From assembly GCA_019359675.1 (NCBI GenBank), contig JAHHGX010000026.1:1-54312 (forward strand): a stretch of DNA of 54,312 nt, read 5' to 3'. The DNA comes from Calothrix sp. FI2-JRJ7. Lineage in GTDB: Bacteria > Cyanobacteriota > Cyanobacteriia > Cyanobacteriales > Nostocaceae. The notes under the pieces are model-generated. The model saw only the letters and a program-made list of their open reading frames with translations, had not been told where the DNA came from and made no database searches. Shown one piece after another: positions 1 through 54,312 of this stretch (positions are counted from its first letter, which is position 1; each line of letters opens with the position of its first letter). Position numbers and translations under genes: made by a program.

Positions 1-2
1 CT

Positions 3-107
3 AAAACAACGAAAATGGTTGATACATTAATCGCGATTGCACTTAATTTGTTCAACCCCAAACATTTAAGAAACTGGTTTGCTAACTGCTGTTACTGTAC
101 CTCATAA
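3..107 (+). pseudogene. 3' end of an unidentified reading frame, possibly a transposase
   Basis: A reading frame is open from the window edge to a TAA at 105-107. Its last residues are rich in Phe, Trp and Cys (NPKHLRNWFANCCYC). It stops where the IS630 fragment begins, in another frame. The style recalls the ends of cyanobacterial insertion-sequence proteins, but I cannot name a family. It may be an intact gene that enters from the left or a fragment left when another element landed. Confidence 0.35.
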
Positions 108-526
108 ACCTGCAATCTGCTGTATATGGAGTAGTAGAGCCGTTAACAGGTGAGAACTTTACGCTTGAATTTTCACACTTAGATGCACTTTGTTTCGGAA
201 TATTTCTAGATAATTTATCTCGATTATACCCAGAAGATATACATGTAATACAAGTTGATAATGGGGCATTTCATTTTAGTAAATATCTGCAAGTACCATC
301 AAATATCATTCTTTTATTTCAACCTCCATATACACCAGAAGTGAATCCAATAGAGAGGTTTTGGAAGGAAATTAAAAAATCATTAAAATGGGAATGCTTC
401 CAAACATTAGATGAATTAAAAGAAGCTGTCTGGAAACAGCTAGATAAATTTACTACTTCTCAAATACAATCTATTGCTGGATGGAATTTTATTTTAGAGG
501 CTTTATTTGTATCAGGCTTTTCGTGA
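107..526 (+). mobile_element. IS630-family transposase, 3' fragment
   Basis: This is the C-terminal catalytic part of an IS630/Tc1-mariner type DDE transposase. One frame is open from about 104 to the TGA at 524-526. Visible signatures are YGVVEPLTGE, the second catalytic Asp in VDNGAFH, then PPYTPEVNPIERFWKEIK with the third acidic residue, and the family-typical ending GWNFILEALFVS. The N-terminal helix-turn-helix and the first catalytic Asp are missing, because the frame runs into the tail of another reading frame at about 105. It is therefore not an active element. At its right end it abuts the remaining half of a SulP permease gene on the same strand, so the element or its remnant replaced the permease's 5' half. 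Confidence 0.8.
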
Positions 527-527
527 A

Positions 528-1286
528 ATGGTATTAGTCGTTGTTTTGGGAGCAGCTCGTTTAACTCAACCAATTCCAATGGCTGTATTAGCGGGTATTG
601 CACTAAAAGTTGGTATTGACATTCTCGACTGGAGTTTTTTGAAGCGTTCGCACAAAGTCTCTCTCAAAGGTTCAATCATCATGTATGGTGTATTGCTCCT
701 GACAGTGTTTGTAGACTTAATTGTGGCAGTTGGTATTGGGGTGTTTATTGCGAACATCTTGACAATTGAGCGTCTTTCCGAAATGCAAGGTGAAGAAGTC
801 AAAACAATTACCGATGCAGATGATGCAATTGTTTTGAACGCAGAAGAGAAGCGCTTGTTCGATTTGGCAAATGGTCGCGTATTACTGTTCTACCTCAGCG
901 GTCCAATGATTTTTGGGGTATCGAAAGCAATTGCACGTGAACACTCCGCAATGGCAGACAGTGACGTTGTAATTATGGATTTAAGCGATGTACCAATGCT
1001 GGGTGTGACTGCTTCGTTGGCACTTGAAAATGCAATCAAAGATGCGGTTGATAAAGGTCGTCAGGTAATGATTGTTGGCGCCGCTGGTAAAGTTAAAAAG
1101 CGTTTAGAAAAGTTTGGAATTTTCCAAATTATTCCGCAACACAATTTATTTAGCGAACGCGCTGATGCTCTTAGACAAGCACTAGTAATTGTGAATCCAA
1201 GTTACGCTAATATCCCTACTAGCAGAGAATATCCACAAGGAGATGAATCCTCCTACGATTACCCTATTCAACCAAAAAACGCTTAA
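528..1286 (+). pseudogene. SulP-family anion permease, C-terminal half (STAS domain)
   Basis: The product matches the last part of SulP sulfate/bicarbonate permeases, which normally have about 550 residues and 12-14 membrane spans. Present are the final transmembrane region (QPIPMAVLAGIALKVG, DILDW, then a hydrophobic span ending FIANILTIERLS) and a complete C-terminal STAS domain (VIMDLSDVPMLGVTASLALE). The first ten or so membrane spans are gone, and the sequence begins directly after the IS630 transposase stop. The ATG at 528 is simply the first Met after the junction. Since the transport path is missing, I call it a 5'-truncated pseudogene, although the STAS part could still be translated. 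The STAS frame itself shows no stops or shifts, so the break may be recent. Confidence 0.8.
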
Positions 1287-1293
1287 CTAGTAC

Positions 1294-1347
1294 GGGCGGG
1301 TTAACAGATATCCTACAATTTTACTGGATACCTCACTAAACCCGCCC
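1294..1347. terminator. Hairpin repeat between SulP remnant and antiporter
   Basis: GGGCGGGTT at 1294-1302 pairs with AACCCGCCC at 1339-1347, with further pairing inside (ATATCC / GGATA). No T-tract follows, so it could be a terminator or a mobile intergenic repeat. A run of short A/C-rich near-heptamers (AACCCAAAATC-like) follows to 1385. Confidence 0.45.
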
Positions 1348-1385
1348 CCACGATAACCCCAAATCCCAAAACCCAAAATCAAAAG

Positions 1386-2780
1386 ATGATTTTAAATCCC
1401 AGTACCTGGTTATCTTCGTTTAGTTTCCCATCTCTACTACTGGGAACTGCCACCCCTTCTGAGTATAGTCCCATCGTCCTAACTGGTGTACTACTGAGCT
1501 TGATTGTGGTTTACATAGCTAGTAAACTCGGCGGAGAAATATCTAGAAAAATAAATTTACCACCTGTTTTAGGTGAATTAGTTGCAGGTGTTATTGTCGG
1601 CGCCTCAGTTTTACATTTACTTGTATTTCCTGAAGGTGGTGCAGATGCAGGAGACTCGGTGATTATGACTGTTTTACAGTTTATTGGGGACTTGACTCCC
1701 GATGCTGTAACCTCTATTTTTGAGGCGCAAAGCGAGGTTGTGTCAGTCTTAGCTGAAATCGGAGTAATTATCCTATTGTTTGAAATTGGCTTGGAGTCTG
1801 ATTTAAAAGAATTAACCAAAGTCGGTTATCAGGCAACGATTGTAGCTTGTGTTGGGGTCGCTGTTCCTTTTGCTGCTGGAACTATAGGATTAATTTATCT
1901 TTTCAACTTCCCAGCTATTCCGGCAATTTTTGCGGGTGCAGCATTAACAGCAACCAGTATTGGCATTACCTCCAAAGTTCTTTCTGAAATTGGGCAACTC
2001 AAATCTCGCGAAGGTCAAATTATTGTTGGCGCCGCTGTTATCGATGATATTTTAGGCATTATTGTTCTAGCAGTTGTTGCCAGTCTTGCTAAAACAGGTG
2101 AGGTTGATATTGCCAACGTTATATATTTGATTGTTAGCGCAACTTCGTTTCTCATTGGCTCGATTCTACTTGGTAAATTCTTTAATAAATCATTTGTTGC
2201 AGCTGCTGATAGACTGCAAACGCGCGGAAACATTATTATCCCCGCTCTTGTATTTGCCTTCTTCATGGCATTTATTGGCAATGCTATTCATTTAGAAGCT
2301 ATTTTAGGCGCCTTTGCAGCAGGTTTAGTGCTTGACGAAACCGACAAACGTAAAGAACTTGACGAACAAGTTAAACCAATAGCAGATATTTTAGTACCAA
2401 TTTTCTTTATCACTGTTGGCGCCAAAGTTGACCTCAGTGTTCTCAATCCAAGCATCCCAGCAAATCGTGAAGGATTAATTATTGCAACGTTTTTGATTAT
2501 AGTCGCGATAATTGGTAAAGTCGTCACTGGGTGGGCAGTTTTCGGTCAACCTGGAATCAACCGTGTAGCAATTGGTGTTGGCATGATTCCACGGGGTGAA
2601 GTTGGCTTAGTATTTGCAGGCATTGGTGCTGCTAGTGGAGTGTTGAATAAACCTTTACAAGCAGCAATTATCGTAATGGTGATTTTAACAACCTTTATCG
2701 CTCCGCCTTTGCTAAGGCTAGCATTTAAAGAATCAGCTGACCCACAGAAACAATTAAACCAGCTTGATGTAACTGGGTAA
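1386..2780 (+). CDS. nhaS3: Cation:proton antiporter, CPA2 family (NhaS3-like)
   Basis: A 464-residue polytopic membrane protein that exchanges Na+ or K+ for H+. It has about 12-13 hydrophobic spans of the Na_H_Exchanger fold. The family signature ALTATSIGITSKVL lies near residues 187-199, and the ion-binding Asp pair AAVIDDILG is at 216-224 (Asp 220-221). Length and sequence style match cyanobacterial NhaS3, which in Synechocystis is essential and sits in the thylakoid membrane. It lacks the RCK/TrkA-N domain of Kef-type potassium channels, which supports the NhaS3 assignment. The gene stands alone, with a hairpin repeat before it and a clear terminator after it. The ATG at 1386 has no strong Shine-Dalgarno sequence, which is common in cyanobacteria. 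The symbol is by homology only, and the ion preference is inferred. Confidence 0.85.
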   Translation: MILNPSTWLSSFSFPSLLLGTATPSEYSPIVLTGVLLSLIVVYIASKLGGEISRKINLPPVLGELVAGVIVGASVLHLLVFPEGGADAGDSVIMTVLQFIGDLTPDAVTSIFEAQSEVVSVLAEIGVIILLFEIGLESDLKELTKVGYQATIVACVGVAVPFAAGTIGLIYLFNFPAIPAIFAGAALTATSIGITSKVLSEIGQLKSREGQIIVGAAVIDDILGIIVLAVVASLAKTGEVDIANVIYLIVSATSFLIGSILLGKFFNKSFVAAADRLQTRGNIIIPALVFAFFMAFIGNAIHLEAILGAFAAGLVLDETDKRKELDEQVKPIADILVPIFFITVGAKVDLSVLNPSIPANREGLIIATFLIIVAIIGKVVTGWAVFGQPGINRVAIGVGMIPRGEVGLVFAGIGAASGVLNKPLQAAIIVMVILTTFIAPPLLRLAFKESADPQKQLNQLDVTG

Positions 2781-2808
2781 TATTCTTTACATTTACAATA
2801 CTTGCAAG

Positions 2809-2845
2809 GAGGCAAAAGTTATACTTTAACTTTTGCCTCTTTAAT
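2809..2845 (+). terminator. Rho-independent terminator after the antiporter gene
   Basis: GAGGCAAAAGTT (2809-2820) pairs with AACTTTTGCCTC (2828-2839) across a short loop, followed by TTTAATT. It lies 29 bases after the antiporter stop. Confidence 0.7.
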
Positions 2846-2905
2846 TGGGTGGGTTTGCCGGAGTGTCACAAATCTCCAACTGGAGGAAGATGATATTTTT
2901 GGTTA

Positions 2906-3775
2906 ATGTTATTAAATTATAGTTATACATATGCTTTAGCTGGCTTAATAACTTTGGTTGTAGGTGCTTGGGGATTTTTTATAATTCGTGACCAGCACAG
3001 ATGGAATGCAGCAGTAGAAAATTTATCAGCACAACCAGGAATTGCCATTACAAAAGCCGAACACGATAACGGCAGGTATATTATTAATGGAATGCGTGAC
3101 CCTTTAGCAGTTGACCCCAATGAAATTTTACGGAAGTATCATATTAACGCTAAATTTGTAAATAGTAAATGGATACCATTTGTATCTTTGGAATCAGAAT
3201 TTGTTGTTAAGCGCGCACAACAATTACTCAAACCTCCAAAAAGCGTATCATTAAGTTTTGAAGACGGAACTGGGACTTTAACTGCAACAGGTTCGGCGCC
3301 GATAAAATGGATATTAGAGACGCAGAGAACATGGCGTTTTATTCCAGGAGTAATTCAATACCAAGAAAATAATCTTGTTGATTCTAGCCTTGAAAAGCTT
3401 AATACTTATCGAAAACAATTGGAACAAAGAATATTGCTATTTAAAAACGGTTCAACAGATTTACTTTCATCAGAAACAAGTGAATTGCAAAAAATAGCAT
3501 CAGAAGTCAAGAGGTTATTAGAAGTTGCAGATTCTTTTGGTAAAGATGTGAAAATTCAAATTATCGGACATACTAGCATAACTGGAGGTGAAGAACGAAA
3601 TAAACAACTGAGTCAACAGCGCGCGTCGAAAGTAGAAGATTTTTTAGTATCCGAAGGAATAAATAAAGCGAACTTAAAAATTATTAGTGTCGGTTCAAAT
3701 CAATCGACAAATAAACAAGATATGACACGTGCGCGCAGAATAAGCTTAAAAATATTCATAGAGAATTTGGAATAA
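2906..3775 (+). CDS. OmpA-family C-terminal domain protein with N-terminal membrane anchor
   Basis: A 289-residue protein. Residues 10-27 form one hydrophobic span that should anchor it in the inner membrane. Residues 30-150 resemble two BON-like alpha/beta repeats (IAITKAEHDNGRYIINGMRD; SVSLSFEDGTGTLTATGSA). Residues 215-287 are an OmpA-like peptidoglycan-binding domain (IIGHTSITGGEERNKQLSQQ, then ARRISLKIF). No beta-barrel is present. The ATG at 2906 is the first start in its frame (a TGA lies at 2891). A GGAGGA motif at 2882-2887 is 18 bases upstream and fits better a tiny out-of-frame ORF that starts at 2890. The gene lies 35 bases before a Ras-like GTPase and seems to open a four-gene operon. 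Inference: it links that signalling module to the cell wall or senses envelope state. Confidence 0.75.
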   Translation: MLLNYSYTYALAGLITLVVGAWGFFIIRDQHRWNAAVENLSAQPGIAITKAEHDNGRYIINGMRDPLAVDPNEILRKYHINAKFVNSKWIPFVSLESEFVVKRAQQLLKPPKSVSLSFEDGTGTLTATGSAPIKWILETQRTWRFIPGVIQYQENNLVDSSLEKLNTYRKQLEQRILLFKNGSTDLLSSETSELQKIASEVKRLLEVADSFGKDVKIQIIGHTSITGGEERNKQLSQQRASKVEDFLVSEGINKANLKIISVGSNQSTNKQDMTRARRISLKIFIENLE

Positions 3776-3810
3776 GAATTAACTGTAGTGTCAGGGTTTA
3801 TTACTTTTAT

Positions 3811-4308
3811 ATGCTTCAAAAAAAAGTTTGTATGGTCGGTTCATTTGCGACAGGAAAGACGAGTTTAATTGCACAATTTGTCCACAGCATTTTTTCAGAA
3901 AAATATCAAACTACCGTTGGCGTAAAAATTGATAAAAAAACAGTTAATTATAATGATAAAGAGTTAAATTTAATTTTATGGGATTTATATGGTGAAGATG
4001 AATTTCAGAAAGTACGTATGTCTTACTTACGTGGCTCATCAGCTTACTTGTTAGTAGTTGATGGGACTCAACGTAGTACCTTAGAAAAAGCTTTTAATCT
4101 ACAAGTTAAAGTCGAAGAAACCATTGGGAAAGTTCCATTTATACTCGTTATGAATAAATCCGATTTAAGCGATGAATGGGAAATTGATATAGATGAAATT
4201 AACGACTTGATGCAAAGAGGATGGAATATAGTAAAAACTAGCGCTAAAACTGGTCGAGGAGTAGAAGAAGTTTTTCAAACTATCACTAAGAAAATGCTGG
4301 AGGGATAA
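3811..4308 (+). CDS. Small Ras/Rab-like GTPase
   Basis: A 165-residue GTPase of the Ras superfamily with all nucleotide-binding motifs: P-loop GSFATGKTS (10-18), switch I Thr in TTVGVKID (34-41), DxxG in WDLYGED (57-63), NKSD (115-118) and SAK (144-146). The catalytic Gln found after DxxG in Ras/Rab (DTAGQE) is replaced here by Glu 62 (DLYGED), so intrinsic hydrolysis may differ. There is no C-terminal Cys for lipid attachment. The stop codon directly abuts the ATG of the next gene, so the two are translationally coupled. Known: bacterial Ras-like GTPases such as MglA set cell polarity. Its role here is not known. The neighbours (OmpA-like protein, PAS-like protein, histidine kinase) suggest a membrane-signalling module. 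Confidence 0.85.
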   Translation: MLQKKVCMVGSFATGKTSLIAQFVHSIFSEKYQTTVGVKIDKKTVNYNDKELNLILWDLYGEDEFQKVRMSYLRGSSAYLLVVDGTQRSTLEKAFNLQVKVEETIGKVPFILVMNKSDLSDEWEIDIDEINDLMQRGWNIVKTSAKTGRGVEEVFQTITKKMLEG

Positions 4309-4710
4309 ATGTTAGAACTTCCTACTCCCGTAATCGCTTACTTGATTGCTCTTTTACTCGAAAATCGTTCACTTGCTTACCTTTTAGTTCAAAAAGATGG
4401 TGCATTGTCAGCGTGGGGAGGTAAATTAGCAGCTTACGGGGTCGGTAACTTACAAAAAGGAAAAAATATTGGACAGCAAATTTTATTCTTAGAAGGTCTT
4501 TTACCGTTGGATGATGTGAGCTTATTCCTCCCTCGTTTAAAAACTGAAGAAGGTATTTGTGCTGATGTTCATATATTTCCAACCGAAGAAGGTGACTGGG
4601 TATTACTTTTAGATGCGACAGTCGATGAAATGCAACTATCGCTGATTCAGCAACATGCGAATGAATTATCACTATCGCAAGAAAAAATCAGTCGAGTCCT
4701 CAATGAATAA
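4309..4710 (+). CDS. PAS-like small protein of the GTPase/kinase operon
   Basis: A 133-residue soluble protein that starts at the base after the GTPase stop. It has no membrane segment. The middle part (FLEGLLPLDDVSLFLPRL, then EEGICADVHIFPTEEGDWVL) follows the pattern of PAS-like domains found in front of cyanobacterial cyclases and kinases, where an Asp-rich strand leads into a WVLLLDAT strand. I recognise the pattern but no named family with confidence. It is not an MglB/roadblock protein as far as I can see. Because the start is fused to the GTPase stop, the two proteins are probably made in equal amounts and may bind each other. It could serve as GTPase effector, GTPase-activating partner or adaptor to the kinase encoded 26 bases downstream. 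Confidence 0.6.
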   Translation: MLELPTPVIAYLIALLLENRSLAYLLVQKDGALSAWGGKLAAYGVGNLQKGKNIGQQILFLEGLLPLDDVSLFLPRLKTEEGICADVHIFPTEEGDWVLLLDATVDEMQLSLIQQHANELSLSQEKISRVLNE

Positions 4711-4736
4711 TTTATAAAAAGCACCATGTTATTACC

Positions 4737-5861
4737 ATGAGTAACTCCCTTACCGCAGATTTGTTTGCTGTGCTAGACATTTTGGTTTTAGAGCGAATAG
4801 AACCCGGTTCATTTAGAATAATAGGAACTGTTCCCAATTGGATAAGTTTATTTTGTCGTAGTCATCTTGAATCGGGAATGGTATTATTAATACCTGAACA
4901 AGAATTTCCATTTTTAGAAAACTTTTTAATTGATGCCGAAGAATTTTGGCGTGAAGCAAATGCTACTAAGCTCGATTCGGGTGTATGGGCAGAGTACGAC
5001 AGAAGAGGTAGAGAAGAATATTTTGAAGCTTCAGCAATTTGTCTTGGAGATAAAAAAGTTTTGTTGGTAGAATTACAACATGGAGATTATCAAGAAAAAC
5101 TATTAATCATCCAAAAAGCGCGTGAAAATCAATTGATTTACGAACAATTAGTCAAAGAGAATCAAAAAAAAGAAATTTTAATTCATTGTATTATTCATGA
5201 TCTTGCTGGACAATTAAGCGGTATCAATTGTTGTTTAGCTCTGTTAGAATTTGAAAATTTAACAACTAAAGGAAAAGAACGTTTAGAAATAGGTCGTAGG
5301 CAATCAATTAAACAAGAAATGTTAATTAGAGAGGTTTTAGATGCATTTTCCGCTGATGTACAATCGCTTGAGTCTTTTAATGTTGATATCGAAAACGCCC
5401 CTAATATTTTAAGTGTTGCTCAAGAAGTTATACAATTTTTAACTCCTACTTATGCTTTAAACAGAATTAGGCTAGTGTTAAATATTCAGGGAGGTGCCGA
5501 TGTTAATATGACAGTTGATTGGAGAGTGGTGGGTGATAAATCACGTTTAGAAAGGGTAATATCAAATTTAGTAGAAAATGCATTCCGCCATAGTCCAAGA
5601 GAATCAACGGTAGTAATTAACTTAAGGCAAGATGGTGATTTTATTTTCGCCGCTGTAGATGATGAGGGAAGTGGTGTGCGTCCGAATGCAGTAGCAAACT
5701 TATTTCAAAAATTCTCTCAAGGAAGTAAACCAGGAAGAATAGGGTTAGGACTTTACTTCTGTAGAATTACCATTGAACGTTGGAGTGGTGAGATAGCTTA
5801 CTCTCCACGTCCTGAAGGTGGTTCGCGGTTTTGGTTTCGTCTACCCAAACCGAGACGCTAA
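4737..5861 (+). CDS. Soluble sensor histidine kinase, last gene of the GTPase operon
   Basis: A 374-residue histidine kinase without membrane spans. Residues 1-135 form an N-terminal region unlike any sensor domain I can name. A dimerisation/phosphoacceptor helix holds His 154 in IIHDLAGQLSG; this H-D pattern differs from the usual H-E. The HATPase part carries the N-box NLVENAFRHSP, the G1 box DDEGSG and the F/G2 boxes FQKFSQG and GRIGLGLYFC. No receiver domain is attached and no response regulator gene is adjacent, so the partner is elsewhere. It ends the operon that starts at 2906; the gap from the previous gene is 26 bases. A palindromic repeat follows directly. Inference: the GTPase state or the PAS-like protein feeds into this kinase. 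Confidence 0.85.
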   Translation: MSNSLTADLFAVLDILVLERIEPGSFRIIGTVPNWISLFCRSHLESGMVLLIPEQEFPFLENFLIDAEEFWREANATKLDSGVWAEYDRRGREEYFEASAICLGDKKVLLVELQHGDYQEKLLIIQKARENQLIYEQLVKENQKKEILIHCIIHDLAGQLSGINCCLALLEFENLTTKGKERLEIGRRQSIKQEMLIREVLDAFSADVQSLESFNVDIENAPNILSVAQEVIQFLTPTYALNRIRLVLNIQGGADVNMTVDWRVVGDKSRLERVISNLVENAFRHSPRESTVVINLRQDGDFIFAAVDDEGSGVRPNAVANLFQKFSQGSKPGRIGLGLYFCRITIERWSGEIAYSPRPEGGSRFWFRLPKPRR

Positions 5862-5868
5862 CTTACTT

Positions 5869-5934
5869 AGAAACCAGGTTTCTACGCAAAATTGTTATTG
5901 TTATTACAATATCTCAGCAAGAAACCTGGTTTCT
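5869..5934. repeat. GAAACC/GGTTTC palindromic repeat, copy 1
   Basis: Two near-palindromes, AGAAACCAGGTTTCT (5869-5883) and AGAAACCTGGTTTCT (5920-5934), frame a spacer containing GCAAAATTGTTATTG and TTATTACA. The whole can fold as one long hairpin. Related copies lie at 10299, 19518, 44781, 47117 and 51341. Confidence 0.85.
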
Positions 5935-5942
5935 CGCATATT

Positions 5943-6851
5943 ATGTCAAGTCTCATTGAACTATACGCAAAGTTACTCGGTTTAGCCTTCATTGGTTTTA
6001 TCCTAGGACGCACGCTTCCTGCAACGGTTCCTGTACGTTTGGGTAAACTACTGTTTTGGGTAGGAGTACCCACAAGCATTGTAGCTTTTTTGCGTAAAAC
6101 CGATTTATCAGGACAAATCTGGATTGCACCTGCAATTGCATTTACCGCAATTTTTTTCGGCGCCTTACTTTGTTGGTTAGCTATTCGTATCAAAAAGCCT
6201 TCACTGCAAAAACCGACTCAAGGGAGTTTGCTATTAGCTTCAATGGTTGGTAATACTGGATACCTTGGCTACCCGGTTATATTATCGCTAGTTGGTACAC
6301 AATACTTTGCCTGGGCACTTTTTTATGATTTGCTTGGTACTACTATAGGCGCCTATGGTTTAGGTGTAGCACTAGCAGCACAATATGGGGGAAATGTAAA
6401 TAATTACTTGAATGTCATAAAAGCAATCATCATCAACCCTGCTTTATGGAGTTTTGGAGCAGGTTTGCTTATACGCCAAATTACATTACCAACACTAGTA
6501 GTATCATGCTTAGATGTTGTCGCGTGGAGTTCAATAGCCGCTTCTTTGATATTAATAGGGATGCGACTAAGCAAACTCAGCTCCTGGGGTAGCTTGAAAT
6601 TGGCAAGTATCAGCCTGACAATAAAAATGATTATAGTTCCTCTGATATTGGGTATAAGCTTGTCTAGTTTTGGATTAACAGGAAAAACAGCTCAAGTCTT
6701 AGTATTACAAATGGCAATGCCTCCAGCCTTTGCGACTTTAGTACTCGCCGAAACTTTTAATTTAGATAGAGAGCTTGCAGTGACTACCTTAGCGGTTGGC
6801 TCCATGATATTACTGATAACCCTACCTTTATGGTTGTGGTTTTTTCGATAG
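5943..6851 (+). CDS. AEC-family (auxin efflux carrier-type) transporter
   Basis: A 302-residue inner-membrane protein with about ten hydrophobic spans in the two halves typical of the AEC/BASS fold (ELYAKLLGLAFIGFILGR at the start; VLVLQMAMPPAFATLVLAET in the second half). Such carriers export or import organic acids; the substrate cannot be told from sequence. I chose ATG 5943 because the frame's earlier start at 5892 lies inside the palindromic repeat, whose translation (KKPGFSH) is a repeat by-product. The gene stands alone between the kinase operon and the AdoMet decarboxylase gene, on the same strand as both. Confidence 0.8.
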   Translation: MSSLIELYAKLLGLAFIGFILGRTLPATVPVRLGKLLFWVGVPTSIVAFLRKTDLSGQIWIAPAIAFTAIFFGALLCWLAIRIKKPSLQKPTQGSLLLASMVGNTGYLGYPVILSLVGTQYFAWALFYDLLGTTIGAYGLGVALAAQYGGNVNNYLNVIKAIIINPALWSFGAGLLIRQITLPTLVVSCLDVVAWSSIAASLILIGMRLSKLSSWGSLKLASISLTIKMIIVPLILGISLSSFGLTGKTAQVLVLQMAMPPAFATLVLAETFNLDRELAVTTLAVGSMILLITLPLWLWFFR

Positions 6852-6983
6852 CGAAAGTGATAATTAGCTGCTATGATTGTTAACTTGTGACAGTGTTAGA
6901 GCGTGCAGTCCTTAACTGCAAAGCTATAGGCGCCATCACAACAACTGACCTTGTAGTAATTTTATGTTTGTAGGAACATCGAA

Positions 6984-7547
6984 ATGGAAGATTCGCGTTA
7001 TGAAATTGGCGGCTGTACCGTGAACGAAGTCAAAGTTGACGGTCTTGATACCAACTTCACCAACGAGTTAGGTAATAGTAGTACACTCTCAACTGCCGAA
7101 GCAATAAGCAGTTTAGAATCTCAGGCAGCACTCGCCGATTTTACAAATTTCACTCCGCAGGACCCAGAGGTGCCCGTTGGAGTACACTGCATTTTAGAAC
7201 TATATGGCTGCCCACCAAACTTACTCAACGATATTGAGTTCATCAGAAATACTTTAGAGGAAGCCGCTACAACTGCACGCTCAACCTTACTCGATAAAAT
7301 AGCACACCAGTTTCATCCTCAAGGAGTAACTGCGCTAGCGCTATTAGCCGAGTCTCATATTTCGATTCATACTTGGCCCGAGAATGGATATTTGGCGGCA
7401 GATGTATTTACATGTGGTGAACATGCAAAACCAGTTGAAGCTTGCGAGTATATTGCACAAGCATTTAAATCTGGTAAGCACATATTAATGAAACTTCCAC
7501 GCGGAAGATTTTCACCAACTGTTCAACCACACGTCGAAGTCGTCTAG
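6984..7547 (+). CDS. speD: S-adenosylmethionine decarboxylase proenzyme
   Basis: This enzyme makes decarboxylated AdoMet, the aminopropyl donor for spermidine synthesis. The proenzyme cleaves itself in LLAESHISIHTWPEN: cleavage between Glu 123 and Ser 124 would give the pyruvoyl group, with His 129 and Cys 144 (FTCGE) as the other catalytic residues. The catalytic part begins near residue 65 (PVGVHCILELYGC). Typical bacterial class 1B enzymes (SpeH/SpeD short form) have about 120-135 residues; this one is 187, owing to a 60-residue N-terminal extension rich in Ser, Thr, Asn and Glu. An internal start could give the standard size, but no good internal Met lies at the domain boundary, so I keep ATG 6984. 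It is preceded by TAGGAAC. Confidence 0.9.
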   Translation: MEDSRYEIGGCTVNEVKVDGLDTNFTNELGNSSTLSTAEAISSLESQAALADFTNFTPQDPEVPVGVHCILELYGCPPNLLNDIEFIRNTLEEAATTARSTLLDKIAHQFHPQGVTALALLAESHISIHTWPENGYLAADVFTCGEHAKPVEACEYIAQAFKSGKHILMKLPRGRFSPTVQPHVEVV

Positions 7548-7603
7548 CACTTCCTCGTACAATTGAATAAATGGCATTGCTGAATAGACACATGAATAAA
7601 AAT

Positions 7604-7631
7604 GTAGAGACGTAATATATTGCGTCTCTAC
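7604..7631. repeat. GTAGAGA...TCTCTAC palindrome, copy 1
   Basis: GTAGAGACG and CGTCTCTAC frame a TAATATATT core, giving a 28-base near-perfect palindrome. Perfect relatives lie at 12218 (inside a gene) and 31039. Just upstream, at 7572-7585, ATGGCATTGCTGAA resembles a repeat at 54186. Confidence 0.75.
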
Positions 7632-7652
7632 AAATATCAACGTCAAAAAAAT

Positions 7653-7910
7653 ATGTCTCAGCCATCTTCACCTTCTCCAGCATTATTTTTAACCACAGTA
7701 AACGCCTATCAACGTACCGCAGCAATCAAAGCCGCAATAGAATTAGAAATATTTACAGCCATCGGTGCAGGTATAGAAACGGCGCCTACACTCGCACAAA
7801 AATGCCAAGCCAGCGAACGAGGTATACGAATTTTGTGCGACTACCTCACAATAATTGGGCGGGCAAGGATGCCCACCCCACAAGAAAATGTTGAAAGTAA
7901 AAAATATTAA
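7653..7910 (+). pseudogene. Class I SAM-dependent methyltransferase, N-terminal fragment
   Basis: The first 68 or so residues match the N-terminal dimerisation/winged-helix region of cyanobacterial methyltransferases ([19 protein letters not shown], then [16 protein letters not shown]). The homology ends exactly where a short repeat (GGGCGGGCAAGGATGCCCACC, from 7857) begins; after that the frame encodes unrelated residues up to the TAA. The whole Rossmann-fold catalytic domain is missing. The start ATG at 7653 follows the repeat-derived palindrome at 7604. What follows belongs to a different dead locus, so the 3' part was deleted rather than split. Confidence 0.75.
7857..7878. repeat. GGGCAAGGATGCCC short repeat, copy 1
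   Basis: A small dyad repeat (GGGC...GCCC) that marks the breakpoint of the methyltransferase fragment. Similar sequence occurs at 9611-9634 and 33175-33192, with a variant at 36151. Confidence 0.6.
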
Positions 7911-7922
7911 GGTATGGACTAT

Positions 7923-8144
7923 ATGGGTACTTGATCAGAAATCGAAGCTGCTATAAAACAAGTACCACAAAATGATATTCGTCAACTAGCTGCTTGGCTA
8001 GAAGATTATTTAGAGCAAATGTGGGATAAGCAAATAAAAACTGACTTGGCATCAGGTAAATTAGACAAACTAATTGCGAAAGCTGGAGTAGATATTGCGG
8101 CAAATAGGGTGCGAAATATTGATGAAATCCCTAATAACTCCTGA
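7923..8144 (+). pseudogene. Antitoxin-like gene with a stop at codon 4
   Basis: Reading from ATG 7923 gives MGT, a TGA, then an open 69-codon stretch (SEIEAAIKQVPQNDIRQLAA, a tryptophan-rich middle, then AGVDIAANRVRNIDEIP) that looks like a small cyanobacterial antitoxin of the kind found before RelE/ParE-like toxins. A single base change at codon 4, probably from a Leu codon (TTA to TGA), would explain the stop. The 3' end overlaps the start of a toxin-like remnant at 8122, the usual arrangement of such pairs. No alternative start follows within the first ten codons, so the protein is likely not made. Confidence 0.65.
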
Positions 8145-8172
8145 TTTCTGGTTTGCTGTGCTGATGATATAA
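8122..8172 (+). pseudogene. Toxin gene remnant overlapping the antitoxin
   Basis: An ATG at 8122, overlapping the antitoxin end by 23 bases, starts MKSLITPDFWFAV and then reaches a TAA after 16 codons. The MKSL-TP-FW opening is how many cyanobacterial RelE/HigB-like toxins begin, with the same overlap. The rest of a roughly 90-residue toxin cannot be found in any frame; a short stretch near 8174-8240 (AKDFGQYNFRFIRSK) might be the old C-terminus in another frame. I regard the pair as extinct. Confidence 0.5.
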
Positions 8173-8278
8173 AAGCTAAGGATTTTGGGCAATATAATTT
8201 TAGGTTCATACGGTCTAAGGTCTTAGAACGTTTAATCTAAATTTGAACCAACAACAAAATCCTAACTAGACAATTCAA

Positions 8279-9004
8279 ATGCAAGAAAAACAAAAAGAGT
8301 CATTCACATTAGATGATAGTACTTCTGCATCAAACCCAGGAGGCTTACAAGTAGATTATTTTTATTACTTTCGTTCTTTCCCGCACCAACTCACACAATT
8401 AGTTTTTCCGTATTTAGGACAGCTATCATTTACTTTATTTATTAATTACGGCTTTATGTATGCATTAGTCGATACTATTAGCAAAGGTATAAATGTGAAG
8501 AATCTACCTTTTGCTTTTTTAGCAATAATAGTATTTGATGCGTTTTTATTTTATTCGCTCTTGCCACTCTTAAATAAAATTATATTTATCATACGTAGAA
8601 CCAAAGAACATTTTCTTCATGGTTGTGTTAATCCAGGAATCGTTGTTTCTCACGAACCTGCCTTGGTTGCTGTTTTTACCGATTTAACAACAGGAAGTTG
8701 GGCATATCCCGCTATTAAAATTTTACCTCAACCACTAAACCGCTTAAAAGATGGTACACGAGCAATAGGTACAAAATTAGCTACAATTGCTCTATATGAA
8801 GGTATTAAAGAATACGAACATTGGGATGACTTTCATCCAGTAGTTATCAATTGCGTGACAAGGAATTCTCAAGATATTAAACGTGTATTTATCAGTATTC
8901 CAGCATGGGAATGGCAAGCCTTAGACCAAGGATTAAAACAAATTCAGAATCCTAAAAAACCTGGCTTGTATTTTCTAAAATATAACACTGGAGAGTTTAA
9001 TTAA
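8279..9004 (+). CDS. Conserved membrane protein of unknown function
   Basis: A 241-residue protein with a polar N-terminus, two hydrophobic stretches (about residues 46-66 and 78-106) and a soluble C-terminal domain of about 130 residues (NPGIVVSHEPALVAVFTDLT...). The C-terminal domain recalls DUF3239, but I am not certain. No signal peptide is evident, so the C-terminal domain is probably cytoplasmic. It is preceded by the dead toxin-antitoxin locus and faces the convergent gene at 9063. I cannot assign a function. Confidence 0.6.
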   Translation: MQEKQKESFTLDDSTSASNPGGLQVDYFYYFRSFPHQLTQLVFPYLGQLSFTLFINYGFMYALVDTISKGINVKNLPFAFLAIIVFDAFLFYSLLPLLNKIIFIIRRTKEHFLHGCVNPGIVVSHEPALVAVFTDLTTGSWAYPAIKILPQPLNRLKDGTRAIGTKLATIALYEGIKEYEHWDDFHPVVINCVTRNSQDIKRVFISIPAWEWQALDQGLKQIQNPKKPGLYFLKYNTGEFN

Positions 9005-9062
9005 CTTAGTTACAAGTATAACGCTTTTTTAAATGCCTTACCACCAATTAATCTTCCGTTAA

Positions 9063-9335
9063 TCATTCAGCTATACGCTCCATAGCACCACCAAAACCAA
9101 ATGCAGCATTATAACCTATTCGCATCATAAATAATCTAGCGTTTGGATTTTTCTGCTTTAACTTTAATCCTGGTTCTATACCAATTTCATCAATTCCATA
9201 CTCGCCTGTCTCAGCATCTATTACAATCATCTTGCCAATATTATCGCCATGCTCAACTTCTTGACGAATTCCATTTTCATAAAATTGTGTAGCTCTTTGG
9301 GCGACTTCTTCTACAGTCCAAAATAAAGCCTGCAT
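9063..9335 (-). CDS. Small conserved cyanobacterial protein
   Basis: A 90-residue soluble protein with the pattern WTVEEVAQRATQFYENGIR, then IVIDAETGEYGID, then RLFMMRIGYNAAFGFGG. Proteins with this layout are frequent in cyanobacteria, often in several copies and sometimes next to toxin-like genes, but I know of no function. ATG 9335 is preferred because the homologous pattern starts there; the frame continues to an earlier Met at 9401, which would add 22 atypical residues. Upstream (about 9402-9432) lies a common cyanobacterial repeat containing GGATTCTTCGCTGCGCTCA. Confidence 0.6.
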   Translation of the reverse strand: MQALFWTVEEVAQRATQFYENGIRQEVEHGDNIGKMIVIDAETGEYGIDEIGIEPGLKLKQKNPNARLFMMRIGYNAAFGFGGAMERIAE

Positions 9336-9450
9336 AATTACACGTTCTTTTTGCTTTTTAACTATTATACCGTGGACGAATCTTATACTTTCCCTGAGCA
9401 ATCATAAGGGATTCTTCGCTGCGCTCACAATGACATGTTCTTAATTTAAA

Positions 9451-9522
9451 AGCGGGTAACGCGATTCGAACGCGCGACATCAACCTTGGCAAGGTTGCGC
9501 TCTACCACTGAGCTATACCCGC
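9451..9522 (-). tRNA. trnG: tRNA-Gly (anticodon GCC)
   Basis: On the minus strand the acceptor stem GCGGGTA/TACCCGC, D stem GCTC/GAGC, anticodon stem CAACC/GGTTG, loop TTGCCAA and T arm GCGCG-TTCGAAT-CGCGT form a complete cloverleaf of 72 bases. The anticodon is GCC and the discriminator base is U, as usual for glycine. The 3' CCA is not encoded, so it must be added by a nucleotidyltransferase such as the one at 10888. Confidence 0.97.
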
Positions 9523-9610
9523 GAAAAACTTCAACAATATTTAGTATGCCTGATTGCTTATAGTCTGTCAATACTTTTGAAAAAGATTTTTTGGAACTTG
9601 GTTTAGATTT

Positions 9611-9634
9611 GGAACGGGCAAGGATGCCCATTCC
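9611..9634. repeat. GGGCAAGGATGCCC short repeat, copy 2
   Basis: GGAACGGGCA...TGCCCATTCC forms a dyad around AGGA. It lies 28 bases from the 3' end of ribH and could serve as its terminator. Confidence 0.6.
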
Positions 9635-9661
9635 ACTCTTACATAGACAAATTGAATGAAT

Positions 9662-10228
9662 TTACTCGTTGCTGGATGGAGATAATTCACCAATGGTTGT
9701 GCTGATTCGACCAGGTAACGAGGGGGAATTGTTGTTAGATTGAGGTAGACCCGCACGGATTTGACGCATTAAGCTGCCCATTTCTAGCGCGCTCATTGCG
9801 TATTCCCAGCCTAAGTTACTTTTAATTCCTGCTCTTTCTAATGCTTGCTGCATTGTATCGGTTGTGAGAACACCAAATATTACAGGTACACCCGTTTGAA
9901 AACTAGCAGCTGCTATCCCTTTCGCGACTTCTGACGATACAAGATCAAAGTGAGGTGTTTGACCACGAATTACGGCGCCTAAACATATTACCGCGTCATA
10001 ACGATGCGACAGTGCCATTTGTCGAGCTACCACAGGAACCTCAAAGCTACCCGGAACCCAAACATAGTCAACCTGCGAACCGTGAGGATTAACATCAATA
10101 CCGTGACGCTTCAAACAATCTTGACATCCTTCGAGTAGCTTGGTTGTAACCAAATCATTAAATCGACCAATTACCAGCGCAAAGCGCAATGTCTCGGTCT
10201 GAGTAAAAGTTCCCTCAAAAACTGTCAT
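9662..10228 (-). CDS. ribH: 6,7-dimethyl-8-ribityllumazine synthase
   Basis: This enzyme condenses 5-amino-6-ribitylaminouracil with dihydroxybutanone phosphate, the step before riboflavin. The 188-residue product shows the family blocks [36 protein letters not shown] (substrate loop), [17 protein letters not shown] with the catalytic His in TPHFD, and [17 protein letters not shown]. The extra 35 or so C-terminal residues, rich in Ser, Asn and Pro, are low in complexity and cyanobacterium-specific. I use ATG 10228; the frame extends nine codons further to 10255, but the family starts here. psbZ lies upstream on the same strand, 350 bases away, with a repeat between, so co-transcription is uncertain. 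Confidence 0.95.
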
Positions 10229-10298
10229 GACTGCCTCATTTACTATACGATTCAATACTTATTTCTAGAACTAACGCAAAAACCGGACTTTTTGATCC

Positions 10299-10362
10299 AG
10301 AAACCTGGTTTCTACGCAAAATCGTCGTTTTTATTACAGATTTCAACTGAGAAACCAGGTTT
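10299..10362. repeat. GAAACC/GGTTTC palindromic repeat, copy 2
   Basis: AGAAACCTGGTTTCT (10299-10313) and AGAAACCAGGTTT (10350-10362) surround GCAAAATCGTCG and TTTTTATTACA, the same spacer as in copy 1. The rest of 10229-10578 between ribH and psbZ shows no gene; a frame that crosses it is a by-product of the repeat. Confidence 0.85.
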
Positions 10363-10578
10363 GTTACAATTTTTTTATCTAAATAAATTAAATTGCGGCG
10401 CCGAAAAACGTCACATTCCCACAAAATAGCAGAGAAGCGAACGACCGTAAAATCAAAAGTGACAGGTTTTAGGATATAATCCCTTCGCCAACCATCTTTT
10501 ACTTTTACAACGCTTGCTCCTCTGCCCATCACTACCTTAAACGTTAGCGTGAGTTGTAGCTTGTCTTCACTCGGTAGC

Positions 10579-10767
10579 TTAGACTACGAAAAAGTTCAGG
10601 ACTCCGACTAAAATTACTAAAGCAAACCATGCTCCTGAACCAATCCAAAGAAGCTTTTTCGATTCTACCCAGTTTTGGGGTGTAGCGTATGCTACCGGAA
10701 CACCGATGACCATAACGAAGGATAGAGCTACTAGAGCAAGCAATGCAAATTGGAATATAAAAGTCAT
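10579..10767 (-). CDS. psbZ: Photosystem II reaction centre protein PsbZ (Ycf9)
   Basis: A 62-residue protein with two membrane spans: [20 protein letters not shown] and, after a loop ([15 protein letters not shown]), a second span ending VGVLNFFVV. Length and the loop motif are those of PsbZ, which sits at the edge of photosystem II near CP43 and stabilises supercomplexes. The ATG at 10767 is preceded by GGGAGAAAAGA, a good ribosome-binding site; an in-frame ATG five codons upstream is less likely. It is transcribed away from the DHH-CBS-nucleotidyltransferase gene at 10888, so the 120 bases between them hold both promoters. Confidence 0.95.
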
Positions 10768-10887
10768 TTTCTTTTCTCCCAAGACAGCTATCTATTAAAG
10801 ATAAAATATTTTACAACACAAATTTTACCGACTTTATTTCATTTTAAAGTATCTAATTCTAGTATTGACTATTAGCCAAACATTTTT

Positions 10888-13584
10888 ATGGATTTAATTT
10901 TGTGCCATACCACAGTGGATTTTGATGCGCTGGGAGCTGCTGTTGGACTGACGCGCTTGCTTCCAGGTAGTAAAATTGTTCTGTCGGGTGGCGCCCATCC
11001 TGCTGTCAGAGATTTTTTAGCGTTGTACCGCGATGAGTTTACACTGATTGAACGACGGGCAGTTAATGTTTCAGAAATTCGGTCGTTGATAATTGTAGAC
11101 GCTCAAGCTCGCTCACGTATTGGCAAGTTATCAGAATGGCTAGAACTACCCCATTTAGTAGACATCACTATTTACGACCATCACCCAGAAGACAGTGATA
11201 TAAATGCTACAAAGTTATATATAGAACCTGTAGGCGCCACAACTACAATAATTGCTGAAAAGTTACAGCAAGCAGGTATTTCTCTGACTAGTTGTGAAGC
11301 CACAGTTATGGCTCTAGGTATTCATGCTGATACAGGTTCGCTAACTTTTGAAAATTCTACACCTCGTGATGCTATCGCTTTAGGATGGTTGATGCAACTT
11401 GGCGCCAGTATCCCTAATATTAACCAATATCTAGAACCTGGTTTATCACCACAATTACAGCAACTTCTCAAAACATCACTAGATAACCTTAAAGTCATAA
11501 ATAAAAATGGATATGCAATAGGGTGGGTGCATTTAAAGACAGATGCTTTTGTACCTGGACTATCAAGCTTAGTTTCGCAACTACGTTCAATATCTGAAAC
11601 TGATGTATTACTATTAGTACACGAGTTTCCTGTGGGAGAAGGTAATGAAACTCGTTTGACAATAATTGGTAGAAGTCAAATTAAAACTGTTGATTTAAAC
11701 GAATTATTCCAACCTTTGGGAGGAGGAGGACATGCTCAAGCTGCATCTGTTAACTTACGTGGCACCAATTCCCAGGTTATTATAAACGAGCTAATCGAAA
11801 GTTTAAAACTTCAAATACCCAAACCTCCTTGTGCCAGAGACTTAATGTCTTCCCCTGTTCGCAGCATTCGTCCTGAAACGACTATTGCCGAAGCACAAAG
11901 AATATTACTACGTTATGGACATTCAGGACTGTCGGTTGTTGATATTGAAGGAAATTTAGTTGGTGTAATTTCGCGTCGTGACCTTGATATTGCTTTACAT
12001 CACGGTTTTAGTCATGCACCTGTAAAAGGTTATATGACAACAAATATTAAAACTATCACGCCTGATACTACTATGCCGCAAATCGAGGAGTTGATGGTTA
12101 AATATGATATTGGGCGCCTGCCTGTGATGGATAATGGGGAATTAGTAGGTATTGTAACTCGCACGGATATTTTACGCGAACTACACAGTAATGATTCAAA
12201 AACAACGAAATCGCGTCGTAGAGACCGAATTAATTCGGTCTCTACAGATTTACAAAACCATATTAACCCTGCGTTATGGCAGTTATTAAATACAGCATCC
12301 CAAAAAGCGACAAAACGCGGTTGGCATTTGTATGTAGTAGGGGGTGCAGTACGTGACTTACTGCTTGCCCACAATATAAAACAAGAACCTTTATTACTCA
12401 AAGATATTGACCTTGTAGTTGATGGGTTCCACGAATCTGCTGATGATGGTGCTGGTGTGGAACTTGCAACTGCACTGCAAAATTTATATCCAAACGCACG
12501 TTTAGATGTTCATGGAACTTTTCAAACTGCCGCATTGTTATGGCACAAAGACCCAGAACTTGATTCATTATGGGTTGATATAGCTACTGCCCGTACTGAA
12601 TTTTATCCTTATCCAGCAGCAAATCCAGAAGTTGAAGCAAGTTCTATACGTCAAGATTTATATCGAAGAGATTTTACAATTAATGCAATGGCATTACGTT
12701 TAACTCCCCCACACGCAGGTGAGTTACTTGATTATTTTAATGGTTTACACGATTTAGAAGCTCGACAAATGCGTGTTTTGCACCCAAATAGCTTTATTGA
12801 AGACCCTACACGTATTTATAGAGGAGTTCGGTTTGCTGTGCGGTTAGGGTTTACTATTGAGTCACAGACCGAAAGTTGTATTCGTTATGCGATTAATAGT
12901 GGTGTGTATGACCGCACTGCACGCGAAAATAACAAAACTCCCGCACTTTCAACTCGCCTCAAAGCTGAGTTAAAATTAATTCTTGAGGCGCCTTACTGGA
13001 AACGGGCACTCGAACTATTAGATAATTTAAGTGCGTTGCAATGCATTCACCCAACTTTAAAACTTGATGTAGAGTTATTACGTCAGCTACGTCTACTCGA
13101 ACGCTGTTTACAACGCTTTGATAACTCACAAGCTATTATTCATTGGCTGCTTCGTCTTGAAGCTATTATCGCTCACTTGGCGCCGGAGTTTCGTAGTAAG
13201 GTTGCTACTAATTTACAATTGCCTGACGATAGTATTAAAAGATTATCCAGTTTAAGTAAGGTAATGGATAATATTGCGGGGTTGGCTGAGTGTAGACTAA
13301 AGAGTCAGGTTGTTGGTTTACTTAAGAAGTATGGTTTGGAGACGCTGATTTTAGCTGCTTTACAAAGTCAACGGTCTATTCGTCGTTCAATTTGGCAGTA
13401 TATTAATGTATGGCGTTTTGTTCAGGCACCTTTAAATGGTAATGATTTACAAAAATTAGGCTATAAACCTGGTCGAGCTTTTAAGGAAATGCTTGATGAT
13501 TTGTTAGCTGCTACTTTAGATGGTGTGGTTGATGATAAGGTTAGTGCTGAGGCGTTTCTAAGTGAAAAATATCCAATTAGATGA
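10888..13584 (+). CDS. DHH phosphoesterase-CBS-tRNA nucleotidyltransferase fusion
   Basis: An 898-residue three-part enzyme. Residues 1-310 are a DHH/DHHA1 phosphoesterase (VDFDALGAAVG 10-20; IYDHHPED 95-102; GGGGHAQAASV near 276-286), the NrnA-like fold that degrades short RNAs. Residues 317-430 hold two CBS domains (VRSIRPETTIAEAQ; GYMTTNIKTITPDTTM) that may bind adenine nucleotides. From about 475 on lies a class II poly(A) polymerase/CCA-adding domain (LYVVGGAVRDLLL; KDIDLVVDG with the metal-binding acidic pair; LYRRDFTINAMALRL). The same fusion is known from other bacteria and usually acts as the A-adding half of the CCA enzyme or in tRNA repair. A perfect palindromic repeat lies in frame in the linker at about residues 444-453. 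The Tab2-like gene follows after 58 bases. Confidence 0.9.
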   Translation: MDLILCHTTVDFDALGAAVGLTRLLPGSKIVLSGGAHPAVRDFLALYRDEFTLIERRAVNVSEIRSLIIVDAQARSRIGKLSEWLELPHLVDITIYDHHPEDSDINATKLYIEPVGATTTIIAEKLQQAGISLTSCEATVMALGIHADTGSLTFENSTPRDAIALGWLMQLGASIPNINQYLEPGLSPQLQQLLKTSLDNLKVINKNGYAIGWVHLKTDAFVPGLSSLVSQLRSISETDVLLLVHEFPVGEGNETRLTIIGRSQIKTVDLNELFQPLGGGGHAQAASVNLRGTNSQVIINELIESLKLQIPKPPCARDLMSSPVRSIRPETTIAEAQRILLRYGHSGLSVVDIEGNLVGVISRRDLDIALHHGFSHAPVKGYMTTNIKTITPDTTMPQIEELMVKYDIGRLPVMDNGELVGIVTRTDILRELHSNDSKTTKSRRRDRINSVSTDLQNHINPALWQLLNTASQKATKRGWHLYVVGGAVRDLLLAHNIKQEPLLLKDIDLVVDGFHESADDGAGVELATALQNLYPNARLDVHGTFQTAALLWHKDPELDSLWVDIATARTEFYPYPAANPEVEASSIRQDLYRRDFTINAMALRLTPPHAGELLDYFNGLHDLEARQMRVLHPNSFIEDPTRIYRGVRFAVRLGFTIESQTESCIRYAINSGVYDRTARENNKTPALSTRLKAELKLILEAPYWKRALELLDNLSALQCIHPTLKLDVELLRQLRLLERCLQRFDNSQAIIHWLLRLEAIIAHLAPEFRSKVATNLQLPDDSIKRLSSLSKVMDNIAGLAECRLKSQVVGLLKKYGLETLILAALQSQRSIRRSIWQYINVWRFVQAPLNGNDLQKLGYKPGRAFKEMLDDLLAATLDGVVDDKVSAEAFLSEKYPIR
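12218..12245. repeat. GTAGAGAC...GTCTCTAC palindrome inside a coding region, copy 2
   Basis: A perfect 28-base palindrome with half-site GTAGAGACCGAATT, read in frame as RRDRINSVST within the linker between the CBS and nucleotidyltransferase domains. It belongs to the family seen at 7604 and 31039. Confidence 0.9.
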
Positions 13585-13642
13585 TTTTGGGATATCTTAC
13601 CACACAGACGTACAGTTCACACAGAGGAAGAGGGAAGAGAGT

Positions 13643-14422
13643 GTGTTAGTTTGGCAAGTTGATTTTTATCGTCGTCCTCAAAATCATGAGCAGTTGTGGG
13701 ATTTGTTGATTTGTGATACTCGCGGTAATTTTAAATATGAAGCTTCTTGTCCTCAGTCGCAAGCTAATTCTAATTGGCTGACCTCACAGTTTAAGTTGGC
13801 ATGCGCTTCGGGTATACCTGATAAAATACAGGTGTTTCGTCCCCAATCTCTAAGTTTAGCTGAAACTGCTGCACGGAATTTAAATATAGAGGTCGAAGCA
13901 ACTCGTCGTACAACAGCTTTGAAACAGTGGTTGAAAGATAAATCTTATCCTGTTGAATTAGAAAAGTTACCCCCAGTTCCTTTACCTGATAATCTTTTAG
14001 GAGATAAATGGCGATTTGCTTCGCTTAGAGCTGGTGATGTTGAAGAGTTTCGTCAACGTCGTATTCCTATTGTTGATTTTCCTGATTTTCTTCTTCCTTT
14101 TAATTTGGGTTTAGCATCAACTCAACTTATTCCTGGTGTTGTTATTTATGGTGGTAGACAGTCAATGCGGTTGGCACGTTGGTTACAAGAATCACGTCCT
14201 GCTTATTTAAATTATATTGCAGGGGCGCCGGATGGTTTGATACTTGAAGCTGGTTTAGTTAATAGATGGGTGATTGCGACTTTTGATGATAATGACGTTA
14301 GAATTGCCGCTCAAAATTATCAACAGCGAAAACAACAAAGCAAGGGGTTACATTTTTTACTCGTCCAACCGGATGATTCTGGTATGACATATAGTGGTAT
14401 TTGGTTATTATCGATGGGTTAG
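13643..14422 (+). CDS. Tab2/Atab2-family RNA-binding protein
   Basis: A 259-residue protein of the TAB2/Atab2 family. In algae and plants the family promotes translation of photosystem mRNAs (psaB in Chlamydomonas, photosystem I and II in Arabidopsis); cyanobacterial members are less studied. Typical blocks are LVWQVDFYRRP at the start, LWDLLICD, FRPQSLSLAETAARNLNIE, PVPLPDNLLGDKWRFASL and the C-terminal WVIATFDD. I choose the GTG at 13643: it starts the conserved region and follows a purine-rich AGGAAGAGGGAAGAGA site. An earlier GTG at 13562 would overlap the previous gene and add 27 unrelated residues. It is on the same strand as the nucleotidyltransferase fusion and 58 bases after it, so the two may share a transcript. 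Confidence 0.85.
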   Translation: MLVWQVDFYRRPQNHEQLWDLLICDTRGNFKYEASCPQSQANSNWLTSQFKLACASGIPDKIQVFRPQSLSLAETAARNLNIEVEATRRTTALKQWLKDKSYPVELEKLPPVPLPDNLLGDKWRFASLRAGDVEEFRQRRIPIVDFPDFLLPFNLGLASTQLIPGVVIYGGRQSMRLARWLQESRPAYLNYIAGAPDGLILEAGLVNRWVIATFDDNDVRIAAQNYQQRKQQSKGLHFLLVQPDDSGMTYSGIWLLSMG

Positions 14423-14584
14423 GCACCCCGCCTGACCTATAAAATAACATTAAGCAATATAAACTAATATTACAAAAAATTATATAATTTAATAAAAATT
14501 TGTAGCAAAGCAAAAATAACCAAGAAAAATATTTCAATTAAGTAAATAACTGTTAGTCTAGAACACATAATCAAACTCAACAAT

Positions 14585-14608
14585 CTCCAAAAAACGCCTT
14601 TTTTGGAG
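14585..14608. terminator. Hairpin upstream of the efflux operon
   Basis: CTCCAAAAAA and TTTTTTGGAG pair around CGCC. It could end transcription from the Tab2-like gene or act in the leader of the efflux operon, whose first ATG is 69 bases further on. The rest of 14423-14676 shows no gene. Confidence 0.5.
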
Positions 14609-14676
14609 CAATTTTGATTAGGTTCAATGGCTATGGCTGCAAACCCTTATATTTCTGGTGTCTCATAAGTGGGTAT

Positions 14677-16026
14677 ATGCAACATTCAAAAAATCTAACA
14701 AAATATTATTTGTGCTGTGCTGTAATGCTTTCGTCAGCGATAATAAGCGGTTGTGGCGGCAAGAAACCAACGGCGAATGCTGCGGGTGGACCCCCTGCTA
14801 CCTTAGTAAAATTACAGCGTGTTGAAACTTCGACAGTCGAAAATAGTACAGAATTTGTAGGAACACTTGAAGCAAAGCAACGTGTTTCGTTAAAACCGCA
14901 AATTAGCGGACGTATAGTACAAGTGACTGTCGCTCAAGGTAACTTCGTTAAACAGGGGACACCTATAATACAGTTACGTCCAGAAAGAAGCAGAGCGTCG
15001 GTAGATGCAGCTATAGCTTCGGTAAACTCGCAACGCGCAACTTTAGAAAATGCAACTGCACAAGTACGCGCTAGTGAAGCTGAGATAAAACAGCGTACAT
15101 CAGAAATTAAACGTTATCAAGCAGATATTATTAATCGTAATAGCGATGTTGAACTGGCTAATATTAACTACAAACGTTCAGAAGAACTAGCATCAGCAGG
15201 CGCCGTTGCAAGGCAAAATTTAGATGAGCGTCGTGCCCAACGTAATAGTGCTATTGCTGCACGTGAAGCTGCGATACAATCACTTGCATCAGCACGAAGT
15301 GCATTACAACAAGCGCAGTCACAGTGGAGAGGTGCAGTTGCTTTAGTCAAACAAAATGAGTCGCAACTAAAACGCGCTCAAGCTGAAACTGCTGTACAGG
15401 TAGAAGACTTAAGCTATAACCGAGTGGTTGCTCCTGTAAGTGGTGTCGTTGGTGATGTACCCGTCCGTGTTGGTGATTTAGTTAATGTAGGTGATTCAGT
15501 TACGAGTATTATTCAAAATGATGAACTAGATTTACGTATTCCAGTACCTATAAATTTATCTGGACAACTACGTCGAGGACTACCAGTTGCTCTAATAGAC
15601 CCAAACTCAGCAACACAAATATCACGAGGCAGTGTTAACTTTATTGCTCCACAAGTGAGTTCAGGAGACCAAGCGGTTTTAACTAAAGCGCGTTTTCCCA
15701 ATAATGACCAAAAATTACGCGACGGGCAATATGTACGTGCGCGAATAATTTGGAGTCAAGGTGCTGGTGTTAAAGTACCTGCTGTTGCAGTATCTCGCAT
15801 TGGTGCCCAAGATTTTGTTTTTGTGGCAGAGTCTGAAACCAAAAACGGAAAATCACAAATGGTAGCACGGCAAAAACCAGTCAAACTCGGTGTAATGCAA
15901 GGACAAGATTATCAACTCGTTTCAGGCATACAACCTGGAGAGAATCTAATTGTATCAGGTATTCAAAGCTTGACTAACGGGGCGCCTATCAAGCCTGCTG
16001 CAACTCAAACTGCCTCTTCTCTATAG
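14677..16026 (+). CDS. RND efflux periplasmic adaptor lipoprotein (HlyD/AcrA family)
   Basis: A 449-residue membrane-fusion protein that links an inner-membrane RND pump to an outer-membrane channel. From ATG 14677 it begins with a basic segment, a hydrophobic stretch and a lipobox IISGC, so Cys 26 should be lipidated. Then follow the lipoyl half-motif RVSLKPQISGRIVQVTVAQG, a long alpha-helical hairpin rich in Ala, Gln, Arg and Glu (about residues 90-230), the second lipoyl half (YNRVVAPVSGVVGDVPVRVG), the beta-barrel domain (DLRIPVPINLSGQLRRG) and a C-terminal membrane-proximal domain. The frame extends 21 codons upstream to 14614, but ATG 14677 gives a proper signal peptide. It is 105 bases before the pump gene, same strand. 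Confidence 0.9.
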   Translation: MQHSKNLTKYYLCCAVMLSSAIISGCGGKKPTANAAGGPPATLVKLQRVETSTVENSTEFVGTLEAKQRVSLKPQISGRIVQVTVAQGNFVKQGTPIIQLRPERSRASVDAAIASVNSQRATLENATAQVRASEAEIKQRTSEIKRYQADIINRNSDVELANINYKRSEELASAGAVARQNLDERRAQRNSAIAAREAAIQSLASARSALQQAQSQWRGAVALVKQNESQLKRAQAETAVQVEDLSYNRVVAPVSGVVGDVPVRVGDLVNVGDSVTSIIQNDELDLRIPVPINLSGQLRRGLPVALIDPNSATQISRGSVNFIAPQVSSGDQAVLTKARFPNNDQKLRDGQYVRARIIWSQGAGVKVPAVAVSRIGAQDFVFVAESETKNGKSQMVARQKPVKLGVMQGQDYQLVSGIQPGENLIVSGIQSLTNGAPIKPAATQTASSL

Positions 16027-16131
16027 AGTGCTGAGTGCTGAGTTGGAGAAAAAGAATTGAGTTAAGAACTCCTAACTCATAACTCCTAACTTCTCACTCA
16101 ACACGAGCGCACTTTCAACTCTTCCAAACCC
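16027..16131. repeat. Short tandem repeats between adaptor and pump genes
   Basis: GAGTGCTGAGTGCTGAGTT and ACTCCTAACTCATAACTCC are seven-base style repeats common in cyanobacterial intergenic DNA. They can pair imperfectly and do not form a strong terminator. Confidence 0.55.
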
Positions 16132-19100
16132 ATGAGTATTTCACAAAACTTTATTAAGCGACCTGTTCTCACAACAGTCTGTACCATCTTAATTATTTTA
16201 GTTGGTGGTATTTGTATTCCGCTGCTTCCTCTTGATAAGTTGCCTCAACTGGCATTAAAGCAAGTAACAGTAACAGCAAACTATCTAGGAACTGATGCGA
16301 AGACTGCTGAAGAAAATGTGACAACAGTATTAGAACGTCAAATCAACGGTACAGAAAAAGTTGTTTACATGTCGTCGCAAACGACAAATAACGGTGATAC
16401 CTCAATTAATGTATCTTTTCCTACAGATATAGATAGGAACACAGCACAGGTATTGGTACAAAATAACGTAGCTGTGGCTGCGTCTCAGTTACCTGTCGAA
16501 GTGAATCAAACTGGTGTAATTACTCAGAAGCAGTCACCAACAATTACGATTGCTTATGCGATTTCATCAGAAAAAGACAAGAGCGGAAAATTTCTCTACG
16601 ACAACGTTTTTTTGAGTAACTATGTAGACCGTTTTGTTCTTGATGAAATCAAACGAATTGAGGGAGTAGGAAGCGCACGAATTGTTGGTGAACGTAAATA
16701 CGCGATGCGAATCTGGTTGAATCCTTCATCATTGGCAGCACGTGAGGTTTCTGCACAGGATGTTATTAGTGCCATCAGCGAACAAAATATCCAAGTTGGT
16801 GCTGGACGTATTGGACAACAACCTACTCCAAGTACGCAGCAGTTTGAAATTGCTTTGCGGGCAGTTGGAAGGTTTACAACTCCACAAGAAGCTGAAGATA
16901 TAGTAGTCAAGGTTGGGCAAGATGGTACACTAACTCGCGTTCGAGATGTTGGACGAGCGGAAGTTGGCGCCCAAGATTACAGTACAACAAATATATTTGA
17001 TAATTCTCCTGCTGTTGCGCTATTAGTTAACCAACTTCCAGGTACTAATGCTTGGAATACTGCGGGGTTAGTAAAAGCAAGAATGCAGGAATTATCAAAG
17101 AATTTTCCACCTGGATTAAAAGCTACAGTTGCACTAGATAATACTGAGTTCGTTGCAGCTTCGCTTGATGAGGCATTTAAAACACTGTTAGAAGCTGTGT
17201 TACTTGTATTTCTGGTTATCTTCATATTTCTACAGGATTGGCGAACAACTGTTATTCCGTCAATTGCAATTCCAGTATCTTTAATCGGTACGATGGCGTT
17301 TGCTTATGCGTTTGGGTTTACACTCAATCAATTAACTCTGTTCGGGGTAATTTTAGCAACAGGGTTAGTGGTAGATGACGGGATTATTATTGTAGAAGCG
17401 ATTGCTTTAAAGCTTGCTCAAGGAATGAAACCTTTACAAGCTGCCTTGGACTCAATGGGAGAATTAACCGGGGCAGTAATTGCTACATCACTAGTATTAA
17501 TGGCAGTATTTATCCCTGTATCTTTTTTTCCTGGCACTACAGGTATTGTTTATAAACAATTTGCGCTCATTATTGCTTTTTCGATTTTACTTTCGACTTT
17601 CAACGCTCTTACATTTTCTCCTGCAATGGGCGCCTTACTAATGCGTCCTGTTCAAGAAGCACACGGTCCTATTGCTGTATTATTTAGATGGTTCAATCGA
17701 TTTTTTGATTGGGTCAAAGGTGGTTACACTAGTATCGTTGCTTTCCTAATCAAGATTCGTGTAATTGTTGTTCCTGTTTTTATTGCTGGGTTAGTTGCTT
17801 CCGCATGGATTTATATGGTAACTCCCCAAGGTTTTATTCCAGAAGAAGACCAAGGTTACTTTTTTATCATTGGTGAAGGACCTCCAGGAGTATCATTAAA
17901 TTACACCAATGATATCGTTGAGAACGTCCAAACAATCGTGCGTAAATTTCCTGAAGTTGAACATGTCAATGGTTTAGCAGGATTTGGATTTGAAGGAAAC
18001 GCGACAAATAAATCTCTCTTCTTTGTTAAGTTAAAACACTGGGAAGAACGTAAAAAAGCTAACGAATCAGTTTTTGGTATAACTAGTGCGATTAATAAGG
18101 AACTTGCATCAAAAATTTCTGGTGCGCGCTTAATAGCGGTTAATGCACCTCCTGTAGATGGTCTAGGGAGTGCAGGTGGTTTGGAATTTTTCATTCAAAA
18201 CAAAGCAGCACTACCAATGGAAACACTTATCGATAATTCGCAAAAATTCATCGATGCTGCTCGTAAACGTCCAGAGTTAGCTGGAGTATTTACACAATTT
18301 ACAAGTAATACTTCCATGATGCAAATAGCTATCGACCGTAACCAAGCGAAAGCACAAAATATTGCCATCAACGATATTTTTAGTACTATGCAAACCTATC
18401 TTGGCGCCCGTTACGTCAATCAATATGTACTAGGAGGACAACTTTATCGTGTTTATGCTCAAGCAGAAGGAGAATTTCGTTCTAACCCTGATGCTTTAAA
18501 TAGTTTATATGTACGCTCTCGCGACAACAAAATGATTCCTCTAACTAGTGTCGTCAAAGCTGAACGTATTAACTACCCACCAATTATTACACACTACAAC
18601 ATCTATCCTGCTATTAAAGTTCAAGCTAGTCCTGCACCTGGTTTTAGTACCGGACAAGCGATGGTAGCAATGGAGGAAGTTGCCGCACAAACACTACAAC
18701 CTGGATTTGGGTACGAATGGACGGGTACCGCATTTCAAGAACGTTCAGGTGGTGGCGCCGCTCCCATCATTTTTGGTTTAGCTTTTGTAATGGTATTTCT
18801 TGTTCTGGCTGCTCAGTACGAAAGCTATATCGACCCGACTATCATTATGTTAACCGTACCATTAGCAATTCTTGGTGCTTTAGGTGCAATTCAATTTCGC
18901 GCCAACTTCTTGCAAGCAGGTGGTGTATATCCAGTAGTTGACAATAATATCTACGCTCAAGTCGCGTTAGTAATGCTCATTGGTTTAGCTTCTAAAAACG
19001 CAATTTTAATCGTTGAATTTGCAAATCAAATGCACGAAATCGGTATGAACGTTAAACAGTCTGCTATTCGTGCAGCAGAAGATAGATTACGCCCAATCTT

Positions 19101-19404
19101 GATGACAGCATTTTCAGGTTTAGTAGGATTTTGGCCTTTAGTAATTGCCAAAGGTGCAGGTGCTATGAGTCGTTGGTCACTAGGAACAGCTTTATTTGGT
19201 GGTTATTTAATATCCACAGTTTTAAGTTTGTTTTTAGTACCAGTGCTGTATGTAGTAATTAAAGATATAGAACATCGTTTCTTAACACCTAACAAAACCG
19301 ATAAACCTAAAAAACCCAACCAACCTAAACCCGAACCTGCTGTTGTTGCCTCTCAAAGCGATAATGTGGCGCCCAACTTAAATATCTCTACACAGCACGA
19401 GTGA
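16132..19404 (+). CDS. RND multidrug efflux permease (HAE1/AcrB family)
   Basis: A 1090-residue inner-membrane pump, the usual size for HAE1 transporters. It shows the internal duplication of the family: an N-terminal span (RPVLTTVCTILIILVGGI), a large periplasmic domain, spans near residues 340-540, then a second periplasmic domain and a second membrane block (APIIFGLAFVMVFLVLAAQY, VALVMLIGLASKNAILIVEF). The paired acidic residues of the proton relay are visible in LATGLVVDDGIIIVEAI. The last 35 residues are a hydrophilic Lys/Pro-rich tail. It works with the adaptor at 14677; no outer-membrane TolC gene is adjacent. A 35-codon membrane protein gene starts five bases after its stop. Substrates cannot be deduced. 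Confidence 0.93.
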   Translation: MSISQNFIKRPVLTTVCTILIILVGGICIPLLPLDKLPQLALKQVTVTANYLGTDAKTAEENVTTVLERQINGTEKVVYMSSQTTNNGDTSINVSFPTDIDRNTAQVLVQNNVAVAASQLPVEVNQTGVITQKQSPTITIAYAISSEKDKSGKFLYDNVFLSNYVDRFVLDEIKRIEGVGSARIVGERKYAMRIWLNPSSLAAREVSAQDVISAISEQNIQVGAGRIGQQPTPSTQQFEIALRAVGRFTTPQEAEDIVVKVGQDGTLTRVRDVGRAEVGAQDYSTTNIFDNSPAVALLVNQLPGTNAWNTAGLVKARMQELSKNFPPGLKATVALDNTEFVAASLDEAFKTLLEAVLLVFLVIFIFLQDWRTTVIPSIAIPVSLIGTMAFAYAFGFTLNQLTLFGVILATGLVVDDGIIIVEAIALKLAQGMKPLQAALDSMGELTGAVIATSLVLMAVFIPVSFFPGTTGIVYKQFALIIAFSILLSTFNALTFSPAMGALLMRPVQEAHGPIAVLFRWFNRFFDWVKGGYTSIVAFLIKIRVIVVPVFIAGLVASAWIYMVTPQGFIPEEDQGYFFIIGEGPPGVSLNYTNDIVENVQTIVRKFPEVEHVNGLAGFGFEGNATNKSLFFVKLKHWEERKKANESVFGITSAINKELASKISGARLIAVNAPPVDGLGSAGGLEFFIQNKAALPMETLIDNSQKFIDAARKRPELAGVFTQFTSNTSMMQIAIDRNQAKAQNIAINDIFSTMQTYLGARYVNQYVLGGQLYRVYAQAEGEFRSNPDALNSLYVRSRDNKMIPLTSVVKAERINYPPIITHYNIYPAIKVQASPAPGFSTGQAMVAMEEVAAQTLQPGFGYEWTGTAFQERSGGGAAPIIFGLAFVMVFLVLAAQYESYIDPTIIMLTVPLAILGALGAIQFRANFLQAGGVYPVVDNNIYAQVALVMLIGLASKNAILIVEFANQMHEIGMNVKQSAIRAAEDRLRPILMTAFSGLVGFWPLVIAKGAGAMSRWSLGTALFGGYLISTVLSLFLVPVLYVVIKDIEHRFLTPNKTDKPKKPNQPKPEPAVVASQSDNVAPNLNISTQHE

Positions 19405-19409
19405 AAAAT

Positions 19410-19517
19410 ATGCTCAAAAAATTATTTCATAACTGGACATTTGACGATTGGATGAATCACATTTTATTCTCACTTGCAGTAATATTGCTGATTTATTCCT
19501 TCTTCTTTTACGGCTAA
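19410..19517 (+). CDS. 35-residue single-span membrane protein behind the RND pump
   Basis: An open frame from ATG 19410 to TAA 19515-19517 encodes 35 residues: a short basic/aromatic start (MLKKLFHNWTFDDW), then a strongly hydrophobic helix (ILFSLAVILLIYSFFFYG). It begins five bases after the pump's stop, so it should be co-translated with it. Known: several RND pumps carry small one-helix partners (AcrZ in E. coli binds AcrB and tunes its specificity). Inference: this may be a pump subunit of that kind; I see no sequence similarity to AcrZ. A palindromic repeat starts at the next base and closes the operon. Confidence 0.65.
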   Translation: MLKKLFHNWTFDDWMNHILFSLAVILLIYSFFFYG

Positions 19518-19582
19518 AGAAACCGGGTTTCTTTCGACTAAGCAAAACAATCTCAAAGTTAATGAAAAGAAACCCGGTTTCT
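19518..19582. repeat. GAAACC/GGTTTC palindromic repeat, copy 3
   Basis: Arms AGAAACCGGGTTTCT (19518-19532) and AGAAACCCGGTTTCT (19568-19582) are fully complementary. The spacer differs from the other copies, so arms and spacer evolve separately. It probably acts as terminator for the efflux operon. Confidence 0.85.
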
Positions 19583-19606
19583 CACTAAGCATTACACTTC
19601 CAACAT

Positions 19607-19819
19607 CTAATAATCAATAAAATCATGTCGATTTTCTGCTGTAATTCCGTCTAAAATTTATTCAAGGGAATAACGTTTATGTTTTTTAGGCTTTATTACC
19701 AAGCATCCATCCACTACATTTAACTCCACTTCATAACCTTCGGTTATATTAACTTCCTTAGCTAAATTTAATGAAATGCGAATAGCAAGGCTATCTCCTC
19801 ATTGTTCAATTTTAACCAT
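19607..19819 (-). pseudogene. MazE/AbrB-type antitoxin gene with two stop codons
   Basis: From ATG 19819 (minus) the frame reads MVKIEQ, TGA, then GDSLAIRISLNLAKEVNI, TEGYEVELNV, VIKPKKHKRYSLE, TAA, then ILDGITAENRHDFIDY and a natural TAG. This is the MazE/SpoVT-AbrB layout, where the sixth residue is followed by Trp (here TGG to TGA) and SLE by Gln (CAA to TAA). Both stops are single-base changes in an otherwise clean 71-codon frame, so the gene died recently. No MazF toxin gene is found next to it. Confidence 0.8.
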
Positions 19820-19886
19820 ATGACATAAATCAACTTATATAAAAAATACATTTTTATACAATCATACACTAGGAGCAAACATTTTT

Positions 19887-20438
19887 ATGACTGAAGATTA
19901 CGTTCATTTACAAAACCGTATTGTCGAACTTGAGGCAAAAGTCGCATATTTGGAAACAACTTTATTACTCATGCCAGATGTGTATAGATTCCAACGCTTA
20001 CAAAAATTACTTGCAGCAGGTGATTTTCGTGAGGCTGATCAAGAAACGATTCGAGTTATGCTCAGTATAACTGGCGCCGAAAGTTTAGAATCAATTACAC
20101 CAAACGACGTGCGTGCTTTTCCTTGTAATCAACTGCAAGCAATTGATAAACTCTGGACAACTTATAGTCAAGGCAAATTTGGTTTCAGTGTTCAAGCCCA
20201 TATGTACCAAGAAGTCGGTGGCAGCATTGATACTACTATTGCCCAGGATAATAGTATCATTGAAAAATTAGGCTTATTAAATGGATGGCGCCTAAATAAT
20301 AAATGGCAAAAATGCGATGAACTAGATTACACACTAAACGCACCAAAAGGATGCCACCCCTCACGCTGGTGGAATTCTCCTTTTGGCTCAAAAATGACTA
20401 ATTATTTCTTTAACAGGCTAATTACCTGCGAAATTTAG
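19887..20438 (+). CDS. GUN4-domain protein
   Basis: A 183-residue protein: residues 4-27 form a short coiled coil (VHLQNRIVELEAKVAYLETT) and residues 38-180 a GUN4 domain. Family marks are LQKLLAAGDFREADQET, DVRAFPCNQLQAIDKLW, GKFGFSVQ, GWRL...W and the C-terminal block LDYTLNAPKGCHPSRWWNSP. GUN4 binds protoporphyrin IX and Mg-protoporphyrin and stimulates Mg-chelatase, the first step committed to chlorophyll. Cyanobacteria carry several GUN4-domain proteins; the true chelatase activator is usually about 230 residues, with a helical bundle in front, so this may be a paralogue with a sensor role. The TGA-broken MazE gene is divergent upstream. A small membrane protein is encoded convergently four bases downstream. 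Confidence 0.85.
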   Translation: MTEDYVHLQNRIVELEAKVAYLETTLLLMPDVYRFQRLQKLLAAGDFREADQETIRVMLSITGAESLESITPNDVRAFPCNQLQAIDKLWTTYSQGKFGFSVQAHMYQEVGGSIDTTIAQDNSIIEKLGLLNGWRLNNKWQKCDELDYTLNAPKGCHPSRWWNSPFGSKMTNYFFNRLITCEI

Positions 20439-20442
20439 AAAA

Positions 20443-20673
20443 TTACTCTTCTTGTTGCATTTGGAGTTCACGCACGCACTCTTGAGCTACTCCAACTGCA
20501 AATCCTATCCCTGCACCTATTAGTACATATCTATTGTGCAAAGCACGATAGTACTGGCTGTCAAACCTTAACTGATTAAAGTCGTTTTGGCCAATTCGGG
20601 CGCCTGCTAATCCAATTACAGAACCAGCCAATGCAGTCAAAATACCTGAAAACATAATCATTTTAACATTCAT
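20443..20673 (-). CDS. Small membrane protein, unknown function
   Basis: A 76-residue protein with two hydrophobic, Gly/Ala-rich segments (MFSGILTALAGSVIGLAGAR and YVLIGAGIGFAVGVAQECV) separated by a polar loop with NDFNQLRFDSQYYRALHN. ATG 20673 has an ideal GGAGGT seven bases upstream, which decides the start over an in-frame ATG four codons earlier. It looks like a conserved cyanobacterial hypothetical protein; I cannot name it. Convergent with the GUN4-domain gene. Confidence 0.65.
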   Translation of the reverse strand: MNVKMIMFSGILTALAGSVIGLAGARIGQNDFNQLRFDSQYYRALHNRYVLIGAGIGFAVGVAQECVRELQMQQEE

Positions 20674-20836
20674 AATTACCTCCAATCAAAGGTAAAGTCC
20701 ATTCTGCTTATACTTTTATCCTCTCAAAGTTCCATGCAATGATTATGTATTGCAACATTTTTTAAAATTCGCATAATAACTATTAACTGTTGTTTTACAT
20801 ACTTTAAATCAATCCAATTAAGGTTTTTCTATTGTT

Positions 20837-20983
20837 ATGTCACAATCATTTAAGTTCAGTTTAATTAGCATAGTTATTTTTATAACTTTGACATCAACTT
20901 TTATTGACTGGCATTGGGGTGGTATTGCTATATCTGGTTTCTTATTAATCTACATATCTAAGGGTATACGAAGCATACGTTAA
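20837..20983 (+). CDS. 48-residue membrane protein, unknown function
   Basis: An open frame from ATG 20837 to TAA 20981-20983 encodes two hydrophobic segments (FSLISIVIFITLTSTF; GGIAISGFLLIYISKGI) joined by IDWHWG, with a basic C-terminus (IRSIR). This fits a small two-span membrane protein with both ends inside. It is divergent from the gene at 20443-20673, and 160 bases lie between them. Only hydrophobic pattern and frame support it, so it may be spurious. Confidence 0.45.
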   Translation: MSQSFKFSLISIVIFITLTSTFIDWHWGGIAISGFLLIYISKGIRSIR

Positions 20984-21375
20984 TTATAGCTCTCTGCGCT
21001 AAGAGCGTCTCTGTGGTAAATAATTGAAGTCTTTTATATTACCTTATTAGGCACAGAGTACACGGAGAAGATTTTTTTATATAGAGATTTTAAAGTATTT
21101 GTATAGTTTTTACAAAAAAGATTTCAGTATAAATATTGAGTTAATTAAGTCAAACAGAGTAGGCGTATCAGTTCAGCATGGGATATTACTGAGAAAGCTA
21201 GCTGGAATTCTTTCATCTTGAATTTTAATTAGATAATGAACATTATTTACTGGTTTAAAATGCTTGTTTACGCATTGATTAGATTGAATCGCACTCTTTT
21301 AAAATTTGGACAGCGCACTCTCAAAGCCCATTCCACAATTAATTTTTAGTTTTTAAAATTTAGTTTGCATATAAT
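20984..21375. other. Intergenic stretch without a gene
   Basis: AT-rich. It contains a common cyanobacterial repeat near 21051-21070 (GGCACAGAGTACACGGAGAA) and a related piece near 20991-21015. No coding frame, tRNA or strong terminator seen. Confidence 0.5.
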
Positions 21376-22045
21376 ATGAGCAACAGTGTCAGCGACAATA
21401 ACAGTTTGACATCAATTTCGCCGTCGATTTCGCCTTTAAATACCTTAAATACACTAGATATCTCTAAGACATTTGGTCAATCAAATCGTAGTAGCAGTAG
21501 CATTTTAGCATCAGGATTCCTTCTACACAGCTTTACTTACCACCTATCTTACCAACTATTCGCCTTGGACAAGTTCCTGTAAGTGTGGGTGAAGGTGATG
21601 GAAGAGCAGTTGTAGAAATTCAAAGATTTGACGAAGATTTGAATTTGACGTCAACGGTGAAATATACAACTGCTGGTGATACCGCTACCGAAAATGTTGA
21701 TTCACTAAAGTTAGTGGAGAGGTGACTTTTGCTCCAGGCGAGACTAGTAAACTAGTATTAATTCCAATTATTGAGGATTCATTACCTGAAAATGATGAAA
21801 CCTTCACATTTGTAATAAACCAAACGACAGATGCAAATCTCGGACTACAGCGAACTGTCAGAATTGCAATAGATGATGACGACCAAACTTATTTAACCTT
21901 TAGTTCGCTAATCGTTAATGAGGGTGATGGTGTCGCTACGGTAGTTGTCAAACGTGGTTTAGTAACTGGCGCCGCCAGCGTAGACGGGAATTTATATTTT
22001 GCTGATATCGTAGCAGGTACAATTAGCCGTTGGTGCCCACAATAG
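21376..22045 (+). pseudogene. Broken Calx-beta repeat protein
   Basis: Three frames have to be joined. ATG 21376 gives a Ser/Asn-rich start (LNTLNTLDISKTFGQSNRSS). Near 21515 the frame shifts and continues as LPTIRLGQVPVSVGEGDGRA and VEIQRFDEDLNLTSTVKYTT. One base is missing near 21703, after which SGEVTFAPGETSKLVLIPII, EDSLPENDETFTFVINQT and IAIDDDD follow. That is one complete Calx-beta domain and the start of a second (LTFSSLIVNEGDGVATVVVK). The last residues (ASVDGNLYFADIVAGTISRW) look like the end of a beta-propeller enzyme such as a PQQ-dependent sugar dehydrogenase, joined by a deletion at a GGCGCC site near 21969. Intact relatives are large secreted calcium-binding proteins. Confidence 0.75.
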
Positions 22046-22067
22046 TGCGCTCGTGGAAAGTGCGCTT

Positions 22068-24410
22068 TTAACTCTTTAGATATTTATCGCACCAATTTAC
22101 CATTTCCCAAAGTGTATGACCCACGGCTTCGTGCGACCGATAGCCGTGGTCTTCATATGGTAAAACTACATAGCGCACTGTTGCACCCAAACCTTTCAGT
22201 GCTTCATAAAGTCGTTCGGTTTGCAGAGGATATGTACCTGGATTACTATCTTTTTCTCCGTGTATTAATAGTAGAGGCGCCTTGACTTTATTTGCATGGG
22301 TAAATGGTGACATATTATTATACGTGTCCACCGCTTCCCAGTAATTTCGTTGTTCTCCTTGAAATCCAAACGGTGTTAGTGTTCTGTTATACGCTCCACT
22401 TCTAGCAATGCCAATTTTAAATAAATTTGTATGTGCTAGTAAATTTACTGTTGTAAAAGCTCCATATGAGTGACCACCAATACCAATGCGATTGGGGTCG
22501 GCAATACCACGTTTAACTACATAATCTACAGCAGCTTCGGCGCCGGCAATTAATTGTTCAACATAAGTATCATTTGGTTCAGTGTCACCTTCTCCAACAA
22601 TTGGAATAGTTGGGCCAGAGAGTATTGCATAACCTTGGGTGAGTAAAAATAATACCGAGTCACGCATTGGACGACTAAAGGTGTTAGTTGCGGTTGTGAC
22701 TTGACCTGCAAATTCACGGTCTTTAAACTCTTCTGGATATACCCAAAAAAGAAAAGGTAAGGTGCCATCACGATTAACATCGTAGTTAGGCGGTAAATAT
22801 AACGTTGCTGATAGTTTGACTCCATCTGCACGCTGATATTGCACAAGTTCTTTTTGAAGCTGTGCCAGTTGTGGTGCTGGGTCTTGATAATTTGTTAATA
22901 CAACGGGTTCAGTGCTACCGTTCTTAAGATAGTAATTTGGTGGTTCGGTTTGAGACTGGCGCCTCGTTATTAATGTTTGTGCTTCTGAGTCTAATATATC
23001 AACTACTGACTCAAAGTAAGGGTCTTTACACTGCCATAATCGTGTTCGTTGCTTTGTATCCAAATTAAATTTATCTAAAAATGGATATACTCCCAATGGA
23101 GAGGCGCCTCGACCATTTAAATATATACTACTTCCATCTTCGGTAAATCTAATTACATCACGACCGTATTTTCCGTGTGTCGAAAGGGGAACACCTGGGT
23201 CATTGTACTTGTCTTCAAAGCTATGGTCAAAAAGTAATATTGGGGGTGTTTTGCTATTTTGCGGATTGATACGCCAAACACGCTGTTTACGGCTATCGAA
23301 CCACTTTTCCCAAACTAAAGCAACATCTTCACGTCCCCACGCTACATGCTGAAATCGATACTCAGATTGCCAAAGTAGTTTTGGTTCTTTATCGAAAGGT
23401 GCATCTAGTACAAATAAGGCATCTCGATAATTAACATCGCGTGTTGGGTCTCCCTCATCTAAAGCTTCAACCCAGTGTAGTACACAAGCTTGGTCGGGGC
23501 GCCAAAAAACTCGTCGTTTCCCAGGTCGGACTGCATCAAATTTAATCGAAATATTGTCAGCAAGGGGTAAATCAGCTATTTCACGAACCAACTCACCGTT
23601 TGCATTCAGTATCTCTACACGTTTGGGAAAATAAGATGCTGGTAATTGATACGAAAATGGTCTATGTAAAGTTGTTAATAAGATATAATTACCATCCGGT
23701 GAAGGTCGAGCTTCATCTATTAAACGAGGCGAAACTATCTGCGTACTTTTACCATCCAAAGTCACTTTATTCAAACTTGATGATATGTAATATTCAAATA
23801 AAGTTTCATCGTGAGGACTTTCGAGTAAATTCGTATAAGTACGGCTAGGAGTTTTTCTACCTAAATTCTCTTCTATCATTGGTGCCGTTGGAATCGACGA
23901 TTTTATTGGGGCTTCACCGCGTTCTGTGGAAATAAATTTACATATTAATGTATCATTCGATAACCAACGGTGTGGCGCCCCGTATGCAGCATTCAAAATT
24001 GGCTCAGTTAAACGCTTTGTATTCAGCGTTGCTAGTTCAACCACCCACAACTCTAAACCTGAGTCTCTAGTAATTGTAAATGCTAACCTTTCACCATCTG
24101 GCGCCCACTTCAAAAAACTAATCCGAGGATGTTCTGGCAGTGATATATCATTAAAAGTTGTTGAGCAAACAGCCTTAATTTTTATACTGTGGTATTGATT
24201 ATAACGGAACGGTGCATTAGTACGTGGATTTAGTAAAAATCCAGCGAGCGGTATTTGCGGTTCAGCCAATTCTGCAATTGAAGAAAGTAAAGGCTGTTCT
24301 AACTCAACTAACCATTCTTGGTTGGGAGATAGCAATACCGTTGTCGGTGCTGGTGCGTCTAAAATTTGATTGATAGGTGGAGGTGGTGATTGCCAAGTAA
24401 GTGTTGTCAT
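22068..24410 (-). CDS. S9 family (prolyl oligopeptidase-type) serine peptidase
   Basis: A 780-residue peptidase. An N-terminal beta-propeller of about 500 residues (WAPDGERLAFTITRDSGLEL; PSPDGNYILLTT; WREDVALVWEKWF-like strands) precedes an alpha/beta-hydrolase domain. The catalytic triad is visible as Ser 648 in GGHSYGAF, Asp 721 in HGEKDSNPG and His 755 in YEDHGYRS. The closest kind I recognise is the chloroplast/cyanobacterial glutamyl endopeptidase group (CGEP-like), which degrades peptides and trims C-termini; specificity for Glu is inference. No signal peptide is present, so it should act in the cytoplasm or stroma-like compartment. The single gene is flanked by the Calx-beta pseudogene on the right of its stop and by an inverted repeat upstream. 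Confidence 0.88.
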   Translation of the reverse strand: MTTLTWQSPPPPINQILDAPAPTTVLLSPNQEWLVELEQPLLSSIAELAEPQIPLAGFLLNPRTNAPFRYNQYHSIKIKAVCSTTFNDISLPEHPRISFLKWAPDGERLAFTITRDSGLELWVVELATLNTKRLTEPILNAAYGAPHRWLSNDTLICKFISTERGEAPIKSSIPTAPMIEENLGRKTPSRTYTNLLESPHDETLFEYYISSSLNKVTLDGKSTQIVSPRLIDEARPSPDGNYILLTTLHRPFSYQLPASYFPKRVEILNANGELVREIADLPLADNISIKFDAVRPGKRRVFWRPDQACVLHWVEALDEGDPTRDVNYRDALFVLDAPFDKEPKLLWQSEYRFQHVAWGREDVALVWEKWFDSRKQRVWRINPQNSKTPPILLFDHSFEDKYNDPGVPLSTHGKYGRDVIRFTEDGSSIYLNGRGASPLGVYPFLDKFNLDTKQRTRLWQCKDPYFESVVDILDSEAQTLITRRQSQTEPPNYYLKNGSTEPVVLTNYQDPAPQLAQLQKELVQYQRADGVKLSATLYLPPNYDVNRDGTLPFLFWVYPEEFKDREFAGQVTTATNTFSRPMRDSVLFLLTQGYAILSGPTIPIVGEGDTEPNDTYVEQLIAGAEAAVDYVVKRGIADPNRIGIGGHSYGAFTTVNLLAHTNLFKIGIARSGAYNRTLTPFGFQGEQRNYWEAVDTYNNMSPFTHANKVKAPLLLIHGEKDSNPGTYPLQTERLYEALKGLGATVRYVVLPYEDHGYRSHEAVGHTLWEMVNWCDKYLKS

Positions 24411-24423
24411 AAATTATTAATTA

Positions 24424-24532
24424 GGGGAAAGGGAAAACTGAAAAGGGAAATAATGTTAGGTAGAAAGGAAATGGGAAGATAAACAGTAAATTTTTTGTAT
24501 CCCCTGTCATCTTTACCCTTTATCCTTTCCCC
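24424..24532. repeat. Imperfect inverted repeat between two minus-strand genes
   Basis: GGGGAAAGGGAAAACTG at the left pairs imperfectly with CCCTTTATCCTTTCCCC at 24516-24532. This purine-rich/pyrimidine-rich repeat type is common in cyanobacteria. It may end transcription of the gene at 24539-25216 before the peptidase gene. Confidence 0.5.
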
Positions 24533-24538
24533 AAGTTC

Positions 24539-25216
24539 TTACTTCCCTTTTGGCGGTTTACTTGTGACACCTTTTTCGTAAGTTAATGTGTAGACACCTT
24601 GCGTATGTAACACTCGGTACCATAATCTTGCCTGAGTACCCGTTGAGAGCATTTTGCTTACTGTCGCTTTTGCGATTTTAAATTGCTCTTCATCCAATCC
24701 ATCACCATACAAATCACGGACGATTGCATCGACGTGAAAGTGTGTTGTAGGGTTATGCCGCATTAATATCAGAATTGCATTCTGAACAGAGTAATCTTGA
24801 TATTGCGCCAGTAGAGGTATTGTACTTGCTTTTCTAGATATGTGAAGCTTGGGAATATCAGAGATGTCTGGTTTAGGCGGTTTCGCGGCTAGATTGCTCG
24901 TAGCTGATTGAGGAGCGGCGCCAATAGTCGAAGTTGGGGATGCCGTTTCTATAATTGGTGAGGCAGCAGCCTCATAATGATGTCGATTAAGTTGACTCAG
25001 ACTATCCTGAAGGTATGCTTGAGTAGAAGATAAACTAGATAACCGACCTAAAGGATGATACATCTGGTCTTCTTGGGCATAACCTGATATTAGACCATCT
25101 AGAGAATTAATCTGATGTCGGATGAAAGACAAGCGTCGCTCTAAATCAACTGCCTCCAGTATGTAGCGGTCGCGTTCTGCCGACAGCAAACTTAGCATCT
25201 CAGGTGAATCAGTCAT
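24539..25216 (-). CDS. Conserved cyanobacterial protein with coiled coil and C-terminal winged-helix-like part
   Basis: A 225-residue soluble protein. Residues 1-45 are a coiled coil (MLSLLSAERDRYILEAVDLE). Residues 75-135 are low complexity, rich in Pro, Ala, Ser and Thr. The C-terminal 90 residues (YSVQNAILILMRHNPTTHFH, VDAIVRDLYGDGLDEEQF, ATVSKMLSTGTQARLWYRV, GVYTLTYE) have the helix pattern and final beta hairpin of a winged helix, as in HARE-like or other DNA-associated domains. I know no function. It is divergent from the small zinc-ribbon gene at 25253, with only 36 bases between the starts, so their promoters overlap. Confidence 0.6.
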   Translation of the reverse strand: MTDSPEMLSLLSAERDRYILEAVDLERRLSFIRHQINSLDGLISGYAQEDQMYHPLGRLSSLSSTQAYLQDSLSQLNRHHYEAAASPIIETASPTSTIGAAPQSATSNLAAKPPKPDISDIPKLHISRKASTIPLLAQYQDYSVQNAILILMRHNPTTHFHVDAIVRDLYGDGLDEEQFKIAKATVSKMLSTGTQARLWYRVLHTQGVYTLTYEKGVTSKPPKGK

Positions 25217-25252
25217 AGTAGTAGTTACCTAATTTCAAAGGAATAAAACAAA

Positions 25253-25537
25253 GTGGAAACTAAGGAAATTTTTGTTAAGGCTCATGTTCGTATCATTCGA
25301 CAAAAACTTTACCGCTTCGTCTGCAAAGAATGCAACTTAGTAGCAGAGCGGATTTGTTTTCCCTCACAACCACTCTATTGCGAAACATGCCGACCGCCAA
25401 AACAAAAACTTGAAAAACCTTCATCTGAAGCAGTTGTTAAAGCTAAAACCACCAAGAGAAAGCCTCCAGCTAAACAGCCTCGCACCGGAGTTGCCAAGAC
25501 AACTACAAGAGCAAAAAAAGCTGCTTCTGCCAAATGA
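25253..25537 (+). CDS. Small zinc-ribbon protein with lysine-rich tail
   Basis: A 94-residue protein with two Cys pairs (CKEC near residue 25 and CETC near residue 45) that should bind one zinc ion, and a tail of about 40 residues rich in Lys, Ala, Pro and Thr (KRKPPAKQPRTGVAKTTTRA), resembling histone H1-like or ribosomal-protein tails. Binding to nucleic acid is a reasonable inference. The start is GTG 25253, 10 bases after AAAGGA; no ATG lies near. It shares a very short divergent promoter region with the previous gene, which suggests common regulation. Confidence 0.6.
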   Translation: METKEIFVKAHVRIIRQKLYRFVCKECNLVAERICFPSQPLYCETCRPPKQKLEKPSSEAVVKAKTTKRKPPAKQPRTGVAKTTTRAKKAASAK

Positions 25538-26146
25538 TATTAAATTTTCACTCCTACTGACAAATTTATGCTTACAAGCAATTATGTAAGCAGATTGCGT
25601 CTCTAACCCAGAATGTTTGTCAATTCAATCGTCTTAACACGAAAACTAATAGACTGTTATTGAGTTGACTGACAATCATTCATAAAAGCTCCAGAAGCTG
25701 AGGAAAGCACACGTCAACCTGGCTTCTGCACCTTTCTAACTAGAACAACATCAACCTTCAGTATGATGAACTACAAACATACTCATTTCCAAATTAGCAG
25801 ATACTATTGCATATCATATAAATAACGCAAGACATGTAAATAATTGTAAAGAAATTTTTATGTTACGCTTTGTAGTATAAAACGTAATCAAGCAGGACTT
25901 AAATTTATCTCGATAATTAGTACCAGTAAAATGTATTCTGTATTACTATTATTAATTAGTTTTAACAAAATTATAGCTGGAAATTTATCCGCTATAATCA
26001 TTGCATAGATAGGCTTACAGAGATTTAACTAAAATTTATTTATATTAACTTCAAACAATATTTAAAGTAATTTTACAGTAGATAACATACTTGTTAAATA
26101 AATAACATTAGTATTAACGAAATTATAAAGTTTTTAAGGCAATTTC
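25538..26146. other. 609-base intergenic stretch without a recognisable gene
   Basis: AT-rich apart from 25686-25740, where AGCTCCAGAAGCTGAGG and GGCTTCTGCACC can form a weak stem. No open frame of weight, no tRNA and no T-tract terminator. A non-coding RNA cannot be excluded. The sequence leads into the broken glycosyltransferase. Confidence 0.4.
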
Positions 26147-27317
26147 ATGAATAGCGAAAATATGGTTTACCACTGTTGCCCAACAGGGCTTCTTGACGGT
26201 GGTGTTGGAACCTACGTGAATTCGTTGTTAAATTCTAAAATGCCTGGGGTAAGCGAAAAAATTCTCAATCGAATAGACGATATTGACCAAAGTAAGTTTA
26301 AGCTACTTCATATTCACGACCCAATATTGCTCCAAGATTGGCGTGGCGAATGTCCAGCAATTTTTAGCCTGCATAATCACGCAGTTTACTGTCCGAGTGG
26401 TACTAAATATGTGTCTGCACTCGGCGCCACATGTGAGCGACTAATGTCACCTCTTGGTTGCTTATGGGGTCATTTTGTTGATGGTTGTGGAAGTCGGCGC
26501 CCAGAAAAAGTCATCCAAGGATTTCGTTGGTCATTTTCGTTCTTAGAAATTCTCCAAAAGCGTAAAATTCCTGTAATTGCTTACACCTACTAAAAAACCT
26601 AATAAAAACTGGTAATAACTTACCGCAACTAGCTTCTTACGTAACAACGGCGCCTTTAACACAAGAAATTCACGGAGAGCGTCGAATCTTGTTTGCTGGC
26701 AAGATTGCCCCTGATAAAGGAATCGAATGGCTGTTAAAAGCTTTGGCAAAAACAGACTCTAGTATTCAACTTGACATTGCTGTAAACGGGTGGGACAAAC
26801 AGCAGCTCGAAAAATTAGCGCATCAAATGGGATTAAATAACCGCATAGTTTGGCATGGCTGGTGTAAAGGTGAAAATTAGAAAAACTTTATAATCAGTGC
26901 TTCGCTGTAATTTTTCCTAGTGTTTGGCACGAACCAGCAGAACTAATTACGCTTGAAGCTTACGCACGTTATCGTCCCATAATTGCTAGCGCTGTTGGTG
27001 GAATTCCAGAACATGTGCGGAAAGAAACGGGTATTCTTGTAGAATCGAACAATATTGACCAACTAGCAGGCGCCATCAGCGATTTATCTGGTGATTATCA
27101 AAAAAGTCGTGTCTTAGGGGAACAAGGACATGCGTTGCTCATGCAAGAATTTACACTCGGAATTCATACTCAACGATTACAACGAATTTACGACCAGAAA
27201 ACAGCTAACAGCCTTCTTCAGTTTCGTCCAAGCAGAACTTTTAGTATAAAGTTAAAAAATATCAGACTCAATATTCAAGCCAAGTATTTAAAAAGATTGT
27301 GGTGCGATAGTGAATAA
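26147..27317 (+). pseudogene. Glycosyltransferase family 4 gene, frameshifted
   Basis: Parts of one GT4 glycosyltransferase lie in order in different frames. ATG 26147 starts the acceptor domain (HCCPTGLLDGGVGTYVNSLL; LLHIHDPILLQDW; AIFSLHNHAVYCPSGTKYV) and ends in a stop at 26591. The donor domain resumes near 26640-26880 (LFAGKIAPDKGIEWLLKALA; RIVWHGWCKGE), stops at TAG 26878, and continues one frame over (LYNQCFAVIFPSVWHEPAEL, ITLEAYARYRPIIASAVGGI). The signature E-x7-E region (EPAELITLE) is in this last part. About 70 residues are missing near 26600, so a deletion and at least two shifts are needed. The intact gene would have encoded about 390-400 residues for surface polysaccharide or glycolipid synthesis. 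Confidence 0.8.
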
Positions 27318-27372
27318 GAGTGATATTATTAAGAACTGTTTCGCCTGTCTCACACAATGAACGCCTGTTTAT

Positions 27373-30264
27373 ATGTCTGATACTCAGATTACAGCATCCG
27401 CAAACGGGAAAAATCATATGCTGCCACAAATGAATAGTCAAAATACTATTCGCATTCGAGGTGCGAGGCAGCATAATTTGAAGGATGTTGACTTGGAAAT
27501 ACCCAGAGACAAACTCATTGTGTTTACTGGAGTATCCGGTTCGGGTAAATCATCACTAGCATTTGATACCATTTTTGCTGAAGGACAGCGCCGCTACGTT
27601 GAATCTTTGAGCGCTTATGCACGTCAATTTTTGGGACAATTAAACAAACCCGATGTTGAAGCTATTGAGGGTTTAAGTCCAGCAATTTCCATTGACCAAA
27701 AGTCTACATCGCACAATCCTCGCTCTACAGTTGGTACTGTAACTGAGATTTACGATTACATGCGATTGTTGTTTGGACGTGCAGGGCAACCCCATTGTCC
27801 AATTTGTGACCGAAATATTGCACCCCAAACTATCGATGAAATGGTCGATAGAATTATGGAGTTACCCGACCGTACCAAATTTCAAATTCTTGCACCCGTC
27901 GTTCGTGGTAAAAAAGGTACCCACAAAAAATTATTATCAAGTTTAGCATCGCAAGGATTTATTCGCGTTCGTATTAATGGCGAAGTGCGTGAACTCTCTG
28001 ATTCTATAGATTTAGATAAAAATTTTACACATTCTATTGAAGTAGTAATTGACCGTCTAATTAAAAAAGACGGACTACAAGAGCGTTTAGTAGACTCGCT
28101 TTCTACAGGTCTTAAACTTTCAGAAGGAATTATCGCCATATTATACACTCCTGTGTCGGGTGGAAATACTGACAAAGACGAAGACCAAGAAATAGTTTTT
28201 TCTGAAAACTTTGCTTGTCCTGAACACGGTGCAGTCATGGATGAACTATCACCGCGTTTATTTTCTTTTAACTCACCTTACGGTGCCTGTGCGAATTGTC
28301 ATGGACTCGGCACATTAAGAAGATTTTCGCCCGAATTAGTGATTCCAAACCCAGAGGCGCCTATTTATGCAGCAATAGCACCTTGGTCAGAAAAAGAAAA
28401 TTCTTATTATTTAGAATTACTATACAGTTTGGGGAAAGCACATAACTTTGAGCTACAAACTCAGTGGTGTAAGCTTGAAGACGAACAGCGCTCCATTCTA
28501 TTAAACGGTGAGACAGTAGAAAAAGGAGATAAAACGCCTCATTTTCGAGGTATTATTCCGATTTTGCAGCGTCAGTACGAAGGTGGTTCCGAGCTAGTAA
28601 AACAAAAATTAGAGCAATATTTAGTAGACCAACCTTGTCCGGTTTGCTACGGAAAACGCTTAAAACCCGAAGCTTTATCAGTACGTTTAGGGCAACATCG
28701 AATTTTAGATTTGACGAGTGTATCAATACGTGACTGTCAAGTACGTATCGACGAGTTAAAATTAAATCCACGTCAAGCTCAAATTGCGGACTTGGTACTG
28801 CGTGAAATCAAAGCACGTTTACAATTTCTTTTAGATGTGGGTTTAGATTACCTCACCCTTGACCGTCCAGCAATGACCCTTTCTGGTGGAGAAGCACAGC
28901 GCATTCGACTGGCAACCCAAATTGGTTCAGGTCTAACAGGTGTACTATATGTCTTAGATGAACCTAGTATCGGTTTACATCAACGCGATAACGGGCGCCT
29001 GTTACGAACATTAAATCGATTGCGTGATTTAGGCAACACATTAATAGTTGTCGAACACGACGAAGAAACAATTCGAGCAGCAGATTATGTAGTTGACATC
29101 GGTCCAGGTGCAGGTTTGCATGGAGGTAACATTGTCGCACAAGGTAATTTACAAGCATTACTAGATGCAGACGACTCACTAACAGGAGCATATCTATCAG
29201 GACGCAAAGTAATTGAAACTCCAGGAAAGCGACGCGAAGGCAACGGGTTGAATTTAATTATTAAAAATGCCTGTCGCAACAATTTAAAAAATATCACCGT
29301 CGAAATACCTCTTGGTAAGCTTGTTTCGGTGACAGGTGTATCTGGTTCAGGAAAATCAACATTAATTAACGAAATACTTTATCCAGCGCTACAACACCAT
29401 ATAACTAAGAGAGTTCCATCTCCCAAAGATGTAGATGGCATTCAAGGGTTAAGCGCAATAGATAAAGCCATAGTTATCGACCAATCACCAATCGGTCGTA
29501 CACCACGCTCAAACCCTGCAACTTATACAGGTGTTTTCGATGTTATCCGTGACGTATTTTGTCAAACCGTCGAAGCAAAAGCACGTGGTTACAAAGCTGG
29601 ACAATTTTCATTTAACGTCAAAGGGGGACGTTGCGAAGCTTGTAGTGGACAAGGGGTAAACGTCATTGAAATGAACTTTTTACCCGACGTTTACGTTCAG
29701 TGCGAAGTTTGTAAAGGCGCCAGATACAATCGTGAAACTCTGCAAGTAAAATATAAAAATAAATCAATTGCCGACGTTCTCAACATGACTGTAGAGGAAA
29801 GTTTAGAATTTTTCCAAAACATTCCCAAAGCAGTAGTGAGACTACAAACCTTAGTAGATGTCGGTTTAGGTTACGTTCGACTTGGACAACCAGCCACAAC
29901 ATTATCAGGTGGTGAAGCACAACGAGTCAAATTAGCAACAGAACTATCTCGACGTGCAACAGGCAAAACACTTTATTTAATCGACGAACCAACAACAGGT
30001 TTATCATTCTATGACGTACATAAATTACTAGATGTACTACAAAGACTAGTAGATAAAGGCAACTCCGTCTTATTAATCGAACATAACCTAGATGTTATTC
30101 GTTGTTCCGACTGGGTAATAGACCTAGGTCCGGAAGGAGGAGACAAAGGAGGGGAATTAATAGTAGTAGGAACACCCGAAGATGTTGCCAAAAACGATTT
30201 ATCACACACCGGGTATTACTTAAAACAAGTGCTAAAACATTACCCAGCTACAATCACAAAATAA
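27373..30264 (+). CDS. uvrA: Excinuclease ABC subunit A
   Basis: UvrA scans DNA for bulky damage and loads UvrB in nucleotide excision repair. The 963-residue protein has both ABC ATPase modules: Walker A GVSGSGKSSLAFDT (about 54-67) and GVSGSGKSTLINEIL (about 655-669), and signature motifs LSGGEAQRIRLATQIG and LSGGEAQRVKLATELS. Three zinc modules show as CPICDRN, the CPEH...CANC and CPVC set, and CEACSGQG...CEVCKG. The N-terminus is about 20 residues longer than in E. coli, typical for cyanobacteria. The ATG at 27373 follows the dead glycosyltransferase by 55 bases; a palindromic repeat after the stop likely ends the transcript. It is intact, with no anomalies. Confidence 0.98.
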   Translation: MSDTQITASANGKNHMLPQMNSQNTIRIRGARQHNLKDVDLEIPRDKLIVFTGVSGSGKSSLAFDTIFAEGQRRYVESLSAYARQFLGQLNKPDVEAIEGLSPAISIDQKSTSHNPRSTVGTVTEIYDYMRLLFGRAGQPHCPICDRNIAPQTIDEMVDRIMELPDRTKFQILAPVVRGKKGTHKKLLSSLASQGFIRVRINGEVRELSDSIDLDKNFTHSIEVVIDRLIKKDGLQERLVDSLSTGLKLSEGIIAILYTPVSGGNTDKDEDQEIVFSENFACPEHGAVMDELSPRLFSFNSPYGACANCHGLGTLRRFSPELVIPNPEAPIYAAIAPWSEKENSYYLELLYSLGKAHNFELQTQWCKLEDEQRSILLNGETVEKGDKTPHFRGIIPILQRQYEGGSELVKQKLEQYLVDQPCPVCYGKRLKPEALSVRLGQHRILDLTSVSIRDCQVRIDELKLNPRQAQIADLVLREIKARLQFLLDVGLDYLTLDRPAMTLSGGEAQRIRLATQIGSGLTGVLYVLDEPSIGLHQRDNGRLLRTLNRLRDLGNTLIVVEHDEETIRAADYVVDIGPGAGLHGGNIVAQGNLQALLDADDSLTGAYLSGRKVIETPGKRREGNGLNLIIKNACRNNLKNITVEIPLGKLVSVTGVSGSGKSTLINEILYPALQHHITKRVPSPKDVDGIQGLSAIDKAIVIDQSPIGRTPRSNPATYTGVFDVIRDVFCQTVEAKARGYKAGQFSFNVKGGRCEACSGQGVNVIEMNFLPDVYVQCEVCKGARYNRETLQVKYKNKSIADVLNMTVEESLEFFQNIPKAVVRLQTLVDVGLGYVRLGQPATTLSGGEAQRVKLATELSRRATGKTLYLIDEPTTGLSFYDVHKLLDVLQRLVDKGNSVLLIEHNLDVIRCSDWVIDLGPEGGDKGGELIVVGTPEDVAKNDLSHTGYYLKQVLKHYPATITK

Positions 30265-30274
30265 TCCAAAGTTT

Positions 30275-30354
30275 AATCCCCCCAACCCCCCTTAATAAGG
30301 GGGCTAAAAACCCTCTTGTTCCCCCCTTATTATGGGGGGTTAGGGGGGATTTTT
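30275..30354. repeat. AATCCCCCC/GGGGGGATT inverted repeat, likely uvrA terminator
   Basis: AATCCCCCCAACCCCCCTT and GGGGGGTTAGGGGGGATT form the outer stem; AATAAGGGGG and CCCCCCTTATTA form inner pairing. TTTTTA follows. This is a widespread cyanobacterial intergenic repeat that can also stop transcription on either strand. Confidence 0.75.
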
Positions 30355-30379
30355 AAAGGTAATAATCTAGAAACATTTT

Positions 30380-30967
30380 CTAAATAGCCAATTCTTCTCC
30401 CCGTGCAGCAACAACACGCACTATCATCACTACAACAAGTAAACTCAACAATGGCAAAGCAATAAATGGTGATTTAGTTAATCTCAAAATATATTCAGCA
30501 ACCAAACCCAACCACAAAAAATGCATACCTGTAGTATGTAAAATTTGCCAATTACGCTTACCTAAATATTTAGCAGGTTTTTCAAAAGACGTTATAGTCA
30601 TTGCAAATAATAATATATACCCAATTGTTCCCAAAGGGTCAATTGCTGGCGCCACTCCTGCCGTAACATACCATAAACCCAACAATGCAAAAGCATGATA
30701 GGTATGCGATACAGCCATAGATAAACCCAGGTAGCGACGATTTTTAATCAGCCAACTTGATATTGGACTCGACCAAAGTTTACGAAGTGAAGACGCAACA
30801 AAAGCACTCAAGAACAATAATAAAGACGTTCTACCAGTAGCACGAATCATCATTCGCATAGCTGACTCGTTCATACCCTGTAACAATATAATCGTAACTA
30901 TCATTAAACCAACAAACAACGCAGTAAACCCAACAAGGCGCCATTTTTTTAAATATGTATCTATCAT
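30380..30967 (-). CDS. Ferric reductase-like transmembrane protein
   Basis: A 195-residue membrane protein with about six spans of the ferric-reductase-like/MsrQ (YedZ) type. Candidate haem-ligating His residues are in LSMAVSHTYHAFALLGLW and LHTTGMHFLWLGLVAEYIL. The SHxxHA and HxxG-type motifs are what the family uses to hold b-type haem. No flavin or NAD domain is attached and no msrP gene is adjacent, so the electron donor is unknown. I use ATG 30967 (MIDTYLKKWRLVG); the frame runs upstream to 31057, but that part crosses a palindromic repeat at 31039 and looks non-homologous. Confidence 0.7.
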   Translation of the reverse strand: MIDTYLKKWRLVGFTALFVGLMIVTIILLQGMNESAMRMMIRATGRTSLLLFLSAFVASSLRKLWSSPISSWLIKNRRYLGLSMAVSHTYHAFALLGLWYVTAGVAPAIDPLGTIGYILLFAMTITSFEKPAKYLGKRNWQILHTTGMHFLWLGLVAEYILRLTKSPFIALPLLSLLVVVMIVRVVAARGEELAI

Positions 30968-31038
30968 GCCAAAATACCTACATATACTCTGATAGGTAGT
31001 AATACCAATTCTGCATAAAGTTGCGCCAAATAAATCCC

Positions 31039-31064
31039 GTAGAGATTGACATGTCAATCTCTAC
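31039..31064. repeat. GTAGAGA...TCTCTAC palindrome, copy 3
   Basis: A perfect 26-base palindrome with half-site GTAGAGATTGACA. It lies between the ferric-reductase-like gene and the AraC gene. Confidence 0.8.
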
Positions 31065-31169
31065 AGTCAGGGATAAAGCGCATCTTCATCGAGAAACGGT
31101 ATAAGTGTAAAAAATGTATATAACTAGCGTCTTGCCTATTCTTCTAAAAAATGTTCTAAACTTATGAAT

Positions 31170-32021
31170 CTAAACTGAATCTCTGTAAACTTTAGGTGTA
31201 AGCTGAGTATACTGTTTAAAAACTCTAGTGAAGTGGCTTTGATTTTGAAAACCTACTTGCAGAGCAACTTCAACTAATGTTAAATGAGTTTGTCTAAGCA
31301 ACTGCTTGGCTTTATCAATACGACATTGCATAACATACTGATGTGGAGTAACCCCCATTGAGTGTTTAAACAAACTAGCGAAATAAGTAGGACTAATGCA
31401 AACTACACCCGCTAATTCCTGAAGCGTTAAATTATTTTCTAGGTGTGTTCTAATATACTCAATTACTTGATGAAGCTTATATTTAGGCAACCCATCTGTA
31501 TATTGTTTAATTTCAGGACGATGCGAACAATATCGCCTCAGTAAATGTACTGTTAAAGCAGTTGTCATTGATTCAACATACAGCCTACTACTGGCGCCAC
31601 CAATTTTAACTTCTGCCATCATTGCAAGTCCCATCTGCTCTATCAATGGGTCATTTACTTGTAATTGTCGCACCAGTTCTATATCAGAACTACCAAAATT
31701 AGCAGCAGCGTCTCTAAGTATGTCACGGTTTAAAAATAACTCAAGCAAAGGTGTTTCTCTATCAAGCTGCGTCCGAGGAAAAACCTGCGTCGATGGAATA
31801 ATAATAATGTCACCTTTGGCATACTCACGATGCTGCCAACGTGCATCCATCATAAAGCTAGCGCAAAAATTATCTAGCGCAATACAAATAAAATCCATCC
31901 CAAGCTCAATTTCCGGTGTACAGTCTGCAGGTTCAATCTCATAAATCAAATTTAAGCTATCCCATCCTAACTCAAAGCTATCAAGCAGATGCAAGTGTTC
32001 GGGTGGTTCATGATTAGCCAT
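31170..32021 (-). CDS. AraC-family transcriptional regulator
   Basis: A 283-residue regulator. The C-terminal 105 residues contain two helix-turn-helix units: LTLQELAGVVCISPTYFASL and LVEVALQVGFQNQSHFTRVF, followed by the typical KQYTQLTPKVYR. The N-terminal 170 residues form a cupin-like ligand domain (QHREYAKGDIIIIPSTQVF). The ligand is unknown. It is transcribed toward the ferric-reductase-like gene (same strand, 200 bases) and away from the membrane protein gene at 32166; the 144-base gap between the divergent starts is the likely operator region, with one GGCGCC in it. Confidence 0.88.
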   Translation of the reverse strand: MANHEPPEHLHLLDSFELGWDSLNLIYEIEPADCTPEIELGMDFICIALDNFCASFMMDARWQHREYAKGDIIIIPSTQVFPRTQLDRETPLLELFLNRDILRDAAANFGSSDIELVRQLQVNDPLIEQMGLAMMAEVKIGGASSRLYVESMTTALTVHLLRRYCSHRPEIKQYTDGLPKYKLHQVIEYIRTHLENNLTLQELAGVVCISPTYFASLFKHSMGVTPHQYVMQCRIDKAKQLLRQTHLTLVEVALQVGFQNQSHFTRVFKQYTQLTPKVYRDSV

Positions 32022-32165
32022 AGCTCTTTAGTATTTCTTAACTTTATGAAATTTTGATGTAAATTTTGGTAGTAATCAGGATGGCGCCTAAAAGTAAGAA
32101 TAATATAATCTTTGAATAACTATCTAGTTATGTGTCGCAATCTTTGAGTTATTTAACAAAAAATT

Positions 32166-32735
32166 ATGGCAAATTCACCTTTTGGGGTGCCATCTCCTCA
32201 ACTACCTACTTTAATACCCGGAGCGCGCGCTTGGGTAAACGCAGTAGGTTTAATTTTATTACTGTTAGCTTGGCAATATGTACTAACTGAGATATACGAA
32301 CATATTATTTTACTGATTAACTGGTGCCATGTACCCGTAAGAGTTTGGTACGTGCTGTTACTGCTTGCGTTATTATCTCCAATCGCAGTAGTCGCTTTTG
32401 CCCATCATTGGATGCATAGACTATTAGATAACTTTTTTCCCGAAAGTAAACTACCTGAGACAGAAACAGTGCCAGGTACCTTTCCAGGAATTATGAGCTG
32501 GTGGCAAGGATTATTTGGTTGGGTAGCAAAGCTAATATCTTCTGCTATTGCCTATACCACCTTAGCTTTATTCTTAACAGACAACGCTCTCTCGTATTAT
32601 TTTCTCAAGTTTTTTACAGACGGTTGGAATGTTTGGAGAGTTGTCCCCATCATCATTCAAATTATCATTGCAGCTTTTCTTTATCAATTTGAATACGCAG
32701 TCAACCAGCGTTTAATTTCTGCCGCACGAAGATAA
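32166..32735 (+). CDS. Membrane protein of unknown function, divergent from AraC regulator
   Basis: A 189-residue protein with about four hydrophobic spans: AWVNAVGLILLLLAWQYVL, VWYVLLLLALLSPIAVVAFA, LISSAIAYTTLALFLT and VVPIIIQIIIAAFLYQF. The N-terminus is Pro-rich (FGVPSPQLPTLIPG) and the end is basic. I do not recognise a family. Because it is divergent from an AraC-type regulator gene, it may be a target of that regulator; this is inference from position only. Confidence 0.6.
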   Translation: MANSPFGVPSPQLPTLIPGARAWVNAVGLILLLLAWQYVLTEIYEHIILLINWCHVPVRVWYVLLLLALLSPIAVVAFAHHWMHRLLDNFFPESKLPETETVPGTFPGIMSWWQGLFGWVAKLISSAIAYTTLALFLTDNALSYYFLKFFTDGWNVWRVVPIIIQIIIAAFLYQFEYAVNQRLISAARR

Positions 32736-32778
32736 ATAACACACTCACATTTAACTTACATTTAAATAGAGTAAAAAA

Positions 32779-33765
32779 ATGATTGATTTAATACTATCAT
32801 CGGGATTGACTTCTTTTGGCGCCCTTCTCTACAATTTTGGTAATTACAAAAGCGCAATCGGTAATTACAGTTTAGCTATTCAATGTAATCCCTAAGATGA
32901 AGTAGCGTATGTAAATCGAGGAATAGCTAGAGTCGTTATTGCTGAATATGAAGCAGCAATTGAAGATTTAAATCAAACTCTTCAAATAAATCCTCAAAAC
33001 GCTCAAGCTTATGCAGAACGAGGTCTTGCTCGCGCAATGATTGGCGAAAACGAAGCTGCCATAGAAGATTGCAGTCATGCTATTCAACTGAATCCTCAAT
33101 ATTATAGAGCTTACTATGGACGTGGCGCCGCTCGTTCGTATATAGCGTTTTCCGTTCTAATGAAGTACACAAAGGCGGGCAAGGATGCCTAGAACATAAG
33201 AAATTTATCAATTTAATCTGTACCTCGCTTGACTAAGAAGCGCTATATGGGTGATATTCAAGGGGCAATTGAAGATTTTACCCATTTAGTTAGATTACAA
33301 CCAAATGCTCATAGTTACTACTATTTAGCTTGTCAACAATATTTACATGGTAATAAAGCTAAAGCGATAAAGAATTTAACGAAATCTATTGATTGTAAGT
33401 ACGAAACAGATTTTATTGAATCTCTTGCCTCCGATATATTTGAGGCATTATCGGGAGGTCATAAATACAACCCATATCCTTCTTACTATATTCGCGGTAA
33501 TATTTTTTATGAACTTGGTGATGAAGAAGCAGCCTTTGAAGATTATCAAGAAGCAATAGAAATTGAGAATAAAGGTATAACTTTAGTATCTGATAACGAT
33601 GAGCATGGTTTTTGGGGACGAGCTTTAGCGAAATATCATCAAGGTAATAAAGAAGGTGCTATTGAAGATTTGCAGAAAGCTGCGGAAGTTGCTTTGAAAT
33701 TTAAAAGCACTGCTTTTCATCAAAGAGTGTCAGATTTACTTACCGAGATTAGTTCACAGCAATAA
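32779..33765 (+). pseudogene. TPR-repeat protein gene, killed by a stop and a miniature transposon
   Basis: From ATG 32779 the frame encodes tetratricopeptide repeats (LLYNFGNYKSAIGNYSLAIQ, AYVNRGIARVVIAEYEAAIE, AYAERGLARAMIGENEAAIE, AYYGRGAARSY). A TAA at 32893-32895 interrupts the first repeat where Gln is expected. At 33143 a 103-base element splits a Tyr-Met-Gly stretch; removing it restores MGDIQGAIEDFTHLVRLQPN in the same frame. The 3' part (33247-33765) is open for 172 codons and carries three to four more repeats, so a shorter TPR protein from ATG 33247 is possible. The original had about 290 residues and probably served as a protein-interaction scaffold. Confidence 0.85.
33143..33245. 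mobile_element. 103-bp miniature inverted-repeat element (MITE)
   Basis: The ends are TAGCGTTTTCC and AGAAGCGCTA, an imperfect terminal inverted repeat (TAGCGTTTT against TAGCGCTTC). It is flanked by TA on both sides (33141-33142 and 33246-33247), as expected from TA-targeting IS630/Tc1-type elements. Deleting the element plus one TA restores the TPR reading frame exactly. It contains the GGGCAAGGATGCC motif also seen at 7857 and 9611. It encodes nothing. Confidence 0.8.
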
Positions 33766-33819
33766 TGGTTACAGAGGGGAAATTATCCCACTCCATATTA
33801 TAATGGACTTTATTACTCT

Positions 33820-33842
33820 TAGCCCCCGAAATTCGGGGGTTA
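33820..33842. repeat. CCCCCGAA/TTCGGGGG hairpin
   Basis: CCCCCGAA and TTCGGGGG, framed by TAG and TTA, form a short perfect stem 55 bases after the TPR remnant. The rest of 33843-34038 is leader sequence for the dynamin-like gene, without other features. Confidence 0.6.
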
Positions 33843-34038
33843 GGATTAAATTGGCGCCAATCTCACTTTTTATTCTATCTTGCCTTTATGGTAATTATAT
33901 TTGAGATATAAAATATTAAGCACGCTCAGTGCTTAGTACGAACGTAATAAAATTATAAAGTTTTGATGATTTTGGTAGCATGACTTAGTTACCTGGGAAT
34001 ACTGAAATTAAAGCCAAAAAATTTTAAGATACCAGGGA

Positions 34039-36102
34039 ATGCAAATGAATTATAATATAGGTAGCGGCTGGTTTAACGATTTAGCTCATGTTGATACAGT
34101 TCGTCATGAAATCGCTGCAATACTTGATTCGATAGCGCACACGTTAAGTCAAGCTGAGTCTGAGGGTGAGAAAACTTCGGGTAGGTTTGGTTTGGAACCT
34201 GAAATCAAACGTCTTTTATCAGAAGCTGAAAATTTGCGTCAAGGTGTTTTTAGATTGCTCGTACTCGGAGACATGAAGCGTGGCAAGAGTACTTTTCTTA
34301 ATGCTTTACTTGGACAAAATTTGCTTCCTAGCGATGTTAGTCCTTGTACTGCTTTCTTGACTACTATCAAATACGGCGCCCAAGAAAAAGTTACTATTTA
34401 CTATAACGATGGTAAGGCGCCTGAACAAATAGATTTCCAACAGTTCAAACTACGCTATACTATTGACCCTAACGAAACCAAAGTTCTGGAAAAAGGTGAA
34501 CAGCTAGCTTTTCCTGATGTTAGTCATGCAGTTATTGAACATCCATTACCACTTTTGGGTAAAGGTATTGAGTTTGTAGATAGTCCAGGGTTGAATGATA
34601 CCGAAGCGCGAAATGAGTTGTCACTCAACTATATATATAACTGTCACGCGATATTATTTGTGCTGAGTGCGTCCCAACCTTGCACCTTAGAAGAACGACG
34701 CTATTTACAAAACTATCTCCGAGATAAAGGGTTAAATATCTTTTTTATCGTGAATGGATGGGATAGGGTTCGCGATGGACTAGTTAACCCAGACGATGTT
34801 GAAGCATTACAGTTAGCAGAAGAAAGACTGCGTACCTGTTTCCGCAGCAATTTAGCTGAGTACTGTAACCATAATAATAAAGATATTTACCAGCAGCGTG
34901 TTTTTGAAGTGTCTGCTCTTAACGCTTTGCGTGCGCGTATTAAAAACCCAAATGCTGATTTAGATGGTACAGGACTACCACCGTTTTTAAATAGTTTGAA
35001 TCGCTTTTTAGCAAAAGAACGCGCGGTAGCAGAAGTAGAACGCACACGTACAATTGCGAATCAAGTATATAATCGTTTCTGCGAAGTTATTGACCGTCGC
35101 GTTCCACTTTTAGATAACAGTGTCGATGAGTTAAAGCAAAAAATAAAATCGATACAGTCAGATTTTGATAAATTATCTGATATTAGCAATAGATTTCAAC
35201 TTGAAATTCGTGATATACGTGATACTAAAGCCAAGGATATCGCTGATTCTTTTAGAAATTATATATTGAATTTAGAAACAACGTTTGAAGAAGATTTTAT
35301 TGCATCGCAGCCTGATTTAGATTATATGCAATTTTTCGACAAAAATAATCGTGCAGTCTTCTATACTTCATTTAAACGTGCTTTTGAGCGGTATATGAAC
35401 GATAGAATAACCGCATGGGAATTTATTTCTAAGCAGGAATTAGCGGCAGTTTTCACACAGTTAGAAGAAAAAGCAGCAAGTTATCGAGCCGAATATGGGC
35501 AAATATTAGAAGCGATAAATTGTAAGCTAATTGGCTACCGTTTTTATGCCGTTGGACATACATACAGGTCAAACCAATTTGAAACTTGGGCTGATACTGT
35601 CATGGATGTATTCGGTGCCATTCCCGATAGTATGAATAGAGGCATAAATTCCTTTAACTACTTTTGGGTACGAGTATTTGCAATTGTTGCAGCTTCACTG
35701 ATACTACAATTTGCCACAATTTTATTTGCTGGGATAACGCTACCCGTTTTAGGTGCAATTCTTGGAGGTATTGGAGTTGTAGCACTGCAAGCTGAATATG
35801 TCCGTCGTACATTAATCAATGCTACCAGAAAAGAATTTGCCAAACACCTACCGCAAATTGCAGAAGAACAATGGCGCCCAATTTTTGAAGGTGTTCAACA
35901 ATGCTTCAATGATTATGCAAATCTAATTGGTACACGTATCAACTCAGATATAAACTCACGAAAACAGGAGTTAGATAACTTACTCAAACAAAAACAATCT
36001 CATGAAATTGATATCAAAGCAGAAGCAAAACGCTTAAAAGACCTAGAAATTGAAATTCAATCACAAATCAAACAAATTGACCTTGTACGCGAATCGTTAT
36101 AA
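34039..36102 (+). CDS. Bacterial dynamin-like GTPase
   Basis: A 687-residue membrane-remodelling GTPase of the dynamin superfamily. The GTPase domain shows Walker A GDMKRGKST (77-85), a switch I Thr within SPCTAFLTT, DSPG (181-184) and NGWD in the place of the T/NKxD motif. Long helices follow (coiled-coil parts near 360-420 and 650-687). A hydrophobic 'paddle' at about 541-584 (VFAIVAASLILQFATILFAG, LPVLGAILGGIGVVAL) should insert into the membrane, as in Nostoc punctiforme BDLP. Known: BDLPs polymerise on and fuse or bend membranes; in cyanobacteria they may act on thylakoids. Start ATG 34039 follows CAGGGA; ATG 34045 is also possible. It is a single gene, not the tandem pair seen in some bacteria. 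Confidence 0.88.
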   Translation: MQMNYNIGSGWFNDLAHVDTVRHEIAAILDSIAHTLSQAESEGEKTSGRFGLEPEIKRLLSEAENLRQGVFRLLVLGDMKRGKSTFLNALLGQNLLPSDVSPCTAFLTTIKYGAQEKVTIYYNDGKAPEQIDFQQFKLRYTIDPNETKVLEKGEQLAFPDVSHAVIEHPLPLLGKGIEFVDSPGLNDTEARNELSLNYIYNCHAILFVLSASQPCTLEERRYLQNYLRDKGLNIFFIVNGWDRVRDGLVNPDDVEALQLAEERLRTCFRSNLAEYCNHNNKDIYQQRVFEVSALNALRARIKNPNADLDGTGLPPFLNSLNRFLAKERAVAEVERTRTIANQVYNRFCEVIDRRVPLLDNSVDELKQKIKSIQSDFDKLSDISNRFQLEIRDIRDTKAKDIADSFRNYILNLETTFEEDFIASQPDLDYMQFFDKNNRAVFYTSFKRAFERYMNDRITAWEFISKQELAAVFTQLEEKAASYRAEYGQILEAINCKLIGYRFYAVGHTYRSNQFETWADTVMDVFGAIPDSMNRGINSFNYFWVRVFAIVAASLILQFATILFAGITLPVLGAILGGIGVVALQAEYVRRTLINATRKEFAKHLPQIAEEQWRPIFEGVQQCFNDYANLIGTRINSDINSRKQELDNLLKQKQSHEIDIKAEAKRLKDLEIEIQSQIKQIDLVRESL

Positions 36103-36150
36103 GCTGTAAAATATTCAATTCACATAATCACTATAAATGAAAATCTTGTG

Positions 36151-36173
36151 GAACGGGCATCCCTGCCCGTCCC
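36151..36173. repeat. ACGGGCA/TGCCCGT hairpin
   Basis: GGAACGGGCA and TGCCCGTCC around TCCC, between two convergent genes. It is a variant of the GGGC...GCCC repeat family and could terminate both. Confidence 0.6.
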
Positions 36174-36210
36174 TTTAAAAATAAATGATTTATTTATATC
36201 TTTCAAATAT

Positions 36211-38805
36211 TTATTCTCTACAGGGTTTTAACTTGGGGTAAGCGATGCGTTTGTGATGGAACTGCTGCCATACTTTTACGAAAATCTCAGCTATTTGTGT
36301 CATTTCCGCGCGCGTTAGTCCTGAGTCTATAAGTTGATTATCTTGCCAGCGTCCACGCAATATATTGTTAACAACTCCTAAAGCTTGCTCGTATGTTGTG
36401 TCTTTAAGACTTCGCAGTGCAGCTTCACAAGAGTCTGCTAACATTACTATTGCCGTTTCGCGTGACTGAGGAATAGGTCCATCGTAGCGAAAATCTGCTT
36501 CGTTTACTTCTATAAAAGGATTCTCTTTTGCTATTTGCTGTGCTTGATGATAAAAATAAGCAATTTGCATTGTTCCCTGATGTTCGGGAATAAAAACTTG
36601 AATTGCTGTTGGTAATCGATGTTTACGCGCTATCACTAAACCTTCACTAACATGCTTCTTAATAATTTCTGCACTTAACCAAGGGTCGTTTATCTCGGTA
36701 TCATGTTTATTTGGTCCACCCATTTGGTTTTCGATAAATGCTTTGGGGTCATGCATTTTACCAATATCATGATATAAAGTCCCTGCTCTGACTAATTCAA
36801 CGTTACACCCAAGTTTACAAGCTGCTGCTTCCGCAAGACTAGAAACAAATAAAGTATGTTGGAATGTTCCTGGAGTTTTCGCTGCAAGACTTTTTAACAG
36901 TGGACGGTTAGGATTTGCAAGTTCTGCCAAACGAATTGGAGTTACTAAGTCAAATAGTTGTTCTAAATAAGAACTTAACCCTAAAGCTACAATGCTCCAA
37001 CATAATCCTGAACAAGCTAATAACAACGAATTTGTTAATACAGAGTACCATTTACCTACCGATACACCACCAAATATAATTGTCAAAACTAAAAATACAC
37101 AACCTTGTGTTACTGCTATTCCTATTCCTAACAACGCTAAGTCTTCGCGTGAACGTCGTTTATGTGCCATGTAGCTGCCTAAAAATGCTCCCGTCGCTCC
37201 AGCAAATAGTGCAATTTTACTAACCCCAAAATTTAATGGCAGTAGTACTGTTAATAATCCAATGACCGTAAGACTAATACGAGTTCCGTAAAAGCTGCCT
37301 AATAATAATGAAACTGCGCTCCAAGTTGTATAGTAGGTACCCATTGTCAATACTAGTGGTGTACTTAGAGTTAGCAATAAAATTAAAATTCGGTCTCTTG
37401 TGCGTTTAAGATATTTTACCCGTTTATCAACACCTGCAAAAACTAAAATGGCGCCACTAATGGCAGTTGCAAGAAGCAGTAAAGCGACCCAGTTAACTTC
37501 ACGGTCAATCAAACCATAGCTTTCTAAAACTAAAAGATGCCAATCTGTGATTTTTTCTCCTTGACGAACAATAATTGCATTTTGTTTGACCTCTACCATG
37601 ACGGGTTTGACTTCAGCAGCAGCAAGTTCTACATTTGCTTGCGTTTTTGCTCCATCAGTTATCAGGTTTGGTTGCAATACGTTCAATAGTACTTTTGTCG
37701 CTAATTCTTGTCCTTCTTTTGGTACCGATGATGATTGAACATTCAATCTTACTGCTTCAGTTAATACGCTGTTTGGTAAACCAGGTGAAATACCTTGAGC
37801 TAACATACGTTCGGCAATTTGCTTAATTAGAGTTTGGGTGTTTTTCCAGTCTTCTTCTGTTAAATGTACAAATTTCTCGTTATATACTGCGTTTGGCTGA
37901 TTAATTATTTCTGAAATTTGAGCTTTGGCGGCTGTATACTTTTGACGTGATAAAGCAATTTTTTGTGTTAATATTGAAATATTTTGCTCTGATGTAGTTA
38001 AACGGTAGGTTTCAACTTCTGACAATGCTTGAGTCAAAGCACTGCTTATAGTTAATTTTGAATTCGTCTGTGTTTCGATGTCGGCGCCTGAAACTAAAAG
38101 CTTTTGTTGCTGTGGTTTTACTTTAACACTATAATCATCCACAATTGCTAGGTCGTAATCGGATGTGCTTTTCTTTCGTTCAAGTGCTTGTGAAAACTGT
38201 GATTGCTTAGTTGGGTGAACTACGGCAAACCTAAATGCTTCCCATTCATTGTTTGATGTCGAACGTAAATAACGTTGCGTAGGTACACTTAGAACAATTG
38301 TATCAAAAAACGGAAAAGAACCAGCCAGGTTACGAATACTATTCCCTTGTGCCACAATTGTTTCGAGTTTTTGCCCAACCTGATTATTAGCACTTTTATC
38401 AATCATCAATACAGGCGCCAAGTTTAAGGCAATTGCATTACGTTTAGATTGAGTCGCGTACTTGTTTTCTAAAACTTTTGTACTTGGCGCCCGTACTGTC
38501 ACCTGAGCAGTACTTCCACTTTTGACCAACGGTTGACTATACCAACTATGCCCAACTACTGCTGTCAGCAATATAAGCGCTAAAGCAAAAATTACAGGTG
38601 TACCTCTAAATATATCTCTTAGCCGATGAGTATAAACTCGTAGCCCGCGATTCGCTAACTTTGCCACACTATAAAGCTGAGGTTGAACTACGTATAACTC
38701 TTGTAATGCTTCAAATGAACAATTACGGCGTAGTTTTATATACCATCGCCGTACTCTTGTCAATCGCTGCGTCAAGGACTGCAAAAATGGCGCTTGTCTC
38801 ATCAA
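36211..38805 (-). CDS. 7TM-HD cyclic dinucleotide phosphodiesterase (PgpH-like)
   Basis: An 864-residue membrane enzyme. After a cytoplasmic N-terminus and one span (VIFALALILLTAVVGHSWY) comes a long extracytoplasmic 7TMR-HDED domain, then seven spans (about residues 450-640), then a cytoplasmic HD domain with His 679-Asp 680 in LYHDIGKMHDPKAF, followed by a second His in IPEHQGTMQ. This is the architecture of PgpH, which hydrolyses c-di-AMP in Listeria and other bacteria; cyanobacterial homologues exist, and c-di-AMP in cyanobacteria governs osmotic and night survival. The exact substrate here is inferred. The double ATG at the start follows no strong ribosome site. It is convergent with the dynamin-like gene. 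Confidence 0.88.
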   Translation of the reverse strand: MMRQAPFLQSLTQRLTRVRRWYIKLRRNCSFEALQELYVVQPQLYSVAKLANRGLRVYTHRLRDIFRGTPVIFALALILLTAVVGHSWYSQPLVKSGSTAQVTVRAPSTKVLENKYATQSKRNAIALNLAPVLMIDKSANNQVGQKLETIVAQGNSIRNLAGSFPFFDTIVLSVPTQRYLRSTSNNEWEAFRFAVVHPTKQSQFSQALERKKSTSDYDLAIVDDYSVKVKPQQQKLLVSGADIETQTNSKLTISSALTQALSEVETYRLTTSEQNISILTQKIALSRQKYTAAKAQISEIINQPNAVYNEKFVHLTEEDWKNTQTLIKQIAERMLAQGISPGLPNSVLTEAVRLNVQSSSVPKEGQELATKVLLNVLQPNLITDGAKTQANVELAAAEVKPVMVEVKQNAIIVRQGEKITDWHLLVLESYGLIDREVNWVALLLLATAISGAILVFAGVDKRVKYLKRTRDRILILLLTLSTPLVLTMGTYYTTWSAVSLLLGSFYGTRISLTVIGLLTVLLPLNFGVSKIALFAGATGAFLGSYMAHKRRSREDLALLGIGIAVTQGCVFLVLTIIFGGVSVGKWYSVLTNSLLLACSGLCWSIVALGLSSYLEQLFDLVTPIRLAELANPNRPLLKSLAAKTPGTFQHTLFVSSLAEAAACKLGCNVELVRAGTLYHDIGKMHDPKAFIENQMGGPNKHDTEINDPWLSAEIIKKHVSEGLVIARKHRLPTAIQVFIPEHQGTMQIAYFYHQAQQIAKENPFIEVNEADFRYDGPIPQSRETAIVMLADSCEAALRSLKDTTYEQALGVVNNILRGRWQDNQLIDSGLTRAEMTQIAEIFVKVWQQFHHKRIAYPKLKPCRE

Positions 38806-39019
38806 CTATGACCGCAGTGGCTACTTAAGGGATTCAAACAGCACAGTCTTTTACAGAAAATTATCTTACCCATGTGTAATATAATACCACTATTGACTAA
38901 GAATATAAAATTTTCATTAAGACACTATATAAAATATTACTAACAGGTGTGAATTTTTGCGCTAATTACAGGACACACTATTTACTTTCGTTTACTTTTT
39001 AGTAGTGTTTATGTCCAAT

Positions 39020-39979
39020 TTACCGTAATCGGATGATACGAGGAGCTGCATATACTGATAAATGCGAGCTTTGTTCGAGCAATGGTAGGTAATTGCATAA
39101 GTATTTTCCTCTGCTTTTTTTAGCATCTTGGTTATCAAACTCACATACACCCGACCATATCGCCAAAAGTTCATCTGTTAATTTTAGCATCTGTAAAAAC
39201 TCATCTTCCGCTGTTTTAGCTGATAAATGGCGTAAATGTTTCATTTGCCAGCTAATTGGTATTCCTAATGCGCTATTATAAGCTCCTGATAAGGCGCCTG
39301 TCATTACACTGCTAATATAATAATCATTATTATTAAAACTTAATATTTTGCCGTTGAGATAAAGTGATACCGATAAGCAAAAATCTTCAAGACTTTTAAA
39401 AAAAGTATAAAACGCAATTGCGACGACATTAGATAGAGTATTTACTTTATATAGTTCAGTAAATGCTTGCTCCAAGCTAACTTGCTGGTTGAGTAAATTA
39501 TTTACTGTTTCAAGTTGTTGAGGTGTATTCGTTGGTGTTTCACCAATAAACCTGATAATTTCACTAAAAACAGAAGTTTGTGATAATTTTTCATTTAGCG
39601 ATTGGGCAATTGTATAGCCAATAGCAAGCACACTGTCTCTAACTATCAAGTTATCACTATGCGTGCGCGACAGTTCCAGTAAGTTATATCGAAGCTTCGA
39701 TAAATCTTCATGACAAAATAATATTACTGGTAAAGCTGAAAAAAGCGTATTGAGTAAAACTTGTTGATTTAGTTGTTGATTTAGGAGTGTATCAGCTTGG
39801 TTTATCGCACAAAAGGAGTTACTATCGAACTTACCTTGTGCAATTAAACTTTTACAACTAAAGGTACTTTCAATATAAGCTTGTCTTATAATTTCTGGTT
39901 TTCTGTCCTTTGCCAACTCTAAAGCAAGCAAAGCACCTGCAATAGTTCCTTGGAACCGACTTTTGAGCGTATAGCGCAT
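39020..39979 (-). CDS. Degenerate ADP-ribosylglycohydrolase-fold protein
   Basis: A 319-residue all-helical protein. The start SRFQGTIAGALLALELAK matches the opening of ADP-ribosylglycohydrolases (normally GxxxGDALG), the centre LPVILFCHEDLSKLRYNLLE matches their P/H helix, and SSVMTGALSGAYNSALGIPI matches the late block that in active enzymes reads GGDTDT before GALAGA. The acidic residues that hold the two Mg ions (TDDT early, DTD late) are absent in both places, so catalysis is unlikely. Family assignment is by pattern and moderately sure. It lies 50 bases downstream of aroQ on the same strand and probably shares its transcript. Confidence 0.55.
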   Translation of the reverse strand: MRYTLKSRFQGTIAGALLALELAKDRKPEIIRQAYIESTFSCKSLIAQGKFDSNSFCAINQADTLLNQQLNQQVLLNTLFSALPVILFCHEDLSKLRYNLLELSRTHSDNLIVRDSVLAIGYTIAQSLNEKLSQTSVFSEIIRFIGETPTNTPQQLETVNNLLNQQVSLEQAFTELYKVNTLSNVVAIAFYTFFKSLEDFCLSVSLYLNGKILSFNNNDYYISSVMTGALSGAYNSALGIPISWQMKHLRHLSAKTAEDEFLQMLKLTDELLAIWSGVCEFDNQDAKKSRGKYLCNYLPLLEQSSHLSVYAAPRIIRLR

Positions 39980-40026
39980 GGTGTAAATAAAGCTAGGATT
40001 ATTACGATTCCTAACTATACCTATAA

Positions 40027-40476
40027 TTAACTTTCCAAATGATACACCAATGCTTGTAAGCCCAGTATATAACTCTGGGCGCCGAAACCGCTAATTTGCC
40101 CAACTGCCACAGGAGCAATGTATGAGTGATGACGAAACTCTTCACGACGATAGACGTTGCTCAGATGAACCTCAACAGTAGGAATATTTACGCCAGCTAT
40201 TGCATCACGCAAGGCTACACTCGTATGAGTATAAGCTCCAGGATTTATTAATATCCCTTGATGCTTTCCCCAAGAGTCATGGATTTTATCGACCAAAAAA
40301 CCTTCGTGATTTGACTGGAAAAAATCGATATTAACCGCTAAATGTCGTGCTTGTTCTTCTAACAAGCGGTTAATGTCGTTTAAACTAAGTACACCATAAA
40401 TACCTGGTTCTCGCTGTCCCAGCAAATTTAGGTTTGGTCCGTGCAGTACCAAAATGCTTAAAGTGCGCTGTGCCAC
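40027..40476 (-). CDS. aroQ: Type II 3-dehydroquinate dehydratase
   Basis: This enzyme removes water from 3-dehydroquinate, third step of the shikimate pathway. The 149-residue product has all signatures: [21 protein letters not shown] with the catalytic Tyr, [13 protein letters not shown] with its catalytic Arg position shifted as in the family, [19 protein letters not shown], and [20 protein letters not shown] with the catalytic His in the preceding block. The start is GTG 40476; a 45-codon gene ends 15 bases upstream on the same strand. It likely forms an operon with that small gene and with the ADP-ribosylglycohydrolase-like gene downstream. Confidence 0.95.
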
Positions 40477-40491
40477 GTGTAAATTTTATTT

Positions 40492-40629
40492 TTAACGACG
40501 ACGTGAGCGGTCGTTTACTGGAATCGGAATTAGCTCCGGTTCCGCTTCAGCATCAGGGCCTAAAAGGGCTTCGATTAATTTCCGCCCTAATTCTTTAAGC
40601 TTTTCCAGTACCTTCTCTATATAGTCCAT
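40492..40629 (-). CDS. 45-residue charged protein upstream of aroQ
   Basis: An open frame from ATG 40629 to TAA 40492 encodes an amphipathic Lys/Glu/Leu helix (DYIEKVLEKLKELGRKLIEA) followed by an acidic Pro-rich part (PDAEAEPELIPIPV) and an Arg tail (DRSRRR). It has no membrane segment. Length and composition suggest a real small protein; I cannot name it. It ends 15 bases before the aroQ start, so the two are probably co-transcribed. Confidence 0.55.
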   Translation of the reverse strand: MDYIEKVLEKLKELGRKLIEALLGPDAEAEPELIPIPVNDRSRRR

Positions 40630-40915
40630 CTAACTGACCGCTCCTGAGATAATACCTTAATTTAAGTTAACAGCAAAAGAATAGTAAGGGCAACACAGTT
40701 TTTATTGGATACGTTGTACATGATTATACACCTACACACGCAACAGCGGAATGAGCCGCGTCTCTCTAAATTTTATTGTGTTACTTTCCCTACTTATAAG
40801 AGTATCACATTAACCCCCCAGTCAGCCGCATCTTTCTTGTGATGGGTATTTTGCATTTTTCGTCAATAGGGAATAGACAGTTAGGAAGGGAAAATCACGT
40901 TCTCCCTTCCAATCT

Positions 40916-43582
40916 TTATTTTTTCTTCGCAGTTGCAGTTGATTTCGGTTTCGCTGCTTTTTCAGTTTTATTGGTCTTGCTAGTAGATTTTGTTGCACTT
41001 GCAGTTTTTGCTTTGCTGGTTTTGCGTGTGGTTTTAGAAGTAGATGCTTTGCTTGCCAGCAGTTGTACAGCAATGGCGAGAGTTAAATTTTCTACAGTGT
41101 GTCCTTCGGGTATACTCACGTTGGTTTTACCATGCTTGATGTAGGGCCCATAAGGACCATCATAAATATTAATTGGTTGCTCGTCTTCAGGATGGGCGCC
41201 AAGTTCTTTTAAAGCAGCTTTTGATTTGGTACTGCTAGCTCGTCCTTTTTTTGGTTCAGAGAAAATTTCTAATGCGCGTTCTAATGTCACATCCAAAACG
41301 TTATCAGATGCTTTTAGAGAGCGATAGTCTTTACCCTCTTTACCTTGGTCGTGAACGATGTAGGGTCCAAAACGCCCTAAAGAAGCTTGAATTTTTCCAC
41401 CGTCAGGATGAGTGCCCAATGTTCTAGGTAAAGCAAGTAAACCAATGGCTATTTCTAGGGTGAGATTTTCTGGTGTAATACCTTTGGGTAAAGATACCTG
41501 TTTAGGTTTTGGATTTTCTTCAGATTTATCACCCAACTGAACATAAGGGCCATAGGGACCAATTAGTGTATAAATTGGTTCCCCTGTTTCAGGATGGCGC
41601 CCTAAACTTTCGGGTCCTTCAGTTTTTTGTTTAAGCAGGGTTTGTACTTTCTGCGGGTCGAGGTCTGCTGGAGTTAAATCTCTCGGAATAGAAGCAGTTA
41701 CTACCCCTTCTCCATTTTCAACTTCAATATAAGCTCCATATTTACCGATACGAACTTTTGCATCTAAATTTTCTAGTTCTACTGTTCTAGCTGTTGTGGC
41801 ATCGATTTGGCTTTCTTGTTCTCTAACAAGCGTTTCTAGTCCTTTATCTCCAGAATAAAAGTCTTTGAGATATGGTAGCCATTGAGCTTCACCTGTGGCT
41901 ATATCATCGAGTGTTTGCTCCATTTTGGAGGTAAAACTAGGGTCAACGACGTCAGGGAAGTGTTTTTCTAGCAAACCAGTAACCGCGAACGCTGTAAATG
42001 TAGGCACTAAAGCGTTATTTGTTAACTGAGCATAACCTTTATCAATAATGGTACCGATAATGCTCGCATAGGTACTAGGGCGCCCGATACCTTCGCTTTC
42101 AAGAGTTTTAACTAGTGTTGCTTCGGTATATCTTGCCGGAGGTTGAGTTTCATGCTTGACCGCTTCGAGCTCGTTGCATTCTGGATGATCATTAACTTTA
42201 AGGTTGGGGAGAATAATTTCCATATTCTCAAGCGCAGCGTCAGGGTCATCAGAACCTTCGACATAAGCGCGTAAATATCCTTCAAAGTCTATACGTTTAC
42301 CAGAAGAACGAAAACCAGCGTCTTCTACTTGGAGTTGCACTGTAATTTGGGTTTGACGCGAGTCTGCCATTTGGCAAGCAACAGTGCGCTTCCAAATTAG
42401 GTCATAAAGTTGAAACTCACGACCACCCAAACCCGTTTCTTGCGGTGTACGGAAACTACTACCTGCTGGACGAATCGCTTCGTGTGCTTCTTGGGCACCT
42501 TTTGATTTTGTTGTATATTGGCGAGGTTTAGGACTCAAGTAATCTTTGCCGTAAAGCTTTTCAACACAGTCGCGTGCAGCACTTATCGCTTGGTCAGACA
42601 AATGTACTGAATCAGTACGCATGTAGGTAATGTAACCTTGCTCATACAGATTTTGAGCAGTTCGCATTGTGTCGCGTGCCGAAAGACGTAATTTACGGTT
42701 AGATTCTTGTTGTAGCGTCGAAGTTGTAAATGGTGGCGCCGGTTTACGAGTAACTGGTCGTTCTTCGAGGTCTGTAACCGTCCAAGTTTGACCTATGAGT
42801 CGAAGTTGTAAGGCCTCGGCTTCAGCTTGGTTTAATAGTACAACTTGGCGCCCAGATGTAATTTGTCCAGTAGTTGAATCAAAATCACTACCAGTTGCAA
42901 CTTTTGTGCCACCTAGAGTTACTAAAACAGCGCTGAAAGGAGTTTGTTCTTGTAATAGCTCGGCTCTGAGGTCCCAGTAGGCGCCTGTACGAAATGCTCG
43001 ACGTTGACGTTCTTTAGTGACTAGTAAACTCACAGCTACTGACTGTACACGACCCGCTGAGAGACCGTAGGAGATTTTTTTCCAAAGTAGCGGAGATAGG
43101 GTATACCCTACTAATCGGTCTAAAATTCGTCTTGTTTCTTGGGCACGTACTAACTTGTCGTCAATAGAACGACAATCTTTCAAAGCTTTTTGAATAGCTT
43201 CCTTGGTAATTTCATGGAATACCATTCGCTTTGTCGGAACTTTTGGATTAAGCAATTGGTATAAATGCCAACTTATACTTTCCCCTTCTCGGTCTTCGTC
43301 AGTTGCTAATATCAGCTCAGATGCTTCCTTAAGAGCATCTTTCAACTGAGTGACAATTTTCTTTTTATCTTTGGGGACAACGTAAAGAGGTTCAAAGTCG
43401 GCATCTACATTTACTCCAAGCTGTGCCCATTTTTCCGCCTTAACTGCGGGGGGTATTTCTGTAGCTGACTGTGGAAGGTCGCGCACATGACCCATTGACG
43501 CTTCTACCCGAAACCCTTGCGGCAGGTAATTACGAATGGTGCGAGCTTTTGTTGGAGATTCAACGATGACGAGAGTTGACAT
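40916..43582 (-). CDS. topA: DNA topoisomerase I
   Basis: Type IA topoisomerase that relaxes negative supercoils. The 888-residue protein begins with a Toprim domain (STLVIVESPTKARTIRNYL; ATDEDREGESISWHL with the metal-binding Asp residues). The catalytic Tyr is in EQGYITYMRTDSVHLSDQA. The C-terminus has no Cys4 zinc fingers; instead there are four copies of a glycine/tyrosine repeat (RIGKYGAYIEVE; LIGPYGPYVQLGD; SLGRFGPYIVHD; YDGPYGPYIKHGK), each followed by a lysine-poor helix, as in cyanobacterial and actinobacterial enzymes. The last 45 residues are a Lys/Thr/Ser/Ala tail that should bind DNA nonspecifically. No anomalies. About 700 bases of non-coding DNA lie upstream. Confidence 0.97.
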   Translation of the reverse strand: MSTLVIVESPTKARTIRNYLPQGFRVEASMGHVRDLPQSATEIPPAVKAEKWAQLGVNVDADFEPLYVVPKDKKKIVTQLKDALKEASELILATDEDREGESISWHLYQLLNPKVPTKRMVFHEITKEAIQKALKDCRSIDDKLVRAQETRRILDRLVGYTLSPLLWKKISYGLSAGRVQSVAVSLLVTKERQRRAFRTGAYWDLRAELLQEQTPFSAVLVTLGGTKVATGSDFDSTTGQITSGRQVVLLNQAEAEALQLRLIGQTWTVTDLEERPVTRKPAPPFTTSTLQQESNRKLRLSARDTMRTAQNLYEQGYITYMRTDSVHLSDQAISAARDCVEKLYGKDYLSPKPRQYTTKSKGAQEAHEAIRPAGSSFRTPQETGLGGREFQLYDLIWKRTVACQMADSRQTQITVQLQVEDAGFRSSGKRIDFEGYLRAYVEGSDDPDAALENMEIILPNLKVNDHPECNELEAVKHETQPPARYTEATLVKTLESEGIGRPSTYASIIGTIIDKGYAQLTNNALVPTFTAFAVTGLLEKHFPDVVDPSFTSKMEQTLDDIATGEAQWLPYLKDFYSGDKGLETLVREQESQIDATTARTVELENLDAKVRIGKYGAYIEVENGEGVVTASIPRDLTPADLDPQKVQTLLKQKTEGPESLGRHPETGEPIYTLIGPYGPYVQLGDKSEENPKPKQVSLPKGITPENLTLEIAIGLLALPRTLGTHPDGGKIQASLGRFGPYIVHDQGKEGKDYRSLKASDNVLDVTLERALEIFSEPKKGRASSTKSKAALKELGAHPEDEQPINIYDGPYGPYIKHGKTNVSIPEGHTVENLTLAIAVQLLASKASTSKTTRKTSKAKTASATKSTSKTNKTEKAAKPKSTATAKKK

Positions 43583-44291
43583 GGAGATTTTTTATAAAAA
43601 AAGCAATGAGCGCAGTTAAATAGTCATTCTTGAGGCTAATCTATCAGAGATGTCAAGCTATATGTCACTACCTGCGTGGTAACATGTATTCTCACCAACT
43701 GCTTACAAGCAACACATGGGAGTGACTCTTCTTGCGTGCTGGGTTTACATCCCTCATGGTATTTTGAGTTAGTGCTGCTAGACCTTTGACACATACGTGT
43801 TGGTTCCAGCTATTTCAATCATTAACTTATATCTTGCTTTTTTGGCGACTGTTAGCAAGTAAAAATCTGCCGTCAGGTCTAATCAGCACCTCAAAGCTTG
43901 ATTAACATCGAAACCATAGTATAGTCCTCAATTCTTTTATATCGATAATAAATATAGTCATACATCAAAAAACGAGTAACGAAATTTTTAAACTACGGCA
44001 AAACCATAGGACTCGCCCCGGCGCCCACTATAAGCTGACAGCGCGCTGCATGTTGATTCTATAATCATCATTGCCTAACCATAAAGTAAATAAATAGCAA
44101 TCATAAGTCAAATATTATACTTTTATAAAAATCACTCGCTAGAGAGGTGTGAACTGGCATTACAGCCAAAAAAGTTATGCTAGGATAAACTTAGGAGAAC
44201 CAAATTCGGCAGATATGTTCTTGTTTTTACATCCAATTGCAAGTAATTCTGCGAATGTACATCTTGACTTATTTCAATTCTGGAGAGTTTC
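43583..44291. promoter_or_regulatory. Non-coding region between topA and rbp; rbp leader
   Basis: No gene found in 709 bases. It holds the divergent promoters of topA and rbp. A possible rbp promoter is TTACAG (near 44159) with TAGGAT downstream, followed by a long AT-rich leader of about 110 bases; long leaders are typical of cold-regulated cyanobacterial rbp genes. The ribosome site is GGAGAG (44282-44287). The stretch 43660-43860 is less AT-rich and could encode a small RNA, but I cannot support one. Confidence 0.4.
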
Positions 44292-44606
44292 ATGTCAATT
44301 TACGTAGGTAACCTATCCTACAACGTTACTCAAGACGACTTGGAAAAAGTATTTTCTGAGTACGGCGGCGTTAAGCGAGTACAATTACCCACTGACCGAG
44401 AGACAGGTCGTTTACGAGGTTTTGGATTTGTTGAAATGGAAAACGACGCGGCGGAAACCGCAGCCATAAACGCACTGGATGGTGCAGAGTGGATGGGGCG
44501 CGTAATGAAAGTCAATAAAGCAAGGCCTAGAGAAGAGAAAGGTGGTCGCTCTGGTGGCAATAACTGGAGCAAGAGTGAAAACAGCAGTTATTCACGTCCC
44601 TACTAA
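44292..44606 (+). CDS. rbp: RRM-type RNA-binding protein
   Basis: A 104-residue protein with one RNA recognition motif: RNP2 is IYVGNL (3-8) and RNP1 is RGFGFVEM (about 43-50). The short tail is rich in Gly, Asn, Ser and Tyr (GGRSGGNNWSKSENSSYSRP). Cyanobacterial Rbp proteins of this type are often cold-induced and have recently been linked to localising photosystem mRNAs near thylakoids; the role here is inferred. It is a single gene with a long leader, typical of the family, followed by a palindromic repeat 175 bases downstream. Confidence 0.92.
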   Translation: MSIYVGNLSYNVTQDDLEKVFSEYGGVKRVQLPTDRETGRLRGFGFVEMENDAAETAAINALDGAEWMGRVMKVNKARPREEKGGRSGGNNWSKSENSSYSRPY

Positions 44607-44780
44607 AATAAGACCATTATTTGAGACAGCAAAGCCATAATGTTCAAAGCTTTTGAGCTTTAAGAAACAATTTGCTATCGGAATTTAATTATAAGCGTAG
44701 CATATAGGAGACACTATTTGCTTTGATTTATTTATCAAAGTGATAGTTTGTAACCTATATGCTTAATTTTATGCAACCAA

Positions 44781-44846
44781 AGAAACCGGGTTTCTATGCG
44801 AAATTGTCGTTTTCATTACAGATATTGAAAAAGAAACCCGGTTTCT
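44781..44846. repeat. GAAACC/GGTTTC palindromic repeat, copy 4
   Basis: AGAAACCGGGTTTCT (44781-44795) and AGAAACCCGGTTTCT (44832-44846) enclose GCGAAATTGTCGTTTTCATT and ACA, the shared spacer. It lies 80 bases upstream of ndhB. The remainder of 44607-44927 shows no gene. Confidence 0.85.
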
Positions 44847-44927
44847 AATTTATAGTTAGAATTCCCAAAAAACAATAGAATTAACACAGTTGGTTCCTTG
44901 ATTCATAGCTGAAACCTAATAATTGTC

Positions 44928-46490
44928 ATGGATTTTGCTAATCTTGCAGCCCAGCTAAATGCTGGAACGATACTACCAGAAGGGATTGTAATTATAACCC
45001 TGATGGCAGTTTTGATAATTGATTTGGCTTTGGGGCGTGCCTCAGAGCGCTGGATTGGCTATGTCGCGATTGGTGGCTTGCTAGCCTCAATATTTGCTCT
45101 TTACTTGCAGTGGGATAGCGCTAATCCTATGGGCTTTAGCGGTGGTTTCAATTCAGACGATTTAAGTATTGTTTTTCGCGGTATTGTTGCTCTCTCAAGC
45201 ACCGTTACCGTTTTAATGTCAATTCGTTATATCGAACTAAGTGGAACCGCATTAGCAGAATTCATTGGTATTTTGCTGACTGCGACTTTAGGGGGTATGA
45301 TTCTTTCTGGAGCGAATGAACTAGTAACTATTTTCATCGCGCTTGAATCGCTTAGTATTTCCTCCTATTTGTTGACAGGCTATACCAAACGCGACCCTCG
45401 TTCAAACGAAGCAGCCCTCAAGTATCTACTTATTGGTGCCTCAAGTACAGCAGTTTTTCTATATGGAGTGTCATTACTCTACGGATTATCGGGCGGAAAA
45501 ACACAATTAACCGCAATTGCTGATGGAATTACCAATGCGAACTTGACGCAATCGCTTGGTTTAGTTATTGCATTAGTATTTGTAATCGCTGGTGTTGGCT
45601 TTAAAATTTCAGCGGCGCCTTTCCACCAATGGACACCTGACGTATACGAAGGGGCGCCAACTCCAGTAATTGCCTTCTTATCAGTTGGTTCTAAAGCAGC
45701 AGGTTTTGCACTTGCACTTCGCTTATTGACAACTGTCTTTCCGCTTGTGGCAGAAGAATGGAAATTTGTCTTCACCGCACTAGCAGTACTCAGTATGATT
45801 TTGGGTAACGTAGTTGCCCTAGCTCAAACCAGTATGAAGCGGATGTTAGCATACTCATCAATTGCCCAAGCAGGGTTTGTAATGATTGGTTTAATTGCGG
45901 GAACTGAGGCAGGTTACGCCAGCATGGTATTTTACATGCTCGTTTACCTGTTTATGAACCTATGTGGTTTTACGTGTGTAATCCTATTCTCATTACGGAC
46001 AGGTACCGACCAAATCGCTGAATACTCAGGTTTATACCAAAAAGACCCACTATTAACTCTTGGTCTAAGCATCTCACTGCTATCTTTAGGTGGAATACCT
46101 CCTCTTGCAGGCTTCTTTGGTAAAATCTACCTATTTTGGGCAGGTTGGCAAGCAGGACTTTACTGGCTAGTGTTGTTAGGATTAGTCACTACCGTTATCT
46201 CCATTTATTACTACATTCGCGTCGTCAAGATGATGGTTGTTAAAGAACCTCAAGAAATGTCCGACGCCATTAAGAACTACCCAGAAATTAATTGGAAGTT
46301 ACCTGGGTTTAGACCTTTACAAGTTGGTTTGATTACCACATTAATTGCAACTTCGCTACTTGGTGTTCTATCTAACCCCATTTTTACCCTAGCGAATAAC
46401 TCTGTGACTCACACCCCAATGTTGCAAGCTGTAACAGCACATAAAGCTCAAGTCACTATAGCTAAAATCCACGAGCAACAGGAGTTATAG
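44928..46490 (+). CDS. ndhB: NAD(P)H-quinone oxidoreductase subunit 2
   Basis: NdhB is a proton-pumping antiporter-like subunit of the thylakoid NDH-1 complex, needed for cyclic electron flow, respiration and CO2 uptake. The 520-residue protein has about 14 spans. Family blocks include [20 protein letters not shown] (with the conserved Glu), [40 protein letters not shown] and [20 protein letters not shown]. Start ATG 44928 gives the usual cyanobacterial N-terminus ([13 protein letters not shown]). It is transcribed alone, as usual in cyanobacteria, and followed by a strong terminator. Confidence 0.97.
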
Positions 46491-46543
46491 TTCTAATTGC
46501 TTCACAAGATACAGCTTATAACCAATTCAATACATTTTTTTAC

Positions 46544-46569
46544 AGGCGCCTATAGTAGGCGCCTTTTCT
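46544..46569 (+). terminator. ndhB terminator made of two GGCGCC palindromes
   Basis: AGGCGCC (46544-46550), loop TATAGTA, GGCGCCT (46558-46564) and a TTTTCT tract. It is 53 bases after the ndhB stop. Both stem arms contain the genome's dominant palindrome. Confidence 0.85.
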
Positions 46570-46700
46570 ATTAGACAGCTAAATAGCAAAATTACTTATG
46601 ATAACTTAATCTTCATAACTTTGTCTATATATGCTTAGAATGATATTAACAGTTAAATATATGCTTATTAACTTGATGATATATTTATCACAACTAGTAT

Positions 46701-47063
46701 CTATTTACTGAATTTCCTCAATAAAGTATTATCAATACCTTCATGTATATCAACAGGTTTCATCTTAGCTTCATCTAAGCGAGAAAAATTACGCAAGCTC
46801 AGAACAATATCACGGATACGCACACTACCAGTTTTCATTGAATCCAATATTTTCAGCAAGTCTTGAGTTAAAAAATCGAAGTCAATTTCTTCTTTTTTTT
46901 CTTCAATCCGCAATGTTGGAGAATATTCTTGTTGGTATAAAACAATTAAATCGAGCAAATCTTGGACATAATTACTTGTATGAGTAATATTGCCATGAAT
47001 AAAATTTATAGAATTATTAATTTCGTGAGCAATTCCCGCTATCATTTGCCCTAAACTAGACAT
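46701..47063 (-). pseudogene. Histidine kinase remnant (dimerisation region only)
   Basis: About 120 residues from the middle of a cyanobacterial histidine kinase: MSSLGQMIAGIAHEINNSIN holds the phosphoacceptor His, then FIHGNITHTSNYVQDLLDLI, DFDFLTQDLLKILDSM, and VLSLRNFSRLDEAKMKPVDI plus HEGIDNTLL. In intact relatives a full ATPase domain follows and a PAS/GAF sensor part precedes. Here both are gone: the frame ends in a stop after LLRKFSK, and upstream sequence runs into a palindromic repeat at 47117. Translation through that repeat would add KPGFSH, a by-product. I judge it a fragment rather than a small dimerisation protein. Confidence 0.75.
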
Positions 47064-47116
47064 TTTTTCACTTTGAATACTTTGTATAATAAAAATGTAG
47101 CTATTTATAAAATGTG

Positions 47117-47150
47117 AGAAACCGGGTTTCAATAAAGAAACCCGGTTTCT
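47117..47150. repeat. GAAACC/GGTTTC palindrome, minimal form, copy 5
   Basis: AGAAACCGGGTTTC and AGAAACCCGGTTTCT are separated by only five bases; the spacer of the other copies is missing. It marks the left limit of the kinase remnant. Confidence 0.8.
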
Positions 47151-47245
47151 TAGTCAAACTTTTACTACGAACACAAACATTTAAAATAAAAAGCCTGATT
47201 GTTACAGGCTTATATGTTTTACGGCTAGCATAGCAGTACAACAAA

Positions 47246-47827
47246 TCATTTAATTTTTTGTTTAATAAATGTCACTACTTGAGCTAACTGTTTTTTCAAG
47301 CTGTCTATTTCCACTTGCATTTTGGCAATTTTGTCATTTAACGCCTGAATTTCAACTCCGTTTGTAGATGTTACAACACCGTTTGTAGGAGTTGCTCCGT
47401 TTTTACCAGCAGCTTGTGCATTCACTTGGGTTTGGTCTTGGCGAGGTTGTTTTGACTTCGCCATTGCTGCTTTAATAGCATTAATTAATTGTTTTTGGTC
47501 AAAGGGTTTGTTGAGAAATTCAAAGTACTCAAAAGGTTCTGAGATTTTCTCCGTAACTTCTTCCTTTCGCCCTGACATGATTACCAAGGGGATTTTTCTC
47601 AAATCGGGTTGGGCTTGAATTTGTTGGAATACGTCCCATCCGCTCATTTTGGGCAAGAGAAAGTCCAGCATTATTAAGCTAAACTTTTCCTGTTGGATAA
47701 GTTTTAGCCCCTCAATACCGTCTTTTGCTTCAAACACTTGAAAGTTGCCTGAAGGAGGTAACATTTCTCGTACTTTTACCCTAACAACTGTAGTGTCATC
47801 GATAACTAGGATTTTGTTACTTGCCAC
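47246..47827 (-). CDS. CheY-like response regulator with C-terminal coiled coil
   Basis: A 193-residue regulator. Residues 4-120 are a receiver domain (KILVIDDTTVVRVKVREML, phospho-Asp in SLIMLDFLLPKMSGWD, Ser/Thr position in PLVIMSGR, Lys in FLNKPFDQKQL). A linker rich in Gln, Asn and Thr follows, then a C-terminal coiled coil of 35 residues (VEIQALNDKIAKMQVEIDSL). There is no DNA-binding domain, so it should act through protein contacts. I prefer GTG 47827; the frame also allows ATG 47893, which would add 22 residues unlike the family. The kinase remnant downstream is on the same strand and might once have been its partner. Confidence 0.82.
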   Translation of the reverse strand: MASNKILVIDDTTVVRVKVREMLPPSGNFQVFEAKDGIEGLKLIQQEKFSLIMLDFLLPKMSGWDVFQQIQAQPDLRKIPLVIMSGRKEEVTEKISEPFEYFEFLNKPFDQKQLINAIKAAMAKSKQPRQDQTQVNAQAAGKNGATPTNGVVTSTNGVEIQALNDKIAKMQVEIDSLKKQLAQVVTFIKQKIK

Positions 47828-48015
47828 GACTGATTTCTCTAACAGATACTTTAGTTTTAGATGGCTAATGCCGATTAGTAGACAATGAATCATCCCACTA
47901 TATCCAATATTTATGTGAATTGGGGGATAGTAGATTCTGGGAAATATAACAATGATGTAAATTTATTGTGTACGTATCCACGTAGTAATGGTTTTTACTG
48001 ATATCAAGGTGATAT

Positions 48016-48885
48016 ATGTCTTCAAATACAGAATTTAAATCAGAAATTTTGGCACTCCCTCAATGGCTGAGGCGCCCAATTGGCAAGGCTAGCGAACTTT
48101 CAACAGTCCAGCAAATTATTAAGCAGCGGCAAATACATACGATTTGCGAGGAGGGTCGATGTCCAAATCGGGGAGAGTGCTATGCTCAAAAAACTGCTAC
48201 CTTTTTATTGATGGGTCCAACCTGTACAAGGTCTTGCGCGTTTTGTCAGGTTGACAAAGGACATGCGCCAATGCCTTTAGATATTGATGAGCCAACCAAG
48301 GTAGCTGAGGCAGTAAAGCTTTTAGGTTTACGCTATGTAGTTTTGACCTCGGTTGCACGCGATGATTTGCCCGACCAAGGCGCCGGACATTTTGTGACTA
48401 CAATGGCGAAGGTGAGAGAATTAAATCCTGAAACTCTAATTGAAGTTTTAACTCCGGATTTTTACGGTGACAAATCTCGTATCGAAGCCATTGCTCAATC
48501 TAAACCCGCCTGCTTTAACCATAATATCGAAACAGTACGACACTTAACTCCCAGAGTCAGACGTGGCGCCAAATACGACCGTTCACTTGCAGTACTGCAA
48601 ATCGTCAAAGATGTTGACCCAACAATTCCAACTAAATCGGGTTTGATGTTAGGACATGGTGAGACACGCGCAGAAATCATCGAAACAATGGCTGATTTAC
48701 GTTCGTATAAATGTGACCGCATTACACTAGGTCAGTACATGCGTCCTTCACTAGAACATTTACCAGTACAAAAATATTGGACACCAGAGGAATTTGACGA
48801 ACTTGGCGATGTCGCGCGCGAAATGGGTTTCCGTCATGTCCGTTCGGGTCCTTTAGTTCGCAGTTCGTATCACGCAGAGGAATAA
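48016..48885 (+). CDS. lipA: Lipoyl synthase
   Basis: A radical SAM enzyme that inserts two sulfurs into octanoyl groups on lipoyl domains. The 289-residue protein has both cluster motifs: Cys 44, 49 and 55 in [12 protein letters not shown] (auxiliary cluster, the sulfur source) and Cys 70, 74 and 77 in CTRSCAFC (radical SAM cluster). The C-terminal RSSYHA supplies the Ser ligand of the auxiliary cluster. Many cyanobacteria have two lipA copies; this one is the common form of about 290 residues. The start ATG follows GGTGATAT. The gene is followed after 97 bases by psaX on the same strand. Confidence 0.96.
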
Positions 48886-48982
48886 ATAAAGGGTGCTAAC
48901 AAAAATATTTTTTACGAATGTAGGCAATGGGGACAGCTCTTTGGTATTTCTAAAGAAGTTATTAAAATAGGAGTTCACATAT

Positions 48983-49117
48983 ATGGCACCTACAGTTGGA
49001 AAAGACGTTGCGAATACCGGAGCTAAACCTCCCTATACCTATCGCACAGCTTGGGCACTTCTTCTTCTTGCTGGCAATTTTATAGTAGCTGCGTTCTATT
49101 TCCACATTCTTGAGTAA
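48983..49117 (+). CDS. psaX: Photosystem I subunit PsaX
   Basis: A 44-residue protein with one membrane span. The pattern KPPYTYRTAWALLLLAGNFI-VAAFYFHILE is that of PsaX from Thermosynechococcus (KPTYAFRTFWAVLLLAINFL...), a peripheral photosystem I subunit that binds one chlorophyll near PsaF and PsaB. The N-terminus is slightly longer (APTVGKDVANTGA). ATG 48983 has TAGGAG ten bases upstream. PsaX is not found in all cyanobacteria, and the gene is easy to miss because of its size. A terminator-like hairpin follows. Confidence 0.88.
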   Translation: MAPTVGKDVANTGAKPPYTYRTAWALLLLAGNFIVAAFYFHILE

Positions 49118-49122
49118 TCGAT

Positions 49123-49164
49123 AAGGGTAGAGGTGAAGGGGGAAACCCTTTTGCCTTTACCCTT
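49123..49164. terminator. Hairpin after psaX
   Basis: AAGGGTAGAGGTGAAGGG pairs with CCCTTTTGCCTTTACCCTT around GGAAA, followed by CTTT. It can serve the psaX transcript and the convergent frame ending at 49167. Confidence 0.6.
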
Positions 49165-49166
49165 CT

Positions 49167-49388
49167 TTACAAAAAGAAATACACACGTAATTGAATTTGC
49201 TCGTGTCGAGTCCATTTGCGACCATAGTAGTTTTTCGGAAAGCAGCATTCAAACCGTAAAATTTCATACGTAAGACGACCGCCAAATGTAATCAGGGCAA
49301 TGGTACTGTCTACAGTAATCGTATTTACAGTCAGTTGGGTAAGTTGGTTAATTTAATTTGTAATAAACTGGGCAAATTGTGCATTCAT
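49167..49388 (-). pseudogene. 74-codon frame with one internal stop, unknown family
   Basis: From ATG 49388 (minus) the frame reads MNAQFAQFITN, TAA, then 61 open codons (INQLTQLTVNTITVDSTIAL, ITFGGRLTYEILRFECCFPK, NYYGRKWTRHEQIQLRVYFF L) to a natural TAA. Composition and the Gly-Gly-Arg, Cys-Cys and Tyr-Tyr pattern look protein-like rather than random, and a single CAA or AAA to TAA change would explain the stop. No ATG, GTG or TTG follows soon after the stop. I do not recognise it. It may be a small protein gene lost recently, or chance. Confidence 0.35.
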
Positions 49389-49578
49389 GAGTTAATCTTG
49401 TCTAGTTGTTATTACGGTTTTGCGATGAGTGATTTTTGATAATGGGTATCAAGTTTAAAGTTATATTTGACACTTTGGGTTTTAACTTATCAATATGTAG
49501 ATAAATGTACGCTAATATACATGGGGACTTACAAGCACTTTTGTGCGTAGCCAAATTTGTTCAGTGGTCGATTTGACA

Positions 49579-51342
49579 ATGCAGCAGTATTCGAGCTTAC
49601 CAGAACAAAACTCACAAGTTGATTCAATCTCAACTCTTTTGACCACGATTGAGCATTTACGTGACCAATTATGGCTGGAAAGCAGCTTAAATCAGCTGCA
49701 ATCTCATTTAAACGAATGCTTAATGTCCATTTGCAGTGACAATATACAATGTTTAGAGTCTAAAATATTTCAAACTGTGGTCAATCAGCTTGGACTTGCG
49801 ATTAAGTCGAGTCAAGTTGGTATTGCATTAGTTCAACCTGGATCCGCTTGTGCAAAACTTTGCTATGTCTCAACTGGTGCGGCGCCTGAAAGTGAAAATC
49901 CACAAGTTAAACTACAACTAGAACAAATAATTAGTACCGATGAATTAAATTTTTGGAAAACACAGCAACCTCAGTGTGCCTTCCCAATTACAGCTAGCGA
50001 AGCCAACACATTAGTAGGATGGCTGATAATTGTCTACCCAACCCAAATTGAGGAAACTGCCTTTTTCAACACATGTAAGCAGCAGTTGCTAAAATCATCT
50101 GTTAAGCGATGTATTGCAGCGTTAATACAAGTGCGGCAGTTACAATCATTAGAACAAGTTTATCAAGATTTAAAGAGCTATAATCAAGAGCTTCAGCGTA
50201 CCAATCAACTCAAAAATCAGTTTCTTGCTAGCACCAGTCACGAAATTAGAACTCCATTAAGTTCAATTCTTGGCTTTACTCATTTATTAATCGCTCAAGG
50301 ATTTGATGCCAATCGTGAACGTCATCAAGAATACTTAAATATAATTCAGTCTAGCGGCAAGCATTTGCTAGCTTTGATTAACGATATATTAGACCTTTCC
50401 AAAATCGAAGCAAATCAAATGGAGGTGCAGTGGGAAACTGTAGATATACCCGCAATTAGTCGAACTGTTTTTGCGCTGGTAAAAGAGAAAGCTGCAACAA
50501 AGGGTTTGAAGATGGTTTTGGATTTAGACCCTGATGTGACGAACATTATCGCTGACTCGCTACGACTCAAGCAAATGCTGTTAAATTTGCTTTTTAACGG
50601 TTTAAAATTTACTGAGTCCGGTTCAGTTGGTTTGCAAGTCAAAAAAATCAATGACTTTGTGCATTTTATAGTTTGGGATACAGGTACAGGTATACCATCC
50701 GAGCATCAAGGGGAATTATTTCAACCTTATTCGCAAATCGCTAATGTACTGGTAAGTCGTGATGAAGGAACAGGTTTAGGACTAGCGGTAACTCGCAAGT
50801 TAGCAGAACTTCACAGTGGTTACGTCGAAGTTGAATCTGAGATGAATAAAGGTTCGCGTTTTACAATTGTATTACCGTTGAATCAATCTACAAATGTTGA
50901 AACAGAAAACAATACAAATCAAATTGCAGGAATCGAGCATATTACTTATTGCCCACTTCCTGAAGTAATTTTATCTTCTAATCCTCCCTTCATTTTAATA
51001 TTGGAGGACGACTTACCCAACGCACAAATGATGCAAACCTACTTAGGAAAATTAGGTTACAAGGTAGGGTGGGTAAAAAATGCTACTCAATTCTGGGATT
51101 TTTTACAGCAACAGTGCCCATCAATAATTCTGCTAGATATATACTTACCTGACTGCAATGGATTTAAATTAATCAAGCAATTACGTGAAAACGAGAAGTA
51201 CAAAGATATAATAATAATAGCTCAAACAGCGATGGCAATGAAAGGCGACCGTGAAACCTGTATTGCAGCTGGTTTTGACGATTATATTTGTAAGCCAATT
51301 GATTTACCACTGCTTGCAGCACTTGTATCTAAATATAGTTAA
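49579..51342 (+). CDS. Hybrid histidine kinase with C-terminal receiver domain
   Basis: A 587-residue soluble hybrid kinase. Residues 10-190 are a GAF-like sensor region (AIKSSQVGIALVQPGSACAK; FPITASEANTLVGWLIIVYP). A short coiled coil leads to the HisKA domain with His 221 in TSHEIRTPLSSILGFTHLL. The ATPase domain has LLNLLFNGLKFTESG, WDTGTGIP and GLGLAVTRKLAELHSG. The C-terminal receiver domain has phospho-Asp 520 in SIILLDIYLPDCNG and Lys in DDYICKPIDLP. It starts at ATG 49579 (MQQYSSLPEQ); a GTG at 49543 in frame is less likely. The stop codon coincides with the first bases of the tandem repeat array at 51341. Confidence 0.88.
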   Translation: MQQYSSLPEQNSQVDSISTLLTTIEHLRDQLWLESSLNQLQSHLNECLMSICSDNIQCLESKIFQTVVNQLGLAIKSSQVGIALVQPGSACAKLCYVSTGAAPESENPQVKLQLEQIISTDELNFWKTQQPQCAFPITASEANTLVGWLIIVYPTQIEETAFFNTCKQQLLKSSVKRCIAALIQVRQLQSLEQVYQDLKSYNQELQRTNQLKNQFLASTSHEIRTPLSSILGFTHLLIAQGFDANRERHQEYLNIIQSSGKHLLALINDILDLSKIEANQMEVQWETVDIPAISRTVFALVKEKAATKGLKMVLDLDPDVTNIIADSLRLKQMLLNLLFNGLKFTESGSVGLQVKKINDFVHFIVWDTGTGIPSEHQGELFQPYSQIANVLVSRDEGTGLGLAVTRKLAELHSGYVEVESEMNKGSRFTIVLPLNQSTNVETENNTNQIAGIEHITYCPLPEVILSSNPPFILILEDDLPNAQMMQTYLGKLGYKVGWVKNATQFWDFLQQQCPSIILLDIYLPDCNGFKLIKQLRENEKYKDIIIIAQTAMAMKGDRETCIAAGFDDYICKPIDLPLLAALVSKYS

Positions 51343-51519
51343 ATAGTAGAAACCTGGTTTCTCGCACAAAATCGTTATTTTTATTACAAGTTAAATAGTA
51401 GAAACCCGGTTTCTCGCACAAAATCGTTATTTTTATTACAAGTTAAATAGTAGAAACCTGGTTTCTCGCACAAAATCGTTATTTTTATTACAAGTTATCA
51501 AATAAGAAACCGGGTTTCT
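51341..51519. repeat. Tandem array of three 52-bp units carrying the GAAACC palindrome
   Basis: Units at 51341-51392, 51393-51444 and 51445-51496 each read AAATAGTAGAAACC, C/T, GGTTTCTCGCACAAAATCG, TTATTTTTATTACAAGTT. They differ only at the central C/T. A final arm AGAAACCGGGTTTCT (51505-51519) closes the array. The unit contains the same palindrome and spacer as the dispersed copies. The first unit begins inside the stop codon of the hybrid kinase. Confidence 0.95.
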
Positions 51520-51563
51520 GGAAGATGTTTAAAATAAGAACTGACAGTATATAATATAAAGTT

Positions 51564-52385
51564 ATGTTAAATGAAAAACTTGATAAACTCAAAGCTTTAT
51601 TCGCTCAAATGGAGCAAGCGTTAATAGCTTATTCTGGTGGTGTTGATAGTACCTTAGTAGCAAAAATTGCATATGATGTCTTAGGTACACGTGCTTTAGC
51701 TGTGACTGCGGTTTCACCTTCTTTGCTTCGAGAAGAGCTAGAAGACGCAAAAGTTCAAGCTGCGACAATTGGAATTCGCCATCAAGTAATCGAAACACAC
51801 GAAATGGAAAATCCGAATTATACGGCAAATCCAGTTAACCGTTGTTATTTTTGTAAAAGCGAACTTCACGACACCCTTAGACCATTAGCAAACCAGCTTG
51901 GCTATCCTTATGTTGTAGATGGAGTAAATGCTGATGATTTACACGATTATCGTCCAGGTATTCAAGCTGCCAAAGAAAGAGGCGCCTTTTCTCCTTTAGC
52001 TGAAGTAGGCGCCAGTAAACTAGAAGTACGGCAGCTTTCACAGCAACTCGGTTTACCGTGGTGGGATAAACCAGCACAACCTTGCTTAAGTTCAAGATTT
52101 CCTTATGGAGAAGAGATTACAGTAGCTAAATTGCAGCGAGTAGGTAGGGCAGAAATATATTTGCGTAAACAAGGGTTTTCAAACCTGCGCGTTCGCTCTG
52201 AAGGTGATACCGCACGAATTGAGCTACCTGCCGAACACATTAAAGATTTTGTGTCAAAAACCGATTTACAACTAGTCGTTTCTGCTTTCCAAGAACTCGG
52301 TTTTATCTACGTTACCCTAGATTTAGAAGGTTATCGTAGCGGTAAGTTAAACCAAGTCCTTAATAAACAACTAGTAAACCTGTAG
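51564..52385 (+). CDS. larE: Pyridinium-3,5-bisthiocarboxylate nucleotide synthase LarE (sulfur transferase)
   Basis: LarE adenylates and then thiolates the pyridinium carboxylate precursor of the nickel-pincer nucleotide cofactor of lactate racemase-type enzymes. The 273-residue protein has the PP-loop SGGVDST (24-30) for ATP. Three cysteines, Cys 94 and 97 in NRCYFCKSEL and Cys 174 in QPCLSSRFPYG, match the [4Fe-4S]-type LarE, which recycles sulfur through a cluster, in contrast to the single sacrificial Cys of Lactobacillus LarE. No larA, larB or larC lies in this window, so the cofactor's use is not shown. It is convergent with the DUF4864-like gene (24-base gap). Confidence 0.9.
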   Translation: MLNEKLDKLKALFAQMEQALIAYSGGVDSTLVAKIAYDVLGTRALAVTAVSPSLLREELEDAKVQAATIGIRHQVIETHEMENPNYTANPVNRCYFCKSELHDTLRPLANQLGYPYVVDGVNADDLHDYRPGIQAAKERGAFSPLAEVGASKLEVRQLSQQLGLPWWDKPAQPCLSSRFPYGEEITVAKLQRVGRAEIYLRKQGFSNLRVRSEGDTARIELPAEHIKDFVSKTDLQLVVSAFQELGFIYVTLDLEGYRSGKLNQVLNKQLVNL

Positions 52386-52409
52386 CTTCGGTTTCATCCA
52401 ACTTAACAT

Positions 52410-52772
52410 TTACAAAATTTCTGCTTCAACAGGCACTAGGAAGCAGCCATTAATTCTCCAAACGCCTTCTGGCTGCTTGGACATTAAATATAAAGCCCTA
52501 ACTGGAACCCCATCAGGACTCAGAAGCAATACAAGCTGTGTAATATTTCCTTGAATTGTAGTAATATTCTCAAACAGTACGGAACGGGGACGATAAACAG
52601 GTAAATAGCCTGTTTTCACCATTTTGAGAAAATTCTCTGCCGTTTGAAATTGCGTCCTAATTTCAGGACTTGCGAAAGCAAACGCTTCTTCGGCGTTGTC
52701 TTGTTGAAACGCTTGCAATTGCTGTTCAATGACAAAACGAATAGCTGTGCTATCGCTATCAGTTACTTTCAT
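52410..52772 (-). CDS. DUF4864-like protein
   Basis: A 120-residue soluble protein of the NTF2-like kind. The helix IRFVIEQQLQAFQQDNAEEA followed by FAFASPEIRTQF and FLKMVKTGYLPVYRPRSVLF, and a C-terminal beta sheet ending GVWRINGCFLVPV, match DUF4864. No function is known for this family. No signal peptide is visible. It is convergent with larE; the CapA-like gene lies downstream on the same strand, 104 bases beyond the facing gap. Confidence 0.75.
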   Translation of the reverse strand: MKVTDSDSTAIRFVIEQQLQAFQQDNAEEAFAFASPEIRTQFQTAENFLKMVKTGYLPVYRPRSVLFENITTIQGNITQLVLLLSPDGVPVRALYLMSKQPEGVWRINGCFLVPVEAEIL

Positions 52773-52876
52773 TCTAAAAATGAGTTAGCGTGCAAAAAAA
52801 GACTCAGGCAGAAAATTTTACTTATAGAAAATATTAGCATTTATACAGATGACCAAGCTAACGGCAAACACTATTT

Positions 52877-54022
52877 TTAGTTAGTAGCTATAATTTCGCC
52901 TTTTTGGTTAATTTTCATTGAAGTTTTAGGAAAATCTTTTTTTATCAAATTGCGTACTAGTCTGACCGTGCGTTTATTCTTGTCAATATGAGGAATTCCT
53001 TGTTTATCCATATGAACTGGAATAATTTTACCTTCAACCAAATCTCCTGCTTGATTTAACTTTGCTTCCAGAATCATTGAGTAACCAGTTTCGGCAGTTG
53101 TGGATAAAGTTCGATATCCCAAAAAGTTACCTAATGAATAAGCTATTAATTTACCTTTGTAAATTTCCATCGCCCGTGGTACATGTGGACCATGTCCCAA
53201 AACCATGTCAGCGCCTGCATCAACCATTGTTCGAGCAAACTTAACTGAATTACCACGATTTTCACCATAAAAATACTCATTACTGTTTCGAGTACGCAAC
53301 GCATTAGTACCTTCGGCGCCTGCGTGCATTGACACTATCACAACATCAGCTTGCTTTTGTGCTGATTTAACGAGTTGTGCAGCAGTTGGTATATCGTGAA
53401 TCGAGTTGTAATAATCATATGGTGCAAATCCAACCATTGCTACCTTGACGTTATTACTATTAAGCAAAAGAATTTGATTTTTCTGACCTAGAGTATTAAT
53501 ACCTACCTTTTTTAAATTTTTAACCGTGTCACGAAAACCCACCACTCCAAAATCTAAAGCATGGTTATTCGCGACATTGAATACATTAAATCCAACATCA
53601 GCAAATAGTTTGGCATATTCTGGTGGCGACCGAAAAGCAAATGTTTGCCCTTTGGTTATATCTTTGGCGCTATAACGATAGTTTGTTAAAGAACTTTCAA
53701 AGTTGCCAAATAATATATCAGCATTAGCTAAGTATTTACGTACTGATTGAGGAATTAATTTATTACGATTGCTAGGTAATCTATTGTTAGGGTAATTAGT
53801 ACCAGGAATAACATCCCCAACAGCTTGAATTGTAATCGAATCAGGAAAAATTTGCTCCTCAGTTACTGGAGGCAATATGGGTAGAGAGTCTGAAGGTTTC
53901 GGCAGTTTATCAGATGCCTGTATTTTACCCATCCGAATCACACTACCAAGGGTAATACCTACACATAAACATGTACTAACAAACGTAACTGAAAGTAATT
54001 TTCCTAACCACCGATTGAGCAT
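52877..54022 (-). CDS. CapA-family (PGA_cap) metallophosphatase-fold protein
   Basis: A 381-residue protein with an N-terminal signal anchor (LLSVTFVSTCLCVGITLGSV), so it acts outside the inner membrane. The CapA domain shows AVGDVIPGTNYPNN, LFGNFESSLT, FNVANNHALDFG, VIVSMHAGAEGT and MVLGHGPHVPRAMEIYKGKL, which correspond to the metal-binding Asp, Asn and His residues of the calcineurin-like fold. In Bacillus, CapA helps make poly-gamma-glutamate capsules, but most cyanobacterial members have no known substrate and no capBC genes are adjacent. The Cys at residue 18 is within the hydrophobic stretch and not a proper lipobox. ATG 54022 is preceded by GGAGGTGCG. Confidence 0.85.
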   Translation of the reverse strand: MLNRWLGKLLSVTFVSTCLCVGITLGSVIRMGKIQASDKLPKPSDSLPILPPVTEEQIFPDSITIQAVGDVIPGTNYPNNRLPSNRNKLIPQSVRKYLANADILFGNFESSLTNYRYSAKDITKGQTFAFRSPPEYAKLFADVGFNVFNVANNHALDFGVVGFRDTVKNLKKVGINTLGQKNQILLLNSNNVKVAMVGFAPYDYYNSIHDIPTAAQLVKSAQKQADVVIVSMHAGAEGTNALRTRNSNEYFYGENRGNSVKFARTMVDAGADMVLGHGPHVPRAMEIYKGKLIAYSLGNFLGYRTLSTTAETGYSMILEAKLNQAGDLVEGKIIPVHMDKQGIPHIDKNKRTVRLVRNLIKKDFPKTSMKINQKGEIIATN

Positions 54023-54312
54023 AATCGCACCTCCTCACCCAATGAAGTACAGTTTAGCTCACTAATTCAATATGTCTAGGTATATTTTATTTCAATCTTA
54101 TTATTAGCGCATTATTGGCGCCTTCTAGCTGGAGCAATGAAGAGACAGCTTTGTTTAAGTCATTTTACTTTTAATAAAGAAAATAGGCGTTGCTGAATCA
54201 TTGTATGAATTATGCAACCACCTCAAGCCATGCGGGCGCCTTGCGCCCGCTGCGCCACTGAGCCGTACTTAAGATAATGTATTACTAGCCGAATTGAAAA
54301 CCTAAGCATTTC
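54023..54312. other. Right-edge non-coding region with an insertion-sequence-like end
   Basis: No gene is seen. ATAGGCGTTGCTGAATCA (near 54185-54202), followed by TGTATGAATTATG, resembles sequence often found at the ends of cyanobacterial insertion sequences; a similar ATGGCATTGCTGAAT occurs at 7572. Near 54232 GGGCGCCTTGCGCCC forms a small hairpin. Confidence 0.4.

What the first reader, a model, noticed from the sequence alone, without database searches (positions are those of the whole stretch)
1..54312. GGCGCC has replaced GCGATCGC as the highly iterated palindrome
Hand count gives about 80 GGCGCC in 54.3 kb, some 25 times the chance expectation of about three, spread evenly over coding and non-coding DNA. 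I saw no GCGATCGC. Work on cyanobacterial HIP sequences reports rare genomes with alternate palindromes linked to a matching methyltransferase. This genome appears to be such a case and could test whether a methyltransferase or repair process makes the sites.
Basis: partly seen in the sequence, partly recalled or inferred. Interest (0 to 1): 0.8.

Follow-up and report, generated by a model that had tools for sequence, protein, structure and literature searches.

The report
GGCGCC replaces HIP1 in Calothrix relatives
In this cyanobacterium the short word GGCGCC is repeated about every 580 bases in place of the usual cyanobacterial repeat word; this was known from one close relative, and here it turns out to be shared and preserved across a small group of species.

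Summary
Observation confirmed. The window has 81 GGCGCC (2.8 expected from base composition, 4.4 from dinucleotides) and no GCGATCGC. The whole genome has 14,889 GGCGCC and 31 GCGATCGC in 8.66 Mb. It is an alternate HIP; Elhai 2015 already reported GGCGCC as one in Calothrix PCC 7103. New here: (1) It is a clade trait, in 7 genomes (7,475-20,380 sites each); the two nearest HIP1-bearing genomes found have 5 and 4. (2) Sites are kept far above background at fourfold-degenerate positions (117/133 versus 775/1497 against NIES-4105). (3) Losses (38) exceed gains (3) on recent branches; 27 of 38 losses give GGTGCC/GGCACC, as expected if the central C is methylated. (4) One HindV-like (GRCGYC) m5C methyltransferase orthologue is shared by all 7, but HIP1 relatives carry homologues too, and a second copy was not found in 2 of 7. 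So the methyltransferase alone does not explain the switch; loss of HIP1 plus maintenance of a methylated GC word does better. Methylation and the repair or selection step remain untested.

The parts
1..54312 (.). Array of 81 dispersed GGCGCC sites (palindromic, both strands); first site 1077-1082, last site 54235-54240
   Evidence: Exact count, all start positions
1077..1082 (.). First GGCGCC site of the window, an example of the unit
34000..53999 (+). Stretch used to place the window in sister genomes; main matches 94-97% identical in HK-06, PCC 7103, PCC 7102 and PCC 7716, 82-89% in NIES-4105
5493..5498. One of 16 GGTGCC/GGCACC words in the window (the C3-to-T neighbour of GGCGCC; whether this copy was once GGCGCC was not traced); others listed
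   Evidence: decay spectrum

Best explanation
GGCGCC is an alternate highly iterated palindrome. In the common ancestor of a Calothrix/Dulcicalothrix group HIP1 and its inner words GATC and CGATCG were purged (probably by restriction; inferred), while an m5C methyltransferase of HindV type (GRCGYC), of a kind also found in HIP1-bearing relatives, stayed. GGCGCC, the one GRCGYC form whose methylated C is preceded by G on both strands, then rose to about 1.1-1.8 per kb by point substitutions at new places, not by conversion of old HIP1 sites. It is still held in place: positions other than the central CpG change half as often as other G/C, and synonymous positions inside sites are strongly kept. 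It now erodes mainly by C-to-T change at the central CpG, as expected if that C is 5-methylcytosine. Shown: counts, clade distribution, conservation, decay spectrum, shared methyltransferase orthologue. Inferred: target and methylated base of the enzyme, cause of HIP1 loss, and whether selection or methyl-directed repair keeps the sites (I lean to a selected function of a G-methyl-C mark, with the word itself set by the resident enzyme).
For: Counts. Clade: 7 genomes with 7,475-20,380 sites; CSU_2_0 and C. elsteri 5 and 4; local HIP1 0-1 per about 17-21 kb in the clade loci L079-L084, 22 and 26 in those two; the 7 are split from the two outgroups at 100% (6,693 columns). Conservation: GGCGCC 70/84 against NIES-4105, other all-GC hexamers 0.497; with PCC 7716 as reference 192/248 versus 2294/4647; fourfold sites 117/133 versus 775/1497, and 75/104 versus 389/1090 against the C42 MAG (Fisher p 2e-17 and 1e-12). 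New sites: 0/17 and 0/11 aligned sites are GGCGCC in the two outgroups; of 12 and 11 aligned outgroup HIP1 sites none is GGCGCC in the window genome. Decay: 27 of 38 losses are GGCACC/GGTGCC; CpG transition 29/382 versus 98/4183 at other CpGs, p 3e-7; other positions 17/2379 versus 1311/90187, p 0.0016. Enzyme: L002 orthologue in 7 of 7, one clade at 100/100; a plasmid homologue is annotated HindV methylase (HindV = GRCGYC is recalled). The other GRCGYC forms are depleted in the six clade members counted (GACGTC 0.04-0.30, GGCGTC 0.08-0.38), and all forms are 0 in the two outgroup samples.
Against: Methylation was not measured. Other xGCGCx words also show raised CpG transition (13/213, not different from GGCGCC, p 0.62), so the decay signature may belong to GCGC context. 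Homologues of the enzyme (fragments included) were found in 114 of 388 genomes of the order; by hand tally, 109 of them have at least 50 HIP1 per Mb and at most about 70 GGCGCC per Mb. Of 18 genomes under 50 HIP1 per Mb (hand tally), 5 have a homologue; only the two of this genus show plain GGCGCC. G136 has rCCGGy, G059 a related CRGCGCYG-like word, G340 no excess (9 GGCGCC in 3.8 Mb). The depletion of GGCGCC in enzyme-bearing family members is modest (median 0.85 versus 4.77 per Mb, p 0.014, 28 versus 38 genomes, 3 excluded). In pooled loci GGCGTC stands at 0.53 of expectation in bearers and 0.60 in non-bearers (3 of 5.0 in 37 kb), which does not help the GRCGYC assignment. The HIP1-side enzymes (GATC, CGATCG) were not identified in this genome. 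Sites shared by descent are not independent.
Confidence: 0.55

Rival explanations
1. Methyl-directed repair ratchet (Elhai 2015): a hypothetical nuclease reads G-methyl-C and lets mismatch repair keep any new mutation that makes such a site, so GGCGCC accumulates without any function until about one site per kb.
For: Explains why GGCGCC alone of the GRCGYC forms is enriched, in the six clade members counted, and the density near 1-2 per kb. Biased repair could also give the low rate of change at non-CpG positions. Gaps of 400-800 bases are in surplus (517 versus 454 +/- 18.5) and gaps of 1600-3200 in deficit (122 versus 148 +/- 9.2), a mild evenness that saturation would predict.
Against: Recent branches show 38 losses and 3 gains (sign test p 1e-8), so no pumping is visible now; 0 of 12 ancestral GGTGCC cells became GGCGCC (low power). 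The overall spread of gaps over 1.23 Mb of clade sequence equals that of shuffled positions (CV 1.001 versus 1.004; single stretches 0.78-1.11). The second enzyme copy it invoked was not found in PCC 7102 and the C42 MAG. No Vsr-family gene in this genome.
Confidence: 0.3
2. Passive relic: GGCGCC rose once by an unknown bias and is now simply decaying with no upkeep.
For: Losses outnumber gains in all five lineages examined (4:2, 5:0, 15:0, 9:1, 5:0) and are mostly CpG transitions.
Against: Non-CpG positions change at half the background rate, and fourfold positions inside sites are much better kept than those outside in NIES-4105 and C42; a relic should decay at or above background.
Confidence: 0.12
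3. Composition or codon usage: GGCGCC is common because of Gly-Ala codons or GC content.
For: 53 of 94 coding sites lie in phase 0 (Gly-Ala).
Against: Order-1 and order-2 expectations are 39 and 34 against 785; sites occur in all phases and in non-coding DNA; the 69 other family genomes have 0-530 each.
Confidence: 0.02
4. The determinant is another methyltransferase, for example the 370-aa enzyme L004 or the 337-aa enzyme beside groESL.
For: L004 is in 7 of 7 GGCGCC genomes and was not seen in the two outgroups (not every outgroup place was fetched). The 337-aa enzyme is in the two ingroup genomes with slow loss and no full copy was found in the three with fast loss (9/180 versus 29/202 losses, p 0.003; background change differs too, 144/1791 versus 187/1780, p 0.011).
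Against: L004 occurs in 125 of 388 genomes of the order (fragments included), most of them HIP1-rich, so it looks like the DmtD (rCCGGy) type (inferred). The 337-aa enzyme is missing in G000, HK-06 and PCC 7103, which all have GGCGCC, and in PCC 7102 sits beside a BsuBI/PstI-type endonuclease.
Confidence: 0.08

Closest known systems
Alternate HIP GGCGCC of Calothrix PCC 7103 (Elhai 2015, PMC4390886)
   Same: Same word, similar density, HIP1 lost, GATC strongly depleted, GRCGYC-type m5C methyltransferase present, the other GRCGYC forms depleted. PCC 7103 lies in the same clade as this genome (about 95-96% identical over aligned DNA).
   Different: The 2015 study had one genome and one 19-kb fragment and judged exceptional HIPs sporadic and possibly functionless; here 7 genomes share the word, sites are conserved, and in 2 of 7 only one enzyme copy was found.
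HIP1 (GCGATCGC) of most cyanobacteria
   Same: Dispersed palindrome in coding and non-coding DNA at a comparable density, tied to m5C methylation of an inner word (from Elhai 2015).
   Different: Different word; HIP1 is 31 per 8.66 Mb here.
rCCGGy of Oscillatoria PCC 10802 and GCsGC of Cyanothece PCC 7822 (Elhai 2015)
   Same: HIP1 low, with another GC-rich word in its place.
   Different: Different words and enzymes; a further rCCGGy case (G136) was met here.
HindV-type (GRCGYC) m5C methyltransferases
   Same: 54.6% identity of L002 to plasmid homologues, one annotated as HindV methylase; PF00145.
   Different: No obvious endonuclease among the ORFs next to L001 and L002, which were listed but not searched against families: they look like orphan genes.

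Membership tests
Alternate HIP (Elhai 2015) | Short GC-rich palindrome over-represented far beyond all other words | tested here: met
   20.1-fold, top 6-mer
Alternate HIP (Elhai 2015) | HIP1 low or nearly absent | tested here: met
   31 in 8.66 Mb
Alternate HIP (Elhai 2015) | Density about 1000-2000 per Mb | tested here: met
   14,889 / 8.66 Mb = 1,719 per Mb
Alternate HIP (Elhai 2015) | Methyltransferase predicted to recognise the word is encoded | tested here: met
   Two homologues, L001 and L002, 61% identical to each other; target by homology and site depletion only
Alternate HIP (Elhai 2015) | Two copies of the enzyme (proposed as perhaps critical for PCC 7103) | tested here: not met
   This genome has two, but in PCC 7102 and C42 one was found (C42 is a 6.5-Mb MAG and may be incomplete). 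A proposed cause, not a defining feature
Alternate HIP (Elhai 2015) | Sporadic, not in clades | tested here: not met
   7 genomes split from CSU_2_0 and C. elsteri at 100% (6,693 columns); six of them (C42 left out, short match) split at 100% from 11 other family members on one 2.5-kb stretch. A generalisation of 2015, not a defining feature
Alternate HIP (Elhai 2015) | The word is methylated in the cell | not testable with these tools
   Indirect: C-to-T excess at the central CpG
HIP1 | GCGATCGC at high frequency | tested here: not met
Vsr (very short patch repair) as the source of the sites | A Vsr-family gene (PF03852) | tested here: not met
   0 hits in this genome; the same search rings in 5 of 14 control genomes
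GRCGYC (HindV-type) m5C methyltransferase, gene L002 | PF00145 domain and nearest annotated homologues | tested here: met
GRCGYC (HindV-type) m5C methyltransferase, gene L002 | Methylates GRCGYC | not testable with these tools
   needs expression and mapping

The most novel reading that the evidence does not exclude
A whole-genome change of recognition word with its function kept: the job done by HIP1 (reading a G-methyl-C mark spread through the chromosome) moved in one ancestor from GCGATCGC to GGCGCC, built from new point substitutions at other places, and has since been preserved by selection through the radiation of a genus-level group. The reader protein would then recognise the methyl mark rather than the word, and GGCGCC is not the functionless by-product proposed in 2015.
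Probability: 0.25. Interest if true: 0.8.

Novelty: new member of a known kind. Interest (0 to 1): 0.5.

Why it matters
HIP1 is hard to explain because nearly all relatives share it. A group with a different word, seven genomes from about 82% to 97% identity and HIP1-bearing neighbours outside it, lets gains, losses and upkeep be counted directly. The counts here argue against codon bias, against a passive relic, against strong pumping by a ratchet today, and against a need for a second methyltransferase. They make clear predictions (m5C at C3; upkeep that depends on methylation) that culture-collection strains could test.

Tried and rejected
Rejected as causes: L004 methyltransferase (fits the pattern in 9 genomes, but is in 125 of 388 genomes of the order); Vsr repair. 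The 436-aa enzyme seen only in the two outgroups, first taken for the lost CGATCG enzyme, has a 263-aa partner gene beside it and may be an ordinary restriction-modification pair, so the fate of the CGATCG enzyme stays open.

Rejected as independent GGCGCC cases: G136 (872 GGCGCC against 9 CCGCGG, but its real word is rCCGGy and GGCGCC is 11 against 16 expected in 72 kb); G170 (8 observed, 8.0 expected in 20 kb); G159 (its word is GGGCGCT); G059 (CRGCGCYG-like, GC 54%). The reversed-word control CCGCGG misled here because it is avoided in many of these genomes. G008 could not be read.

Changed on checking: the spacing data are mixed rather than plainly random, so the repair ratchet was raised from 0.25 to 0.30; a tree with outgroups was added.

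Of the PF00145 places, those not fetched were mainly the 403-436-aa type seen as L005 and short or broken pieces, plus a 297-aa frame in CSU_2_0 and 215- and 271-aa frames in C. elsteri.
Full report
What was checked. The window has 81 GGCGCC and no GCGATCGC (positions). Base composition predicts 2.8, a first-order Markov model 4.4. The maximal-order model predicts 41, because the five-letter pieces of the word are themselves inflated by it. In 445,711 bases of the same genome (window plus 20 stretches, GC 38.9%) there are 785, with 39.0 and 33.9 expected from order-1 and order-2 models; it is the most over-represented 6-mer by the order-1 ratio. The genome, 8.66 Mb in 91 contigs with the window as contig 26, has 14,889 and 31 GCGATCGC.

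What is known. Elhai 2015 (PMC4390886; I read the outline, the passages holding GGCGCC, sections 2.5, 2.6, 3.3, 3.5 and the first part of 3.4) reports GGCGCC as the alternate HIP of Calothrix PCC 7103 and of 19 kb of Calothrix D253, with HIP1 lost, GATC at 16% of expectation, and two GRCGYC-type methyltransferases. It says such exceptional HIPs are sporadic, suggests that gaining a second enzyme copy may have been critical, and proposes a G-methyl-C-dependent mismatch-repair ratchet that needs no function. Searches of the held library for other work on this word listed no other paper that is about it, by title. A 2018 study of HIP1 selection by Xu and others is recalled only and was not seen.

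Distribution. In 388 genomes of the order this genome and its one sampled genus mate G379 (15,449 sites, 88 HIP1) stand apart. The other 69 genomes of the family have 0-530 GGCGCC and 1,117-7,721 HIP1. A scan of named genomes with the methyltransferase L002 (80 loci kept) and whole-genome counts in 16 of the genomes found give: Dulcicalothrix desertica PCC 7102 19,393; Calothrix PCC 7103 17,704; PCC 7716 20,380; NIES-4105 18,131; MAG C42_A2020_038 7,475; HK-06 15,449 (the same genome as G379: same count, and an identical 16,827-base contig). The ten others have 1-277, with Calothrix CSU_2_0 at 5 and C. elsteri at 4. So at least seven genomes, including this one, share the state. On 6,693 columns aligned in nine genomes the seven are split from CSU_2_0 and C. 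elsteri at 100%, with C42 branching first; on one 2.5-kb stretch six of them (C42 had too short a match) are split at 100% from CSU_2_0 and ten other family members, eight of which are counted as HIP1-rich (G392 and G395 were not counted). Within the group the order is weakly held.

Conservation. In aligned DNA, GGCGCC of this genome is kept in 58/68 (HK-06), 58/81 (PCC 7103), 85/94 (PCC 7102), 77/89 (PCC 7716), 70/84 (NIES-4105) and 37/62 (C42) cases, against 0.741, 0.619, 0.771, 0.730, 0.497 and 0.338 for other all-GC hexamers; in CSU_2_0 and C. elsteri it is 0/17 and 0/11. With PCC 7716 as reference, six of six comparisons show higher retention than CG-containing GC-rich hexamers, for example 192/248 versus 2294/4647 with NIES-4105, though the margin is small for PCC 7103 (0.757 versus 0.700) and HK-06 (0.713 versus 0.650). 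At fourfold-degenerate third positions the kept share inside GGCGCC is 117/133 versus 775/1497 outside (NIES-4105) and 75/104 versus 389/1090 (C42). In the HIP1 outgroups it is the reverse, 3/27 versus 113/351 and 1/19 versus 86/267, as expected if the sites were made on the stem of the clade. Of 12 and 11 aligned HIP1 sites of the outgroups none is GGCGCC here; all differ at 2-4 letters. The word was replaced, the places were not.

Decay. With NIES-4105 as outgroup, 38 of 382 lineage-site cells show a loss, 27 of them to GGTGCC/GGCACC, and there are 3 gains (sign test 1e-8). The central CpG changes by transition in 29/382 versus 98/4183 at other CpGs (p 3e-7); other xGCGCx words are also raised (13/213), and GGCGCC does not differ from them (p 0.62). 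The other four positions change in 17/2379 versus 1311/90187 for non-CpG G/C outside (p 0.0016). GGTGCC stands at 1.10-1.73 of expectation in the six clade genomes counted, highest in PCC 7103, and at 0.30 and 0.89 in the two outgroups. Losses are uneven: 4/96 and 5/84 in PCC 7716 and PCC 7102; 15/101, 9/64 and 5/37 in PCC 7103, this genome and HK-06. Spacing: the overall spread of gaps equals that of shuffled positions (CV 1.001 versus 1.004), but gaps under 50 bases are too few (71 versus 121 +/- 10), those of 100-200 and 400-800 too many (279 versus 223 +/- 13; 517 versus 454 +/- 18.5) and those of 1600-3200 too few (122 versus 148 +/- 9.2). That is mild evenness; aligned genomes share sites, so these counts are not independent.

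Methyltransferases. This genome has five full-length m5C enzymes and fragments. L001 (305 aa) and L002 (317 aa), 61% identical, belong to a family of which L002 matches an E. coli plasmid gene annotated HindV methylase. L002 orthologues occur in all seven GGCGCC genomes and form one clade (100/100); extra paralogues are patchy. In HK-06 the best orthologue pieces (97% and 92%) lie on two contigs near their ends, and other copies stand on a third contig. In PCC 7102 and C42 a single copy was found. Both HIP1 outgroups have one homologue, with no GGCGCC, GGCGTC or GACGTC in the 108 and 76 kb sampled. Across 388 genomes 114 have a homologue at E 1e-30 or better, fragments included. In the family, 28 bearers have a median of 0.85 GGCGCC per Mb and 38 non-bearers 4.77 (p 0.014; three with fragments or remote matches excluded). 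Pooled loci of bearers and non-bearers do not differ for GGCGTC (0.53 and 0.60; the latter from 37 kb). So the same enzyme type goes with scarcity of GGCGCC where HIP1 lives and with enrichment in this clade, where HIP1 is gone.

Reading. The enzyme type was probably there before; what sets the clade apart is loss of HIP1 (GATC 144 against 1,048 expected, CGATCG 3 against 38). After that GGCGCC, the GRCGYC form with G before the methylated C on both strands, filled in. What keeps it is either selection on a methyl mark or repair that reads it. The excess of losses over gains speaks against a ratchet that is pumping today; the spacing is mixed. The link to the enzyme is circumstantial, and of five HIP1-poor genomes with a homologue only the two of this genus show the plain word.

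Noticed in passing
G159 (L069, L071): same genus label (g45) as HIP1-rich genomes; 59 HIP1 in 3.4 Mb: A non-palindromic iterated word GGGCGCT(G), about 2 per kb (62 GGCGCT in about 31 kb readable against 4.6 expected; G precedes in 92%) in a 33% GC genome that has lost HIP1. Not a GGCGCC case, and no L002-type match listed for it.
   Followed up: partly
G059 (L060-L064): 54% GC genome with 74 HIP1 in 3.8 Mb and a CRGCGCYG-like iterated octamer (CGGCGCCG 22-fold, CAGCGCCG 24-fold); it carries a 54% homologue of L002.
   Followed up: partly
G136 (L065-L068): A further genome with rCCGGy as alternate HIP (ACCGGC 9.6-fold, HIP1 81 in 6.6 Mb), in the same family label (f21) as other low-HIP1 genomes.
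   Followed up: no
L309-L312 (PCC 7102, C42, PCC 7716, NIES-4105), beside groES-groEL-like ORFs: A 318-340 aa m5C methyltransferase with no full copy found in the three genomes that lose GGCGCC fastest; in PCC 7102 it neighbours a BsuBI/PstI-type endonuclease. Unexplained correlation, 5 lineages.
   Followed up: partly
whole genome sample (window + L010-L029): Extreme avoidance of many other palindromes against order-1 expectation: TGCGCA 0 of 102, GTGCAC 0 of 76, CCATGG 0 of 60, TTCGAA 2 of 143, GGCC 80 of 833, CCGCGG 0 of 30.
   Followed up: no
L014 (G000 contig 61): An m5C methyltransferase next to an Eco29kI-family endonuclease (PF09517), fitting the absence of CCGCGG (Eco29kI = CCGCGG is recalled), with 404-aa and 1073-aa ORFs upstream on the other strand.
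   Followed up: partly
plasmid records: L002-like methyltransferase genes (54.6% identical) sit on small 6.7-kb plasmids of E. coli and Salmonella; 24 of 27 matching records are called mobilizable.
   Followed up: no
L007 (G000 contig 89): A methyltransferase gene cut to 139 aa here, 279 aa in PCC 7103 and 330 aa in PCC 7716, but 411 aa in HK-06, PCC 7102 and NIES-4105: apparently several separate breakages.
   Followed up: no
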